The notes below the pieces were generated by a model that saw only the letters and a list, made by a program, of their open reading frames with translations, made no database searches and had not been told where the DNA came from. Shown piece by piece: positions 1 through 64,000 of a DNA stretch of 64,000 nucleotides. Position numbers and translations under genes: made by a program. Source of the stretch: Alcaligenaceae bacterium CGII-47 (GTDB taxonomy: Bacteria > Pseudomonadota > Gammaproteobacteria > Burkholderiales > Burkholderiaceae_B); assembly GCA_019166125.1 (NCBI GenBank), contig JAHTBO010000008.1, positions 1 to 64,000 of the forward strand, read 5' to 3'. Positions within the stretch are counted from its first letter, which is position 1. Every line of letters begins with the position of its first letter.

Positions 1-246
1 CAAAGGCAACTGCTGGGACAATGCCGTGATGGAGCGTTTCTTTCTGAATCTGAAAATGGAGCGCGTCTGGCAGCGAGATTATGCCAACCATGCCGAGGCC
101 CAAAAGGACGTGACGCAGTACATTGTCGGCTTTTATAACGCGATGCGCCTGCACTCCACGCTGGGGTATATCACACCGGTTGATTACGAGTTACATGTTG
201 TAGCAAAAGAACCTATCGTAGTGTCTGAAATTACTTGACCACTACA
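1..246 (+). mobile_element. 3' end of an IS3-family insertion sequence (5' part outside the window)
   Basis: The stretch carries the end of an IS3-type transposase and stops at an abrupt junction. The right boundary is placed at 246 because the disrupted recombinase on the other strand reads normally down to 247 and then runs into the element. The last bases of the element, read inward from the junction, begin TGTAGTGGTCAAG, and a TG start fits IS3-family ends. The left end and the target duplication lie outside the window and cannot be checked. Confidence 0.75.
2..238 (+). CDS. IS3-family transposase OrfB, C-terminal fragment (cut by window edge)
   Basis: This is the last 78 residues of a DDE transposase/integrase. 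The frame is open from the first bases of the window, so the N-terminus lies upstream. It contains the WDNAVMERFF motif, whose glutamate is the third acidic catalytic residue of the rve/IS3 OrfB domain, followed by the usual tail HSTLGYITPVDYE. In the family this protein catalyses cut-and-join of the element, usually as an OrfAB frameshift product. The stop codon lies 8 bp before the inferred end of the element. An ATG/GTG near 26 is internal, not the start. Whether the full element is intact cannot be judged. Confidence 0.85.
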   Translation, partial: KGNCWDNAVMERFFLNLKMERVWQRDYANHAEAQKDVTQYIVGFYNAMRLHSTLGYITPVDYELHVVAKEPIVVSEIT

Positions 247-1352
247 ACGTTATTATTGGCCATGTTGGAACCGGCCGTATGGCGTAGCCAGTGGGCGGAG
301 GCTTGTTCAACCCGCTGCGCTTTTGACTCCATTTCGGCGCCGCCGTGTGCCCGGGTCCGGTCAGCCGCGCCTTTAAAAACCTGCTTAACGATGGAGTGAA
401 CGGCCGCACGCGTCAAGGCGCGCGTTTGTCGACCGATGGGTAACAGCAGCGGGGTGGTTTCATCGGGGTGAGGGAAGGGCGCGAGGCCTTTTTCGCGCCG
501 ATAGCGCGCCAACTCCACCATGAGCTCGTGGGTGGCGGGAATGATTCGGGTTTTCTCGCCTTTACCCGTAACCTCCAGCCACCAGCGTTCTTCACCATCT
601 TTGTCACGCCGACAAAAGAAGCCGCCCATGGTGTTTTGCGTCACTTCTGAAATGCGCAGCCCACATAGGTATAGCAAGGTAAAAAGCCAGCGCAGTCGAA
701 AATAGTGTTCCCGTTCACGGTCCGAGTCGCGCGGCAGGGCATCGATAGCCAGTTTTACCTCTGTCCACGCCTCCTCATCTAAATATCGCGTGATGCGCGG
801 CTTGGCTTTACGGGCGCGCTGGCGCGATAGCGATAAGGGGTTGCCCGCCAGGTAGCCAGCCGTCACCAGCCAGGAAAACATCCCGTTTAGAATGATGACG
901 GCCTGGCGCCGACTCGTGGGCGCCAAGGAACCGGCAAAGGGGCGCCAATCGGCATGCGTGCGGCCAACCTTTCGACCAGAACGCATGACCCATTGGGCCG
1001 CAGGCTGGGGATCACTTAAGAAGTGTTGATACACCAGCAGATCCTCGTGCGTGAGCGAGGACACGGGTTTTTGCACTGCCAGAGTGGACCACAGCAGGAG
1101 GCGCTCGGCTTCCTTGCGATAATTACTAAACGTATTGGGTGAGTCCATGAACCGTGCCAACCAGGCCGTGATGGCATCGACATCGTTGGTGGCGGCGATC
1201 TGGGGGCGATTGCCCATGGCGCGGTTTGTGCCAGTACGACCGTCGAGCTCTGGCGAAATGCGCACGGCCTCGAAGGGTGAGGATGCAATTCCCGCTGCAA
1301 CAGGTACATCGTTAGAGGCCATAGGGAGCTCGGCGTAAATCGCGGAAAGCAC
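231..1352 (-). pseudogene. Tyrosine recombinase (TnpS-like), C-terminus lost to the IS insertion
   Basis: This is a XerC/D-like tyrosine recombinase of 373 codons, of which the last few are read inside the IS. The N-terminal SAM-like core-binding domain spans about residues 55-180 and the catalytic domain starts near 190. Visible catalytic residues are Arg233 (GLRIS), Lys264 (TGKGEKTR) and the HxxR box His354-Arg357 (AHWLRHTA). The sequence then reads NMANNNV and runs into the element, so the second His/Trp and the nucleophilic Tyr are missing and it should be inactive. The start is a GTG at 1352; an ATG at 1322 is the alternative. It diverges from the KfrA_N-type gene at 1464 across a perfect palindrome. 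That arrangement, with a large recombinase and a coiled-coil partner, matches TnpS/TnpT of Tn4651-type transposons. The TnpS name is inferred, not proven. Confidence 0.8.
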
Positions 1353-1360
1353 TTCTTCTA

Positions 1361-1392
1361 TAATTTGACATTATACCAATAATGTCAAATTA
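1361..1392. promoter_or_regulatory. Perfect 32-bp palindrome between recombinase and TnpT-like gene (candidate rst core/operator)
   Basis: Two 14-bp arms (1361-1374 and 1379-1392) are perfect reverse complements, separated by ACCA. The arms begin TAATTTGACATTAT. The palindrome sits in the 111-bp gap between the divergent recombinase and the coiled-coil gene. In Tn4651-type transposons the corresponding gap (rst) holds an inverted repeat where TnpS recombines and TnpT binds nearby. It could equally be an operator for the KfrA_N protein, and both roles can coexist. Confidence 0.65.
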
Positions 1393-1463
1393 CTGAGAAG
1401 GGGAGTCATATTTATAACGTATTACGTAGTATTATTTATTGAATTATTCTACGGATTATCGCC

Positions 1464-2495
1464 ATGGCCACTGAAGCGGCACTTTCGCGAGATGTCGAGG
1501 CGTTACGCGAGCGCTTCACCCAGACTCAAGAGCTTTATCGTGAGGTCTGTGCACTGCTGTTTTTCCGGTATGGCATCACACCCTCGGCCAATAAGCTTTA
1601 TCAACTGGTGCGCAAAGGAAGCATGAGCGCACCGGCCGATGCGTTGACAAAATTCTGGGGTGATCTGCGAGAAAAAAGCCGTACGCGGGTGGAGCATCCC
1701 GATTTGCCAGAAGCCTTGAAGGGCGTCGCGGGTGAACTTATTGCCACGCTATGGACAAGCGCCCAGGCGGGGGCCCAAGAGTCGCTGACGGCGTACCGTG
1801 CTGAAGCCCAGGAAAGGGTGCTCCAGGCGAAGACCGAGGTTGCCTCAGCGGAAGCTGAACGGGACGCAGCACAATCGGCAGCGCAAAGCGTCAAGAGTGA
1901 GTTTGAGCGGGCGCAGAAGGAAATAAGCACTCAGTGTGAAAAACTAGCAGTCGCGGAGGAAACACAGAATTCATTGCTCACCAGGCTTGATGACGCGAAG
2001 CATGAAAACGCGGTATTACAGCGCCAGCTTGAGGAGGCCCGTCGTGAATTTGCTCTTGAGCTCGACAAACAGCGCACCTCGATGCAGTTAGCCGAAGAAC
2101 GCTCCCGATCCTCTGAAAAACGTATGCTGCTGGATATGGATCGTGAGCGTACCACCTTGGCAAAGCTTCAGAAAGAGCTTGATACCCTTACCTCGGGGTC
2201 GTTGCGCGCTGCGGATCGGCACAGACAAGAGCTTAATTTGCTACAGCAAGCGCTTGGCGATAGTCGCCAAAAAAATGGTCAACTAGAAGGCGCGCTGCAA
2301 ACAGTAACAGCAAGCCTGGAGCGTGCGGGTACAGAGGCCAAAGAAATGCAAGCTCAATTGAGCGAATCCAACGCTCAGGTGGTGCTGTTTCGTAGCCAGG
2401 CCGAAGATTGGTGCCGCCAACTCGAAGAGTCCCAGGAGCTCCTAAGGAAAGCACAGGCTATCAAAGCAACGGCACGAAGACCTCGCCGACCCTGA
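1464..2495 (+). CDS. KfrA_N-type DNA-binding coiled-coil protein (TnpT-like)
   Basis: The 343-residue protein has a KfrA_N-like DNA-binding domain at about residues 1-110 (YREVCALLFFRYGITPS, then NKLYQLVRKGSMSAPADAL). A long, almost uninterrupted coiled coil rich in E, Q, A, R and K covers about 125-335, and the tail is basic (ARRPRRP). KfrA itself is a plasmid autorepressor; TnpT of Tn4651 has a comparable size and architecture and assists TnpS in resolving cointegrates. The divergent position next to a tyrosine recombinase with a palindrome between them favours the TnpT role. The start ATG at 1464 gives the family N-terminus. The gene looks intact although its partner recombinase is broken. 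The last codons belong to a sequence that is repeated downstream at 3131. Confidence 0.75.
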   Translation: MATEAALSRDVEALRERFTQTQELYREVCALLFFRYGITPSANKLYQLVRKGSMSAPADALTKFWGDLREKSRTRVEHPDLPEALKGVAGELIATLWTSAQAGAQESLTAYRAEAQERVLQAKTEVASAEAERDAAQSAAQSVKSEFERAQKEISTQCEKLAVAEETQNSLLTRLDDAKHENAVLQRQLEEARREFALELDKQRTSMQLAEERSRSSEKRMLLDMDRERTTLAKLQKELDTLTSGSLRAADRHRQELNLLQQALGDSRQKNGQLEGALQTVTASLERAGTEAKEMQAQLSESNAQVVLFRSQAEDWCRQLEESQELLRKAQAIKATARRPRRP

Positions 2496-2566
2496 GCAGG
2501 CATGAGAAAATGCAAGCAGAACGCGTGACCCGCTTGAATCTGGATCAGCATTTTCTCAACGGCCTC
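2460..2566. repeat. Direct repeat copy 1: 3' end of tnpT-like gene plus downstream DNA
   Basis: About 107 bp, starting in the last codons of the coiled-coil gene and running past its stop, recur in diverged form at 3131-3243. Shared landmarks are GGCACGAAG, CTGAGCAGGCATGAGAA, CTTGAATCTGGAT and AGCATTT. The two copies flank the DUF1232 gene in direct orientation. Confidence 0.8.
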
Positions 2567-2713
2567 TAGCCCCTGCTGAGTTTTCACCATATTCATAGGC
2601 GAAAGGCCGAAATTATCCAAATTGGCCAGAAAAATGCCTTTTAGAGGCCTCGGTGAAACTAAGCTGCCTCCCTATAATTCACGGAAACCTTATTCGAAAT
2701 CCATCGCAAACCC

Positions 2714-3109
2714 ATGAGCATCATCGACAACTTAAACGTCTGGGCCAAGCGAATTAAGCGTGACGGCGTTACGCTTTGGTTTGCAGGCAAAAATCTCCGA
2801 ACGCCTTGGTATGCGAAGGCCTTGGGAATATTTGTAGTGGCCTATGCACTGAGTCCCATTGACCTGATTCCCGACTTCATCCCAGTGCTGGGCTATATCG
2901 ATGATGTTCTGCTGCTTCCTGGCCTAATATGGCTAACCATTAGGCTCTTGCCGCCTGAGGTACTCGTGGAATGTCGCGCCCAAGCAGACGAGTGGATGTG
3001 GCCAAAGGGATCGAAACCAAGCAGCAGGGCTGGCGCGGTCGTAATCCTGGCGCTATGGTTCGCCATCATAGTCGCAGCGGCATGGTTTTGGTTTGAGGGG
3101 CGTCCATAG
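2714..3109 (+). CDS. DUF1232 (YkvA-type) small membrane protein
   Basis: The 131-residue protein carries the DUF1232/YkvA core: a helix ending WYAKALG, then VVAYALSPIDLIPDFIPVLG, YIDDVLLLPGL and LPPEV. There are about two hydrophobic helices in the core (residues 35-90) and a C-terminal transmembrane helix at about 108-126 (GAVVILALWFAIIVAAAWFW). The SPIDLIPDFIP motif is the family hallmark; the molecular function is not known. The gene is embedded in accessory DNA and flanked on both sides by diverged copies of the 3' end of the tnpT-like gene, so it looks like a transposon passenger. The start ATG at 2714 is the first in frame, with no strong ribosome-binding site. Confidence 0.8.
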   Translation: MSIIDNLNVWAKRIKRDGVTLWFAGKNLRTPWYAKALGIFVVAYALSPIDLIPDFIPVLGYIDDVLLLPGLIWLTIRLLPPEVLVECRAQADEWMWPKGSKPSSRAGAVVILALWFAIIVAAAWFWFEGRP

Positions 3110-3130
3110 GCGGTAAGGTTTTACACCCAT

Positions 3131-3243
3131 ATCACAAAGCAATGGCACGAAGGCCTCGTCGAATCTGAGCAGGCATGAGAACATACAAGCACATCAGAAC
3201 GCATGACCCTCTTGAATCTGGATGAGCATTTCCTCGACGCCCC
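3131..3243. repeat. Direct repeat copy 2: remnant of the tnpT-like gene 3' end
   Basis: This is a diverged copy of 2460-2566. It still encodes an in-frame remnant of the protein tail, KAMARRPRRI then stop, against KATARRPRRP then stop in copy 1, but no gene precedes it. It differs from copy 1 by scattered substitutions and small indels, so the duplication is not recent or the copies came from different elements. Confidence 0.75.
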
Positions 3244-3367
3244 ATCAGTGGAGAGCTCGCTCATCTTTGATATTTAAGCGAAAATGACCACAGCAAATTT
3301 CAGAGTCAACTCCACATAAGAGTGCTCATCACATTCGTAGTTTATCTGACGGATCGATTTATGTAAT

Positions 3368-3465
3368 GGAACTAAATTCCCCACCAAGATGCAAAACCCC
3401 CATGTGGGAAGTTTAGTTCCAAAAGCGTGGGGAGTTTAGTTCAGAGCGCTGCTTCAGAGCGCTGA
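3368..3465. repeat. Cluster of inverted and direct short repeats (transposon-end-like)
   Basis: One motif of about 17 bp occurs three times: inverted at 3368-3385 (GGAACTAAATTCCCCACC), and direct at 3404-3420 (GTGGGAAGTTTAGTTCC) and 3427-3442 (GTGGGGAGTTTAGTTC), the latter two 23 bp apart. Immediately after comes a 13-bp tandem repeat, TTCAGAGCGCTG(C/A), at 3440-3452 and 3453-3465. Spaced repeats of this kind resemble transposase or replication-protein binding sites, but no family is recognised. Confidence 0.6.
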
Positions 3466-3642
3466 TGCACCGAGTATAACGCGAGACACTACAATCCATT
3501 ACGCGCATAATGTATATTATGTAAAGTTGAATTAATAATTGAAAATAAGGTGTTGACCAAGGCAAAGCCGTGTATCGGTATCCAGATCGGACGGTAATCG
3601 CCCCTTTATTCATGCTTGTGTCTGTGGACCTGTTTACCTGAT

Positions 3643-6600
3643 CTAAGCGGGCTTTTCGTCTCCTTCGCGTTCAGGGTTGCCCGTGGCACGCCTCGCGACG
3701 TCATCAGAAGTCCGCAGGTGAACATCCCTTTGCGGGAATGGAATCTCGATGCCGGCCTGCTTCAAGGTCGCATTCAACGCCACGTACAGTTCGTGTTGCG
3801 TCTGCATGCGTTGTTCAATGCGGCCAACGAACGCGCGAACTTCAAATTCCAGCGCGCTGTCACCAAAACCGAGGAACCACACAGATGGCGCAGGTGAATC
3901 CAGCACCTGTTCGTTGGCTTTCACTGCATCAAGCATCAGCCTCTGCGCCTCGACCACGTTACTACCGTAGGCAATACCGACCTTCAACAACAGGCGTGTT
4001 ACAGGACTGGTCAGTGACCAATTCTGCACAGACTCGGTGATAAAGGCTTTGTTCGGTACCAGCACCTCGAAATTCTCGAAGTCGGTAATGGTAATCGCAC
4101 GGATCTTGATACGGGTGACGGTACCACTGGTGTTGCCAATGGTGACCAGATCGCCGACCCGCACCGGCCGCTCGAACAGAATGATGATGCCAGAAACGAA
4201 GTTGGCCACGATCTCTTGCAGGCCGAAGCCCAGGCCGACGCCGAGCGCTGCGATGATCCATTGAAGCTTGGACCAATCAACACCGATGTAATTGAACGCC
4301 CACAAGAGGCCGACTGCGACGATGACATAGCGGCTGATGGTGACGATCGCATAACGTGTTCCCGCATCCAGCAAGAAGCGCTGCAGGAACGCGATCTCCA
4401 TAAATCCGGGTAGGTTGCGTGCGCCGATCACCGTCAGCACCAGAATCGCGACGCTCAACATCAGGTGTCCCAAGGTGACCGCCACCATCGCATCGCCCGT
4501 CACGGTAGTTTGCACCTGTGACCACAGCACCACATCATTAAACACGTCCAGCGCTGGGACAATATCGTTCCAGATGCCCCACAGCAGCAGTGCGAGTAGG
4601 ATGCCGGCTGCAGCCCGCAACAGCGCCTTTGTCTGCTGTCCGACGGTGACGATGTCGATATCGGGCGCATCCGGAATCCCCGGCATCGCGTCGCCGCTAG
4701 CGTCGGCTGCAGCGTTGGATTGCGCCTCGACCAGCGCCTTGGCGCGACGCGCCTGGGCTTGCAGCCGCGCGGCGTGGCGGCTCGTCACCAGTACGCCGCG
4801 CATGACAACATCGAATGCGATCACGACAGCCAACAGGATCCAGCCCGAAGTAAACAAACGCCCCTGCAGTTCACTAGCCGTGACGTAATAGCCCGCTAAG
4901 GCGAGCGCCGCGAGCAGAATGGGCGTCGCGACCAAGCCCCAGAACCACAGCCATCGCGTGCGCCAGACCAGTCCAGAGCGTTCGATGTTGCCAGTCAGTG
5001 CCCCGCCCTGCGGTTTAAATACGCGATAGAGGAATAACGTCAACGCCAGCGAGCCGATCAGGAAACCGAAGCGACCAAGCCCGTCAGGGAGTTCGGGATC
5101 GTCGGCCACGTTCGTCATCCCGGTCAGAAAGGCGGCGGGTCCAATGGCCAGGGCAAGTAAAGCCAAGGCACGACCCAGTCGTTGAGTTGCCCTGGCTCCC
5201 CACCGGAAGTGACTGATGAACAGGCCGAACGGTCGACACATCACGCGATACAGTCCGATCATAAACAGAGCGGCTGCGGCTGCAATCATGCCGTTGCCCA
5301 AGGCGATGGTGAATACATTTGCTGTCTCGCGTGAACGCATCAAGTAGCCAAGGACACCAATCATCAGTGGTGCCGGCAATGCCAACAGGACCGAGATCAT
5401 CAATGCTGATAAGGTCGCGCCAAAACTATCGTGACGCCCGTCGACACGATAGGCGAACAACTTCATCAATCGAAGTAACCGAGCGCGTGTTGCAAATAAT
5501 CCCACGACCGTACCCAGTAATAGCAACGGCAGCAAAGGACGTGCCTGCCATGTTGCCAGCACATCTCGAGAAACAAAAGTCCAGTTCTCGCGCGCAAATA
5601 ACCACCGGAAACCTCGACCGAGGTCTGTCAGCCACGTCGAATCCAGGGGTGTCGCACTCGGGAGCCATAGCAATCGCTTATCGAGCATTGAGCGCAATTG
5701 TTTCGTGCCCTGCATCAACTGCGATTCCTGTGCGTTGAGCTCGGCTAATGTTTCGATCCACTGTCCAAGTACCCCCGAGCGGTCGGCAAGCGCGGCGCGC
5801 CTTTCAGCGACCAACTGCTGCATGGTCGCCACGGTCGCAGCAGAATCTGGCAGTCCGGCATCGGCGAGTTCGCGCGCCGCGGCCGTGGACACGTCCTGCA
5901 GCGCACCCAGTTGCTGCTCGACTCGGAAAAGGTCGATGTGCGCATCAACCAGTGCATCGTTGCGGGCAGCCAGGCTGCGTTCAAGTGCGGCAGTAGCGGG
6001 CAACTGCGACTCCAGGCCTCGCAACAGCCGTCCTTGCTCATCATCGATACGGCCGATCGTGAGGAGCCGGTTGATGCTCTCGCGCGATGCGGACACTCTG
6101 TCGAGTCGCGCCCGAATGTCGGCCTGCGGTCGCCGCGTTTGGTCTAACTCGTCGGCCAGCTTAGACAACTGCGCACGGAGCTCGATGGTATCTGTCGCAT
6201 AGCGACGCAAGGCTGCTGGTTGTCCCGCCAAGCGCTGCGCAGCTTCTTGTGCCTGCGCCTCCTTGCGCTGGGCAACTGCGGCCCGTTGAGCGTCAATTCG
6301 CGTTTCGAGTGCGGCGATCCCCGTATTGGTGCGTTGCAGGCGGCGCGCTACCAGATCGCGCTGCGCAACGGCAATGGCCTGTCGCGTTGGCAGGCTCAAT
6401 AAATCTTGTTCAGTCTTTTCTATCTGTGCGGATAGATCCTGCCGTTCGGCCTCCGCACGTAGGCGGCTCGCCTCGGCCAGCGATGTTGAGGCATTGCCAG
6501 GAACGGTAGCCGCGACCTTACCGAGTTCTTGTCGCAACGCCTCAAGCTCTGCCCGTGCCTGGAGCGGACGCATACTCAGCGCCGCTACTGCGTCTTCGAT

Positions 6601-7146
6601 TTCTCGTTGGCGGCTGCGCAGAGATACTGCCTCGGCCTGCAGCGATGCAAGCTGTAGCTGGGTGCGCACCGGGTCGCCATCGCTTTCCTGTAAGGCGGCA
6701 GATGTTTCGGATAAGTCAGCAGCATCCGCGCTCAAATCGGCGATCACCTCTGGCGCGTTCTTGAGTATCGTCGCGTAGTCGTTTGCCATTTTGCGTGCAG
6801 AGGCCGCGCTTTCCGCCCGTGCCAACGCCGCACCTAATTGGTCCAGCACCAGATTGCGATCAGAAGCGGAAGCTTCCGGACGCGCTTTCAGCGCCTCGAT
6901 TCGAGCACGGATCGCGGCAGTGTCGATGGTGTCGGCGGGTGTCGTCGCGGCTTTATCCGTCGGATCTGACTCGGCCGCTGACACGGAAGCAAACCCGCCT
7001 AGCGCAAGCGCGAACACCACAAAAAGCGACACGAGAAAAAATCCGTACCGATGAAGCGCACACGAAAAACGAAAACGAGGCATTGCTTTGAATGCTGCTG
7101 ACAGCTCAGTAGCCCTCGAACTCTTCGGTCTTGATGTTGTCTTCAT
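3643..7146 (-). CDS. MscK/KefA-like mechanosensitive channel (MscS family, large type)
   Basis: This 1167-codon protein opens to release osmolytes on hypo-osmotic shock in characterised relatives. An N-terminal signal-like segment ends near SVSAAES. A long periplasmic coiled-coil region rich in A, R, E, Q and L spans about residues 50-480. About eleven hydrophobic helices follow from about 535. The MscS core is at about 950-1060: LGVGLGFGLQEIVANF, then FERPVRVGDLVTIG, VTRIKIRAITITDFEN and LVPNK. The architecture and length match MscK-type channels rather than short MscS. The ATG at 7146 overlaps the upstream reductase gene by 41 bp. An ATG at 7083 would place the signal peptide right at the N-terminus and clear the overlap, and is a credible alternative. 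Neither start has a good ribosome-binding site. Confidence 0.85.
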   Translation of the reverse strand: MKTTSRPKSSRATELSAAFKAMPRFRFSCALHRYGFFLVSLFVVFALALGGFASVSAAESDPTDKAATTPADTIDTAAIRARIEALKARPEASASDRNLVLDQLGAALARAESAASARKMANDYATILKNAPEVIADLSADAADLSETSAALQESDGDPVRTQLQLASLQAEAVSLRSRQREIEDAVAALSMRPLQARAELEALRQELGKVAATVPGNASTSLAEASRLRAEAERQDLSAQIEKTEQDLLSLPTRQAIAVAQRDLVARRLQRTNTGIAALETRIDAQRAAVAQRKEAQAQEAAQRLAGQPAALRRYATDTIELRAQLSKLADELDQTRRPQADIRARLDRVSASRESINRLLTIGRIDDEQGRLLRGLESQLPATAALERSLAARNDALVDAHIDLFRVEQQLGALQDVSTAAARELADAGLPDSAATVATMQQLVAERRAALADRSGVLGQWIETLAELNAQESQLMQGTKQLRSMLDKRLLWLPSATPLDSTWLTDLGRGFRWLFARENWTFVSRDVLATWQARPLLPLLLLGTVVGLFATRARLLRLMKLFAYRVDGRHDSFGATLSALMISVLLALPAPLMIGVLGYLMRSRETANVFTIALGNGMIAAAAALFMIGLYRVMCRPFGLFISHFRWGARATQRLGRALALLALAIGPAAFLTGMTNVADDPELPDGLGRFGFLIGSLALTLFLYRVFKPQGGALTGNIERSGLVWRTRWLWFWGLVATPILLAALALAGYYVTASELQGRLFTSGWILLAVVIAFDVVMRGVLVTSRHAARLQAQARRAKALVEAQSNAAADASGDAMPGIPDAPDIDIVTVGQQTKALLRAAAGILLALLLWGIWNDIVPALDVFNDVVLWSQVQTTVTGDAMVAVTLGHLMLSVAILVLTVIGARNLPGFMEIAFLQRFLLDAGTRYAIVTISRYVIVAVGLLWAFNYIGVDWSKLQWIIAALGVGLGFGLQEIVANFVSGIIILFERPVRVGDLVTIGNTSGTVTRIKIRAITITDFENFEVLVPNKAFITESVQNWSLTSPVTRLLLKVGIAYGSNVVEAQRLMLDAVKANEQVLDSPAPSVWFLGFGDSALEFEVRAFVGRIEQRMQTQHELYVALNATLKQAGIEIPFPQRDVHLRTSDDVARRATGNPEREGDEKPA

Positions 7147-7804
7147 CCACGCCTACTTCTAAGAGTACCTCACGCATCGCCTTGACCATGTTTTCGGGAC
7201 CTGCCAGGTAGTAGCGCGAAGTATGGATGTCGGGCACGTGGCTGCGTATCGTAGCAGCAGTCACGAAACCCTCTGTTTCGCTGTAGACAGGAACAAAAGT
7301 GAAATTTTTGTTGATTTGGGCAAAATGCTCGAGCTCGTCAGTGTACGCTGCTTGGGCTGGCGTACGATTGGAGTAAATCAGCGTGATCTTGTGGCTGGTT
7401 TGGTCGTGAGTGGCTTGTGCAATGATGCTGCGTACTGGCGTAATGCCAATACCGCCTATTAGAAATACTGCCGGGATCTTTTCATTTTTTTGCAGCGTGA
7501 AGTCCCCCCAGAGCGCAAGCAGTTTGACCATACCGCCCTCTGGCATCTTAGCGGCGGCCTGCTTGTATTTGCTTGTTTTACGCATGCGCGTGGTCATGCG
7601 CAATGTTTCTTCGTAGGGTGCACTTAAAAACGAAAATCCGTGCTTATTATTGCTATCGTCCAGGCCTGTCGATGGCGGCAGCACCAAATCGCCGTATTGG
7701 CCAGCACGGTATTCAAAACCTTTGGGCTTTTCCAGGGTGAACTCCACCGTGTCTTGCGCCACTTCCCTTTTATGCAGTAATTTGACGTCATAGCTGGTGG
7801 ACAT
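7106..7804 (-). CDS. FAD/NAD(P)-binding oxidoreductase, ferredoxin-NADP reductase-like
   Basis: The 232-residue protein has the ferredoxin-reductase fold. The FAD-binding beta-barrel is at about residues 1-100 with the flavin motif as GFSFLSAP. The NAD(P) domain follows with GGIGITPVRSI, LIYSNRTP and the C-terminal YLAGPENMVKAM. There is no fused ferredoxin domain, so it must use a separate electron partner. A single-electron or quinone partner cannot be told from the sequence. It lies 84 bp downstream of the M48 protease gene on the same strand and overlaps the start of the channel gene, so the two are probably co-transcribed. Confidence 0.85.
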   Translation of the reverse strand: MSTSYDVKLLHKREVAQDTVEFTLEKPKGFEYRAGQYGDLVLPPSTGLDDSNNKHGFSFLSAPYEETLRMTTRMRKTSKYKQAAAKMPEGGMVKLLALWGDFTLQKNEKIPAVFLIGGIGITPVRSIIAQATHDQTSHKITLIYSNRTPAQAAYTDELEHFAQINKNFTFVPVYSETEGFVTAATIRSHVPDIHTSRYYLAGPENMVKAMREVLLEVGVDEDNIKTEEFEGY

Positions 7805-7888
7805 CGTAAACCTCTTCGAAAGTTTTAAACACAGCTTTGATTATGATACTAATTATTAAAAATAGCGATATTGTCGTATTATTTACAG

Positions 7889-9838
7889 CTAGAGGATGAC
7901 CGTCGGCATGGGACAACCCAGGACGTCCGAAAAAGCACGCAATAGCTCGACTTCAACTGCGGTGATGTTTTGGTCACGAACAACACTGGCGGCACAGGCC
8001 TTCAGTAGCTGTGACTTGGCCAAGGGCTTGAGCTCTTCCAGTTTTCCCAAAGATTGATCCAGCGCAGCCAGACTAATATTGTCTTTCCTCACTAACTGAA
8101 GCCCGCCTATCTCCAGTATTTTTGTCGCAGCGCTAAATGCTTCCTCGAGCTCATTCTTGTCTTGCTGACCGGCATAGGCCATGACCGACAGGAGCAGCGC
8201 AACTTCCTGCCTGAGCTGGCCGACATGGGCGTAGCGCATTTTGGTGTGTACCAGCTTGAAAAATTGCCCATCGAGATGAGTAAACAAAATTTTCTGTAAA
8301 GACCATTCCAGCATATCGACCCTGGAATCCATTTCAATCAATGCCACCATATTGGCTCTGAAGGATTGGTATTGATCAAGCGATAACTGTTTTAACGCTG
8401 GTATGGCGATATCAATCAGTGGCAAACGATATTTGATATTTAGCCCTGCTGTTGCCGGCATCAATCTGTGTATTAATTCCAGCACATCTGCATCGGCATA
8501 CGACTGCAAATATGCCAGTTGTCTGTTATGAATGTCCGCCGCCGAATCTAGCAACAGGGAATAAATGACCGCACGAGCGCCATAAGGTTCATGGGCAGCC
8601 TCAATAATAATAGAAGGTAACGCTGCGATCAGTGAGCGGGCATGATTGATGGTTTCCTGCTTCGGGTTACCAATTTGATTCATCGCATCTGAAACATCAG
8701 CGACTGCCGCACCGGTAACCACAACAGCCATATTTTTGGCGAGTGCTTCGCGCGCTATGGTTTCGCTTTTACTGACTTCTTTTTCTTCCCGGTGCACGCT
8801 GGTTTTGTCAGGCAAATCGGAAGATAAAAATTTACCGTCCCAATCAGGATCAATACGCAGGATGCGCTTTGCCAGCGGCGGATGTGTGGCGGCCATGGCC
8901 TGCATGAATCCGGAAACACCTTGAGCAAAAAAGGCATGACTGAGCTCTGGAGCACTGGGGTTTTCTACCTTGGAGCCAAACTCGAGGCCGCCAATCCGTT
9001 TTAATGCGCCAGCAATCCCGTCTGGGTTACGGGTAAACTGAACCGCCGAGGCATCCGCCAAGTATTCCCGTTGACGACTTACTGCGGCCTTAATCAGCCC
9101 ACCGAAAAATGTCCCGGCAAAGCCTATGATCATCAGCCCAATAGCCAGTGCCTGTATGCCGCCTGCGTTCTTGCCACTACTGCGCACGCGTCGCGAATAA
9201 GAAGTGGAATACAACAGATAGTAGCCAATAATACCAAGAATCAAAATGCCATTTAGTACACCGATCAAACGAATATTTAGTCGCATATCACCATTAAAAA
9301 TATGACTGAACTCATGGGCAATGACACCCTGTAATTGCTCACGACTTAGATGATCAATCGCCCCCTGAGTTACCCCGATAACGGCATCACGTGGCGAGAA
9401 ACCAGCAGCAAAGGCATTAATACCCTGTTCATCGACGAGTAAATAAACGGGCGGCACCGGTGTACCGCAAGCGATCGCCATTTCCTCCACCACATTCAAT
9501 AATTTGCGTTGTTTCAGATCATCGGTGTTTTGTGGAACCAATTTCCCGCCCAGCGACTCAGCAACCACTTTGCCACCCGCCGATAGAACTATGATTTTGT
9601 ACAGACTACCTGCTAGTACGACCACACCAACACCGACGCTAACAGCAGCGAATGTCTGCCAATCCATTTGTTGAAGCAGTGTCTCGCCGTCTTGCAATTG
9701 TTGACTGTTGATATAACCAAACACCACCATGATCAAGAGATTGACCATGATGATCAATGTGACTACCGCCAGGCCAAACAGCAAGACCAGTTGGAACGTA
9801 TTTTTACGTACGCGGTCTTGTGATTCAAAAAAATTCAT
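7889..9838 (-). CDS. HtpX-like M48 family zinc metalloprotease, membrane bound
   Basis: The 649-residue protein has two N-terminal transmembrane helices (about 17-41 and 63-82) and then an M48 protease domain. The zinc site is HEFSH with His175, Glu176 and His179; the third ligand is Glu258 in REYLADASAV, after two further hydrophobic helices (about 190-210 and 230-252). About 300 extra C-terminal residues, mostly helical, are unlike short HtpX and are typical of the longer form found next to lemA. HtpX-type enzymes degrade damaged membrane proteins. It starts 27 bp after lemA, with which it forms a conserved two-gene unit. The start ATG is followed by a short cytosolic stretch, as expected. 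Confidence 0.88.
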   Translation of the reverse strand: MNFFESQDRVRKNTFQLVLLFGLAVVTLIIMVNLLIMVVFGYINSQQLQDGETLLQQMDWQTFAAVSVGVGVVVLAGSLYKIIVLSAGGKVVAESLGGKLVPQNTDDLKQRKLLNVVEEMAIACGTPVPPVYLLVDEQGINAFAAGFSPRDAVIGVTQGAIDHLSREQLQGVIAHEFSHIFNGDMRLNIRLIGVLNGILILGIIGYYLLYSTSYSRRVRSSGKNAGGIQALAIGLMIIGFAGTFFGGLIKAAVSRQREYLADASAVQFTRNPDGIAGALKRIGGLEFGSKVENPSAPELSHAFFAQGVSGFMQAMAATHPPLAKRILRIDPDWDGKFLSSDLPDKTSVHREEKEVSKSETIAREALAKNMAVVVTGAAVADVSDAMNQIGNPKQETINHARSLIAALPSIIIEAAHEPYGARAVIYSLLLDSAADIHNRQLAYLQSYADADVLELIHRLMPATAGLNIKYRLPLIDIAIPALKQLSLDQYQSFRANMVALIEMDSRVDMLEWSLQKILFTHLDGQFFKLVHTKMRYAHVGQLRQEVALLLSVMAYAGQQDKNELEEAFSAATKILEIGGLQLVRKDNISLAALDQSLGKLEELKPLAKSQLLKACAASVVRDQNITAVEVELLRAFSDVLGCPMPTVIL

Positions 9839-9865
9839 TTTGACCTTTGGAATAAGCCGCAGTAA

Positions 9866-10462
9866 CTAGAATGAGACTTTTGGTGCCGCCTGTATCGCTG
9901 CAGTGTCTTCGAACTCTAGCAGCGTGGCATCCTGAGAATGACCAAAGCGTCCGGCAAAAAAAACGGGGGGAAACGTCTGCTTATAGGTATTGTAGGCCAT
10001 CACCTGATCATTAAAGGCCTGCCGAGCAAATGACACCTTATTCTCGGTGGAGACGAGCTCCTCACTGAGTTGCATCATATTTTGGTTGGCCTTGAGATCC
10101 GGGTAGGCCTCCATCACCATATTAAAGTTCATCAGGGCACTGGCCAGCTTACCTTCTGCCCCGCTCAGCCCTTTTATCGCTTCGGCTTTGCCTGGATCGG
10201 CAGCTGCTGTTGACAACATATTATTTGCGGTATTGCGTGCATCAACCACGGCCTCCAAGGTTTCACGTTCGTGCTTGATATAACCCTTCGCAGTCTCGAT
10301 TAGATTAGGTATCAGGTCATAGCGCCGTTTCAATTGCACTTCAATCTGCGCAAAGGCGTTCTGGTAGCGATTCTTTAGCGTGACTAATTTGTTGAATATC
10401 GCAATCACATAAAAGATGACCAGCGCGATAGCAACAAGAATAATAATTAATGTGGTGCCCAT
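9866..10462 (-). CDS. lemA: LemA family protein
   Basis: The 198-residue protein has one N-terminal transmembrane helix (TTLIIILVAIALVIFYVIAI) and then the helical LemA domain, with NRYQNAFAQIEVQLKRRYDL, PNLIETAKGY and ARQAFNDQVMAYN. Its molecular role is not settled; it is commonly paired with M48 proteases, as here. The frame is open to 10537, but the ATG at 10462 is chosen because AAAAGGT precedes it at a proper distance and the transmembrane helix then begins directly. A run of twelve C residues lies about 93 bp upstream. Confidence 0.88.
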   Translation of the reverse strand: MGTTLIIILVAIALVIFYVIAIFNKLVTLKNRYQNAFAQIEVQLKRRYDLIPNLIETAKGYIKHERETLEAVVDARNTANNMLSTAAADPGKAEAIKGLSGAEGKLASALMNFNMVMEAYPDLKANQNMMQLSEELVSTENKVSFARQAFNDQVMAYNTYKQTFPPVFFAGRFGHSQDATLLEFEDTAAIQAAPKVSF

Positions 10463-10554
10463 GTTTTTACCTTTTCCGATTTGTCGCATCCTTGGATGCC
10501 TGTTGTTTATGACGGAACCGTAGCCTTGCAGCTCCAAAGGCTAATCGAAAGCTA

Positions 10555-10566
10555 CCCCCCCCCCCC
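10555..10566. repeat. Homopolymer of 12 C (12 G on the coding strand)
   Basis: Twelve consecutive C residues lie between the stop of the kinase gene (10573) and the start of lemA (10462), the longest homopolymer noticed in the window. On the transcribed strand this is a G12 tract in the likely promoter or leader of lemA. Such tracts slip easily during replication and during sequencing. Confidence 0.8.
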
Positions 10567-10572
10567 GACCCG

Positions 10573-11562
10573 CTAAGTTGCGTTTACCAACTCAGCCAAT
10601 GAACCCGCCTGGCCGCTCTGGATTTTGAGTAGCGGTGCATCGATCGTGCATATAACACCCGTAGGCTTATAAACAAGATCTACCGTGCCATCCAGTTCTG
10701 CGGCTAGCGCGCGTTCGATCAATCTCGAGCCGAACCCTTTACGCACCGGCTCTACAACGGTCGGGCCACCGCTCTCAGTCCAGATTAATTTTAATCGGCG
10801 CTCCGCCCCATCTTCCTTAATCAGCCAAGCGATGTCCACGCGTCCTGCCTGGCAGGACAGTGCACCGTACTTTGTCGCATTGGTGGCCAATTCGTGTAGC
10901 GCCATGGCAATCGCCATTGCGGCACTAGGAACGAGGGATACATCTGGACCGCCGGTGCTAAAGCGGTTGTCGTCGCCCGCATACGGATTGATGGTATCGG
11001 CGACGATCTGCACGAGGCTCGCACTGATCCAGTTCTGGCGGGTCAACACATCGTGAGCTCTGGCCAAATTGATCAGCCGCGAATCGAACGACTCTCGCGC
11101 CTGCTCGAGCGTCGAGGCGTGAGCATGATCAAACGTTTGCGAGGCAATAAACTGAATGACTGCCAGCATGTTCTTAACACGATGATTGAGTTCCTTGAGA
11201 AGGATTTTTCGATGCTCCTCAGCGCGTTCGCGCTCGGTAATATCTATCAACATATTCACGGCTCCGATAACTGTACCGGAGAGGTTGTGCAGAGGCGTTG
11301 GGTAGGCTAGGAACCCAACGCGCGTACCATCACTTCGTTCGACGACTGCTTCCACGCCCATGATCTGTCGATCTTCTTTTACCGCGATAGCCATCGGACA
11401 TTCGTCGCGTGGCAGCAAGACGCCATCGGCGCGGTACATACGCAAAGCGCCATGCCACCTATCCACGTCTAGTTGCGGTTCGCGGCCCCATAGCTTGACG
11501 GCCGCAGGATTATAAGATGTGATCAAACCAGTGGTGTCGGTCGTATAGACTGCGCCAGGCAA
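10573..11562 (-). CDS. PAS/HWE-family sensor histidine kinase (in frame with upstream CheB-CheR gene)
   Basis: The 329-codon kinase has a PAS domain at about residues 1-108 (GAVYTTDTTGLITSYNPAA) and an HWE/HisKA_2 kinase core. The phospho-acceptor is His127 in KELNHRVKNML. The ATP-binding domain shows His223 and Asn228 (LHELATNATKYGAL) and Trp261/Glu263 (WTE), the letters that define the HWE class. The apparent start is a TTG at 11562 with no convincing ribosome-binding site. The same frame is open upstream for 11 more codons (GARLLKDLIDA) to the TAG that ends the CheB-CheR gene. It is therefore probably the C-terminal part of one CheB-CheR-PAS-kinase protein, split by one amber codon, or translated by re-initiation. 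No response regulator gene is adjacent. Confidence 0.85.
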   Translation of the reverse strand: MPGAVYTTDTTGLITSYNPAAVKLWGREPQLDVDRWHGALRMYRADGVLLPRDECPMAIAVKEDRQIMGVEAVVERSDGTRVGFLAYPTPLHNLSGTVIGAVNMLIDITERERAEEHRKILLKELNHRVKNMLAVIQFIASQTFDHAHASTLEQARESFDSRLINLARAHDVLTRQNWISASLVQIVADTINPYAGDDNRFSTGGPDVSLVPSAAMAIAMALHELATNATKYGALSCQAGRVDIAWLIKEDGAERRLKLIWTESGGPTVVEPVRKGFGSRLIERALAAELDGTVDLVYKPTGVICTIDAPLLKIQSGQAGSLAELVNAT

Positions 11563-11595
11563 TGCATCGATCAGGTCCTTCAGGAGTCGTGCGCC

Positions 11596-14523
11596 CTATT
11601 GCATTGCGTTTTCACGTTCTCGAAGCTCGCTGACGTCCTCAATCGCCAGCACAATCAGTTCCTCGCTGTGACCTTTGCGCACGAGCTTACGCGCATTGAG
11701 CATCATGCAACGTCGACCAATATCGCGAAAATCATGCTCAACCTCGAAGTCCTCAACAAATTGATTCTTTGACAATACTTCTTTCAAGAGCGCCTGCAGC
11801 CGGGGAATTGCCCATTGGCCGTTGCCCAGCGCATCAATAGGCTGCCCCTCTGTATCCCGCTGTCGAGCCCGGAATTGACCATAGAAGGCCCGATTGGCAG
11901 ACTTAACACGCAGGTCTGCAGTCAAGACCAACAAGGGCTGCCGTATTGTTTCGATGACGGCTTCGGAGTAGATGCGAGCGTCGTGGACTGCATCAGTGGC
12001 ATGTTTTTGATCGGTGATGTCGTTGAAGGTGATAACCACGCCCGCGATGTGATTGTCCTGCGTGCGATAGGGAAGCATGCGCCGCAAATACCAGCGGCCG
12101 GAATCGGCAGAAACCTCGGCTTCGATGGTTGACAGCTTCGTGAGCACTTGTTCAGCATCGGGCAACAGATTGTCGTCAGAAAATTTGCGGGCGAAATGAC
12201 TCACGGGGCGACCGATGTCCGACGACACGAGATCAAACAGCTCTCGTGTCGTCGGCGAAAACCACTTGATGCAAAATTTGTTATCAAGGAACAGCGTCGC
12301 TACTTCGGACCCGGTCAACAGATTATTCAAGTCATTCGTAACATCCTCCAGCTCGACGATCTTGTGCTGTAGCTGGCTGTTGATCGTATTCAGTTCTTCA
12401 TTGAATGACTGCAACTCCTCCTTCGACGTTTCAAGTTCCTCGTTGGTGGATTGAAGCTCCTCATTCATCGACGTCGTTTCTTCGTTAGAGGCCTTTAGTT
12501 CCTCATTGGTGGTCTCCAGATGCTCGATGGTATTTTGCAACCTGAAGCGAACGGCGGTCAGTTCCTCCTGAAGATCGTGCACATCGTTCGCGCCCTGTTG
12601 TGAGTCTCGGCGATCAGTTGTGGATTGCGTGAGCGCTGACGGTGTCTGCTCGAAGCTGACCAGCAAGCGATCGCCATCGCCCAAAGCGACGGTCAAGGGA
12701 GTGACGATTATCGTAACTGGGCGACTTGTGCCTTCGTAGCGTACACGAGCGCTCGTGGTCACGCGCTTGTTTCCATCCATCGCCTCTTGCACCGCACCCC
12801 GAAGTTTGGCGGCTAGACCGTGGCGCGCCATCGCAATGAGGTCCTTGGTGGGTTCGCCTGTTGGCTGCTCTAGATAGTCTCCAGTCTGGCCATGATAGTA
12901 GAGAACGCCAGCGTTCCCGTCGATCAACACCGAAGCTGGTGCATAGTGCTCTAGCAACGCCCGGCGCGCGACGTCACCAACCGATGTATTGGACTCTAGA
13001 AATGTTACACGTTCATTGGGCGGCCTTGGTTTCGAGGTTCCGCGCAGTGAGGGAAAATTTAATATATCGTGTCGCATTGGACCGATTTTTCGATAAATTC
13101 GCCATTTCTTCGAGATCGTCTCGAAAATGTTGTCATGGCGGCCGATTGTCTCGGCATTACCAAGAAACAGATACCCCTTGTCTCTGAGGGCAAAGTGAGC
13201 GAGTGTAATGATCTTTTTTTGTGCATCTGCCTCGAGATAGATCAATAGATTACGGCATGAAATAAGATCCATCCGCGAGAACGGAGGATCGCTCAAGAGG
13301 TTCTGCGGCGCAAACACAAGCAAATTACGCAAATCTTTCTTAACTTGATACGATCCGTCGGTCTTGTCGAAAAATCGTCGCAAACGTTCGGGCGGAAAAC
13401 CGGATAAGGCAGCCTCTGGATAGATACCGTTACGCGCCTTTTGCAAATTGCTTTCCCGAGCATCGGTTGCAAACACCTTCAGATCGAATTGCTTTCCTGC
13501 GGCCTCTGCCCGTTCGGTCACCAGCATGGCAATGGAATAGGCCTCCTCCCCTGTCGAACAGCTTGGCGTCCATACTCTGATTGGGGACCGATTCTCGCGA
13601 TTTGCAATAATTGGCTCGATCGCTTTCTCTTGAAGCGTTTTCCAGGCCTCAGGGTCGCGAAAAAAACTTGTGACATTGATCAACAGGTCCTTGACCAGGG
13701 CGGCCACCTCAACGGGATCATTACGCAGCAGGTCCGCATATTCATCCAGTGTTTTCATGTCTTTGAGGTTAGGCCGGCGCTGAATGCGCCGACTTAATGT
13801 GCTGAGCTTGTAGCTTTTGAAATCGTGGCCATCGCGCGTTTGCAGAATCTCTAGAATTTCTCGATATGCGGTGTGTGCATCCGTTGTAGCCAGAGGCTCA
13901 CCAGGTAGTGCGACGCGGCGATGATTCAGAAACGTCAGTAGCGCCTCAGGCATTTTTGCCGGCGCAAGGATGTAGTCAACGAGATCAGCCGCGATCGCGC
14001 TACTGGGCATGCCGTCGAACTTTGCAGTATCTGGCGATTGAGCAAGAATCAGACCGCCCTCTGCTCTAATATCCTTCAAGCCATCTGTGCCGTTGGTTCC
14101 ATTGCCCGAGAGCACAATAGCGATGGATTGATCACCTTGATCTCGCGCAAGCGATCTAAAGAGCACATCGACGGGTTTGCGATGTCCCCGCGTCTCTGAA
14201 GGCTTCATCAGATGCAGCACACCGCCGCCGACCTCAAGATCGTAGTCAGGAGCGATCACATAAACGTGGTTCGGCATGATACGCATTTCGTCCTTCACCT
14301 GCAGGACGGGCATTTCCGTGTGGCTACTCAAGACGCGAGCCATCTGGCTCTCTCGTGTTGGGTCAAGATGCAATATGATCACAAACGCACAAGCGCTATC
14401 GGCTGGCATGGCATCAAAAAAACTGCTGAGCGCCTCGACGCCACCCGCCGAAGCACCGATGCCTACGATTCTGGGTTCGGATAATGTTGCTCTCCGAGCC
14501 CGATCTCTGGTGATGGAGGCCAT
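11596..14523 (-). CDS. CheB-CheR-PAS hybrid signalling protein, ended by an in-frame TAG
   Basis: The 975-residue protein joins several domains. A CheB-like methylesterase at about residues 17-200 has the Ser25 (GASAGG), His52 (LHLDP) and Asp147 (NGTNGTDG) triad. A CheR-like methyltransferase at about 215-480 has LLINVTSFFRD and the SAM-binding PSCSTGEEAYSIAM. A degenerate PAS-like segment comes next, then a strong coiled coil at about 640-735 built of NEEL/NEEQ-type repeats, and two PAS domains. No receiver domain precedes CheB. Homologues often continue into an HWE kinase; here a TAG (11598-11596) interrupts, and the following frame resumes without a shift into that kinase. The Crp-type gene upstream on the same strand is a frequent partner. 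The function is presumably a stress-sensing phosphorelay rather than flagellar chemotaxis, as no che or fli genes are near. Confidence 0.88.
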   Translation of the reverse strand: MASITRDRARRATLSEPRIVGIGASAGGVEALSSFFDAMPADSACAFVIILHLDPTRESQMARVLSSHTEMPVLQVKDEMRIMPNHVYVIAPDYDLEVGGGVLHLMKPSETRGHRKPVDVLFRSLARDQGDQSIAIVLSGNGTNGTDGLKDIRAEGGLILAQSPDTAKFDGMPSSAIAADLVDYILAPAKMPEALLTFLNHRRVALPGEPLATTDAHTAYREILEILQTRDGHDFKSYKLSTLSRRIQRRPNLKDMKTLDEYADLLRNDPVEVAALVKDLLINVTSFFRDPEAWKTLQEKAIEPIIANRENRSPIRVWTPSCSTGEEAYSIAMLVTERAEAAGKQFDLKVFATDARESNLQKARNGIYPEAALSGFPPERLRRFFDKTDGSYQVKKDLRNLLVFAPQNLLSDPPFSRMDLISCRNLLIYLEADAQKKIITLAHFALRDKGYLFLGNAETIGRHDNIFETISKKWRIYRKIGPMRHDILNFPSLRGTSKPRPPNERVTFLESNTSVGDVARRALLEHYAPASVLIDGNAGVLYYHGQTGDYLEQPTGEPTKDLIAMARHGLAAKLRGAVQEAMDGNKRVTTSARVRYEGTSRPVTIIVTPLTVALGDGDRLLVSFEQTPSALTQSTTDRRDSQQGANDVHDLQEELTAVRFRLQNTIEHLETTNEELKASNEETTSMNEELQSTNEELETSKEELQSFNEELNTINSQLQHKIVELEDVTNDLNNLLTGSEVATLFLDNKFCIKWFSPTTRELFDLVSSDIGRPVSHFARKFSDDNLLPDAEQVLTKLSTIEAEVSADSGRWYLRRMLPYRTQDNHIAGVVITFNDITDQKHATDAVHDARIYSEAVIETIRQPLLVLTADLRVKSANRAFYGQFRARQRDTEGQPIDALGNGQWAIPRLQALLKEVLSKNQFVEDFEVEHDFRDIGRRCMMLNARKLVRKGHSEELIVLAIEDVSELRERENAMQ

Positions 14524-14544
14524 ATGTTCGGTTCTCGCTGAGTC

Positions 14545-14567
14545 ATACGATAGGACACTTATCGTAT
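14545..14567. promoter_or_regulatory. Inverted repeat upstream of the CheB-CheR gene
   Basis: Perfect 8-bp arms ATACGATA (14545-14552) and TATCGTAT (14560-14567) are separated by 7 bp. The repeat sits 22-44 bp before the start of the CheB-CheR gene, in the 77-bp gap after the Crp-type gene. It is a good candidate operator for the neighbouring Crp-family protein or another dimeric regulator. Confidence 0.45.
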
Positions 14568-14600
14568 AAACATACTACTACACCAACAGCCAGAACGTCG

Positions 14601-15374
14601 CTAACTCGTTCGTAAATCGAGCAGCATGTGATCGAACTCTGTTTTCACGACCCCGTAGCATTCGCAGGCACCCTGCTCCAACCCAGTGCGGTCGAGGATT
14701 TCGATGCGTCCTCTGTGATAGCGGATAAGTCCAGCGTCCTGAAGCCTCAAGGCGGCTTCTGTCACGCTGGAACGTCGAACCCCCAGCATATTAGAGATAA
14801 GTTCCTGTGTCATATATAGGATATTGCTCGGCAGTCGATCCAAGCTGAGTAATAGCCATCGGCATAACTGTTGATCAATCATATGATGCCGATTACAGAC
14901 TGCGGTCTGCGCCATCTGCGTGATCAGCGCGTGGGTATAGCGCAATAACAGATGCTGCAGCACACCATGACGATTGAACTCGTCTTTGAGTGTCTGGGCA
15001 TTCAGTCTGTAAGCCTGGCCAGCGTTTTGAACAATTGCCGTACTGGGCGTGGTATTGCCGCCCATGAATAAAACCACCCCCAATAATCCCTCGTTACCGA
15101 CGATGGCGATTTGGCCCGACGCACCGCTTTCCATGACATAGAGCAGTGATATGATCGATGTCGTAGGGAAATAGACGTGCTTCAGCGTCCCGCCCGATTC
15201 ACAGATGACATGCCCCGAAGGCAGGTCAACCAAGACCATATCGGATGCGACTCGTTGCCACACATCTGCTGGCAACGCCGCCAAAATATGGTTCTGTAGG
15301 TGTTCACGAGTTTGTGCCATCGCTTGCGCCCCCCCTTGGGGCGCGGGCATGTATTCGGTTTGACGCTTCATCAT
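14601..15374 (-). CDS. Crp/Fnr-family transcriptional regulator
   Basis: The 257-residue protein has a cyclic-nucleotide-binding-like beta roll at about residues 30-150 (PSGHVICESGGTLKHVYFP, then IAIVGNEGLLGV). A long dimer helix follows, then a winged helix-turn-helix at about 185-235 (TQELISNMLGVRRSSVTEA, ALRLQDAGLIRYHRGRI). It lacks the cysteines of an Fnr iron-sulfur site and the canonical cAMP-binding RxSxxS motif, so the ligand is unknown. The ATG at 15374 is supported by GAAGG a few bases upstream. It precedes the CheB-CheR/kinase genes on the same strand and probably controls or is controlled by that system. Confidence 0.85.
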   Translation of the reverse strand: MMKRQTEYMPAPQGGAQAMAQTREHLQNHILAALPADVWQRVASDMVLVDLPSGHVICESGGTLKHVYFPTTSIISLLYVMESGASGQIAIVGNEGLLGVVLFMGGNTTPSTAIVQNAGQAYRLNAQTLKDEFNRHGVLQHLLLRYTHALITQMAQTAVCNRHHMIDQQLCRWLLLSLDRLPSNILYMTQELISNMLGVRRSSVTEAALRLQDAGLIRYHRGRIEILDRTGLEQGACECYGVVKTEFDHMLLDLRTS

Positions 15375-15466
15375 TCAACGACCTTCATTATTTGTCAATT
15401 CCCCATATGCATTATTTCGCTCTCGATCTTATTGTTCCCCCTGCAATTTTCATGCCTGAGCAATAT

Positions 15467-15480
15467 GTACGGTGTCGTAC
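15467..15480. promoter_or_regulatory. Small palindrome upstream of the Crp-type gene
   Basis: GTACG and CGTAC arms separated by GTGT lie about 95 bp before the Crp-type start and about 80 bp before transketolase, in the divergent intergenic region. The central GTGTC is shared with the reverse complement of the repeat at 14545-14567. It may be a regulator binding site, but the call is weak because the arms are only 5 bp long. Confidence 0.3.
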
Positions 15481-15561
15481 GGTAAGCCTGCCTGCTTTGC
15501 CTTAAGCTCTTAGCGCCAACATCATGAAACAGAAATTTCCATAGGTGCGCAAAGCTAGGTC

Positions 15562-17634
15562 ATGCCCATCACGTCATCAAACCCCGCCCCCTCCGCTCTG
15601 GATGCTTTGTGCATCAACACGCTGCGTTTTTTAGCCGTAGACACCGTACAGCAGGCCAACAGCGGGCATCCAGGCCTGCCTTTGGGCGCTGCTGCAATGG
15701 CCTACGTGCTGTGGACCCGGTTCCTGAAGCTGGCACCTGATCATCCGCAATGGTTTAATCGAGATCGCTTTGTGCTCTCGGCTGGGCACGGTTCTGCGCT
15801 GCTCTACAGTTTGTTGCACCTCACCGGCTTTGATCTGCCATTGGAGCAATTGCAGCAATTCCGCCAGTGGGGCAGTATCACCCCAGGGCACCCAGAACGT
15901 GGGACGACCGAAGGCGTAGAAGTCACGACGGGTCCCCTGGGCCAGGGCTTTGGCAATGGCGTGGGCATGGCGATTGCCGAGGCCCATTTGGCAGCTTGCT
16001 ATAACCGCGATGGGTTCAACCTCATTGACCATCACACTTATGGCATCGTCAGTGATGGGGATTTAATGGAAGGGGTCGCGTCAGAAGCAGCGGCGCTCGC
16101 CGGTCATCTACGGTTAGGCAAACTGATCTACCTCTACGACGATAACCGCGTAACGCTATCGGCAGGCACAGATATCACCTTTACCGAAGATCGAGCCCTG
16201 CGTTTCCAAGCCTACGGCTGGCATACGCAGGTGGTGGATGACGGCAATGATCTCGATGCAATTGAGCACGCGCTGTGTACGGCCCGCACGCAGACCGCAC
16301 AGCCATCCCTGATTTTGGTACGCACGCACCTGGGCTTTGGCTCGCCGAATAAGCAGGATACATATAAAGCCCATGGTTCGCCGTTGGGCACGGATGAAGT
16401 GGAACGTACCAAAAGCAGTCTGGGCTGGCCACAGGCGCCCGCGTTTTATATTCCCGCATCAGCCGCTGCGCATTTTAAGGCTTCCATGGATAAAGGTAGG
16501 CAGGCCGAGGAACAGTGGAATCATATGTTTCGCGACTACGAGCGCCACTATCCGACGCTGGCGCACGCGCTGCAGCAGCGCATACACGGTGAACTACCCG
16601 AGGGCTGGGATACTGATCTGCCCCAGTATGCGCCGGACGTCAAGGGGATGGCGACCCGTACCGCATCAGGCCAGATCATGAATGCGATGGCGGCGCGCTG
16701 GCCTGCCTTAATTGGCGGTTCGGCGGATCTGGATCCGTCAACGCATACCGAGCTGAGCGGGATGGGCGACTTTGAAGCCCCCGGCGTGAATGCCCTTGAC
16801 CGGCAAGGCTCAGCCGGTGGCGGTTGGAGTTACGCGGGGCGTAATCTGCATTTCGGGGTACGAGAGCATGCCATGGGAGCAATCATCAATGGCATCGCCG
16901 CGCATGGTGGGGCCGTGCCTTTTGGGGCAACATTTCTGGTTTTTTCAGATTATATGCGCCCCGCCATTCGTCTGGCTGCATTGATGCGCCTGCATGTAAT
17001 TTATGTTTTTACACACGACAGCCTTGCTCTGGGCGAGGACGGTGCGACGCATCAGCCGATCGAACAGATCGCCAGCCTGCGTGCAATACCACACCTGACT
17101 GTGATTCGTCCTGCAGATGCCAACGAAACGATCGCGGCCTGGCGTGTCGCGGTGACCGAGCGTCGACCTGTCGCGCTAGTGCTGACACGCCAGGATATCC
17201 CGACGCTACGGCGTGACACCTATGCAGGCGCTGATGGATTGCGACAAGGCGCGTACGTGCTGGCAGATGCTCCCAACGGTCACCCTCGACTGATTTTGAT
17301 GGGCAGCGGCTCGGAGGTCTCGCTCCTCGTGGATGCGCATCATCTTTTGCTATTGCTCGGCGTCCAGACGCGTGTGGTCTCGATGCCAAGCTGGGAATTA
17401 TTTGACGAGCAAACACAAGCCTATCGCGATACAGTGCTGCCCCCAGGCATCAAGGCAAGGCTTTCGGTCGAGGCCGGCGTCTCGCAAGGCTGGCGGCAAT
17501 ATGTCGGTGACCAAGGCGATATCCTGGCTATAGATCGGTTTGGCACGTCTGCACCGGGAGAGCGCGCGATGCGTGAATATGGCTTTACCGTCCAGAACAT
17601 CTGTCAACGGGCGATCACCTTGCTACATTTATAG
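15562..17634 (+). CDS. tkt: Transketolase
   Basis: The 690-residue thiamine-diphosphate enzyme moves two-carbon units between ketose and aldose phosphates in the non-oxidative pentose phosphate pathway. Visible features are [20 protein letters not shown] at the N-terminus, [12 protein letters not shown], the ThDP/Mg motif SDGDLMEG with YDDNRVT, and the pyrimidine-domain stretch [11 protein letters not shown]. The length is usual for the family. The gene runs toward the minus-strand glucan/pentose-phosphate operon and overlaps its last gene by 6 bp, so the two transcription units end against each other with no terminator between them. Together with tal, gnd, zwf and pgi it completes the pathway within this region. 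Confidence 0.95.
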
Positions 17635-18930
17635 CCATCCCCCAGTGAAACCTGCGCGACGCAGGCCTTTGACGATATAAGGGTCTGTGCGCATCAGGTT
17701 CCATAATTGTCCGCTGCGATAGTTTTCGATCATCAGCACAATAGGCCCTTGATTAATCCCAAAGTGCCATGGCGACACCCACCCGCACCGCTTATCGCCC
17801 GCCCTGAAAAACGTGGGATTGAAGGTCGCTTTAAACCCATACGGATGGTTGCGCAACTGAAGCTTATTAACGTAATAATCGATCGCTGGCATCACGATGT
17901 CGGGCGCAAAGGGTAAGGACGCGACGACGGCCCAGGGCGCGATCGTCCCATCGTCCGGTCCATAAGGGACGCCGCGTCCCACATAATCCTCAAAATGCCG
18001 TTCAACGCCGTCAATTTTGAGCGTTACGGGCCCAGGTCCATCACTAGCAGTAACCCCCCAACAAAACTCATTGTAACCGTCGAATTTTAATGGATTATGG
18101 ATCGCGTATTCCTGCTGAATGTGTGTGGCACGACGGCTGTTTTCAAAGTAATCAATACCTCTTGCACGCATATAGTCGTCTTGAATACCGCGGAAATCGA
18201 TCCAGCAATGTGATAGTTGATGGGTAAAAAGCGGTCCTGCGTAGACATAATCGTAGCCGTAACTGGATTCCCATCGATACGTTCTGGTCCAGGCTGCATA
18301 GCTGCTAGGTGGTAGCGCATGCGTTGGCGATCCGAGCGCTAGAACATACAGTAGCAAGGCTTCATCGTAGCCTTCCCACCGAAACGGGATGAATCCGTTC
18401 TCTGGCCGCCATCCATGGGTCAGCGTTTCCCCCTCATTTAAGGCCCATTTCCAGTCAGCACGCTCATACAATGACCTTGCCAGAGACCGCACTTGGGCTT
18501 CATCCGGGGTATTTGCATCAAAATACGCGGCAGCCGCCAGACATCCCGCAAATAGGAATCCGCTATCTACGGTAGAGAGTTCGGATTGCCAAGCTCGGCG
18601 CCCCGTTTTCATATCTAAAAAGTGATAATAAAAGCCCTTATAACCGGTCACGTCGGGCTCGGTTCCCTGTGCGCTATTCCAGAAAAAACGTAGCGTCGTC
18701 AACGTGCGCTGTCGCGCGGCGCTGCGAGTCATCATGCCGCGCTCCACCGCAACGGTGTAGGCGGCGAGCGCCAGCCCGGTGGCGGCAATACTGGCTGGCC
18801 AGCCTGGCGCCGTTTTATCTGCGATCAGTCCGTTTCGAGCATTGCACTCGGGCAAGAAATAGCTAAATGATTTATGTTGAAGGCGCTGGAGCTCGAGCTC
18901 GTCTTTACAACTTAATTTGGTGGGGGTCAT
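17629..18930 (-). CDS. GH144-type beta-1,2-glucanase (glucoamylase-like family), no signal peptide
   Basis: The 433-residue protein belongs to the glucoamylase-like (PF10091) superfamily. Family landmarks are [82 protein letters not shown] and [14 protein letters not shown]-like segments near the C-terminus. Characterised members of GH144 are endo-acting beta-1,2-glucanases that release sophorooligosaccharides. The start ATG leads directly into [14 protein letters not shown] with no hydrophobic leader, so the enzyme should be cytoplasmic, unlike secreted relatives. It is the last gene of the operon, 10 bp after pgm. Substrate assignment rests on the family and on the neighbouring cyclic-glucan synthase and GH94 phosphorylase; other glucans are possible. 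Confidence 0.78.
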
Positions 18931-18940
18931 GCACTAGTTC

Positions 18941-20617
18941 CTACGGCTGTGGTGCAGAAATCGCTCGATCAACAATATCCTGCGCCTGAGTAAGAATCTG
19001 TTGCAGATGTGCTGTGCCCAGAAAGCTCTCGGCATAGATTTTATAAATGTCCTCAGTGCCTGATGGACGCGCTGCAAACCAACCGTTAGCGGTCGTGACC
19101 TTGACGCCGCCTATTGGTGCGTGATTGCCTGGCGCACGGCTGATAATCGACTCAATTGCTTCGCCCGCTAGCTCGGTGGAGGTGATTTGCTGTGCCGATA
19201 AGGTGCTGAGCTTTGCCTTTTGTGCGGGTGAGGCTGCCGCCTCAAAGCGTTGTGCCACGGGCTTACCCAACTGTGTGGTCAGTTGCCGATACGCCTCGCC
19301 TGGATCGTGTCCCATCACCGCCGTCATCTCGGCGGACAGCAACGCAGCAATCATGCCATCTTTGTCCGTTGTCCAGACAGTGCCGTTGCGACGCAAAAAG
19401 GACGCACCCGCACTTTCTTCACCCGCGAAGCCCAATGCCCCCTCGAACAAGCCTTCTACAAACCATTTGAATCCCACAGGCACCTCAAGCAGATTTCGTT
19501 CCAGTCGCTTGACCACGCGGTCGATGATCTGACTGCTAACCAGGGTCTTGCCTATCGCCGCACGCGCACCCCACTGAGGTCGATGCTTAAATAAATAGTC
19601 AATCGCTACGGCGAGATAATGATTTGGGGGGAGTAAGCCAGCACTACGCGTAACGATTCCGTGCCGATCATAGTCGGTGTCGCACCCAAAGGCGATGTCG
19701 TACTGGTCCTTGATGGCAATGAGCCGCTGCATCGCATAAGGTGAGGACGGGTCCATTCTGATCTGACCATCCCAATCGACTGACATAAAGCTAAAAGTCG
19801 GATCCAGCTGGTCGCTTACGACGGTAAGTTCCAGCCGATAATGGTCAGCAATCCGCTGCCAATAATGCACACCTGCCCCGCCTAAAGGGTCTACACCCAT
19901 GCGGATTGCCCCACCCCGGATGGCATCCATATCGATCACATTGCCCAGATCATTGACGTAGGCGCCAAGAAAATCGTGTCGATGCGTCGTGTCTGCCAGC
20001 AGTGCGCGCTTGTGGGGCCATCTAAGCACGCCTTTAAGGCCAGCCTCAAGCAGACTGTTGGCCCGGCTCTCGATCCAGCGCGTGGCGTCAATATCCGCCG
20101 GCCCACCGTTGCTGGAGTTGTATTTATAGCCACCGTTATCAGGCGGGTTATGCGACGGCGTGATCACTACGCCGTCGGCCAGTGCGCTCGTACGCCCGCG
20201 GTTATACGCCAGAATCGCCAACGATACGGCCGGCGTGGGCGTGGTTTCATCGTCCTGAGATAGCATCGTCAGCACACGATTTGCCGCAAACACCTCCAGC
20301 GCGCTGGTCGATGCGGGCACGGACAAGGCATGCGTATCGATGCCAACGAAAATCGGGCCGCTAATCGCCTGCTGCTGGCGATAGTCGCAAATAGCCTGCG
20401 TGATGGCTAATACATGCCATTCATTGAAAGTGATCTCGAATGCCGAACCTCGATGGCCAGAGGTGCCGAATGCCACCCGCTGCTCGGCAACGGATGGGTC
20501 AGGCTGTTCGCTGTAGTAGCTCGTAATAAGCCTGGGGACATTAATAAGCAATGACGCAGGCGCTGGCTTGCCTGCCAAGGGGCTGATCTTCATTGTTTCC
20601 GTTGCTTCGATCGTCAT
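18941..20617 (-). CDS. pgm: Phosphoglucomutase, alpha-D-glucose-phosphate specific
   Basis: The enzyme interconverts glucose-1-phosphate and glucose-6-phosphate. The serine phosphate-acceptor motif is VITPSHNP, the metal loop is DTDYDRHGIVT, the sugar-binding loop is GFAGEESAGASF, and the phosphate-binding site near the end is RPSGTEDIYKIYAES. The protein is 558 residues from the ATG at 20617, chosen because AGGAGAG lies just upstream; the frame is open to 20680. In this operon it links glucose-1-phosphate from GH94 phosphorolysis to the glucose-6-phosphate enzymes pgi and zwf, and in reverse it would supply glucose-1-phosphate for UDP-glucose. It lies 46 bp after tal. Confidence 0.95.
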   Translation of the reverse strand: MTIEATETMKISPLAGKPAPASLLINVPRLITSYYSEQPDPSVAEQRVAFGTSGHRGSAFEITFNEWHVLAITQAICDYRQQQAISGPIFVGIDTHALSVPASTSALEVFAANRVLTMLSQDDETTPTPAVSLAILAYNRGRTSALADGVVITPSHNPPDNGGYKYNSSNGGPADIDATRWIESRANSLLEAGLKGVLRWPHKRALLADTTHRHDFLGAYVNDLGNVIDMDAIRGGAIRMGVDPLGGAGVHYWQRIADHYRLELTVVSDQLDPTFSFMSVDWDGQIRMDPSSPYAMQRLIAIKDQYDIAFGCDTDYDRHGIVTRSAGLLPPNHYLAVAIDYLFKHRPQWGARAAIGKTLVSSQIIDRVVKRLERNLLEVPVGFKWFVEGLFEGALGFAGEESAGASFLRRNGTVWTTDKDGMIAALLSAEMTAVMGHDPGEAYRQLTTQLGKPVAQRFEAAASPAQKAKLSTLSAQQITSTELAGEAIESIISRAPGNHAPIGGVKVTTANGWFAARPSGTEDIYKIYAESFLGTAHLQQILTQAQDIVDRAISAPQP

Positions 20618-20663
20618 TGCGCTCTCCTGCTTGCCGGGTTCTGCTTGTGCTGCACATGGTCGA

Positions 20664-21767
20664 TTATTTTGCTGTCCCACTTCTTTTTACTTTATTCAAG
20701 TCTTTGCTTTTCGAAGAAATACTTGCGAGCAACGCTTTCCATGATTTTTCGAAGGATTGGGTACCCTCTATCAGCAATTGGTCTGCCAGCTTGTCCAGAT
20801 TCACGCCAGCCTGTTGAAATTTTGCGAGAATCTGCGCAGCATCACCGCTATCTTCGCTCAGGACACCGGCCACATGCCCGTGATCGGCAAAAGCCAGTAA
20901 AGTGTTTTCGGGGATCGTATTAATAGTATCGGGCGCAGCCAATGCTTGTATATATAATGTATCTGATGCCTTCGGGTCCTTAGTGCCTGTACTGGCCCAC
21001 AGTAGCCGCTGGTGCCTGGCCCCTGCATCGGCCAATATACGCCAACGTGGCGAGGCCTGTAGCTCAAGGTATGCCTCATAGGCGGTCTTTGCCATCGCAA
21101 TTCCCAGGCAATTCTGTAAGTCTGCACTGACTTGATCATTGGCGGCCACATCCCATCGACTGACGAACAAGGACGCAACAGAGCTGACGACAGGATCGAG
21201 ATCGGCATTCAGGCGCCGTTCGATCCCTCGCATATACGCGCTGGCAGCATCAACGTACTGATCAGTCGAAAACAGCAGCGTCACATTGATTGGCACACCG
21301 CGAAAGATCGATTCCTCAATAGCGGCCAGTCCGGCCTGGGTCCCAGGTATTTTTATATATAGATTGGCGCGGGCAGCGAGACGGTGGAGCGCGACGGCAG
21401 CTTTGATGGTGGCCGGCGCGTCTGCCGCCAGCAATGGCGACACCTCAAGGGATACCCATCCATCGACGCCCTGTGTCGCCTCGTGCACGGGGCGAAATAG
21501 ATCGGCGGCACGCTGAAGATCTTCGATCGCCAGATTAAAGAATAGATCTTCACCCGATTGCCCAGCCTCCGCCTTCAGAGCGATAGCCTCGTCGTAGAGA
21601 TCGCTCTGGTCAATCGCCTTGTGAAAAATCGTTGGATTCGATGTCAACCCACTCACGGCCAAGTCCTGGATATAGCGCGCGAGTGTGCCGTCATTCAGAA
21701 TCCCACGCGTAATATTGTCCAACCAAAGGCTCTGGCCTGCTTGTTGTAGTTCGCGTGTTGCATTCAT
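20664..21767 (-). CDS. tal: Transaldolase
   Basis: The 367-residue enzyme transfers dihydroxyacetone between sugar phosphates. The N-terminal GLTSNPTIFHKAI loop, the Schiff-base lysine in ANLYIKIPGT, GVPINVTLLFS and LLWASTGTKDP are all present. The length and sequence are of the longer tal type, not the short TalB/FSA types. The C-terminal tail is lysine and serine rich. It lies 5 bp after the HAD gene and 46 bp before pgm in the same operon, and with transketolase at 15562 it gives the full non-oxidative branch. Confidence 0.95.
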   Translation of the reverse strand: MNATRELQQAGQSLWLDNITRGILNDGTLARYIQDLAVSGLTSNPTIFHKAIDQSDLYDEAIALKAEAGQSGEDLFFNLAIEDLQRAADLFRPVHEATQGVDGWVSLEVSPLLAADAPATIKAAVALHRLAARANLYIKIPGTQAGLAAIEESIFRGVPINVTLLFSTDQYVDAASAYMRGIERRLNADLDPVVSSVASLFVSRWDVAANDQVSADLQNCLGIAMAKTAYEAYLELQASPRWRILADAGARHQRLLWASTGTKDPKASDTLYIQALAAPDTINTIPENTLLAFADHGHVAGVLSEDSGDAAQILAKFQQAGVNLDKLADQLLIEGTQSFEKSWKALLASISSKSKDLNKVKRSGTAK

Positions 21768-21772
21768 GATTT

Positions 21773-22510
21773 TTACTCCTTGTTTGGTCGCACCAGGGTC
21801 GTTTGACTAAACACCGATAAATCGATATCCAACAAATCGCCGATATGCTGCACAGTGATATCAGCCGCCCATGGGTATAAGCGAATGTTTTCAGCATCAC
21901 AGGCGTAATGCCCTTGTTGCGGAAAAACGGTGGTTAAACGATCACCCAGCAAGGCTTTCATTGCAGCCAGAATACGTAGTTTGTCATCCACCATCACATA
22001 ATGTTGCGCCGGATAGCGTGTCATGACCGCATCGAGCATTTTTTCTTTGTGTATGTAGATCAATACACGGCCACCAACGGCATCCCACAGGCCCGAACGC
22101 TGGACCTTATGCGGCTGAAACACGGCATCTCCATCGCTCAGTATCACTGTACACCCGCATTGAGCAAGGCGTGCCAGAACCGCCAGAGCACCGGGATATA
22201 GACGATCCGCAAAAGGATATTCCAGCAAAAATGATGACATCAGCAATAGCTTGGGGTCGGTCATCAGGTCTTCTCGGTACCGTTGCAAGGCCCCCAGATA
22301 ATCGGTGTATCCCAGCTCGGCCCGTAGGTCTTCGAATATTTCCCAATAACGCCGAGCACTTTCGGTGCCAAACTGCTTAATCAGATGTTGCTTCAGGTCT
22401 GCTGTAACCTGATCATTATTCAACAAGGTATTGTCCACATCAAACAGAAAGACCCGCTCGTGAATGGCTGGCGTTTTGGCCGCTGGATGGCAGCGCTTGG
22501 CGTGGGCCAT
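21773..22510 (-). CDS. HAD-family hydrolase of unknown substrate
   Basis: The protein has 245 residues from the ATG at 22510. HAD motifs are visible in order: FLFDVDNTLL (nucleophile Asp and second Asp), VILSDGDA, a Lys region HKVQ, and VMVDDKLRIL. A helical cap of about 90 residues lies between motifs I and II, as in phosphatases of class C1. The start is chosen because the preceding GH94 gene ends TAG-C-ATG, leaving a single base between stop and start, which points to translational coupling. The frame extends to 22561 inside the upstream gene. Its place between a beta-glucan phosphorylase and transaldolase suggests a sugar phosphate substrate, but nothing in the sequence fixes it. Confidence 0.8.
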   Translation of the reverse strand: MAHAKRCHPAAKTPAIHERVFLFDVDNTLLNNDQVTADLKQHLIKQFGTESARRYWEIFEDLRAELGYTDYLGALQRYREDLMTDPKLLLMSSFLLEYPFADRLYPGALAVLARLAQCGCTVILSDGDAVFQPHKVQRSGLWDAVGGRVLIYIHKEKMLDAVMTRYPAQHYVMVDDKLRILAAMKALLGDRLTTVFPQQGHYACDAENIRLYPWAADITVQHIGDLLDIDLSVFSQTTLVRPNKE

Positions 22511-22511
22511 G

Positions 22512-25500
22512 CTATGCCTCTGCCTTATTGTTCTGTCTGGGAACATAGACCTGGACCTCATGGGTCAAACCATCGTCAATCAGCATCATTGCAGCGTCCG
22601 TCTGTGCAACCCCATCCACCAACACCTGCGATCTGACGTAAGCCCCCTGCCGCACCAGGATGGCGTAAGTTGACTCACCAAACCGATAGCTAATTTTGAA
22701 TGACTCCCATTTCGAAGGGATGCACGGTTCGATATATAGCTTATCAGCCAGGCGACGTAGCCCCAATACCGATTCGAGTACCAAGCGATACATCCATCCG
22801 GCCGAGCCGGAATACCACGTCCATCCGCCGCGGCCGGTATGAGGCGACAAGGCATAGACATCAGAGGCCACCACATAAGGCTCCACCTTATAGCGACGCA
22901 TCGCCTCCCGGTCTGCGGCGTGATTGAGCGGATTGATCAAGGAGAGCAACTCCCATGCCCGCTCTCGCTCGCCCAAGGCAGCAAACGCCATCACGGACCA
23001 GACCGCCGCATGCGTATATTGACCCCCATTTTCTCGCACACCTGGCACGTACGCCTTGATGTAGCCCGGATCCGGAACAGATGTGTCAAACGCAGGAGCC
23101 AATAGCTTAATGACGGCGCCCTCACGATCGACCAGCATGTCGTCCACCGACTGCATAGCCAAGCTCTGGCGCCCTTGCTGCGTTGGTGCATTGGCGAGTA
23201 CTGACCAGCTTTGTGCAATTGAATCAATCTGGCATTCACTATTTTGCGCCGATCCCAATACCGACCCATCGTCGAAATACGCGCGCTTAAACCACGCCCC
23301 ATCCCACCCGTGCGCATCAAGTTGTCGATCCAGTAGGGATGCTTGCTCTGTACAGCGTATCGCGAACGTGGTGTCACCATGAGTCCGTGCAATCTCGCTG
23401 AACTGGGTCAATACATGGTATAGAAAGAACGCCAACCAGATGCTTTCGCCCTTTCCTTGCGCGCCCACCATGTTCATGCCGTCATTCCAATCACCCGTCC
23501 CCATGAGGGGCAAGCCATGTGTACCGAAATGAAGCCCATTTTCGATTGCGCGCACGCAGTGCTCATAGAGCGTTCCAGGTTCGTCCGCTTGGCCAGGTAG
23601 CTCATAATAGGACGCTTCGCCTGGGTCGAGTGGGCGGCCGATCAGATAGGGCACCCACTCATCCAGCACGCCGGTGTCGCCGGTCGTAGTGATATAGCGG
23701 CAGCTTGCCAAAGGCAACCACAAATAGTCATCCGAACAACGCGTGCGCACCCCACGTCCGACAGGTGGATGCCACCAGTGCTGTACGTCGCCTTGCACAT
23801 ATTGGCGCGAGGCACACAACAATAAATGCTTGCGCACCAATTGCGCTTGCCCATGCACGAGCGCCATCACATCCTGCAACTGATCGCGAAAACCAAATGC
23901 ACCCGACGACTGATAGAACGCAGTGCGCCCCCATAAACGAGAAGCCAGGACCTGATAGAGCAGCCACCCGTTGGCGAGTAGGTCGAGCGCCCGATCAGGC
24001 GTTTCAATCGACACAGCGCCCAGTGTTTGCTGCCAATAGGCCGTGACGTGCGACAAGGCAGCCTGCGCAGCCGCCGTCCCGGCGTAGCGTGCAAGCAACG
24101 CAGCCACCTCATCATCGTCGCGACCGGCCCCGAGCTTGAATACGATTTCTCGCTCACCTCCCACCGCGAGATCAAAGGTCACCCGAATTGCGGCGCAGGG
24201 ATCCAACCCCGCACCGGCGACGCCGCCCAGATCCTTGACAATCATTGCAGCGGGGTTATCGGGTGCACCATTGCGGCCGAGAAACTCCGTGCGATCGGCG
24301 GTCCAGCTGTATCCGGTCTCATCCGTGGCAAAAAACGCCTTGCGTTCACCAAAGTCCGCGTTGTACGGATTACATGCAATGAATGCACCCTTGTTCGAAT
24401 TCATCCGCGTATGGATATGTGTCATGGTTTTTGTGCGCAGATCACCCAGCACCCATTCAACGTAAGCCGTCGTCGACAAACGACGTGGTCGGCTCGACTG
24501 GTTGCGAATCTTCAACACAATAAACTTCACGGCCGCATCGCGTGCCACATACATCGTGAGTTCGGAATCGATACCGGCTTGAGTATGGGTGAATACGCTG
24601 TAACCGAAGCCATGTCGGCAAGCATAACGGCCTGATCCTCGAGTCGGCCATGGCGTGGGCGACCAGAAATCACCACTGTCTTCGTCACGAAGATAATAGG
24701 CCTCACCCCCCGCGTCACCCACCGGGTCGTTAGACCACGGAGTAAGGAGAAACTCATGGGCGTTTTCGCTCCAGGTATTCGCGCTGCCGCTCTCCGAGAC
24801 CATTGTTCCGAATTGCGCATTCGCCAGTATATTGACCCAGGGTGCAGGTGTGCTCTGTCCGGAGTTCAGGGTGATGACATATTCCTGTCCATTGGCAGAA
24901 AAGCCGCCCAGCCCGTTCGCGCATTGCAGCGGCTGCACCGGATCTGCGCAAGCAGGAGCGTCCCGCGCTGACTCGAATGTATCCGGGGCCGCCCGCAGTC
25001 GGGGGAGCGGCGTTGCCACAGCGGCGTCTACCCGAGCTAGCTGCTCAGTCAGTGCGCCGACACGCTGGTCTAGCACCACCCGGGCGACGGCCAAAAGCAA
25101 GGTGTGATCGATCGACGACAAGTCCTGTAGCAAGACAAATACAGCGCCTATGCGATCAGTCGGCTTATCCCGCTGGTCAGCAGCGATTAGCGCGGTGATC
25201 TGTTCTTGTATGGATTGCGCGTAGGTGAGGCCAGGCACCTTACAAAACACCAGATCTACTGCCAGGCCTCGCGAGCGCCAGTATTCATGTGCGCGCAATA
25301 GATCTCTGATATCGTCCATATCAGGCATTGCACTCAACTGCAGCACAACAATCGGCACGTCACCGGAGATGGAAAATCCCCATAAGCCCGACTGGCCGCG
25401 ACGATTTTCGAGCAGGACGTCCGCATTCGCACGAAGCGCCAAATTCCCATACACAATCGAATCGGCGATCCGACTGTAGCGCTCGATTTGTTCTGTACTT

Positions 25501-26405
25501 ATTGCCCTATTCTGATCATGATCGGCATAGGCGTGTGCCGCCGCCTCATAGCAGTCGTCCACCAGATATTGTGTCCGGTATTTATTCATCAAGAGCAAAC
25601 AGACTTCTCTGGAGTCCGCCACGCCCATCACATAGGTAAACGTAATCGAGGCCTGTGAATCCAGGCTGAAAGGGCAACGAATTGCGGCGATCGGGTCGAG
25701 CACCGATCCGTCCGTACCGGAGAGCGCAGCCCGATTATCCATGGCCTGTGGCCTAGCCGTACTCTGGTTGCGTCCGATAAAGCGCGCGCGATCCGTTTCA
25801 TAAGAATTGGTTTGTGATTCATCCGACACGAGCATTTGAAATAACCACGGTTGCGCCTGCGCGTCACCACCCGGCCTGCGATGACACAGAATGGCCTGTC
25901 TATCGTCGAGAATTTCGGTCTGGACAAAGAGCTTACTGAAGGCTGGATGGGCGTCGTCTGTCGCCGCGGGCGCCAGCACGACCTCCGCGTAACTGGTGAG
26001 GTCCATCGACACCGGTACGTGCAGATCATTGGTGATGGTGATCCGGCGCAGTTCAACATCATCATCTGCTGCGACGACGATGTCGGTCGTGGTGCGAACG
26101 CCCGACACTCGGCTCTCGAACGTCGCCAGGTTGGCAGAAAAAAAAGCGCTGTAGGCCTGCGGTGAAACGCATGTGGGCTGAAAGGTGCTGGACCAAAATT
26201 CGCCACTGGACAGGTCTCTGAGATAAAGGAAACTACCCCAATTGTCCCGACTGAAGTCCTCGCGCCAGCGGGTCAAGGCGCTGTTTTTCCAATGACTATA
26301 CCCAGCACCTGCGTTGCTCACCATGACCTGGTAGCGCCCATTGGATAGCAACTGAATAAGGGGGGTCAGTGTGTGGGGCGATATCGGCGTATGGGAGGAT
26401 CGCAT
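22512..26405 (-). CDS. Stand-alone GH94 phosphorylase, 1,2-beta-oligoglucan phosphorylase-like
   Basis: This 1297-residue protein is collinear with the C-terminal part of the cyclic glucan synthase at 30651. It begins LIQLLSNGRYQVMVSNAG and has two beta-sandwich domains (about residues 15-290 and 520-790). An (alpha/alpha)6 catalytic domain of about 830-1210 carries the general-acid motif GTGDWNDGMN at about 970, plus GVRTRCSDDYLWLP and YVPGVRENGGQY. There is no transmembrane segment or signal peptide and no GT84 domain. Stand-alone GH94 enzymes of this shape phosphorolyse beta-1,2-glucooligosaccharides to glucose-1-phosphate. AAGGGATG precedes the ATG at 26405 at a suitable distance. It follows pgi by 38 bp. 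A cellobiose or other phosphorylase is less likely because of the close kinship to the glucan synthase. Confidence 0.82.
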   Translation of the reverse strand: MRSSHTPISPHTLTPLIQLLSNGRYQVMVSNAGAGYSHWKNSALTRWREDFSRDNWGSFLYLRDLSSGEFWSSTFQPTCVSPQAYSAFFSANLATFESRVSGVRTTTDIVVAADDDVELRRITITNDLHVPVSMDLTSYAEVVLAPAATDDAHPAFSKLFVQTEILDDRQAILCHRRPGGDAQAQPWLFQMLVSDESQTNSYETDRARFIGRNQSTARPQAMDNRAALSGTDGSVLDPIAAIRCPFSLDSQASITFTYVMGVADSREVCLLLMNKYRTQYLVDDCYEAAAHAYADHDQNRAISTEQIERYSRIADSIVYGNLALRANADVLLENRRGQSGLWGFSISGDVPIVVLQLSAMPDMDDIRDLLRAHEYWRSRGLAVDLVFCKVPGLTYAQSIQEQITALIAADQRDKPTDRIGAVFVLLQDLSSIDHTLLLAVARVVLDQRVGALTEQLARVDAAVATPLPRLRAAPDTFESARDAPACADPVQPLQCANGLGGFSANGQEYVITLNSGQSTPAPWVNILANAQFGTMVSESGSANTWSENAHEFLLTPWSNDPVGDAGGEAYYLRDEDSGDFWSPTPWPTRGSGRYACRHGFGYSVFTHTQAGIDSELTMYVARDAAVKFIVLKIRNQSSRPRRLSTTAYVEWVLGDLRTKTMTHIHTRMNSNKGAFIACNPYNADFGERKAFFATDETGYSWTADRTEFLGRNGAPDNPAAMIVKDLGGVAGAGLDPCAAIRVTFDLAVGGEREIVFKLGAGRDDDEVAALLARYAGTAAAQAALSHVTAYWQQTLGAVSIETPDRALDLLANGWLLYQVLASRLWGRTAFYQSSGAFGFRDQLQDVMALVHGQAQLVRKHLLLCASRQYVQGDVQHWWHPPVGRGVRTRCSDDYLWLPLASCRYITTTGDTGVLDEWVPYLIGRPLDPGEASYYELPGQADEPGTLYEHCVRAIENGLHFGTHGLPLMGTGDWNDGMNMVGAQGKGESIWLAFFLYHVLTQFSEIARTHGDTTFAIRCTEQASLLDRQLDAHGWDGAWFKRAYFDDGSVLGSAQNSECQIDSIAQSWSVLANAPTQQGRQSLAMQSVDDMLVDREGAVIKLLAPAFDTSVPDPGYIKAYVPGVRENGGQYTHAAVWSVMAFAALGERERAWELLSLINPLNHAADREAMRRYKVEPYVVASDVYALSPHTGRGGWTWYSGSAGWMYRLVLESVLGLRRLADKLYIEPCIPSKWESFKISYRFGESTYAILVRQGAYVRSQVLVDGVAQTDAAMMLIDDGLTHEVQVYVPRQNNKAEA

Positions 26406-26443
26406 GACTACATCCCTTACAGATTAATGGTTCGAACTCAATA

Positions 26444-28078
26444 TTATTGAGAAGTCCGTGTTCGACGATAACGCCGAATGAGCGCGTTCGTTGAGCTATC
26501 GTGCGTAAGCTCGGGTTCGTCGTGGCTCTCGAGCTCAGGGGTGATGCGTTGCGCCAAGGCCTTGCCCAGCTCCACGCCCCATTGGTCAAAGGAATCAATA
26601 CCCCAGATCACGCCTTGGGTAAACACACTATGTTCGTATAGTGCAACCAATTGCCCCAGCGTCTCAGGCGTGAGGCGCTCCGCGAGAATGGTGTTGCTTG
26701 GGCGGTTACCCTCAAAGCTACGATGGGCCGCCAACGCCGGTGAGGACCCTTCGGCCTGAGCCTGTGCAATGGTCTTGCCAAACGCAAGGGCCTCGGACTG
26801 GGCGAACAGATTCGCCATGAGCATGTCGTGCTGATAGCCCAGAGGATTCAACTGTTGACTAAAGCCGATGAAGTCGCACGGCACCAGCCGGGTTCCCTGA
26901 TGAATGAGCTGATAGAACGAGTGCTGCCCATTCGTGCCCGGTTCGCCCCAGTAGATCGGTCCGGTCTGCGTGCCCACCCGCTCACCATCGAGCGTCACGT
27001 GCTTGCCATTGCTCTCCATCGTCAGTTGCTGCAGGTACGCGGGAAACCGTTTGAGGTAATAATCATAAGGCAGTACCGCCACCGTATGCGCACCCAAAAA
27101 ATTGTTATTCCAGACGGCCAACAGGCCCATCAGTACAGGTAGATTTCGTTCGAAAGGTGTATTGCGAAAGTGCAGATCCATCGCATGAAAGCCTGCGAGC
27201 ATCGCCCGAAAGCGCGCCGGACCCACCGCCAACATGGTGGACAAACCCACAGCGGACTCCATCGAGTAACGTCCCCCGACCCAGTCCCAGAAGGCAAACA
27301 TATTGGCTGGATCGATGCCAAACTCCGCCACGCCTTCCGCGTTCGTCGAGACCGCGACAAAATGCCGCTGCACCGATCGCTTATCCCTGAGCGTGCGTAG
27401 GCTCCAGGCTCGCGCAGCATGGGCGTTGGTGAGTGTTTCCAGTGTCGTGAAGCTCTTTGAACAAACAATAAACAGCGTCTCCTCAGGATTCAGATCATGC
27501 GTCATTTCCTCGAAATCAGTGCCATCGACATTGGAGATAAAGCGAAAAATCATATCGCGGCGACTGTAGTGACGCAGCGCCTCGTATGCCATCTCGGGCC
27601 CGAGATCAGAGCCACCAATACCGATGTTGATGATGTTGCGTATAGGCTGACCGGTGTGACCGCGCCGCGCACCACTACGGATTGCATCCGAGAAGTCCGC
27701 CATGTGATTCAAAACCGCTTGAACCTGCGGAATCACATCCACGCCATCAACGGTGATACGCTCATCCGGTGTTGCACGTAAGGCCACGTGGAGCACTGCG
27801 CGCTGCTCAGTGGCATTGATCTTGTCACCGTTGAACATGCCTTCGATGTGTTCGGACAGGCCGCATTCGCGCGCCAAACGCATCAATAGCCCGAGCGTTT
27901 CGTCGGTAATGCGCTGTTTGGAATAATCAAGAAAGAGATCAGCACCCTGCGAACTCAGGCGCTCACCACGCAGGGGATCATCCGCAAATATCTGCCGTAG
28001 GTGCAGATGATCGACTTGCTGATGATGCACTGTCAGGGCCTGCCATATGGGACGATCAATCAGTTTCACAGGGGCCAT
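26444..28078 (-). CDS. pgi: Glucose-6-phosphate isomerase
   Basis: The enzyme interconverts glucose-6-phosphate and fructose-6-phosphate. Visible motifs are [46 protein letters not shown] and the active-site region [18 protein letters not shown]. The protein is 544 residues from the ATG at 28078, which gives a family-like N-terminus ([15 protein letters not shown]); a GTG at 28108 is an alternative. Either start overlaps the 3' end of zwf, so the genes are coupled. In this operon it can send fructose-6-phosphate from the non-oxidative branch back to glucose-6-phosphate, closing a pentose phosphate cycle. Confidence 0.94.
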
Positions 28079-29450
28079 CCTCGAGCACGGGATCGTGCCA
28101 TTGATCACTATTTGTCAAGACCTGCGCCGCCGACGGTGGCCCCCATGTGCCCGCCTGATATTCCTGTAATGCGGTATCACTCAACACAGGATCAACCACA
28201 CGCCAAGCGGCTTCCACCATGTCTCCATGAGTAAATAAGCTATTGTCCCCTCGCAGCGCGTCACCGATTAGGCGCTCGTAGGGCATCATGTTTTCCTGAG
28301 AGCTGTGGCACGCGATGAGCTGCGTCGCCGTGCCGTGCATCCCCTCGCCCGGTAGTTTGGTGCGGGCTCCCAGCGTAATGAATACGTCCGGGCTGAGCCT
28401 GAAACGCAAATAATTAGCTTGGCCAGAATGATGCGCATCGAATATCGGATGCGTAGGGCGTTTGAGTTGGATCGTCACCTCAGTACAGGTTACTGGCAAG
28501 GCCTTACCCGCACGGATATAAAACGGTACGCCCTCCCAACGCGGATTGTCGATGAATAGGCGCAGCGCAGCAAAGGTCTCTACGTGCGAATCTGGAGATA
28601 CGCCGACCTCGCCACGGTAACCTCTGAATTGACCTCGAGCGACATCGCTCGCAGCAAGTGGCCGCATTGCATTCAATACCATTAGCTTTTCATGGTTCAT
28701 GGCAACCATACCGGCGTCCGCTGGCGTCTCCATCGTCAGCAGGGTCAGAACCTGCAGCATATGATTCTGCACCACATCACGTATCGCACCGACTTCTTCG
28801 TAAAAAGCGCCCCGCCCGCGCAAGCCGAATTTCTCGGCCATCGTGATCTGTATATTAGCCACATGATCATGACGCCAGATAGGCTCCAAAAATGAATTGG
28901 CGAAGCGGAAATAAAGCAGGTTCTCGACCGGCTCCTTACCCAGGTAGTGGTCGATGCGCAAGATCGCGTCCTCAGGGAAATATTGACGCAGCGTATGATT
29001 CAGCTCCTGAGCGGTGGCCAGATCCCGCCCAAAAGGCTTTTCGACAATGATCCGGGCATTTTTCCCGCACCCCGAGCGCGCCAGTCCATGCGTGACGGTC
29101 TCGAACATGCTCGGCGTAATCGCCAGATAATGCAGCGGCTGCTTAGCATCCTTCAGCGCCTCACGCAACTGCTCGTAGGTTGAATCCTCTTTGTAATCGC
29201 CACGTAAATAAAGAAGCCTGGCCGAGAGCTTGGCAAATGCGTCCTCATCGACACCGCCGTGCTCCTTGATGCTGTTGCGGGCATGTGCCCTGAACTCATC
29301 TGTCGTCCAATCTGAACGAGCCACCCCGATGACAGGGATTTCTAACCGACCGCGCCGCGCCAACGCCTGTAAGGCGGGAAATATTTTTTCGTAAGCCAGG
29401 TTGCCCGAAGCCCCAAAGAATACGAACGCATCAGAGTAGGGTGTTTTCAC
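28056..29450 (-). CDS. zwf: Glucose-6-phosphate 1-dehydrogenase
   Basis: The 464-residue enzyme oxidises glucose-6-phosphate to 6-phosphogluconolactone. The active-site signature [29 protein letters not shown] and the C-terminal substrate region are clear. The dinucleotide motif reads [15 protein letters not shown], where most relatives have GASGDLAKRK, and the protein is some 25 residues shorter than the common form, so it belongs to a less usual branch. NADP is the likely cofactor, but the altered motif leaves that open. It overlaps gnd by 4 bp (ATGA) and pgi overlaps its end. No 6-phosphogluconolactonase gene is present in the cluster. Confidence 0.92.
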
Positions 29451-30484
29451 TTTTTCTCGTCTTCTTTATGCGCGCCCTGTTCCACATGGCCGCCAAAGCC
29501 GTGACGCATTGCCGATAGCACCTGATCCGCGAATCCGGCATTGCCACGCGAACTGAATCGCCCAAAGAGCGCAGCGCCGAGGATTGGGGCGGGCACCCCT
29601 TGGTCAATGGCTGCTGCAAGTGTCCATCGCCCCTCCCCCGAATCGGAAACGCGACCGGCGTAATGTTCCAGCGCCGGGTCGGCTAAGAGTGCCTGAGCAA
29701 TGATATCGAGCAACCACGAGCTGATCACGCTACCTCGACGCCACAGCTCAGTGATCTCTGGCAGGTCGAAGTCGTATTGATAGAACTCCGGAGAGCGTAA
29801 GGGCGTTGTCTCGGCGTCGATGGCGGCGCTGGCCTTGCCTATGTTCGCTTGATGCAGAATATTCAGACCTTCCGCATAAGCGCCCATCATGCCGTATTCG
29901 ATACCATTGTGTATCATTTTGACGAAATGCCCTGCACCGCTTGGCCCGCAATGCAAATACCCCTGACTGGCGGTGCTCGTGGTCTTACGGCGGCCTGCTA
30001 TCGCCGGCGCAGCTTCAGCGCCAGGCGCGAGCGTCGCAAAGATCGGCCCTAAATGCTCAACAACAGACGCCTCGCCGCCGATCATCAGGCAATAGCCGCG
30101 CTCATAACCCGCGACACCACCACTCGTGCCAACATCCAGATAATGGATGCCGTGAGCGCGCAGTTCGGCACTGCGTCGGATATCGTCGTGATAATGAGAG
30201 TTACCCCCGTCAATGACGATATCATGTGCACTGAGTAGCGGTGTGAGCGCGGCCAGGGTCTCATCGACCAAGGCGGCAGGCAACATCAACCACACGACTC
30301 GTGGCGGTGCGAGTCGTGCCACCAGATCCTGAAGGGATGCTGCGCCGGTAACCAGATCCGCTTGTATGGCGGCCTCGACGACCTGCGCACGCACATCGTA
30401 GACCACACATTTATGCGCGTCTTGGACCAGACGCCGCACCATATTGGCGCCCATCCGGCCAAGTCCAACCATACCAAGTTGCAT
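29447..30484 (-). CDS. gnd: 6-phosphogluconate dehydrogenase, short type
   Basis: The 345-residue enzyme oxidatively decarboxylates 6-phosphogluconate to ribulose-5-phosphate. The N-terminal Rossmann motif is GLGRMGANMV, followed by DGGNSHYHDD, DVGTSGGVAGYERGYCLMIG and GPSGAGHFVKMIHNGIEYG. At this length it is the short form lacking the second C-terminal half of the 470-residue enzyme; many short forms use NAD rather than NADP. It is the first gene of the eight-gene operon; the promoter must lie in the 166 bp shared with the divergent glucan synthase. A small inverted repeat lies at 30500-30515. Confidence 0.93.
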   Translation of the reverse strand: MQLGMVGLGRMGANMVRRLVQDAHKCVVYDVRAQVVEAAIQADLVTGAASLQDLVARLAPPRVVWLMLPAALVDETLAALTPLLSAHDIVIDGGNSHYHDDIRRSAELRAHGIHYLDVGTSGGVAGYERGYCLMIGGEASVVEHLGPIFATLAPGAEAAPAIAGRRKTTSTASQGYLHCGPSGAGHFVKMIHNGIEYGMMGAYAEGLNILHQANIGKASAAIDAETTPLRSPEFYQYDFDLPEITELWRRGSVISSWLLDIIAQALLADPALEHYAGRVSDSGEGRWTLAAAIDQGVPAPILGAALFGRFSSRGNAGFADQVLSAMRHGFGGHVEQGAHKEDEKK

Positions 30485-30499
30485 CGTGATGCTCCTATG

Positions 30500-30515
30500 T
30501 GCCCTAATTTGGGCA
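30500..30515. promoter_or_regulatory. Inverted repeat in the divergent gnd / glucan synthase promoter region
   Basis: TGCCC and GGGCA arms surround TAATTT about 16 bp before the gnd start. It may be an operator or a leader hairpin controlling the pentose-phosphate/glucan operon. The arms are only 5 bp, extending to 8 with one mismatch, so this is tentative. Confidence 0.3.
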
Positions 30516-30650
30516 TGTCGATATTAAAGAAGTACTACAAAGCGCCGAACCACTCCGTTCGCTACCGTACATGGGTTGATAAGGCATTTGCGCTATCGTT
30601 TCCATCGTGGACGCTCGGTGGGTGTCCAGTCAGAATAAGGTGAGAAGGCA

Positions 30651-33600
30651 TTGAAATCAATTGGATCGGGTATGTTCAAACATGCACTCGAATGGTTGGA
30701 CGCCACGATCGGTCATAGACCCCAACAGCATCGGGCAGCAGCGGAGCGGCCGCTGCACGCAGAGTTATTCAGCACCCACCAGATGGCGGTGCATGGCGCC
30801 AATGTCGCGGCTCATCATAAGCTCAGTCCCGTACCAGCCAGAGATCTATTACTCGTACGGCTGAATGAAAACGCGCGCTTGCTGGGTCAAGCCTGCAGGT
30901 TACTGTCAAGCGCAGTGAAAACCAAACAGCAGATCGTACCGGCGGCCGAGTGGTTGCTGGATAATTTCTATCTGATCGAAGATCAGATTCGCGCGACAAA
31001 AAAACATCTGCCCCCAGGCTACAGCCGCACGCTACCACGTTTGATCAATGGTCCGTCATCAGGCCTCCCCAGAGTCTATGACATCGCACTCGAGATCGTC
31101 TCCCACAGCGACGCCCGGGTGAGTACTGAGAACCTCAGCAGCTTTGTCGAGGCTTATCAAAAAGTTACCTCTCTGACGCTGGGGGAGCTCTGGGCGATTC
31201 CCATTATGCTGCGTCTAGTCTTAATCGAAGACCTCCGGCGCATTGCCGTGCGCATATCTGGCAGCAGCCTGGACAGAAGCCAGGCCGATACCTGGGCCGA
31301 TCAAATGCGAGCGACCGCGCAGGAGGATCCGGCTCGTCTGGTGCTGCTCATCGCGGATATGGCGCGCTCGGATCCACCGATGGAAGGGCCATTTGTCGCT
31401 GAGCTGGCGCGACGCTTGCAAGGGCATGGACCCGCCCTGGCGCTACCGCTCACCTGGATCGAGCAGCGCCTCGCCCAGTCTGGCACAACGATCGAGCAAC
31501 TCATTCTCTCTGAGATCCAGCAGCAAGCCGCTGACCAGGTATCGATCAGTAATAGCATCGGCAGCCTGCGCCTTCTGGCATCGATGAACTGGCGCACGTT
31601 TGTAGAAGACATGAGCGTGGTAGAGCAAGTATTGCGCCAGGACGCTGCCGGGGTCTATCAACACATGGATTTTGCCACGCGTGACCGCTACCGCGGTTGT
31701 ATTGAGAGCATCGCCAAGCTCTCGGCGCGCTCTGAACAAGAGGTGGCCGAACACGCCATCGAGCTGGCCCGTACAAGCCTGACTACGCTCCCCGAGGATG
31801 TGCGTCGAGGTCATGTCGGTTATTACCTTATCGACAAGGGGCGTGCGGCACTCGAACGCGCTACCGGCGCGCGCTTAAGCCCCATACAGGCCTTGCATAG
31901 ACAAGCCAGACGCTATCCCTTGTGTTTGTACCTCGGGACGATAGGCCTACTCACCAGTGGCCTATGCGCAAGCATACTCGCCGTGGCGAGCGAGGACGGC
32001 GTACAAGACTGGATGTTGGTCAGTGTCGCTGTGCTTGCTCTCGTCTGTGCCAGCCAGCTTAGCGTGGCCTTGGTGAATTGGTTAAGCACCCTGCTTACCC
32101 AGCCTCATCCCCTCCCGCGCATGGACTACTCGCGAGGCATTCCATCGGTGCTGCGCACACTGGTTGTGGTGCCTTCGATGCTCAAATCCGTCGAGGATGT
32201 GGACGAATTAATCGAAGCTCTTGAAGTCCGCTTTCTTGCCAATCAAGATGACAGCCTGCACTTTTGCTTGTTGACGGACTTTACCGACGCAGATAGTGAG
32301 ACGCTGCCAAGTGATGAGCTGCTACAAACCCGTGCACAGGCCGGAATCGAGGCACTGAATCTTAAGTACAGTGCCCTACGCGATGACATATTTTTTCTCT
32401 TTCACCGGCCACGATGTTGGAACCCCAAAGAAGGGGTCTGGATGGGCGATGAACGCAAACGTGGAAAGCTCGCTGAGCTGAACGCATTTTTAGCTGGCGG
32501 TACAGGCGCTGCGTTCTCTTGTATTGTCGGAAAAGTCGCAGCCTTGTCCGGCGTCAAGTATGTGATTACCTTGGACACTGACACCCAATTGCCGCGTGAC
32601 ACTGCCAGCCAATGTGTGGGGGCGATTGCGCACCCCTTGAACCAGGCTCGACTTGATCCCTCCGGGCAGCGCGTGATCGAAGGCTATGGGATCTTGCAGC
32701 CGCGCGTGGCGACCAGCCTGCCTGGCGCCGATGCATCGCTGTATGCCCAGCTGTGGGGCGGTGAGCCTGGTATTGATCCCTATACACGCACGGTATCTGA
32801 TGTCTACCAGGATGTATTTGGCGAAGGCTCATTTGTCGGCAAGGGAATCTATGATGTTGAGGTCTTTCTTGCGACCCTCGCCGACATCCCCAAAGACACC
32901 GTGCTCAGTCATGATTTGCTTGAGAGCTGCTATGCACGCTCAGGGGTACTGAGCGATGTTCAGTTCTATGAGGAATACCCTGGGCGTTATAGCGCGGACG
33001 TCAGTCGCCGGCATCGCTGGATACGTGGAGACTGGCAGTTGCTCGGCTGGTTGCTACCCAATGTGCCAGGCCCCGACGGGCGGCGCATAAAAAACCCCCT
33101 CTCGGCTCTGGCGCGCTGGAAGTTATTTGATAACATCCGACGCAGCATCGTTCCCCCCGCTATGTTGCTCTTGTTGCTTTTGGGCTGGAGCAGCCTGCCT
33201 GCACCCTGGTTCTGGACGCTGATCGTGATCGGCATTCTATTGATTCCGTCCCTAAGTGTGTCCTTGCACGGCTTCGCACACAAGTCCGATGATATTTTAA
33301 TCAGACAGCATCTGCTCGCATCGCTACATTCGGCTGGCCAGCATATTGCTCAGGCGGGATTCGGGCTGGTCTGCCTACCTTTTGACGCGCTCTATCATTT
33401 GGATGCGATCGGACGCACGATATGGCGCATGGTAATTTCGCGCAAGCATCTTCTAGAGTGGGTGCCTTCTCAACAAACAGACACCCAGTGCTCGGGAACT
33501 CTGATCCATGCCTATCGCAAGATGTGGTTCGCTCCTGCCCTGGCAATTGCTTGCTTGATTTACCTGTCGGCGCGCCAACCCATGGCGCTATGGGCCGCTG

Positions 33601-36600
33601 CGCCAATTTTGTTGCTCTGGGTGACAGCACCGCTCTCGGCTTGGTGGATAAGCAGACCAATCATTTCCAAAGAGATCGCGCTGGGGCCCAGCCAGATTGC
33701 GTTTCTGCATAGGTTGGCACGTAAGACATGGGCCTACTTTGAAACCTATAGCGGGGCGCAGGACAATTGGCTGCCCCCTGACAACGTACAAGAACACCCC
33801 CCCGTGGGCATCGCCCACCGAACCTCGCCTACCAATATCGGCATTGCTCTATTGGCAAACCTGGCAGCCTACGACTTTGGCTATATCCCTGCGAGCGGCC
33901 TGATCGAACGCACTAGCAATACCTTTCACACTTTGGCACGAATGGAGCGTCATCGGGGACATTTCTACAACTGGTATGACACGCAGAGTCTCGCACCCTT
34001 GCCCCCCCTATATGTCTCAACCGTTGATAGTGGAAATCTGGGTGGTCATCTGCTGACGCTACAGCAGGGTCTGCTAGCGGTGATCGATGAGCCGGTCTTT
34101 GGCTCACGGATGTTCACCGGATTACGCGATACATTCAATCTCGCACCCGAGCATGCCGACGAGCATCTCCAGAGCACCATTGCGCCCTTTGAAAAGATAC
34201 TTGACTCAGTTTGTCAGGCAGCGCCGACAACGCTCGATGCTGCCACACAGTCGCTGGCACGCCTGGCTGCAGCACTCGAGCAGCTGGTTGCGAATGCTCA
34301 GCGTTCAGGGGACGCCGATACGAATGAATGGGCGCATATGCTTGCCGCACAATGTCAGGCGACCAACTCTGAATTAGAACTATTTACCGCCTGGACGCAG
34401 CTTGCTTCATCAGCCGAAGGCCCAGACCGCCTACCCAAACCGAGGCCAATTCCAACATTGCGTGAGTTGGCGCATGATCAAGAGCACGCTCCAGAAACAA
34501 GTGAATTAGCCCAACAACGCATTGATAAGCTAGAGCAGCTTGCAGCTCAGGCAGGCGACATGGCTAAGATGGAGTACGGATTCCTGTATGAACCCTCTAG
34601 TCACCTTCTGGCGATTGGCTATAACGTCAGTGATCGTCGACGCGACAGCAGCTATTATGATTTATTGGCATCTGAAGCCCGACTTTGCAGTTTTGTGGCG
34701 ATTGCCCAGGGGCAATTGCCCCAGGATAGTTGGCTCGCCCTGGGCCGACAGCTAACTACTTCAGGCGGTGGACCGGTATTACTCTCATGGAGCGGGTCCA
34801 TGTTCGAGTACTTAATGCCCTTGCTCGTGATGCCGATGCCCGCCAAAACACTGCTTGGTCAGACCTGTCGATCCGCAGTCAAGCGGCAGATCGAGTATGG
34901 CGTTCAACGTGGTGTCCCTTGGGGAATATCAGAGAGCGGTTATAACGCGGTGGATGCCAAGCTCAGCTATCAATACCGTGCGTTCGGTGTGCCGGGCCTG
35001 GGGTTGAAGCGCGGCTTAGCTGATGATCTGGTGGTCGCGCCCTATGCCACCATGCTTGCGCTCATGGTCACACCAGATGAGGCGTGCCGAAATCTGTTAC
35101 GCCTGTCTGCTGCAGGAGTGGAGGGAAAATACGGCTTTTATGAAGCCATGGACTATACGCCCACACGCCTGCCACGCGGCAAATCTGTAGCAATCATTCG
35201 CTCGTTCATGACCCATCACCAAGGCATGGGCTTCCTGTCTCTTGCGCACCTGTTGCTGGATCAGCCGATGCAAAAGCGCTTCGAGGCCAATCCAGCATTT
35301 CAAGCCACCTTATTATTGCTGCACGAGCGCATACCCAAAGCCACCGCGATCAGTGCCCGAGCCACCAGCCTGTCAATGGCGAATGCTGCGATACTCAGCA
35401 CGCCTGAGGCGCCCGTACGCGTATTCAACACCGCCCATACCGCGAGCCCCGAAGTGCAATTGCTCTCTAATGGGCGCTATCACATGATGGTAAGCAACGC
35501 GGGCGGAAACTCAAGCCGATGGAAGGATCTTGCGCTCACCCGTTGGCGTGAAGACGCCACGCGCGATAACTGGGGTGCGTTTTGCTATTTGCGTGATGTG
35601 GCAAGCGGAGAGATTTGGTCGACAACCTACCAACCTACCCTCAAAACGCCAGAACGCTACGATGTTATTTTCTCTGAGGGACGCGCCGAATTCCATCGGC
35701 GTGATCACGGTTTCGAAATCCATACCGAGATGGTGGTCTCACCAGAGGATGACATCGAGCTGCGCCGCAGTCACATCACCAATCACGCTCGCCATCGCAG
35801 AGTGATTGAGCTCACCAGCTATGCAGAAGTTGTATTGGCCACCTCAGCATCGGACGATCTGCACCCGGCCTTTGGCAATTTGTTTGTCCAGACCGAAATT
35901 ATTGAATCCGAAAGTGCAATCCTGTGTACCCGTCGCCCGCTTTCCCCCCAGGCGCAAGCACCCTGGATGCTACATAGGATGGCGGCTCATGGCGCCGACA
36001 TCGAACAGATTTCATACGAGACGGATCGAGCGTTGTTTGTTGGCCGAGGCCGCACGCTGGTCGAGCCACAGGCGATGGTTGATCGGGACGCGCTGCAGGG
36101 CTCTCAGGGCTCGGTGCTTGATCCGATTGTTGCTATTCGCTATCGGATTGCTCTGGAGCCCGAACAATCCGTCACCGTCGACATCGTCACGGGTGTCGCA
36201 GACACGCGCAGTCTGTGCCGTGCACTGATCGACAAGTATCAGGATCGCTATCTGGCTGATCGGGTATTTGAGTTGAGCTGGACGCATAGCCAGGTCATCC
36301 TGCGTCAACTTAATGCGACAGAGGCCAATGCTCAACTGTATGCGCGTCTGGCAAGCTCAATCCTCTATCGCAATGCGTCTTTGCGCGCCGACCCCAGCAT
36401 CCTCGTGCAAAACCGTCAGGGCCAGTCGGGGCTGTGGAGCTACGCCATTTCGGGAGATTGTCCGATTGTGCTGCTGCAGGTCAAGGATATAAAGAACATT
36501 AGCTTGGTGCGCCAGATGGTTCAGGCTCATGCATACTGGCGGCGCAAGGGCCTGATCGTGGATTTAGTGATTTGGAACGAAGATCGCGCGAGCTACCGTC

Positions 36601-39395
36601 AGGTACTGCAGGACCAGATCACGGGTCTGATCGCAGCAGGCATCGAGACACACCCCACAGATCGGCCAGGCGGCATCTTTGTGCGACCAGGCGACCAGGT
36701 ATCCGATGAAGACCGCATCCTGCTGCAATCTGTCGCCCTTGTCATTATTGACGACACCAAAGGCACGCTGATCGAACAAGTCAACCGATTGGCGTTGCCC
36801 GAGCCCAATATTCCGAAATTTATCCCGACCTGGAATAGACGCGAAGCAAATCATCGTACCCGAGCACTCACCGGACCTCGTGAGACAGAGAGTCATAACA
36901 GCGAGCCCGCCCTATCGACTGAGTATCCCCCTCCCACCCCCGCGATGCCTGCCCGAGAATTGATTCTGTCTAATGATTTTGGCGGTTTCACACCCGATGG
37001 CAAAGAATATGTCATCAGTCTTGAACCAGGCCAGAAAACCCCGATGCCTTGGGCAAACGTGCTGTCCAATGCGATGTTTGGCACATTGGTATCAGAGACC
37101 GGGCAGGCCTATACCTGGAGCGAGAATGCACACGAATTTCGTCTGACACCATGGAGTAATGATGCGATCAGCGATTTGGGCGGAGAGTTGTTTTACCTGC
37201 GTGACGAGGCGAGTGGTGAGTTCTGGTCGCCCACCCTACCCTCTGCCAGAGACACCTCGGCACGAGTGACCCGCCACGGCTTTGGCTACAGTGTCTTTGA
37301 GCACACTGAGGGCGGCTTGCATTCAGAACTATGGGTTTATGTAGCGCGGGAGGCCCAGATTAAGTTCTCTGTCTGGAAAATCCGCAATGACTCAGGTCGG
37401 ACGCGAACGCTCTCGGGCACGGCGTATGTCGAGTGGGTCCTCGGTGACTTACGCCCTAACTGCGCCATGCACGTGGTCTCGGAAATCGATCCGGATACCG
37501 CTGCCCTATGTGCCTATAACCCTTATCATCCTGAATTTTCCGCGCGAATCGGCTTTCTCGATGTCGATGCAGACAATGCAAGACATACCGTCACAGCAGA
37601 TCGCCGAGAATTCATTGGTCGTAACCGGACACTGCACCATCCCGCAGCAATGGATCGCGCCCGACTATCTGGCAAGGTGGGAGCTGGCCTGGATCCTTGC
37701 GCAGCAATACAAGTGCCTTTTGAGCTCATGGATGGCGAAGAGCGAGAAATCGTATTTAAACTGGGCATTGCACCCAGCCGCCTGGAGGCTAGCGAATTGA
37801 TCCGACAGTACCGAGGGCCTTCGGCAGCACATAAAGAGCTCGACGCCGTACGCCAGCAATGGTCCGATATCCTTGGCGCCGTCCAAATTCAAACACCCGA
37901 CCCGGCGCTTGATGTATTAACCAATGGTTGGCTGATGTACCAGATTATTGCCTGCCGACTTTGGGCGCGCAGCGGCCTGTATCAGTCAGGTGGCGCCTAC
38001 GGGTTTCGTGATCAATTACAGGATGTTATGGCTGTTGTGCATACTCAGCCTGAACTGACGCGTGAGCACTTGTTACGCTGCGCCGCCCGGCAATTTGTTG
38101 AGGGTGATGTGCAGCATTGGTGGCACCCACCGCTAGGTAGAGGTGTGCGTACTCGCTGCTCGGACGATTATCTATGGCTGCCCTTGGCGGTATGCCGCTA
38201 CGTATCCAGCACGGGCGATACGGGTGTGTTGGATCAACTCGCACCTTTTCTGGAGGGCCGCCCACTCGAGCCTGATGAGGCATCCTATTATGATCTACCG
38301 ACCTGCTCGGCAGAGTCTGCCAGCCTGTACCAGCATTGTGTGCGCGCAATTGAACGAGGCCTGCACTATGGTGAGCGTGGCCTGCCTTTGATGGGTTCAG
38401 GCGACTGGAACGATGGTATGGACAAGGTTGGCATACAGGGCAAGGGCGAGAGCGTCTGGTTGGCGTTCTTTCTCTACGACATCCTGCAGCAGTTCGGCCC
38501 GCTCGCTCGTGATTATGGCGACCAAGCCTTTGCGCAGCGCTGCGCCAAGCAGGCAGATCTTCTACGCCAAAACGTCGAGAAAAATGCATGGGATGGCAAT
38601 TGGTACCGACGTGCATACTTTGACGATGGTCAAGCGCTAGGCTCTGCGCAGAGTCCCGAATGCCAGATCGATTCCATCTCACAGAGTTGGGCAGTGCTAT
38701 CTGGTGCCGGAGAGACAGATCGCACGCGCACCGCCATGAACGCAGTCGACGAGCACTTGGTTCGACGCGACTACGGACTGATTCAGCTATTGAACCCGCC
38801 CTTTGATACCTCAGATCTCGACCCAGGCTACATCCGGGGCTACGTACCCGGCATTCGTGAAAACGGCGGTCAGTATAGCCATGCTGCGGTCTGGTCGATT
38901 ATGGCGTTTGCCAAGCTGGGTGAGCGCGCGCGCACCTGGGAATTGTTGCAGATGATCAACCCCCTGACCCATGGCGCGACCGCGCAATCCACCTACAAAG
39001 TTGAACCCTATGTCATGGCGGCAGATGTTTACGCAATTCCACCGCATATAGGACGAGGCGGATGGACCTGGTATACGGGCTCAGCAGGGTGGATGTACCG
39101 CCTGATCCTGGAGTCTGTGTTGGGCCTGCATCTGGAGGGGGGCCAATTAAGTTTCACCCCTTGTCTGCCCCCAGACTGGGACACCTACGCGCTGAAATAT
39201 CGCTATCGGAACACCGACTACCATATTACGGTTACACAGACAGACACCGCGATCGGAAGAACCCGAGTCACAATCGATGGTGTGCTTCAGGAAGGCGAAA
39301 CTATTCAGTTACTTGAAAGCGCCTCATCCTTCGAGGTCACCGTCGAGATTCCAATAGGCCCACAGCGACTAGACCACCCATCCACCGCTGACTAG
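30651..39395 (+). CDS. ndvB: Cyclic beta-1,2-glucan synthase (GT84, glycoamylase-like and GH94 domains)
   Basis: The 2914-residue membrane enzyme builds cyclic beta-1,2-glucan from UDP-glucose; the size fits NdvB/ChvB/Cgs. An N-terminal helical region spans about residues 1-410, with transmembrane helices at about 420-480. The GT84 domain at about 500-820 has the DxD site TLDTDTQLPRDTA (about 640), LSHDLLES and RRHRWIRGDWQLLGW. More helices lie at about 830-880 and 963-1000. A glycoamylase-like middle domain at about 1300-1565 is of the kind shown in other synthases to act as the cyclising transglycosylase (GH189). Two beta-sandwiches and a GH94 (alpha/alpha)6 domain follow, with GSGDWNDGMD at about 2583. 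The start is TTG 30651 with AAGGTG upstream; ATG 30672 is an alternative. It diverges from the gnd operon and its 3' end overlaps the AEC gene. Confidence 0.93.
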   Translation: MKSIGSGMFKHALEWLDATIGHRPQQHRAAAERPLHAELFSTHQMAVHGANVAAHHKLSPVPARDLLLVRLNENARLLGQACRLLSSAVKTKQQIVPAAEWLLDNFYLIEDQIRATKKHLPPGYSRTLPRLINGPSSGLPRVYDIALEIVSHSDARVSTENLSSFVEAYQKVTSLTLGELWAIPIMLRLVLIEDLRRIAVRISGSSLDRSQADTWADQMRATAQEDPARLVLLIADMARSDPPMEGPFVAELARRLQGHGPALALPLTWIEQRLAQSGTTIEQLILSEIQQQAADQVSISNSIGSLRLLASMNWRTFVEDMSVVEQVLRQDAAGVYQHMDFATRDRYRGCIESIAKLSARSEQEVAEHAIELARTSLTTLPEDVRRGHVGYYLIDKGRAALERATGARLSPIQALHRQARRYPLCLYLGTIGLLTSGLCASILAVASEDGVQDWMLVSVAVLALVCASQLSVALVNWLSTLLTQPHPLPRMDYSRGIPSVLRTLVVVPSMLKSVEDVDELIEALEVRFLANQDDSLHFCLLTDFTDADSETLPSDELLQTRAQAGIEALNLKYSALRDDIFFLFHRPRCWNPKEGVWMGDERKRGKLAELNAFLAGGTGAAFSCIVGKVAALSGVKYVITLDTDTQLPRDTASQCVGAIAHPLNQARLDPSGQRVIEGYGILQPRVATSLPGADASLYAQLWGGEPGIDPYTRTVSDVYQDVFGEGSFVGKGIYDVEVFLATLADIPKDTVLSHDLLESCYARSGVLSDVQFYEEYPGRYSADVSRRHRWIRGDWQLLGWLLPNVPGPDGRRIKNPLSALARWKLFDNIRRSIVPPAMLLLLLLGWSSLPAPWFWTLIVIGILLIPSLSVSLHGFAHKSDDILIRQHLLASLHSAGQHIAQAGFGLVCLPFDALYHLDAIGRTIWRMVISRKHLLEWVPSQQTDTQCSGTLIHAYRKMWFAPALAIACLIYLSARQPMALWAAAPILLLWVTAPLSAWWISRPIISKEIALGPSQIAFLHRLARKTWAYFETYSGAQDNWLPPDNVQEHPPVGIAHRTSPTNIGIALLANLAAYDFGYIPASGLIERTSNTFHTLARMERHRGHFYNWYDTQSLAPLPPLYVSTVDSGNLGGHLLTLQQGLLAVIDEPVFGSRMFTGLRDTFNLAPEHADEHLQSTIAPFEKILDSVCQAAPTTLDAATQSLARLAAALEQLVANAQRSGDADTNEWAHMLAAQCQATNSELELFTAWTQLASSAEGPDRLPKPRPIPTLRELAHDQEHAPETSELAQQRIDKLEQLAAQAGDMAKMEYGFLYEPSSHLLAIGYNVSDRRRDSSYYDLLASEARLCSFVAIAQGQLPQDSWLALGRQLTTSGGGPVLLSWSGSMFEYLMPLLVMPMPAKTLLGQTCRSAVKRQIEYGVQRGVPWGISESGYNAVDAKLSYQYRAFGVPGLGLKRGLADDLVVAPYATMLALMVTPDEACRNLLRLSAAGVEGKYGFYEAMDYTPTRLPRGKSVAIIRSFMTHHQGMGFLSLAHLLLDQPMQKRFEANPAFQATLLLLHERIPKATAISARATSLSMANAAILSTPEAPVRVFNTAHTASPEVQLLSNGRYHMMVSNAGGNSSRWKDLALTRWREDATRDNWGAFCYLRDVASGEIWSTTYQPTLKTPERYDVIFSEGRAEFHRRDHGFEIHTEMVVSPEDDIELRRSHITNHARHRRVIELTSYAEVVLATSASDDLHPAFGNLFVQTEIIESESAILCTRRPLSPQAQAPWMLHRMAAHGADIEQISYETDRALFVGRGRTLVEPQAMVDRDALQGSQGSVLDPIVAIRYRIALEPEQSVTVDIVTGVADTRSLCRALIDKYQDRYLADRVFELSWTHSQVILRQLNATEANAQLYARLASSILYRNASLRADPSILVQNRQGQSGLWSYAISGDCPIVLLQVKDIKNISLVRQMVQAHAYWRRKGLIVDLVIWNEDRASYRQVLQDQITGLIAAGIETHPTDRPGGIFVRPGDQVSDEDRILLQSVALVIIDDTKGTLIEQVNRLALPEPNIPKFIPTWNRREANHRTRALTGPRETESHNSEPALSTEYPPPTPAMPARELILSNDFGGFTPDGKEYVISLEPGQKTPMPWANVLSNAMFGTLVSETGQAYTWSENAHEFRLTPWSNDAISDLGGELFYLRDEASGEFWSPTLPSARDTSARVTRHGFGYSVFEHTEGGLHSELWVYVAREAQIKFSVWKIRNDSGRTRTLSGTAYVEWVLGDLRPNCAMHVVSEIDPDTAALCAYNPYHPEFSARIGFLDVDADNARHTVTADRREFIGRNRTLHHPAAMDRARLSGKVGAGLDPCAAIQVPFELMDGEEREIVFKLGIAPSRLEASELIRQYRGPSAAHKELDAVRQQWSDILGAVQIQTPDPALDVLTNGWLMYQIIACRLWARSGLYQSGGAYGFRDQLQDVMAVVHTQPELTREHLLRCAARQFVEGDVQHWWHPPLGRGVRTRCSDDYLWLPLAVCRYVSSTGDTGVLDQLAPFLEGRPLEPDEASYYDLPTCSAESASLYQHCVRAIERGLHYGERGLPLMGSGDWNDGMDKVGIQGKGESVWLAFFLYDILQQFGPLARDYGDQAFAQRCAKQADLLRQNVEKNAWDGNWYRRAYFDDGQALGSAQSPECQIDSISQSWAVLSGAGETDRTRTAMNAVDEHLVRRDYGLIQLLNPPFDTSDLDPGYIRGYVPGIRENGGQYSHAAVWSIMAFAKLGERARTWELLQMINPLTHGATAQSTYKVEPYVMAADVYAIPPHIGRGGWTWYTGSAGWMYRLILESVLGLHLEGGQLSFTPCLPPDWDTYALKYRYRNTDYHITVTQTDTAIGRTRVTIDGVLQEGETIQLLESASSFEVTVEIPIGPQRLDHPSTAD

Positions 39396-40319
39396 CCAAA
39401 GCATGGCGCTGATCGTCACAAAGGAAGTCACCGTCGCTGCCAATAGGACCGCTGCACACCACTCTTCCTGACCGTATTTCTGTGCCAGGATCGGATAGAC
39501 GCTGAGCATCGGAATGCAAGCCAGGATCAGCGCCGCCTGGTGCAGAACTGGATCAATAGGCGGCAGCACGAGCAGCACCAAAAAGACAGCCAAAGGATGC
39601 AACAAGAGCTTACCCACGCAGATCAAAATGATCTTGGCCATCTCGCCCTTCAGCCTGAGTCCGACCAAGGTCCCGCCAATGACAAATAGCGCCACCGCAC
39701 CCGAAGCCATGGCGAACATATCAATCGTCTTGGCGACAGCCACTGGCAAGCTCAGACCTGACATGGAAGAGATGAATCCAAAAGTAATCGCCAGGATCAG
39801 CGGGTTTTTAAGGAAGCCTCGAAAAATCACCACAACAGTCGTTTGCCATCTGCGTACCAAGCCATCGTCAGCACGCGACTCAGCCAGCGCAAAAACCAGT
39901 GGCAGGATAAGCAGATTTTCGATGATCATCGATAAAGCCACTGCCACCGTCGCCGACGGGCCGAGAAACTGAAGCACGACCGGATAGCCGATAAAGCCGC
40001 TATTGGACAGGGACATCCCCAGACCCACCATCGCACTCGCCTGGGGCCCTTGTTTTTTAAAGAAATAGGCAACCCCACCACCGATGAGCAAAACAATCAG
40101 TGAGCCCAAGCCATAGCCAGCTAAATAGGTGACATTGAGAATATCGGCGAATGAGCGTTCTGCGAGCGCCTTAAACAAAAGCGCGGGAAGTGCAATCGCA
40201 ATCACGAACCGCCCCAGTACTCGGATATCCGCCTTAGAGAAAAAGGCCAGGCGAACAGCGATAAAGCCCAAAGCCATCGCCGCGAACAAGGGGCCGGTAA
40301 TGCCGAGAATCTCTAGCAT
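39369..40319 (-). CDS. AEC family (auxin efflux carrier-type) transporter
   Basis: The 316-residue polytopic protein has about ten hydrophobic helices in two halves, with GLGMSLSNSGFIGYPVVLQF in the first half and GALFVIGGTL-type and YPILAQKYG segments in the second. AEC proteins carry small organic acids and related solutes; the substrate is not predictable here. The ATG at 40319 places the first helix at the N-terminus (LEILGITGPLFAAMALGF); a TTG at 40346 is possible. Its end overlaps the convergent glucan synthase by 27 bp. It diverges from the MerR-type regulator, but that regulator's relatives respond to metals, so a shared function is not implied. Confidence 0.85.
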   Translation of the reverse strand: MLEILGITGPLFAAMALGFIAVRLAFFSKADIRVLGRFVIAIALPALLFKALAERSFADILNVTYLAGYGLGSLIVLLIGGGVAYFFKKQGPQASAMVGLGMSLSNSGFIGYPVVLQFLGPSATVAVALSMIIENLLILPLVFALAESRADDGLVRRWQTTVVVIFRGFLKNPLILAITFGFISSMSGLSLPVAVAKTIDMFAMASGAVALFVIGGTLVGLRLKGEMAKIILICVGKLLLHPLAVFLVLLVLPPIDPVLHQAALILACIPMLSVYPILAQKYGQEEWCAAVLLAATVTSFVTISAMLWLVSGGWVV

Positions 40320-40452
40320 ATTGGATCGCCATTGGCGCGTAAGCAAACGGAAAATAAAGACATAGAGATCGAACGCAAATCGTTCGAACGGTGTTAGAGC
40401 CGAGATTATAGTCTGTCCGAATGACGCTAAAACAACAGCATTATTTATACTA

Positions 40453-40473
40453 ACCCTGTAGTAGCTATAGGCT
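40453..40473. promoter_or_regulatory. CadR/PbrR-type MerR operator
   Basis: The sequence ACCCTGTAGTAGCTATAGGCT is an imperfect inverted repeat closely resembling the operators of CadR/PbrR/ZntR-type MerR regulators (ACCCTATAGTGGCTACAGGGT-like). It sits 48 bp before the regulator gene. MerR operators lie between the -35 and -10 boxes of the controlled promoter. Here both orientations have only weak boxes, so autoregulation is the simplest reading. Confidence 0.6.
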
Positions 40474-40520
40474 TAAGGGCTACAATAATGTTTTAGTCGT
40501 TTGCACTGCAAGGAGGTCAT

Positions 40521-40967
40521 ATGCGCATCGGCGAGCTTTCTAAACTGACAAACGTAGACATTGAGACCATCCGCTACTACGAGCGGATAGGCCTGCTGCC
40601 TGAGGCACCTCGTAGTGAAAATGGCTATCGCAACTATGGAACACCATCCGTCGAACGCCTGGCATTCATTCGCCACTGCCGTGCGCTGGATATGCCTCTG
40701 GCCGAGACCCAGCGAATACTGGCGTTTGCCGATCACCCCCAGACAGATTGTGGCGATATCGATAGCCTGATTGATACCCAACTCGACCGGGTGCGCGCGC
40801 GTTTGCAAAGCATGCAGGCGTTGGAGCAACAGCTCACTGTATTACGAAGCCGTTGCGGTAGCGTGCAGCATAGCGAGGGCGAATGCGGCATTCTGCACGA
40901 GCTGGTCGCCGCTGCGCATGGCGAAGCTTGTGTTTGTCACGATGGTTCCAGCCATCTTGTCGTATGA
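40521..40967 (+). CDS. cadR: MerR-family Cd(II)/Pb(II)-responsive regulator (CadR/PbrR type)
   Basis: The 148-residue regulator has a MerR winged helix at about residues 1-70 (MRIGELSKLTNVDIETIRYY, ERIGLLPEAPRSENGYRNY), a dimer helix at about 80-115 and a metal-binding loop. Cys77, Cys112 and Cys122 are at the positions used by PbrR/CadR for Cd or Pb, and the C-terminal CVCHDGSSH adds further ligands as in CadR. A strong ribosome-binding site AAGGAGG precedes the ATG. A MerR-type operator lies upstream at 40453. No metal efflux ATPase is adjacent, so its target genes lie elsewhere or it mainly regulates itself. Confidence 0.88.
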   Translation: MRIGELSKLTNVDIETIRYYERIGLLPEAPRSENGYRNYGTPSVERLAFIRHCRALDMPLAETQRILAFADHPQTDCGDIDSLIDTQLDRVRARLQSMQALEQQLTVLRSRCGSVQHSEGECGILHELVAAAHGEACVCHDGSSHLVV

Positions 40968-40998
40968 TTAGTGTTTATCTGTCTTTTGTTTATCGGAT

Positions 40999-42132
40999 AT
41001 GTCACACACCAAGATCATCGAGTTCGAGCAGCCTGATATGGCGACCGGCACCAGTCGCGTCGCCCAGGCTTGGGCCCGGGTCAATCCGGCCCTCTCCCCT
41101 GTAGAGCGCGAATTCCAAAAAGACCGTATTCGCCGACTGCTGCTCGAGCAGGATGCGGTGATTGTGGCTCACTATTACGTCGATTCCGATATCCAGGATC
41201 TGGCTGAAGAGACCGGCGGCTGCGTCTCGGATTCCCTAGAGATGGCGCGTTTTGGGCGCGATCATACTGCTCAGACTCTTGTCGTCTCCGGCGTGCGTTT
41301 CATGGGCGAAACAGCCAAGATCCTCAGCCCTGGAAAACGTATCCTGATGCCGGATCTAGAGGCGACCTGCTCGTTGGATCTGGGGTGCGACCCGGTGATG
41401 TTTGGTAAATTTTGCGACGAGTATCCAGACCGCACAGTCGTGGTTTATGCCAACACCAGCGCTGCCGTCAAAGCGCGTGCGGACTGGATGGTGACGTCAT
41501 CCATCGGTCTGGATATCGTCGCTGCATTACACGCTGAAGGCAAAAAAATCCTCTGGGCACCGGATAAACACCTGGGCAGCTATATCCAGCGCCAGACCGG
41601 CGCTGACATGATTCTGTGGCAGGGCTCATGCCTGGTCCATGATGAGTTCAAGGGTCTCGAGCTCGAGCTCATGCGCAAAGACTACCCCGACGCACTGGTA
41701 CTGGTCCACCCCGAGTCGCCACCTGCCGTGGTGGCTCAAGCCGATATCGTGGGCTCCACCTCGCGGCTGCTAAATGCGGTACGGGATTCTGGCGCTCAAA
41801 CCTTTATCGTCGCGACCGATCAAGGCCTTCTGCACAAGATGCGGCAGGCTGCCCCAGACCGTACGTTTATCGCAGCACCCACTGCTGGCGAAAGCGCGAC
41901 CTGTAAGAGCTGTGCGCAGTGCCCCTGGATGGCGATGAATTCACTTAAAGGTCTAGCGGACTCGCTTGAATTTGGCAACAACGAGATCCGTTTGCACCCA
42001 GACGTAGGCGTACGCGCCAAGGTCTGTATCGACCGTATGCTGGATTTTGCTGCACGTAAAAACAAGGACATCCATCCCGGACCCGATCTGGCCAAAGAAC
42101 AGAGTTTGTTTGCTGCAATAGGTCCCGCATGA
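40999..42132 (+). CDS. nadA: Quinolinate synthase A
   Basis: The 377-residue enzyme condenses iminoaspartate with dihydroxyacetone phosphate to quinolinate in NAD biosynthesis. A 4Fe-4S cluster is expected from the family; candidate ligand cysteines are in [10 protein letters not shown] and in [10 protein letters not shown]. Other landmarks are [39 protein letters not shown] and LVHPESPP. It overlaps nadC by 4 bp (ATGA), so the two are translationally coupled. It starts 31 bp after the MerR gene and may share its transcript. The partner nadB converges from the other side. Confidence 0.96.
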
Positions 42133-43004
42133 GCTCCCACGTATCGACGCTGCGCAACCCCTACGAGCCCTTCTCGCCAGCGCTGCAGTCCAGACTAGAG
42201 GAAAATGTCATCCGCGCGCTCGCCGAAGATGTGGGCGTTGGTGATGCAACGGGCGCCTTGATTCCCGACAACCAAATCGAAGCAGCCACCGTGTTTGTGC
42301 GCGAACAGGCGGTGCTGTGCGGTGCGCCCTGGTTTGAGGCTGTCATGCATCAAGTCGATTCCCGTATTTTTATTGACTGGGCCCATGCCGAAGGCGACTT
42401 GATGCCTGCTGATGCGATCGTCTGTCGGCTGCATGGTCCCGCACGCGCCCTGCTGACTGCCGAACGCACGGCATTAAATTTTCTACAACTATTTTCAGGG
42501 GTTGCCACCGCTACGCGCCGCTACGTTGATTTGGTGCAGGGCACCCATGCTCAGATTTTGGATACTCGCAAAACGCTGCCTGGATTGCGGCTGGGACAGA
42601 AATATGCAGTGCGTGTGGGCGGCGGTCAAAATCAACGCCTGGCGCTCTATGATGGGGTCCTGATCAAGGAAAATCACATCGCAGCAGCGGGCAGTATTGG
42701 TGCGGCCTTGCGCGCTGCACAAGCCTTGCCCCATCATGTGCCGATACAAATCGAGGTCGAGAACCTGGATGAGTTGCGCCAGGCCATCGATGCTGGCGCA
42801 ACGTCGATCCTATTGGATAATTTCAGCATTGAAAATCTTGCCGAGGCGGTTCGGTTTACACAGGGCCAGGCACTGCTCGAAGCCTCTGGTGGCATTACGC
42901 ACACCACCATCCGTGCGATTGCACATACAGGGGTGGATCGTATCTCGATCGGAAGTCTGACCAAGGATATTAAGGCGACTGATTACTCGATGCGCCTGGT
43001 TTAA
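42129..43004 (+). CDS. nadC: Nicotinate-nucleotide pyrophosphorylase (carboxylating), quinolinate phosphoribosyltransferase
   Basis: The 291-residue enzyme converts quinolinate and PRPP to nicotinate mononucleotide. Family segments are [70 protein letters not shown] and [19 protein letters not shown]. The ATG at 42129 overlaps the nadA stop. The 3' end overlaps the end of the convergent nadB gene by 4 bp, leaving no room for a terminator. Confidence 0.96.
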
Positions 43005-44650
43005 CGGAAACCTTGCTCAGGCGTAAGCACCGTAGGGAGTGCCTTGGGTAGTATCCAAGGGTAATCCTGACAATAATGCAAGCCCCGGCTCTCTTTGCGC
43101 AATAAGGCACTCTCGATAACAAGCGTGGCGACCTGGATCAGGTTTCGGCATTCCAGCAAAGCACTCGTTACACGATAGTTCTGGTAATAATCCTCGATCT
43201 CCTGCTCTAGCATGGCGATACGCTGACGGGCCCGATTCAGGCGCTTTTGGGTGCGCACGATACCCACATAATTCCACATAAGGCGACGCACCTCATCCCA
43301 GGCATGCGTCACCAACACCGCCTCGGACGCATCGCTCGTACGGCTATCATCCCATCCTGGAACATCACTCTGGGTGGCAGACAATGCGTGATCCTGAGCA
43401 TCGATATGATGCGCAACATTGCGCCCGATCACCAAACACTCGAGCAGCGAATTACTCGCCAGGCGATTAGCGCCATGCAGCCCGGTATAAGCCGTCTCAC
43501 CCACCGCATATAGACCGGGGATATCGGTACAGCCATCCAGATCGACCACCACGCCACCGCAGGTGAAATGCATCGCGGGAACCACGGGGATCGCTTCGCG
43601 TGTCATGTCGATACCAAACTCTAGGCAGCGTGCGTAGATAGTTGGAAAATGCTCGCGAATGAATTCGGATGAACGATGACTGAGGTCTAGATCAACATGG
43701 GTCAGGCCGTGCTTTTTGATTTCAAAGTCGATGGCACGCGCCACCACGTCGCGCGGCGCGAGTTCCAGACGCTCGTCGTGCCAGGCCATAAATCGTTTGC
43801 CGGCATCAACGCCTGCGCCTGCGGGTAGGCGCAGCACCCCGCCCTCTCCGCGCACCGCCTCGGACACTAGAAACGATTTAGCCTGAGGGTGATACATGCA
43901 GGTCGGATGAAACTGCATGAATTCCATATTGGCGATGCGGCACCCGGCGCGCCACGCCATGGCAATCCCGTCGCCTGTCGATGTATCGGGATTACTTGTA
44001 TGCAGATAGACCTTGCCTGCCCCACCGGTTGCCAGCACCACATGCGTGGCCAATATCGTTTGCACTCTGCCTAGCTGTTCGTCGTAAACATAGGCGCCCA
44101 AACAACGCGCTGGCTGTCGCTTGCCGCCATCCTCATCAATTCCGCCATCGCCTTCAGGCGTGGCAATGCGGCTAGTAATGAGCTCGACGGCAGAATGATG
44201 CTCGAGCAATGCAATGTTGTGGTGCGCTCGAACCTGCTGCTCTAAGGTTAACTGCACCAGATGGCCTGTCTCGTCAGCTGCATGAATGATACGCCGCTGG
44301 CTGTGGCCACCCTCTCGGGTAAGGTGAAAGCCGAGCTCTGCACCTTGATCTGGTGTAAAAGGCACACCCAGATCAATCAACCAATCAATCGCCGAACGCC
44401 CTTGCTCAACCATATGACGAGTTGCCTCAATATCGCATAGGCCTGCGCCTGCAATTAGCGTGTCGGCGATATGCTCATCGTGACTGTCCTGTGAATCGAG
44501 CACTGCGGCGATGCCCCCCTGCGCCCAATTACTCGCTCCATCCAATAAGGCTTTTTTAGACAGTACAGCGACTCGTTTGTCAGCCGCCAGGTGCAAAGCA
44601 ACCGTCAGTCCCGCCAGGCCGCTACCAACAATCAATACATCGAATTTCAT
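43001..44650 (-). CDS. nadB: L-aspartate oxidase
   Basis: The 549-residue flavoprotein oxidises L-aspartate to iminoaspartate for NadA. The FAD motif GSGLAGLTVALHLA opens the protein. NWAQGGIAAVLD, VVLATGGAGKVY, MEFMQFHPTCMYHP and the second FAD region GLHGANRLASNSLLECLV are all present. The C-terminal helical domain is complete. It converges on nadC, with a 4-bp overlap, and lies 28 bp after nrdJ on its own strand, so it may be transcribed with nrdJ rather than with nadA-nadC. Confidence 0.96.
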   Translation of the reverse strand: MKFDVLIVGSGLAGLTVALHLAADKRVAVLSKKALLDGASNWAQGGIAAVLDSQDSHDEHIADTLIAGAGLCDIEATRHMVEQGRSAIDWLIDLGVPFTPDQGAELGFHLTREGGHSQRRIIHAADETGHLVQLTLEQQVRAHHNIALLEHHSAVELITSRIATPEGDGGIDEDGGKRQPARCLGAYVYDEQLGRVQTILATHVVLATGGAGKVYLHTSNPDTSTGDGIAMAWRAGCRIANMEFMQFHPTCMYHPQAKSFLVSEAVRGEGGVLRLPAGAGVDAGKRFMAWHDERLELAPRDVVARAIDFEIKKHGLTHVDLDLSHRSSEFIREHFPTIYARCLEFGIDMTREAIPVVPAMHFTCGGVVVDLDGCTDIPGLYAVGETAYTGLHGANRLASNSLLECLVIGRNVAHHIDAQDHALSATQSDVPGWDDSRTSDASEAVLVTHAWDEVRRLMWNYVGIVRTQKRLNRARQRIAMLEQEIEDYYQNYRVTSALLECRNLIQVATLVIESALLRKESRGLHYCQDYPWILPKALPTVLTPEQGFR

Positions 44651-44678
44651 ATTATCCTGCTATGAAGGCAATCGAGCG

Positions 44679-47537
44679 TCAGCCGCAGGCACCCTGGTAG
44701 CCACAATTTGTGCAGAACTGACAACCGTCCTTTTTGATCACCCGATGCAAATGGCATTCCGGACACTGCGCGCCAACCATCGCCACTAACGGTGCCGTGG
44801 CCGAACGAGGCGCATCCTCGGTCTCGGCTTGAACAACACCCATTTGCTCGATTGGCTCACCTTGCTCATTGAGGATGCCCAGCATGGCATAGCGATGGAT
44901 CACCAGTCGAGCAATATAGGCTTCAGTCGAGGGAAAGGCGCTGGACTTGTCGCTACCCGGCACCCGCGCGAGAAAATCGCTTTGTGCCTCAGCATACCTC
45001 AAGAGCTTGCGTAGCTTCATGCCGATCCAGGCGGGGTCGACAATACGCATATCCAGGCTCAGCAGCTTAAACAGGCCCTCGAGGGCGCGCGGGAACTTAC
45101 CGGCCCCCCACACCGAATAAGGCCGCGTCGTGCCATCAGGCAAGCGCAGCTCCTTCATCATCAATACAAAATCATCGCCAGTGACGGGATTAAGTACATC
45201 GCAGATCCAGCCCATCGTGCCATCAGTGCCGGTTTTGGGTTCGCGAGGGGCTATCAACGCGTCCATCATGGCTGATTTTTCCTGATCTCGGCCTTCAGTG
45301 ATACCCAGACTGCGATGACGGAAACCGACTAGCCGAGCCAACGCTGCAACGGTTGAGGGCATCCACGTCGGCTCACCTGTCTCCGGGTCGGTGATCTGGA
45401 AGGCCGAACCATTGGTGCGCGAGAGCACGTCCAGCTTGCGGTTCAACCAGGGTGTGTCATCAGTGTACATGTCCAGACTGAGCATCTTGGCGATCGAGCC
45501 GAGGCCGCGCGGTGGGCGCGCACCGTTGACCCAGACTTCAAATGGTCGCTTTGACAAATCAGAGACAAACACCACAAAGCTACCATCAGGCGTCTCGATC
45601 GTATCCGAGGCCCAGGCAGAGGCGCCACGAGGCAGGCGCGGGCGATTGGGCCAACGCAGACTATTCAAGACCGGCTCGATCGCGCGTTTGAGCACGAGGC
45701 GGCGATCTGCTTCATCAAGCAAAATAGCCTCAGGCTGAGCCTCTATTGCGGGTGTCACCGATAGGATGGCAGCACGCTTGCCGCTGGGACGGTATGTCGT
45801 AATTCCCTTCAGGCCAAGCTTCCAGGCCTGCATGTACAGATCTTTGAAGTCTTCGTACGGATAGTCGACGGCCACGTTGACGGTCTTGGAGATGGCGGCA
45901 TCGACATGATCCTTGACCGCCGCCACCATTAGCGCGTGGTCCTGTGCAGAGATCTCTAGGGCCGTTCGAAAATATGGCGGCAAGGCACCCGATACATCTC
46001 CGCCCATCAGGCGATACAGACGATAGGCGTGATCCTCGACGACATAGTCCTGCTTCGTGCCGTCACCCATACGCTTGGTACGGGTATAGGTCCAGGAGAA
46101 CGGTGGCTCGATACCATTGGAAGCATTATCGGCAAAGGCCAGAGAAATCGTGCCAGTCGGGGCGATAGAAGTCAGATGGCTGTTGCGGATGCCGTGCTCA
46201 CGAATAGCCCCACGCAGATCCTCGGGTAGGCGTGCAGCAAAACCGCTACGCAGGTATTGTTCGACGTCCAGGGCCGGAAACGCACCACGCTCTTTGGCCA
46301 GGCCCACCGAGGCTCGATAGGCAGCATGTGCCACTTCCTGAGCAAAACGCGCTGCCATCTGGCGGGCCGCATCCGAATCGTAAGCAAGCTTAAGCATGAT
46401 CAGCGCATCGCCCATGCCCGTGACACCCAGGCCAACGCGCCGCTTCTGTGCTGCCTCATGCGCCTGCTCGGGCAGGGGCCAGACGGTTGCATCCAGAACA
46501 TTATCCAGCATGCGGACTGCCAGGCCCGTCACCTCGGCCAAGCCCGCCCAGTCCACTTCAGGCTCGCCATCGAATCCAAACGGATGTCGGATGAATCGGG
46601 TCAGATCGAGTGACCCCAGGCAGCAGCAACCATACCCCGGCAAGGGCTGCTCGCCGCATGGGTTGGTCGCGTCCAGGTCTTCGATGTAGTGCAGATTGTT
46701 TTCGCGATTGATCTGGTCATAAAACAAGACACCCGGCTCGGCATAATCATAGGTCGAGAGCATGATGGCGTCCCATAACTCACGTGCGCGGATCTCTTTG
46801 TAAACCCATAAGCCGTCGGCGCGCTGGTAGGCGCCTGCCGCCAGTAGATCAGCACCCGGCTCGGCCAAGTGGGTAAGGGGAAACAAACTGTCAGCCTCAA
46901 TCGCTCGCATAAACTCGTCGGTCACGCTAACCGAGACATTGAAATTCGTCAGCTCGCCACTGGTTTGCTTGGCCTGCACAAAGGCCTCGATATCTGGGTG
47001 GTTAACGCTTAATACACCCATCTGTGCACCGCGCCGCGCACCGGCCGACTCGACTGTCTCGCATGAGCGATCAAATACCCGCATATACGACACTGGGCCT
47101 GATGCCTTGGATGCCGTACCTTTGACGGCAGCGCCTGAGGGCCGAATATGGCTGAAGTTATACCCCACGCCTCCGCCCCGTCGCATCGTTTCGGCGGCCT
47201 TTTGTAAGGCGTCATAAATGCCTGGGCGCCCATCTACCGCGCTCGAGACCGAATCACCGACCGGTTGAACAAAACAGTTGATAAGTGTCGCAGACAGGTC
47301 CGTACCAGCTGCTGAATTGATCCGCCCTGCCGGGATGAAGCCACGCTGCTGGGCATCAAGAAATGCCGCTTCGTAGTGTTTGCGGCGGGCCGGTTTTTCT
47401 TGTTGGGCGAGCGCACGAGCCACGCGTTGCTGGATTTCAATGATGCTCGATTCCTGTCCCTTGGCGTATTTTTCCAGCAAGACTTCGACTGAGATCGTTT
47501 GAGGTTCCAAACCAACGAGATGATGTGCTCTTTTCAT
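44679..47537 (-). CDS. nrdJ: Adenosylcobalamin-dependent ribonucleotide reductase (class II)
   Basis: The 952-residue enzyme reduces ribonucleotides using coenzyme B12. The N-terminal substrate cysteine lies in [13 protein letters not shown]. The fold shows [33 protein letters not shown], the thiyl-radical loop [14 protein letters not shown] and [22 protein letters not shown]-terminal extension of about 350 residues ends in a zinc-ribbon-like CPECHLHR and [11 protein letters not shown], which should relay electrons to the active site. No NrdA/NrdB gene is in the window. No cobalamin riboswitch was recognised in the 94 bp upstream. Confidence 0.93.
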
Positions 47538-47573
47538 AATGTGCCCGAAATATTTTCCGTGAATAAAATGAAT

Positions 47574-47614
47574 GACCCTGCGGTGGCTGCGCTGTGCAGG
47601 CCCTGCGCAGGGTC
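47574..47614 (-). terminator. Hairpin between cytochrome c gene and nrdJ
   Basis: GACCCTGCG (47574-47582) pairs perfectly with CGCAGGGTC (47606-47614), and an inner palindrome CCCTGCGCAGGG (47601-47612) offers an alternative fold. Read on the minus strand, the stem is followed by ATTCATTTTATTC, which is T-rich. It lies just after the stop of the cytochrome c gene, so it probably terminates or attenuates that transcript before nrdJ. Confidence 0.5.
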
Positions 47615-47631
47615 GGTTTTGTCCAGCGGAC

Positions 47632-47967
47632 TTACTGAGGTGCGCCAGCGATCAACCACTCGACGACGAGTTTAATATCTGCATCAGCAATACCTACGTT
47701 CGGCGGCATCGGGATCGGGCCCCAAATGCCTGAGCTCCCTTCCTTGATATGCTTAGCCAATAGTGCTGCAGCAGCCTCATCACCGCCTTTGTGCTTGGCA
47801 CCGATTTCGTTATAACCAGGGCCTACGACCTTCTTGTCTACGGCGTGGCAGGCCAGACAGGCGTTTTTGGTCAGAATGTCCTTGACCTGTGCAAAGTCAG
47901 GGGCGGCGTGCGCCAGGGTACCAAATGCCAAAAGCGGTACGCATAATGCAATAGCAGATAATTTCAT
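47632..47967 (-). CDS. Small periplasmic class I cytochrome c (c551/c552 type)
   Basis: The 111-residue protein has a signal peptide ([20 protein letters not shown]) and then a single haem-binding site CLACH near residue 38, [14 protein letters not shown], and the distal methionine in IPMPPNVG. It carries electrons in the periplasm. The frame is open to 48141, but the ATG at 47967 is chosen because it begins the signal peptide, with GGAG upstream. It diverges from the redoxin gene. Confidence 0.9.
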
Positions 47968-48116
47968 AGATTTGCGGCTCCAAAGAATAGGGCTCCCTGC
48001 CCCGCCAGATAGTATAAGCCAGGTGCACATGACCACAAGCGAAGACCCTAAGTCTTCCCCTTTCTCTGTGATTGGCGTCATAATAAATAGTGAATTTCCC
48101 CACAGGACATGATGCG

Positions 48117-48596
48117 ATGACACCTTATGAACACGGGCCAAACTGGCAGGTCAGTCAATGGTTCAACACTGAGGAACCTTTGACGCTCGATGAGCTAAAG
48201 GGCTATGTCGTCGTCCTCCACGCCTTCCAGATGCTCTGTCCAGGCTGCGTTTCTCATGGTATTCCCCAGGCCAAGGCGATTCATCATGCCTTTCCGCCCA
48301 ATCGCGTGCGCGTGATCGGGCTGCATACGGTATTCGAGCACCACGAGGCCATGGGCGCCACTGCACTGAAGGCCTTTTTGCACGAATACCGCCTGGGTTT
48401 TCCTGTAGGAATCGATCAGGCGGATCCCAAAGGCAACCCCATCCCGCTCACTATGCAGGCCTATCGTCTCGAAGGGACACCCAGCCTCATTATCCTCGAT
48501 AAGGCGGGCGATATCCGCTTGCATCACTTCGGTCAAATCGATGATCTAAGGGTGGGCGCTGTGATTGGTCAGCTCTTGACCGAGGCGTCTGTCTGA
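48117..48596 (+). CDS. Thioredoxin-like/redoxin domain protein
   Basis: The 159-residue protein has a thioredoxin fold: [20 protein letters not shown] with a CxxC (CPGC), then a helix, [10 protein letters not shown], and the cis-proline region [13 protein letters not shown]. It resembles the TlpA/AhpC-TSA group without a signal peptide, so it is presumably cytosolic. The ATG at 48117 ([10 protein letters not shown]) is preferred over one at 48090. Its 3' end overlaps the end of the convergent slipin gene by 28 bp. The partner and substrate are unknown. Confidence 0.8.
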
Positions 48597-49402
48597 TCCG
48601 CAGCGGTTGGGGGCATGACCGCTGCGACAGGCGCTGTAGACATTGCTTTGCCAAAGAACCCAGCCAGTAAATCAATCGGCACTGGAAACACCAATGTCGA
48701 GGACTTATCGCCTGCAATCTGCGTCAGGGTCTCGAGATAGCGCAATTGCATGGCGGAAGGCTCGAGCGACAGCGTGCGTGCGGCATCCTGCAGGGCCTGC
48801 GCGGCCTGCCGCTCGCCTTCGGCATGAATAACCTTTGCGCGACGATCCCGCTCGGCCTCAGCCTGTCGGGCCATTGCCCGAACCATGGTTTCATTTAGAT
48901 CGATATGTTTGATCTCAACATTGGTGATCTTTATGCCCCAGGAATCAGTCTGTGCATCCAAGATCGTTTGAATATCCAGATTGAGCTTTTCGCGTTCGGT
49001 CAGCATCTCGTCGAGCTCGTGCTTACCAAGTACCGCTCGTAGCGTTGTCTGCGCCAATTGGCTGCTGGCTTCTAGATAATGTTCAACCTGAATAATCGCC
49101 TTTTCAGGTGCGACGACACGAAAATACACCACCGCATTGACTTGAACCGAGACGTTATCGCGCGAAATCACGTCCTGAGGGGGAATATCCAATGTCACCA
49201 CACGCAAATCGACTCGGACAATTTGCTGGAGGAATGGAATAACGATGACCAAACCCGGGCCCTTGACCCCCGTAAAACGACCCAGGGTAAAGATCACGCC
49301 TCGCTCATACTCGCGCAGAATGCGGAAAATCTTGATGAATAGAACAAGCAGAACAAACAGCGCAAGCAGGCTGAATACAATATCCATATCAAAGAAAATC
49401 AT
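48569..49402 (-). CDS. Slipin/stomatin family SPFH membrane protein
   Basis: The 277-residue protein has one N-terminal transmembrane helix (about residues 6-25), an SPFH domain ([52 protein letters not shown]-like) and a coiled helical segment [16 protein letters not shown]. Such proteins form large membrane scaffolds and pair with NfeD proteins. The ATG overlaps the nfeD stop by 4 bp and has a strong GAGGGGAAG before it. The C-terminus is proline and alanine rich. Confidence 0.9.
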
Positions 49403-49731
49403 GACTTCCCCTCATTTTGAGTAGTCGACCCGACGCCTGAGCGAACAACCTCAAGCGTCAAGCCTGGTGCAGCCTGAACCGTGATGGTGTCACCGATAGA
49501 TAAGGGCTGCGCACAATGTACACGCCAGATTTCGCTACGCACCAATGCATAGGCCCGCCCACGTGAGTCTGAAGCCTGCGTCACCTCACCGCTCATGCCC
49601 AGCAGCTCTTCATTGCCGCCTAAAATACGTTCGCGATGGGCCTGAATGCCTAGGACCAGGGCGAGCAGTAATATCAAGCCCAGCCCAATCAGACTATAGG
49701 TCGTGTTGACCCCAAAATATACGGCAAGCAT
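49399..49731 (-). CDS. NfeD-like protein, short form
   Basis: The 110-residue protein has one transmembrane helix ([18 protein letters not shown]) and a C-terminal OB-fold ([37 protein letters not shown]). It lacks the ClpP-like protease domain of long NfeD proteins. It is encoded immediately before, and overlaps, the slipin gene, the usual partnership. Confidence 0.82.
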
Positions 49732-49745
49732 GCTATCGACCTCAC

Positions 49746-50123
49746 CTAAGTTTTGTGTGTGTGGACGTAGCGATTCATCTCGTCAGCAAGAATTAACGCG
49801 TGATTGTGCTGGGGATCCTTGGCGCCATAGACCAGGGTGATGTGCTGTCCATCTGCTGCTGCGACCACCTCACCTATCCGATCCTGCTGTTCGAGCTTAT
49901 GTAACTCGGCACGATAGCGGTCACGAAACCCGTCCCAGTGTTCGGCCTTATGGCCGAACCATTTACGCAAGTCCGGACTGGGCGCCAGATCCTTGCACCA
50001 CAAATCATAGGAGAAGCTTTCCTTGGAAACACCCCTTGGCCATAGTCGGTCAACAAATACACGAAAGCCATCCTGGGCTTCGGGTGTTTCGTACACGCGC
50101 TTAGTGACGACAGGGTGTTTCAT
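49746..50123 (-). CDS. DUF488 family protein
   Basis: The 125-residue protein shows the DUF488 pattern: RVYETPEAQDGFRVFVDRLW PRG split around the conserved DRLWPRG, then WCKDLAPSPDLRKWFGHK and ITLVYGAKDPQHNHALIL. The function is unknown. It lies 7 bp after fumC and 14 bp before the NfeD gene in a continuous minus-strand run. Confidence 0.85.
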   Translation of the reverse strand: MKHPVVTKRVYETPEAQDGFRVFVDRLWPRGVSKESFSYDLWCKDLAPSPDLRKWFGHKAEHWDGFRDRYRAELHKLEQQDRIGEVVAAADGQHITLVYGAKDPQHNHALILADEMNRYVHTHKT

Positions 50124-50130
50124 CGCTACC

Positions 50131-51528
50131 TCAACTTGAATGCGTCATATCCAGAGGGACAATCCATTCATCGTACTGCGCCTCGCTAAGATATCCCAGC
50201 ACTAGCGCCGCCTCACGCAAGGTACTGTGTTCTTTGTGCGCTTTCTTGGCGATCGCGGCAGCCTTGTCGTAACCAATATGGCGATTCAGTGCAGTCACCA
50301 GCATCAGGTTTTTTTCCAGGTTCAGCTCAATACGCGCCAAGTTCGGTTCAATACCTGTTGCACAATGCTCGTCAAACGACAGGCAGGCATCGGCCAGCAG
50401 TTCCATGCTCTCGAGCACGTTGTGGACCATGACCGGCTTATAGACATTAAGCTGGAAATTGCCCTGAGAGCCGGCGAACGCCGTCGCTGCATCGTTACCA
50501 AACACCTGCACACAGACCATCGTCATCGCCTCGCACTGGGTTGGATTAACCTTGCCCGGCATGATCGATGAGCCCGGTTCATTTTCAGGAATTGTCAGCT
50601 CGCCAATCCCACAACGCGGGCCACTCGCCAGCCAGCGCACATCGTTTGCAATTTTCATCAAAGCGCCTGCCAGCGTACGCAATGCGGCAGACAGACTCAC
50701 CAGCGCATCGTGCGCCGAAAGCGCAAAGAACTTATTGTCTGCCCCGCGAAATGGCAGGCCAGTAATATCGGCAATGCGTGCGGCAGCCAGATCGCCAAAC
50801 TTAGGGTGTGCATTCAAACCTGTACCGACTGCTGTGCCGCCAATCGCCAGATCATAGATACCTGGCAGACTAGCCTGGACGGCGTCCAGTCCGAAATCAA
50901 TTTGTGCGACCCAAGCGCTAATCTCTTGCCCGAGTGTGATGGGCGTGGCATCCTGCAAATGTGTACGCCCTGTCTTGACAATGCCATCGAAGGCCTTGGC
51001 TTTGGCATCAAGCGTACTGCGCAATTGTCCAACAGCAGGGAAGAAACGGCGCGCCAATTCCGTTGCGACAGCAATATGCATGGCGGTTGGAAAGGTGTCG
51101 TTTGAAGATTGCCCACGGTTGACGTGGTCGTTTGGATGGACAGGCTGTTTAGAACCCATCACCCCACCTGCCAGCTCGATCGCCCGGTTGGAGATCACCT
51201 CGTTGGCGTTCATATTGGACTGCGTGCCCGACCCAGTCTGAAAGACCACTAGCGGGAACTCCCCATCAAGCTTGCCAGCAATCACCTCATCAGCAGCTTG
51301 CACCACCAGATTACCGATGTCTGCGGGCAATTCACCCAATTCGGTATTCGCTTGTGCAGCGGCTTTTTTTAAAACGCCCAGCGCACGGATCATGGGCGGT
51401 TGCCACTTAAAACGATCTACGCCTATTGGAAAATTTTGAATAGAGCGCTGCGTCTGCGCCCCCCAATAATGCGCGGTAGGTACCTCAATGGCACCCATTG
51501 AATCCGTTTCGGTTCGGCAATCAGCCAT
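50131..51528 (-). CDS. fumC: Fumarate hydratase class II
   Basis: The 465-residue enzyme interconverts fumarate and malate. The superfamily signature [17 protein letters not shown] is intact; other conserved blocks are [39 protein letters not shown] and [17 protein letters not shown]. The frame is open to 51684, but the ATG at 51528 ([12 protein letters not shown]) is preceded by AAGGAG and matches the family start. It lies 4 bp after the erythrose-4-phosphate dehydrogenase-like gene. Confidence 0.96.
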
Positions 51529-51532
51529 AGTG

Positions 51533-52621
51533 TCAAACTCCTTGATGATGATAGTGAGTGTTCTGGCCAGGACGTGTGGTCCGGGTCGAGGATTCAGCAA
51601 ACGTCGCAGCCCAAGCTTGGGTGACGTCCAGCATGCGGTGGGCGAACCCCCACTCATTGTCAAACCAGATGAACAAATTAGCAAAGTGATCGCCGTTCAC
51701 CCGAGTCTGGCTCGTATCAATGATCGCTGAGTGCGGGTCATGGTTAAAATCGATTGAGGCGTGCGGATGGTTGGAGCAGGCTAATAACGCTGGATGCAGC
51801 GCTGCTGCGGTCTCTAGTATGCCGTTCAAGCGTGTCACATCCGCCGCCTCTCGCAGGTTGACCATCAGATCAATGGCAGAAACATTCAGGATCGGCACCC
51901 GCACCGCCTTCGCCTGGATGCGCCCCGCCAGTCTGGGCAATAGGCGCTCCACCCCTTGAGCCAAGCCCGTTGCGACGGGGATGATCGACTGCATCGCTGA
52001 ACGCGTACGCCGCAAGTCGGCGTGGTGATAGCCATCGATCATCGGCTGATCGTTCATCACTGAGTGCAGCGTGGTGAGGTAGGCACGATCGACGCCTAGC
52101 GAACGATCCAGCACATCCAGGACCGGCACAATCGCATTGGTCGTACAGGACGCCGCCGAAACAATGCGTTGCCCGGCCTGTAAGCCCGACTCATTGGTGC
52201 CATAGACCACCGTATAGTCCACGTCCTGCGCACTATGTGCCGGCTGAGACACCAGGACACGCGGGCACCCCGCATCAAGAAAGCCCTCTAAGCCTGCCCG
52301 GGTACTGAATGCGCCTGAACACTCCCATAGCAGATCAAACTCCAGCTCTCGCCACGGCCCCGCCTCCGGCTTGGAGCTATGGTAGACAGGAATATTGCGC
52401 CCATTGATGCATAGGCCGTTCGCCGACTGCTCGACTGAACCATTAAAGACGCCATGGGTCGAGTCGTATTTTGTCAAATACACCATGGTGGGCAAATCAG
52501 CCGGTTCATTGATCGCCACAACCTCGATATTGCCCTGCGGCTCGGACTCATAGAGTGCACGCAAGGCACAACGTCCAATACGACCATAGCCGTTGATAAC
52601 GACACGAATAGCTTGCTTCAC
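51533..52621 (-). CDS. epd: Erythrose-4-phosphate dehydrogenase / glyceraldehyde-3-phosphate dehydrogenase family
   Basis: The 362-residue enzyme is a phosphorylating aldehyde dehydrogenase of the GapA/Epd family. The NAD motif is [15 protein letters not shown], the catalytic Cys159 is in SAASCTTN and the helper His186 is in TTLHSVMND. The segment [21 protein letters not shown] resembles Epd more than GapA, so oxidation of erythrose-4-phosphate for pyridoxal-phosphate synthesis is the favoured reading; GAPDH activity cannot be excluded. It sits between a 2-hydroxyacid dehydrogenase (18 bp) and fumC (4 bp). The C-terminus carries about 20 residues beyond the usual end. Confidence 0.8.
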
Positions 52622-52639
52622 GGCGGTTGTCTCGATAAA

Positions 52640-53623
52640 TTAGGGCGCCCGGAATCCAGCGACGACATTGCGAGGCTGATCCCGGTAGAAGGCCTCAATA
52701 TTGCTGACGACCTCGTTAACCAAGGTCAAGACGGCCTGTGGACTGGCCCATGCGACATGAGGAGTCAGAATAAAATTGCTCGCGCCGAGCAAGGCCATGA
52801 AGGGATGGTCTGGGGCGGGCGGCTCTTGACTGACCGCATCAAACCCTGCCCCGCTGATCTGGCCACTTTGCAAGGCCTGAACCAATGCCACCTCATCTAC
52901 CAAACCGCCACGCGCCGTATTGATCAGTAGCGGCTTGCGTTCCATTAAGGCGAACTCGGCCGGACCAATCATATTGCGTGTCTGATCATTAAGGGGACAA
53001 TGCAGCGTGATGACATCGCTACTACGCAGTACGTGTGTAAACGATGTGTAGTCCGTCGATATATTACTAGAATCCTTGCGAGCAGCAAATTGAACTTTCA
53101 TGCGCAGCGCACGGGCGGTCTCAGCCACTGCCTCGCCCAGCGATCCTCGCCCGATAATCCCCAGGGTTGAGCCCGCCAAATCCTGGATAGGATAGTCAAA
53201 ATAGCTAAACTGGCCAGACGCCTGCCAACGACCTGCCATCACAGACTGATGGTACGCAAGGAGGCTGCGTCGCAAGGCCAAAATCAACGCAAATGTATGT
53301 TCAGGAACCGAATTGGTGGCATAGCCTCGCACGTTCGAGACGATAATGCCACGTTGATTGCACGCATTCAGGTCGATGTTATCCGAGCCGGTCGCCGTCA
53401 ATGCAATCATTTTGAGCTGAGGTGCAGCGGCGAGGTCCGCAGCGCGCAATACAATCTTGTTGGTGATAATAATATCTGCCTGACTGATTCGTTCTGCCAC
53501 CTGCTCGGGTGCCGTGCGATCATGCTTAACCAAGACGTAGGGAAAGCTGAGCGCAGGCAGCTCAGCATAGTCGGGCAGCGCATCACGATCCAGAAAAACA
53601 ACCCGCAAAGGCGATACAGCCAT
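52640..53623 (-). CDS. D-2-hydroxyacid dehydrogenase (glycerate/hydroxypyruvate reductase-like)
   Basis: The 327-residue NAD(P)-dependent enzyme has the family catalytic Arg region TATGSDNIDLNACN, the nucleotide motif GIIGRGSLGEAVAE, NTARGGLVDE and the catalytic His in LTPHVAWAS. It is closest in look to HprA-type glycerate dehydrogenases, but the substrate could also be another 2-ketoacid. The ATG at 53623 is chosen because GGAG lies just upstream; the frame is open to 53677. The next gene encodes an Epd-like enzyme; both Epd and PdxB-type 2-hydroxyacid dehydrogenases serve pyridoxal-phosphate synthesis, so such a role is possible but unproven. Confidence 0.87.
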   Translation of the reverse strand: MAVSPLRVVFLDRDALPDYAELPALSFPYVLVKHDRTAPEQVAERISQADIIITNKIVLRAADLAAAPQLKMIALTATGSDNIDLNACNQRGIIVSNVRGYATNSVPEHTFALILALRRSLLAYHQSVMAGRWQASGQFSYFDYPIQDLAGSTLGIIGRGSLGEAVAETARALRMKVQFAARKDSSNISTDYTSFTHVLRSSDVITLHCPLNDQTRNMIGPAEFALMERKPLLINTARGGLVDEVALVQALQSGQISGAGFDAVSQEPPAPDHPFMALLGASNFILTPHVAWASPQAVLTLVNEVVSNIEAFYRDQPRNVVAGFRAP

Positions 53624-53794
53624 ACCCGTCTCCAACATATGCAACAAGAATAGGCATAGTCTACCGCAAGCCGCCACCCTTGATCAGTCACATGGCAAAC
53701 CACACCATCCAGGATAACGAGGATATCAGCGCAACGAAGCGGACAAGTGTTTAGAATATGGAACTGTATCCCTTCATTACTTAAGTGAATATCC

Positions 53795-54406
53795 ATGAAA
53801 CTCTATTACTTCCCAGGAGCCTGCCCGCTGGCGACACATATCGTCCTCGAATGGATAGGCAAACCCTATGAGACGCAGCGCCTCACGCGCGAGCAGACCA
53901 AAGAGCCCGAGTACCTGGCACTCAACCCTTTAGGCGCTGTGCCCACGCTCGTTGATGGGGATTTTGTCCTCACCCAAAGTGCTGCAATCCTCGAGTACAT
54001 CGCTGAGCTCAGTCCAGAGATCGATCTCATTGGCAACACCCCGCGCGAACGCGCCCAGACGCGCCGCTGGCTTGGGCTATGCAACGCAGACTTACACCGC
54101 ACCTTTGCTCTCATATTCGGTGCGGATGCCTATACAGATGATCCGGATTTCAAGCAAATTTTGATCAACAAGACCAAGGACAGACTGCAGGTCGTATTCG
54201 CCGAAGCCAACCGTCAATTGGCTGACAAGGCCTGGCTCACGGGTAAGCGCTCTATTGCCGACGCTTATCTATACGTGTTGTTGGTCTGGGCGCGTGCAAC
54301 AGAACTGGACTTGAGTGCACAGAAGAATTTGATGAGCTTTGCAGCGCGCATGGATGCCGACCCAGGCGTACAAGCCGCCATGAGGTCGCAGGGCTTGATT
54401 AACTAG
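53795..54406 (+). CDS. Glutathione S-transferase family protein
   Basis: The 203-residue protein has an N-terminal thioredoxin-like domain (KLYYFPGACPLATHIVLEW, NPLGAVPTLVDGDFVLTQS, AAILEYIAE) and a C-terminal helical domain with GKRSIADAYLYVLL. The cysteine in FPGACPL resembles the catalytic site of beta-class bacterial GSTs. The substrate is unknown. It is a single-gene unit converging on livF, with a long hairpin between. Confidence 0.88.
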   Translation: MKLYYFPGACPLATHIVLEWIGKPYETQRLTREQTKEPEYLALNPLGAVPTLVDGDFVLTQSAAILEYIAELSPEIDLIGNTPRERAQTRRWLGLCNADLHRTFALIFGADAYTDDPDFKQILINKTKDRLQVVFAEANRQLADKAWLTGKRSIADAYLYVLLVWARATELDLSAQKNLMSFAARMDADPGVQAAMRSQGLIN

Positions 54407-54422
54407 ACAGCATGCAAATAGC

Positions 54423-54464
54423 ACGGTAGCCATGCAACACACCGTGGAGATGCATGGCTATCGT
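54423..54464. terminator. Bidirectional hairpin between GST gene and livF
   Basis: ACGGTAGCCATGCA (54423-54436) pairs with TGCATGGCTATCGT (54451-54464), 14 bp with one G-T wobble, around a 14-base loop. It lies between two convergent genes, where a shared terminator is expected. No strong T-run follows on either side. Confidence 0.55.
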
Positions 54465-54481
54465 ACTGATGCTTGTTGTGT

Positions 54482-55183
54482 CTAAGCGCCCAAATAGGCT
54501 TTACGCACATCATCATTGATCAATAGATTGGCACCCGTATCTGCCAACACGACCTTGCCCGTTTCCAGAACGTAGCCTCTGTCGGCAACCTGCAATGCCT
54601 TATAGGCATTTTGCTCGACCAAAAACACCGTGACACCCTCATCACGAATCGTGCGAATAATGTCAAAAATTTGCGCGATGATCAAAGGGGCCAGGCCCAA
54701 GGTCGGTTCATCGAGCAATAACAAACGAGGGCGACTCATCAATGCTCGCCCAATCGCCAGCATTTGCTGCTCGCCGCCTGACATGGTGCCGGCGCGCTGG
54801 TTGGCGCGTTCCTTCAAACGGGGGAAAAGCTCATACACGTGCGCCAAGCTTTCCTCAGTTTGCTGACGATCCAGAAAAAACCCACCCATACTCAAATTTT
54901 CAGCAACGGTCAGATCAGGAAACACACGTCGACCCTCTGGCGACACGGCGATTCCACGCTGCATGATTGCGTGCGTCGCAAGCTGGGTAATATCCTCACC
55001 CTCAAAGGTGATCGTACCGCTGCGCGCTCGCGGATTACCGCACACGGACATCAGCATTGTTGTCTTGCCTGCGCCATTCGCACCGATCAGGGTGACGATC
55101 TCACCTTTCTTGACCTCGACCGAGACGTCATTGAGCGCCTGAATAGCACCGTAAAATGTACTGACATTTTCAAGTTTGAGCAC
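54482..55183 (-). CDS. livF: Branched-chain amino-acid ABC transporter, ATP-binding protein LivF
   Basis: The 233-residue ATPase has Walker A GANGAGKTT, the Q-loop and signature MSGGEQQMLAIGRAL, and Walker B LLLLDEPTLGLAP. YGAIQALNDVSVEVKKGE near the N-terminus is LivF-like. It is the last gene of livKHMGF, 3 bp after livG. Confidence 0.95.
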   Translation of the reverse strand: MLKLENVSTFYGAIQALNDVSVEVKKGEIVTLIGANGAGKTTMLMSVCGNPRARSGTITFEGEDITQLATHAIMQRGIAVSPEGRRVFPDLTVAENLSMGGFFLDRQQTEESLAHVYELFPRLKERANQRAGTMSGGEQQMLAIGRALMSRPRLLLLDEPTLGLAPLIIAQIFDIIRTIRDEGVTVFLVEQNAYKALQVADRGYVLETGKVVLADTGANLLINDDVRKAYLGA

Positions 55184-55186
55184 GCA

Positions 55187-55951
55187 TTATTCCCCAAGAT
55201 AAGCTTTGATGACACGGGGGTCTGCACGAACCACCTCAGGCAGACCTGTCGTGATGGGCTTACCGTGCTCCATGACGAGTATCCGATCAGATACGCCCAT
55301 GACCAGGCTCATATCGTGCTCGATCAAGAGCACCGCCACATTGAACTCTCGACGCAAGCGGTCTATAAGCTGCTGTAGATCATGTTTTTCTTGCGGATTG
55401 AGTCCCGCAGCAGGCTCATCGAGCATCAATAGCCGAGGCTTGGTGATCATACACCGTGCGATCTCGAGGCGACGTTGATGTCCATAGGCCAAATTACCAG
55501 CCTCGCGATTGGCAAACTGACGAATCCCCATAAAATCCAGCCAGTCTGCAGCACGCTGCTTGGCCTGCATCTCGGAGTGCCGAAAGGATGGGACCTTGAA
55601 TAAACCCTGGAGCAAGCCCGTTTGCATCTGCAAGTGCTGGGCGACCAAAAGGTTTTCCAGCACAGTGAGGCTCTTGAATAGGCGTACGTTCTGGAATGTA
55701 CGCACGAGGCCATGGCGCGCAACGCGATGACTGGGCCGGCCCGTAATCGATACACCATCCATGGTGATGCGGCCCGAAGACGGCTTATAGAAACCACCCA
55801 CGCAATTAAATACCGTGGTTTTACCTGCGCCGTTAGGGCCAATGATGGCAAAGACCTCGTCTTTTTTTACCGAGAACTCAACCTGATCGACCGCCAGCAA
55901 GCCGCCAAAACGCATCGTCAGCCCACTGACATTCAACAATATATCGCTCAT
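55187..55951 (-). CDS. livG: Branched-chain amino-acid ABC transporter, ATP-binding protein LivG
   Basis: The 254-residue ATPase has Walker [14 protein letters not shown], the LivG-type signature [15 protein letters not shown], Walker [14 protein letters not shown] and the C-terminal VIKAYLGE. It overlaps livM by 4 bp and is followed by livF. Together they energise import through LivHM. Confidence 0.95.
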
Positions 55952-57177
55952 GATTCTAATCCCACCTGCGGACGTTTGACCGGCAACAAGCCCTGGGGCC
56001 GCCAGACCATCATGACCACCATGACCAAGCCAAAAATCAGCATCCTATACTGCGCGAACTCTCGGGCGAGCTCTGGCACCACTGTCAATAAAATTGCAGC
56101 CAGGATCACCCCAACCTGAGAGCCCATCCCGCCCAACACCACAATGGCCAGGATCAGGGCCGACTCAATAAACGTAAAGGATTCTGGATTGACCAATCCC
56201 TGGCGAGCGGCAAAAAATGCGCCGCCAAAACCGGCAAACATCGCCCCCATAGTAAAGGCAGATAATTTTATCGAGGTCGGATTGAGTCCGAGGGAACGGC
56301 AGGCGATCTCGTCCTCACGTAAGGCCTCCCAAGCTCGACCAATCGGCATGCGAATGACGCGATTGGAGACAAATAACGTAAAGAGCGCCAGACACAGGGC
56401 CATCAGATATAGATAGATCACCACATCCTGGCTGTCGAATTGCCAACCCATCAGCTCATGAAAACTCACCTCACCCTCAGGGACACGACGCGTCATCTGG
56501 TAACCGAAAAATGAGGGTTTGGGAATACCCGATATGCCATCTGGCCCCCCAGTCAGGCCGTACAGATTAATCAACATCAAGCGAATAATTTCGCCAAAGC
56601 CCAAGGTCACTATCGCCAGATAGTCGCCACGCAAACGCAAGACAGGAAAGCCCAGGATAAAGCCAAAGAACGCCGACATTGCACCTGCCAGCGGCAGTGC
56701 CTCCCAAAACCCCCACCCAGCCCAGTGATACAGCAAGGCATAGGTGTAGGCACCCACTGCATAGAAACCGACAAAGCCAAGATCCAGCAAACCTGCAAAG
56801 CCAACAACAATATTCAGACCCAGGCCAAGCATGATGTAGATCAGCACGAGCGTAGCAATATCCACCTGCGCACGACCCGTAAAGAACGGCCAGACCAAGG
56901 CCACCATCACCAAAAACAAGATGAGCTTATGGCGACCCTTATCGGTCAATGTCGGCAGCGTGAATAAAGGCCGGCCATTGCGTGCAACAGCGCGCTTAAG
57001 AAGGGGGCGAAGCAAATGAAACGCAAACACGATCACCATACCGCCGATGATCATGTTCCATTCGGGTTTGAGGTAGGTCTCCATCCCACTACGCAGAATT
57101 TGCAGGCCAAAAATAGGGGCAATAATGATGCCAGCCATGATTGCGGCAATCATCGCATTTTTGAGGTTTTGAGCCAT
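55948..57177 (-). CDS. livM: Branched-chain amino-acid ABC transporter, permease LivM
   Basis: The 409-residue permease has about ten hydrophobic helices. The family segments [40 protein letters not shown] and [14 protein letters not shown]-type EAA loop are present. The N-terminal extension with two extra helices resembles the long LivM form. It overlaps both neighbours (livH by 1 bp, livG by 4 bp). Confidence 0.94.
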
Positions 57178-58106
57178 TAGACTTTTTCCACTTCAGGTTT
57201 ACCCAGCAAACCGGTCGGACGGAACAGCAAGATAAAGACCAATAATAGGAAGGCGACGATATCCTTATATTGGGACGAAATGAATGCCGCTGCAAAGGTC
57301 TCCGCCAAGCCGAGCAACACCCCACCGAGCATCGCGCCTGGAATGCTGCCAATGCCCCCCAATACTGCGGCCGTAAAGGCCTTGATGCCCGCGATAAACC
57401 CAATAAATGGATTGAGCTTACCGATAGCCAGCGCGATCAGCACGCCCCCTACCGCAGCCAGCATCGCCCCAATTACAAAGGTAAATGAGATGATGCGATT
57501 CGTATCGATGCCCAGCAAATTCGCCATCTGCAAATCCTGTGAGCAGGCACGCGAGGCTTGGCCTGTGCGCGAATATTTAATAAAAAGTGATAAGGCAATC
57601 ATCAGCAGCACGGTCACCACAATGATCATGATGCGCGAGTACGGTGCGGTAATGACAAAGTCATCGGTGCCAATCGTAAAGTTCACGGAACCCGATATCA
57701 GTGCAGGCACCGCCATGTCACGAGCGCCTTGTCCGGTCGCCACCCAGTTCTGCAGAAAAATCGACATCCCAATTGCGGAAATCAAGGGTACAAGGCGCGG
57801 ACTGCCGCGCAAGGGCGCATAGGCGACCTTTTCAATCGCAAAGCCGTACACGGCTGTCACCGCCATGGCCACAAGCAGCATCACCAGAATCATCACCGGC
57901 AGAGGCAGCCCGCTATTGACGCCAATGGCCGATAAGGTCACCAGTCCAACATAAGCGCCGATCATATAGATTTCGCCGTGTGCAAAGTTGATCATGCCGA
58001 TAATGCCGTAGACCATGGTATAGCCGATAGCGATCAAGGCGTAGATCGCGCCTAGCGACAGCCCATTGAATAGCTGTTGCGTAAGGATAGGTAATAACTC
58101 AGACAT
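57177..58106 (-). CDS. livH: Branched-chain amino-acid ABC transporter, permease LivH
   Basis: The 309-residue permease has about eight helices, with [20 protein letters not shown] at the N-terminus, [15 protein letters not shown], the cytoplasmic loop [20 protein letters not shown] and [17 protein letters not shown]. It follows the binding-protein gene across a hairpin-containing 102-bp gap. Confidence 0.95.
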
Positions 58107-58165
58107 AGAACGGATTTTCCAGGGGAAGGTGCGACAAAGGCCTCAGCATGCTCGTATCGAGCAAA

Positions 58166-58201
58166 GAGGTATGCCCCAGCTCGCTGGCTGCAGCATACCT
58201 C
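58166..58201 (-). terminator. Hairpin between livK and livH (attenuator-like)
   Basis: GAGGTATGC (58166-58174) pairs perfectly with GCATACCTC (58193-58201). Read on the minus strand the stem is followed by TTTGCTC. It lies 8 bp after the livK stop. A partial terminator or mRNA stabiliser here would give more binding protein than permease, a common arrangement. Confidence 0.55.
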
Positions 58202-58208
58202 CCCAGGA

Positions 58209-59330
58209 TCAAGGCTGGATTTGAGTCATATCGCCGTTGGCGTCCCAACGGAACACGGCAAACTCGAAGTGCTTGAGGTCACCCTTGGCATCGTAATCAA
58301 CCTTGCCAATTGATGTATTAAAGGTGTTGCTATGCATGTGGTCGGCAACCTTGGCAGGGTCGGTGCCGACTGCATTAATGCTGTCAGCCAGAATCTGGAC
58401 GGCAGCATAGGCAGTCATGGTGAACGCACCATCAGGACTACGATTGAATTTCTTGAAGTTTTCAAGGATTGCCTCGTTGCCCTCCATTTTGGTGAAGTCA
58501 GCCGGCAAGGTCACAAGCAGCTGATCGACGGCCGGGCCAGCAATCGCAAGCAGATCCTTGTTGGCAACACCTTCTGGGCCCATAAACTGTGTCTGGAGAC
58601 CTTGTTCACGCGCCTGTCGCAGCAATAAACCCAGCTCAGCGTGATAGCCACCGAAATAGATCAGGTCGGGGCCTAATGCCTTCAGCTTAGAGATGACCGC
58701 TGAATAATCGCTATCCCCGACATTAATTCCCTCGAACAAGGCAATGTTGACCTTAAGCAGCTCGAGGGCGGCCTGAACCTGTGTGGCCACACCTGAGCCG
58801 TAGGTCTGCTTATCGTGCAGGATGGCGACCTTGGTGGGCTTGAGCACGCTGGCAATGTAATCAGCAGCAAAGGGACCTTGCTGATCATCACGTCCGATCG
58901 TCCGAAAGAAGAAATGGGGCTTAATCGTATCGGTAACGAGCGGCGAGGTTGCGCCCGGTGTAATCGCGACCACACCTTCCTGTTCGTAGACATTCACTGC
59001 GGGCACCGTCGTGCCCGAGCAGGCATGCGCCACCGCGAACTTGGCGCCAGAGTTAATGACACGGTTGGCCGCAGGCACGGCTTGTTTGGGCTCGCAGCCA
59101 TCATCGATCAACAAAGGCTCGATCTGCATGCCCTTGATACCACCTGCCGCGTTTAACGCATCGATAGCGGTCAAGGCACCTGCCTGAATCTGGTCACCGT
59201 ACTGAGTGGCTGGGCCGGTCATCGGTTGGGGGATACCGATCTTGAGGGTGTCTGCCGCATGGGCACTGCTTGCTAACGCAATTGCGCCAACAGCTAACAC
59301 AAAGGGGGTGACGCGTTTCGCAAAAATCAT
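58209..59330 (-). CDS. livK: Branched-chain amino-acid ABC transporter, periplasmic binding protein
   Basis: The 373-residue periplasmic protein has a signal peptide (VTPFVLAVGAIALASSAHA) and the type I binding fold: LKIGIPQPMTGPATQYG, GCEPKQAVPAANRVI, VAHACSGTTVPAVNVY, GYHAELGLLLRQAREQG and TAYAAVQILADSI. The ligand is a hydrophobic or neutral amino acid by family and operon context. A GGAG lies 9 bp before the ATG. It is the first gene of the liv operon. Confidence 0.94.
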   Translation of the reverse strand: MIFAKRVTPFVLAVGAIALASSAHAADTLKIGIPQPMTGPATQYGDQIQAGALTAIDALNAAGGIKGMQIEPLLIDDGCEPKQAVPAANRVINSGAKFAVAHACSGTTVPAVNVYEQEGVVAITPGATSPLVTDTIKPHFFFRTIGRDDQQGPFAADYIASVLKPTKVAILHDKQTYGSGVATQVQAALELLKVNIALFEGINVGDSDYSAVISKLKALGPDLIYFGGYHAELGLLLRQAREQGLQTQFMGPEGVANKDLLAIAGPAVDQLLVTLPADFTKMEGNEAILENFKKFNRSPDGAFTMTAYAAVQILADSINAVGTDPAKVADHMHSNTFNTSIGKVDYDAKGDLKHFEFAVFRWDANGDMTQIQP

Positions 59331-59517
59331 CCTGATTGTCTCCGGTAGAGGCCGCTGCTACAGATCTGATGAACCCTGTTTGAGTTTATTCAGCCAGATA
59401 GCGGCAAGCCTTGGTTTTAGCTTCCGCCGTAAGCGGCAGGGGTATTCTGACGATTCACCAAGCCGATGTCACTACGGTTAATCCCTTACATTGGCTTGCA
59501 CAGGGGGGGGTGGGGAC

Positions 59518-60054
59518 TCAGGCCGTGGGCCGAGCAAGATTCCACATCAGAGCCCGGAAAGGCGCCAACATCACGCAATTGACCACGAGTTTGACCGCCA
59601 GATCCCCAAGCAGCAAAGCCTCCCAATGGATACCTGTACCCGCAAACGCCACTGAGAAGAACACCGCGGTATCCAGGGTTGCACCCGCAGCCCCGCCAAT
59701 AAACGGCGCACGCCACCAGTGCTGATGACGTAGGCGGTTAAACACATAAATATCGGTCAGTTGCGCCAGCAGAAAGGCCAGGCCAGAAGCTAGCGCAATA
59801 CGCGGCGAGGCGACCCAGACAGAAATGATCAGCGCAGCGGCAAAACCGATATAGGCCACCCGTCGTGCCGCCTGGGGGCCAAACCGGCGATTAAGCAAAT
59901 CAGTGACGAGAAAGGACACAGGATAAGACAAGGCGCCCCAAGTCAACCAATGATTGATCGGATACTGAACCAGCACGTTCGAGCCCACTACGATTAGGCT
60001 CATGGTAATGAACGACCACGTGAATTGACGCGGTGTCATGGCGGCAAACGACAT
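59518..60054 (-). CDS. VUT family (YhhQ-type) queuosine-precursor transporter
   Basis: The 178-residue membrane protein has about six helices and the family motifs ALSYPVSFLVTDLLNRRFG, ASGLAFLLAQLTDIYVFNRL, GAAGATLDTAVFFSVAF. Characterised YhhQ imports queuosine precursors. The ATG at 60054 is preceded by AAGG. It lies 22 bp after proC and is probably co-transcribed. The gap to livK (187 bp) holds the liv promoter and no gene. Confidence 0.85.
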   Translation of the reverse strand: MSFAAMTPRQFTWSFITMSLIVVGSNVLVQYPINHWLTWGALSYPVSFLVTDLLNRRFGPQAARRVAYIGFAAALIISVWVASPRIALASGLAFLLAQLTDIYVFNRLRHQHWWRAPFIGGAAGATLDTAVFFSVAFAGTGIHWEALLLGDLAVKLVVNCVMLAPFRALMWNLARPTA

Positions 60055-60076
60055 AATTAAAACCTTAGACTAATGA

Positions 60077-60907
60077 TTAACCGAATTCCCGAGCCAGCTC
60101 GCCCGCCCGTCGTGCAGCAGCCTCGGTCGCCAGCGCGATGATGCGCTTAAAGGATTGAACCTCGAAAACAGCCAGTGCTGCGGCCGTCGTTCCGCCCGGA
60201 GAGGTCACCCGCTCACGCAGGACGGCGGGGCTATCGGGCGACAAGCTCGCAAGCTGAGTCGCCCCATTAAGCGTCGCCAGGGCGAGTTCACGTGCTTGAT
60301 CGGCAGACAGACCCAACTGGACGGCGGCGTCAATCAGAGACTCTAGAAATAAAAACACATAGGCCGGACCACTGCCTGAAATAGCTGTCACGGCATCGAT
60401 TGCAGCATCGTCCTTAACCCAAACGATTTGGCCAACCGCGCCCAATAATTGTTCAGCACACAGACGATCCTCGTGGCTCACGCCGGGCAAAGCCACCATG
60501 CCCGTGATCCCGCAGCCAATCAGCGCAGGGGTATTAGGCATGCAACGAACAACGCGATCATAGGGCTGCTCTGGACTGCCTAGCCAGGCGGAGAGCGCCG
60601 AACCTGGAATGCCTGCCGCAATGCTGATAATCAAGGTATCGGGCCGCAGGTAGGGGCGACACTGGCGCACGACCTCGGCCATAACCTGAGGCTTGACTGC
60701 AAAAAACCAGACACGACGCTCGGATAACAGAGCATCCGCTGCGTGGGCGGCGCTTGCGCCCTGCTCCACCCAGCGATCGCGGGTCGGCTCATCGGGGTCG
60801 ATAACATGAATGTCGCTGGCAGCGCAGCGCTTGCCGATCAGGCCAGAGGCCAGAGCGGTAGCCATATTACCGCCTCCGATCAGCGCGAGGGTAAGTTTCG
60901 AGTTCAT
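60077..60907 (-). CDS. proC: Pyrroline-5-carboxylate reductase
   Basis: The 276-residue enzyme makes the last step of proline synthesis. The NADP motif is LIGGGNMATALASGL, with FFAVKPQVMAEV, RCMPNTPALIGCGITGM and the C-terminal signature DAVTAISGSGPAYVFLFLES and SPGGTTAAALAVFE. It diverges from ugpB and precedes the YhhQ-type gene. Confidence 0.96.
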   Translation of the reverse strand: MNSKLTLALIGGGNMATALASGLIGKRCAASDIHVIDPDEPTRDRWVEQGASAAHAADALLSERRVWFFAVKPQVMAEVVRQCRPYLRPDTLIISIAAGIPGSALSAWLGSPEQPYDRVVRCMPNTPALIGCGITGMVALPGVSHEDRLCAEQLLGAVGQIVWVKDDAAIDAVTAISGSGPAYVFLFLESLIDAAVQLGLSADQARELALATLNGATQLASLSPDSPAVLRERVTSPGGTTAAALAVFEVQSFKRIIALATEAAARRAGELAREFG

Positions 60908-61073
60908 AGGGTCAACATTGTACGATTTTGATCCTGCAAATGGGGTGTTTTCTTGGCATTCCAGTCAGCCAACCGTTATAGTCATTTTGTTGCGATCTAA
61001 ATTCCTTAGAATAATAAATCTGCCCGCTGCATCGTCAGGCAGCTCTGTGCGTACCACACCTTAGGAGACATCC

Positions 61074-62381
61074 ATGATCTACCGACCTCTCGCCCTAACC
61101 CTTGCGGCCATTTTTGCCTCAATAGGCAGCGCTCACGCGGCAACCGATATCACATTTTGGCACTCTATGGAGGGGCCCCTGGGCGAGCGCGTCAGCGCGC
61201 TTGCAGCCGAGTTCAACGCCAGCCAGTCCGACTATGTCATACATGCCGTCTACAAGGGTGCGTATGGCGAATCCATGAACGCAGGCATTGCGGCGTTTCG
61301 GGCTGGCAATGCGCCTGATGTCCTACAGGTTTTCGAGGTCGGGACCGCCACCATGATGGCTGCCAAAGGCGCGATCATGCCGGTACAAGAGATGTCCGAG
61401 AAAGCAGGCGATCCGATTAATCCTGCTGATTTTTTAGGGGCCGTCGCTGGCTACTATTCCTTGCCTGATGGCAAGCTCGTCTCTATGCCGTTCAATAGCT
61501 CTACTCCGGTGCTCTATTACAATAAGGACGCCTTCATCAAGGCGGGCTTGAATCCCGATCAGCCCCCAAAGACCTGGAAAGACGTTGCTACTGCTGGCAA
61601 GGCGCTACGTGCTGCAGGGATGGAATGCGCGTATTCCACAGCTTGGCCTTCATGGGTACAACTAGAGAACTTCGGTGCCTGGCATAACACGCCCTATGCC
61701 ACCGATCAAAATGGATTCGGCGGGCCAGCTGCGCGCTTGGAAATTAATAAACCCCTGTATATCAAGCACATGAATAATCTCTCGCAAATGGCTAAGGATG
61801 GCACCTTTACCTATGGCGGACGGGGTGATGCCGGCAATGCCTTGTTCACATCCGGCAAGTGCGGCATGTACACAGGATCAAGTGGCATGCGCGCGAGCAT
61901 CATCAAAACGGGTAAGTTCGCCTTCGGCACCACTACCCTGCCTTACTATGACGATGTACCGGGCGCTCCACAGAACTCCATTATCGGCGGCGCCTCGCTG
62001 TGGGTCTTTGCCAACAAGACACCTGAGGTCTACAAAGGCGTCACCAAGTTCTTTAAATTTCTCTCCAGCCCCGAGCAGGCGGCCGCCTGGCATCAGGGGA
62101 CGGGCTACGTTCCCGTTACCAAGGCGGGCTATGAACTCACCAAAAAATCCGGTTTCTATGACAAGAACATCGGCACCGAGATCGCGGTCAAGCAATTGAA
62201 CGCCGCAACGACCGAGAACTCACGCGGGATTCGCCTGGGCTATCTACCGCAGATACGTGACATCGAGGACGGTCTGATGGAGCAAATCTTTGCTGGCAAG
62301 GTCACGCCTGAGGACGGGCTGAATACGATGGTTCAACGCGGCAATGAGCTCCTGGAGCGCTTCGAAAAAAGCGTCAAGTAA
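61074..62381 (+). CDS. ugpB: sn-glycerol-3-phosphate ABC transporter, periplasmic binding protein
   Basis: The 435-residue periplasmic protein has a signal peptide ([18 protein letters not shown]) and UgpB-type features: [68 protein letters not shown] and [28 protein letters not shown] precedes the ATG, a good ribosome-binding site. Import of glycerol-3-phosphate or glycerophosphodiesters is expected. No clear Pho box was seen upstream. Confidence 0.93.
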
Positions 62382-62391
62382 ACGGCGCGTC

Positions 62392-63273
62392 ATGGAAAAA
62401 CGCGTCGTCTTCAAGCACAAAACACTGCCGTATCTCCTGCTGGCGCCCCAGTTGGCGATTACGGTGGTGTTTTTCTTTCTCCCGGCCGGCCAGGCCATGT
62501 GGCAATCATTCCGACTAGAGGATCCGTTCGGGCTGTCCTCGCAGTTTGTCGGTATAGAAAATTTCCGCGATTTATTCGCCAACGGCGACTACATGGAATC
62601 CTTTAAGGTCACCGCCTGGTTTTCGACGCTGGTCGCCATCTCAGGCCTGAGTATTTCCCTTTTGTTGGCGGTCATGGCCGACCGCGTTGTCAAATGGGCG
62701 GGATTCTACAAAACATTACTGATTTGGCCCTATGCAGTGGCAGCCGCCGTGGCTGGTGTGCTCTGGCTATTCTTGTTTTCACCATCGGTGGGCATTCTTG
62801 CTGTCTACATGGTTCAGGCCGGCTTGCAATGGAACCCACGCCTGGACGGGCAGGATGCGATGATGCTCGTGGTGCTGGCGTCCGTCTGGAAGCAGATTTC
62901 CTATAATTTCCTATTCTTTCTGGCCGGGCTGCAATCTATCCCCCGCTCATTGATCGAGGCCGCCGCGATCGACGGGGCGGGCCCAATGCGCCGATTTTGG
63001 ACGATTGTTTTTCCACTGCTCTCACCCACCGCTTTCTTCTTACTTGTCGTTAATATCATCTACGCATTTTTTGACACCTTTGCGGTGATCGATATCGTGA
63101 CACAGGGCGGCCCAGGCGGTAGTACGGCCATTCTGGTCTATAAGGTCTACGTCGCAGGTTTCAAAGGGCTGGATATCGGCTCCTCAGCGGCTCAATCCGT
63201 AATTCTGATGCTGATCGTCGTCGCCCTGACCGTCGTACAGTTTCATTATATTGATCGCAAGGTAAATTATTGA
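62392..63273 (+). CDS. ugpA: sn-glycerol-3-phosphate ABC transporter, permease UgpA
   Basis: The 293-residue permease has six helices and the ABC permease loop [19 protein letters not shown]-like ([20 protein letters not shown]). The N-terminus [20 protein letters not shown] is UgpA-like. The ATG at 62392, 10 bp after the ugpB stop, is preferred over one at 62344 that would overlap ugpB. Confidence 0.93.
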
Positions 63274-63306
63274 TGGTCACGCTCACTCATCCCTTCGAGA
63301 CCTGCC

Positions 63307-64000
63307 ATGATTGAACGTCGTCCAATACTGGATGTGATCACGCATATCACACTCATTCTCGGGGTGTTGATTGTGGCCTTCCCGCTATACGTCACATTCA
63401 TAGCCTCTACGCAGACGGCGCAGGCCGTCGCACAGGCGCCAATGTCGTTGCTGCCCGGTGGGCATTTTTTTGAAAATTACGCCACAGTGTTGACGGGATC
63501 TGCCACCAATACGCCATCGGTGGCGCGTATGCTGTGGATCAGCACTGTGATGGCGCTGGCCATTGCCATTGGCAAAATCATTATCTCCATGCTCTCGGCC
63601 TTTGCGGTGGTGTATTTCAAATTCCGATTTCGCATGACGTGCTTTTGGATGATCTTCGTCACACTCATGCTGCCCGTCGAGGTGCGTATTGCACCAACCT
63701 ATCAGATCGTCACTGATCTGGGCATGCTCAACACCTATCAGGGGTTGACCTTACCGCTTATTGCCTCAGCCACGGCGACATTCTTATTCCGACAGTTTTT
63801 CCTGACTGTACCTGATGAACTGACAGAGGCGGCACGTATTGATGGTGCTGGTCCTATGCGCTTTTTCATGGATATACTCCTGCCCCTGTCTCGCACCAGT
63901 ATTGCCGCGCTATTTGTCATTCAATTTATCTATGGCTGGAATCAGTACCTCTGGCCGCTGATCATTACCACCCAAGAAAACATGTACCCCATTGTAGTTG
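63307..64000 (+). CDS. ugpE: sn-glycerol-3-phosphate ABC transporter, permease UgpE (cut by window end)
   Basis: A frame open from the ATG at 63307 to the end of the window encodes 231 residues of a permease of about 280. It begins [19 protein letters not shown], has [11 protein letters not shown] and the permease loop [20 protein letters not shown], and continues with the UgpE-type [16 protein letters not shown]. It lies 33 bp after ugpA. ugpC is expected downstream, outside the window. Confidence 0.92.

What the first reader, a model, noticed from the sequence alone, without database searches (positions are those of the whole stretch)
17629..39395. Beta-1,2-glucan synthesis, cleavage and phosphorolysis genes fused into a complete pentose phosphate operon
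Seen: a tightly spaced minus-strand run gnd-zwf-pgi-GH94-HAD-tal-pgm-GH144, a convergent transketolase, and a divergent 2914-residue cyclic beta-1,2-glucan synthase. Known: GH144 enzymes cut beta-1,2-glucan, stand-alone GH94 relatives release glucose-1-phosphate from beta-1,2-oligosaccharides, and Pgm makes glucose-6-phosphate. Inferred: the cluster is a storage-and-mobilisation loop in which beta-1,2-glucan takes the part glycogen plays elsewhere and feeds the oxidative pentose phosphate pathway for NADPH and pentoses. In known bacteria this glucan is mostly a periplasmic osmolyte or a host-interaction factor. No cgt/ndvA-type exporter was seen in the window.
Basis: partly seen in the sequence, partly recalled or inferred. 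Interest (0 to 1): 0.85.

Follow-up and report, generated by a model that had tools for sequence, protein, structure and literature searches.

The report
Beta-glucan recycling genes in sugar-oxidation operon
This bacterium carries a sugar-polymer synthase, a cutter and a detached phosphorylase next to its main glucose-oxidation genes, which suggests that it may make this polymer inside the cell and burn it again, a use of beta-1,2-glucan that has not been tested.

Summary
The gene layout is real. Minus strand: gnd-zwf-pgi-GH94-HAD-tal-pgm-GH144 (17629-30484, gaps -53 to +38 bp); convergent transketolase; [quoted passage not shown] Two corrections. The stand-alone GH94 is not the oligoglucan phosphorylase (SOGP) type: it is the phosphorylase half of a CGS as its own gene, catalytic Asp kept. 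The pathway is not complete: PF01182 (pgl) has no match in the genome. New here: the arrangement recurs. 29 of 80 loci around this GH144 subfamily carry a pentose-phosphate/pgm gene against 1 of 40 control stretches; stand-alone CGS phosphorylases fall in two separate groups (one clade rejected, AU p = 2.5e-5), both with members in such loci. The GH144 has no leader-like N-terminus and all soluble domains of the studied CGS are cytoplasmic, so a cytosolic make-cut-phosphorolyse-oxidise loop is the best reading. A glycogen-like store is unproven: glgA and glgP are missing, but 5 of 6 glucan-less sister genomes also lack glgA, and CGS generally co-occurs with glgA. The exporter search found nothing over cut-off but had no positive control. 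New variant of a known kind.

The parts
30651..39395 (+). [quoted passage not shown]
   Evidence: Pfam PF10091, PF06165 x2, PF17167; match to Agrobacterium Cgs 8rf0/8rf9 in two stretches and to the TiCGS cyclase domain 8wy1; cyclase residues E1356, E1400, E1442 and the HH pair of TiCGS (named) are identical in the alignment; I placed them by hand, setting the numbering on the HH pair
29447..30484 (-). gnd, short-type 6-phosphogluconate dehydrogenase, 345 aa
   Evidence: NF007161 442 bits and TIGR00872 397 bits, both over cut-off; nearest solved chain 4e21
28056..29450 (-). zwf, glucose-6-phosphate dehydrogenase; the only zwf match in this genome
   Evidence: TIGR00871 473.7 bits; one match in G000
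26444..28108 (-). pgi, glucose-6-phosphate isomerase
   Evidence: NF001211 826 bits
22512..26405 (-). Stand-alone CGS-type GH94 phosphorylase, 1297 aa; residues 17-1250 align with Agrobacterium Cgs 1560-2802
   Evidence: catalytic acid D975 aligns with Agrobacterium Cgs D2528; 55% identical to the C-terminal half of the neighbouring CGS
21773..22561 (-). HAD-family hydrolase of unknown substrate, conserved in the cluster
   Evidence: PF00702; nearest solved chain 2p11, 'hypothetical protein'; 57-66% identical in four related clusters
20664..21767 (-). tal, transaldolase
   Evidence: NF002881 448 bits and TIGR00876 265 bits, both over cut-off
18941..20680 (-). pgm, alpha-D-glucose-1,6-bisphosphate-dependent phosphoglucomutase
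   Evidence: TIGR01132 858 bits, cut-off 778
17629..18930 (-). GH144-type endo-beta-1,2-glucanase (SGL), 433 aa, no leader-like N-terminus
   Evidence: PF10091; best solved relative 8xul XcSGL, E 2e-119; E190 at the XcSGL position mutated in 8XUL, invariant in the 10 aligned sequences, window included; hydropathy of the N-terminus low
15562..17634 (+). tkt, transketolase, convergent with the operon
   Evidence: TIGR00232 857 bits
30485..30650 (.). 166-bp divergent region between gnd and CGS
   Evidence: no promoter-like hit there

Best explanation
A cytosolic beta-1,2-glucan turnover loop. CGS polymerises UDP-glucose into (cyclic) beta-1,2-glucan on the cytoplasmic side. The leaderless GH144 enzyme opens rings and cuts chains inside the cell. 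The detached CGS-type GH94 phosphorolyses the linear pieces, with inversion, to alpha-glucose-1-phosphate. The alpha-type Pgm makes glucose-6-phosphate, which Zwf, Gnd, Tal, Tkt and Pgi take into the pentose phosphate pathway. The glucan would thus be a recoverable intracellular carbon pool, drawn on for reductant and pentoses, whatever other role (osmotic, envelope) it also has. Shown here: gene content, order, recurrence, catalytic residues, lack of a leader-like N-terminus on GH144. Inferred: substrate, reaction direction, co-transcription, location of the glucan, and any storage role.
For: (1) Residues: GH94 D975 aligns with Agrobacterium Cgs catalytic acid D2528. GDWNDG is kept in all 9 full-length stand-alone GH94s collected; Y[ST]GSA[GA]W is exact in 8 of the 9, not in L064 of G272. 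SGL E190 sits at the XcSGL residue that is Gln in 8XUL (E239Q in the paper). (2) Published chemistry that the gene set mirrors: the isolated C-terminal half of the Brucella CGS (1493-2867) phosphorolyses linearised cyclic glucan; a CGS no longer cleaves its finished rings; the GH144 enzyme CpSGL turns cyclic products into Sop2-4. (3) Compartment: of 94 SGL proteins (four fetched twice) 93 could be scored; 1 showed a hydrophobic stretch (12-residue mean hydropathy at least 1.6) upstream of the domain, and only from a distant start codon (a crude test, not SignalP). XcSGL has a signal peptide. All soluble domains of Agrobacterium Cgs are cytoplasmic. (4) Recurrence: stand-alone GH94, or remnants of it, with PPP genes and SGL in G271, G272, G277, G307, G370; SGL + CGS + PPP genes without it in G284, G274, G305; Collimonas, Rhodanobacter, Dyella, Nitrosomonas and Phenylobacterium loci carry parts of the set. 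(5) Linkage: 29 of 80 SGL loci hold at least one of gnd, zwf, tal, tkt, pgi, pgm and 13 of 80 at least two (21 and 10 of the 47 loci of at least 15 kb), against 1 of 40 and 0 of 40 control stretches, Fisher p = 1.5e-5. (6) Stand-alone GH94s are not one clade (AU p = 2.5e-5; 9 stand-alone, 27 CGS). In the GH94 search of 151 family genomes, which did not select for GH144, all 4 intact stand-alone genes and both remnant cases lie in GH144-PPP clusters. (7) CGS is the last gene of a gnd-zwf-tal-pgi-tkt-pgm-CGS run in G261 and follows gnd-zwf in G341. (8) GH94 enzymes are listed as giving alpha-Glc1P and Pgm is the alpha type. (9) glgA and glgP absent in G000; among 30 CGS-bearing family genomes glgA is in 1 of 9 with linked SGL and 18 of 21 others, Fisher p = 0.0002.
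Against: No measurement of glucan, enzyme activity or expression. Five of 6 same-genus genomes lack glgA, all 6 lack glgP and none has CGS, so no replacement is needed to explain the lack of glycogen. G272 has both linked SGL and glgA. In the order sample 4 of 7 genomes with an SGL hit have glgA; of these, G114 and G173 show no PPP gene near SGL in the fetched contigs, G073 a partial gnd at a contig edge, and G026 was not fetched. CGS as such goes with glgA. 51 of 80 SGL loci show no PPP gene (26 of the 47 long ones). Orientation is not conserved: in G284, G274 and G305 SGL is on the other strand from the PPP genes, and in G261 CGS itself is co-directional with them. In G271, G272 and G370 the CGS lies on another contig. 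The Rhodanobacter-type and L100 stand-alone GH94s were found through the GH144 probe, so their nearness to GH144 is by selection. Linkage thresholds were set after I had seen the list, the control stretches come from one order while the SGL loci span many phyla, and two of the 80 loci are records of genomes in my query alignment (L107, L116). No beta-glucosidase or glucokinase was seen in the cluster for leftover sophorose and glucose. The chvA model found no exporter over cut-off in 22 genomes, but no control genome was expected to have one. The 9 linked family genomes are only 6 genera.
Confidence: 0.5

Rival explanations
1. Periplasmic-glucan housekeeping: CGS makes the envelope or osmotic glucan, exported by an unrecognised transporter, and the cytosolic GH144 plus GH94 only clear or trim surplus or over-long glucan before export. 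The link to PPP genes reflects shared glucose-phosphate supply.
For: Known CGS products are osmotic or host-interaction glucans. MdoG/OpgG has no match here (OpgH not searched), so CGS is the only periplasmic-glucan gene type that I found. In G261 and G341 CGS is joined to PPP genes without SGL or stand-alone GH94, as a precursor-supply cluster would be. The GP domain of Agrobacterium Cgs has a length-control role.
Against: The degrading genes, not CGS, are co-directional with zwf, gnd and tal in the window, though not in every relative. Trimming needs only the GH94 domain already inside CGS, yet a separate copy exists in two separate groups. No chvA-type exporter over cut-off (no positive control).
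Confidence: 0.3
2. True glycogen-like reserve, a stronger form of the best explanation: the glucan is the main intracellular carbon and energy store, replacing glycogen.
For: glgA and glgP absent. Nine of 10 genomes with clearly PPP-linked SGL lack glgA, G272 being the exception. Own genome has its only zwf match in this cluster.
Against: CGS-less same-genus genomes also mostly lack glgA. CGS is positively associated with glgA in the order sample. Other stores such as polyhydroxybutyrate were not searched for.
Confidence: 0.2
3. Catabolism of foreign beta-1,2-glucans: GH144 and GH94 digest imported sophoro-oligosaccharides, and CGS is an unrelated neighbour.
For: Known SOGP and SGL-family clusters in Listeria and Streptomyces have ABC importers and beta-glucosidases (passages).
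Against: No importer or beta-glucosidase within the operon; GH144 has no leader-like N-terminus; CGS adjoins the cluster in G000, G277, G307, G284, G274 and G305, lies about 3.4 kb from it in G007, and adjoins PPP genes in G261 and G341.
Confidence: 0.1
4. Incidental clustering: horizontally moved carbohydrate genes that happen to lie together.
For: None of 6 same-genus genomes has CGS/GH94 or SGL; an integrase and a KfrA-type gene lie at 231-2495.
Against: Recurrence in six genera of the family and in other orders, and 29 of 80 against 1 of 40 linkage.
Confidence: 0.03

Closest known systems
[quoted passage not shown]
   Same: Alignment over the whole domain, 55% identity to own CGS C-terminal half, catalytic Asp kept
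   Different: Separate gene without the glycosyltransferase, membrane and cyclase parts; sits in a central-carbon operon
[quoted passage not shown]
   Same: GH94, presumed beta-1,2-glucan phosphorolysis
   Different: Only a marginal sequence match to 5h3z (E 1e-8 against 8e-295 for Cgs). That 5h3z is LpSOGP is recalled; the call names it 'uncharacterized protein'.
GH144 endo-beta-1,2-glucanase (XcSGL, CpSGL)
   Same: E 2e-119 to XcSGL; catalytic Glu position kept
   Different: No leader-like N-terminus, whereas XcSGL has a signal peptide; coupled to PPP genes
Bacterial glycogen operon glgP-glgB-glgC-glgA-pgm (recalled, no call)
   Same: Analogous logic: polymer synthase, phosphorylase, pgm
   Different: No glgA or glgP here; beta-1,2 instead of alpha-1,4/1,6 glucan
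gnd-zwf-GH15 cluster of relatives
   Same: gnd and zwf beside a GH15 (trehalase-type N-terminal domain) gene in 2 of 3 loci tested; the third has a glucose/sorbosone dehydrogenase
   Different: No CGS, SGL, GH94, tal, pgi or pgm match in any of the 20 zwf loci fetched

Membership tests
CGS-type GH94 phosphorylase (GP domain) | Full GP1-RFL-GP2-GP3 length homology to the Cgs C-terminal half | tested here: met
   Residues 17-1250 align to Cgs 1560-2802; the RFL part, 1847-2012, lies inside this range
CGS-type GH94 phosphorylase (GP domain) | Catalytic Asp (Agrobacterium D2528) | tested here: met
   D975
CGS-type GH94 phosphorylase (GP domain) | Phosphorolysis of beta-1,2-glucan | not testable with these tools
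   needs an enzyme assay
SOGP (1,2-beta-oligoglucan phosphorylase) | Closest sequence kinship to SOGP within GH94 | tested here: not met
   5h3z is the weakest of 21 hits
GH144 | Sequence homology to characterised GH144 enzymes | tested here: met
   8xul XcSGL E 2e-119, 5gzh/5gzk E 9e-34; XcSGL and CpSGL are classed GH144
GH144 | Conserved catalytic Glu (XcSGL E239) | tested here: met
   E190, invariant in the 10 aligned sequences; position identified by the Gln of the mutant chain
[quoted passage not shown]
   alignment with residues named, placed by hand
[quoted passage not shown]
   homology to 8rf0/8rf9 only
ChvA/NdvA/Cgt exporter system | chvA-type ABC exporter (TIGR01192 over cut-off) in the genome | tested here: inconclusive
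   0 of 22 genomes over the 585-bit cut-off, best own hit 306 bits; none of the 14 control genomes over it either
Complete pentose phosphate pathway | 6-phosphogluconolactonase (PF01182) | tested here: not met
   no match in G000; a match in each of the other 8 linked family genomes; YbhE-type lactonase, rpe and rpiA not searched in the genome
Glycogen storage pathway | glgA and glgP | tested here: not met
   glgC, glgB and the GlgE route not tested

The most novel reading that the evidence does not exclude
Beta-1,2-glucan is a cytosolic reserve polymer in several bacterial lineages: made by CGS, opened by a leaderless GH144, and phosphorolysed by a phosphorylase module that separated from CGS at least twice, feeding the pentose phosphate pathway directly.
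Probability: 0.33. Interest if true: 0.85.

Novelty: new variant of a known kind. Interest (0 to 1): 0.64.

Why it matters
Beta-1,2-glucans are described as periplasmic or secreted osmolytes and host-interaction factors. A natural detached CGS phosphorylase, present in two separate groups, beside a leaderless GH144 and the pentose phosphate genes would add a carbon-recovery role and give a directly testable system: strains in culture collections such as Paralcaligenes ureilyticus DSM 24591 carry the set. It also offers enzymologists a free-standing CGS phosphorylase to assay without the large membrane protein.

Tried and rejected
FNR-box-like pattern scan of the window: 46 matches with up to 2 mismatches, mean 27 expected; none in the gnd-CGS region; no conclusion drawn. 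Sigma-70 scan of 15300-30800: 4 sites where 12 are expected by chance, none in the divergent region. No tRNA in the window. The glgA anti-correlation was rejected as a general rule after the order sample. The SOGP label for GH94 was rejected. Rows dropped: L126 (probable split CGS), L141 and L069 fragments (contig ends) and L014 (same genome as L192) before the first tree; L121 (1000 aa, no GDWNDG) also before the AU test; 16 of the CGS rows that I had not kept on purpose were drawn at random for it. The first tree, with L121, gave the same two groups. The AU test used LG+G4 without mixture, on a quick tree, and flagged two stand-alone rows (L146, L174) for odd composition. G153's 1256-aa open frame runs to a contig end and is not counted as stand-alone. 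Paper searches: searches returned nothing, probably because of term spelling, and one search returned nothing; others (30 of 45 papers listed; 20 of 68; 20 of 380; 8 of 8; 10 of 54) listed no paper whose title or abstract start describes this coupling. What I saw of papers: PMC12102758 section 9 and passages; PMC11842490 outline and sections 4, 9, 11; PMC10901819 sections 9, 12 and passages; PMC10834661 section 17 and passages; PMC3960220 section 23 and passages; PMC12369401 and PMC8950772 passages; all others as listings only. Structure prediction was not used: the GH94 (1297 aa) exceeds the 1200-aa limit, and I did not fold the SGL or HAD.

Full report
OBSERVATION. The window is part of C39 of a 3.45-Mb genome (G000). 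The species itself was not named.

CORRECTIONS. The stand-alone GH94 is the C-terminal half of a CGS, not an SOGP. Its best solved matches are Agrobacterium Cgs/NdvB (E 8e-295), while 5h3z (LpSOGP, by recall) is the last of 21 hits. It is 55% identical to the C-terminal half of the CGS next door, and most hits in 250 genomes of the order are full-length CGS frames. The pathway is not complete: PF01182 has no match in G000, though each of the other 8 linked family genomes has one. The zwf of this operon is the only zwf match in the genome; among 6 same-genus genomes 4 have none and 2 have one of higher score. The one of these that I looked at, in G352, is 39% identical and has no such cluster around it.

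CATALYTIC SITES AND COMPARTMENT. GH94 D975 aligns with Agrobacterium Cgs D2528, named as catalytic acid in the paper. GDWNDG is present in all 9 full-length stand-alone GH94s collected; one further 1000-aa frame (L121) and the CGS of G007 (L192) lack the exact motif. SGL E190 aligns with the XcSGL residue that is Gln in 8XUL; the paper describes the E239Q mutant complex. The cyclase domain of CGS keeps the residues named for TiCGS. Of 93 SGL proteins that could be scored, 1 had a hydrophobic stretch before the domain, and only from a distant start codon; XcSGL has a signal peptide. In Agrobacterium Cgs all soluble domains face the cytoplasm.

WHY THE PARTS FIT. Published work (sections and passages read) reports that a CGS does not cleave its finished rings, that the endo-acting GH144 CpSGL turns rings into Sop2-4, and that the isolated C-terminal half of the Brucella CGS phosphorolyses linearised ring glucan, more weakly than Lin1839 acts on Sop3. 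The operon encodes natural versions of these two steps. GH94 phosphorylases are listed as inverting with alpha-Glc1P, and the operon's Pgm is the alpha type (TIGR01132).

RECURRENCE. In a family sample of 151 genomes, 30 have a CGS/GH94 match and 11 an SGL match. In 9 of those 11 the SGL lies within about 15 kb of PPP genes: G000, G271, G272, G277, G307, G370, G284, G274 and G305. The other two, G344 and G364, show none. Stand-alone GH94 is intact in G000, G271, G272 and G277, split over two contig ends in G307, and reduced to a 995-aa frame in G370. The CGS adjoins the cluster in G000, G277, G307, G284, G274 and G305, but lies on another contig in G271, G272 and G370. The clusters of G272 and G370 lack gnd and zwf. 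In G261 CGS closes a gnd-zwf-tal-pgi-tkt-pgm-CGS run and in G341 a gnd-zwf-CGS run, both without SGL. G007 has CGS, gnd, pgm, SGL and tkt in one neighbourhood. The named-genome scan returned 80 loci, the best of at least 555 relatives; one search lists their neighbours.

CONTROLS. With identity thresholds set after I had seen, 29 of 80 SGL loci have at least one of gnd, zwf, tal, tkt, pgi, pgm, and 13 at least two; of 40 control 20-kb stretches 1 and 0 (Fisher p = 1.5e-5). Many SGL loci are shorter than 20 kb, which works against the link; among the 47 of at least 15 kb the counts are 21 and 10. The controls come from one order, the SGL loci from many phyla, and two of the 80 loci (L107, L116) are records of genomes in the query alignment, so the comparison is approximate. 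Twenty zwf loci from family genomes, chosen outside the glucan clusters (two of them from the linked genomes G272 and G370), show no CGS, SGL, GH94, tal, pgi or pgm match. In three of these I gave neighbours to Pfam: two have a GH15 gene by zwf, the third a glucose/sorbosone dehydrogenase.

ORIGIN OF THE DETACHED MODULE. A tree of 9 stand-alone GH94s and 27 CGS C-terminal halves places the stand-alone ones in two groups: Rhodanobacter/Lysobacterales on one side; the window, G271, G272, G277 and a Syntrophaceae-labelled MAG (L100) on the other, with CGS on both sides. One clade is rejected (AU p = 2.5e-5). The tree is unrooted, so two changes are shown and the direction (separation, not fusion) is inferred. 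The Rhodanobacter-type rows and L100 came from the GH144 probe, so their nearness to GH144 is by selection; within the family the GH94 search was not so selected, and there all 4 intact and both remnant cases lie in GH144-PPP clusters. Whether Rhodanobacter also has a CGS was not tested.

GLYCOGEN AND EXPORT. G000 has no glgA over cut-off and no glgP. Among the 30 CGS-bearing family genomes glgA is in 1 of 9 with linked SGL and 18 of 21 others (Fisher p = 0.0002; six genera, and the grouping was made after seeing the data). Against this: same-genus genomes without CGS also mostly lack glgA (5 of 6), G272 has both, 4 of 7 SGL-bearing genomes of the order sample have glgA, and CGS goes with glgA overall, 35 of 48 against 105 of 202. 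glgP is missing from 26 of the 36 genomes tested, so its absence says little. MdoG has no match in the 9 linked genomes. TIGR01192 gives nothing over cut-off in 22 genomes, without a positive control.

VERDICT. The mechanism of cytosolic turnover into glucose-6-phosphate is the best-supported reading; the storage claim remains a hypothesis.

Noticed in passing
L068:7145-8116 and L093:9399-10427: A DUF2090 (LacD/DeoC aldolase-like) gene sits between pgi and pgm in the cluster of G277, and between pgi and tkt in that of G284; function unknown.
   Followed up: partly
window 21773-22561: The HAD hydrolase is conserved in the glucan-PPP clusters and its nearest solved structure (2p11) is a hypothetical protein; a sugar-phosphate substrate is worth testing.
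   Followed up: partly
L192:2936-11776: The CGS of G007 lacks the exact GDWNDG motif that holds the GH94 catalytic Asp in the other sequences printed; its phosphorylase domain may be altered.
   Followed up: no
L202:18881-19837: An SMP-30/gluconolactonase-type gene lies next to the CGS that ends the PPP run in G261, a possible lactonase in such clusters.
   Followed up: no
window 231-2495: A phage-type integrase and a KfrA-type gene at the window start, about 13 kb from the transketolase gene, may mark a mobile-element border; CGS/GH94 and SGL are absent from 6 sampled same-genus genomes.
   Followed up: no
window 48569-52621: Band_7, fumarase C and GAPDH genes; in L211 (G364) GAPDH, fumC, NfeD and Band_7 lie beside gnd-zwf-GH15, so the window may hold a rearranged form of that block.
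   Followed up: partly
window 14601-15374: A Crp-like regulator; 53-67% relatives lie in the fetched CGS/SGL/PPP loci L093, L075 and L121.
   Followed up: no
L097:13590-15131, L099:12462-14003, L098:8324-9904: A second, about 50%-identical SGL type in G364, G344 and G277 has a neighbouring 514-527-aa ORF each time.
   Followed up: no
window 39369-40346: A PF03547 membrane transport protein overlaps the 3' end of CGS by 27 bp on the opposite strand.
   Followed up: no
L198:7846-11334: A 1163-aa open frame overlapping an SGL frame end has no Pfam match; it may not be a gene.
   Followed up: no
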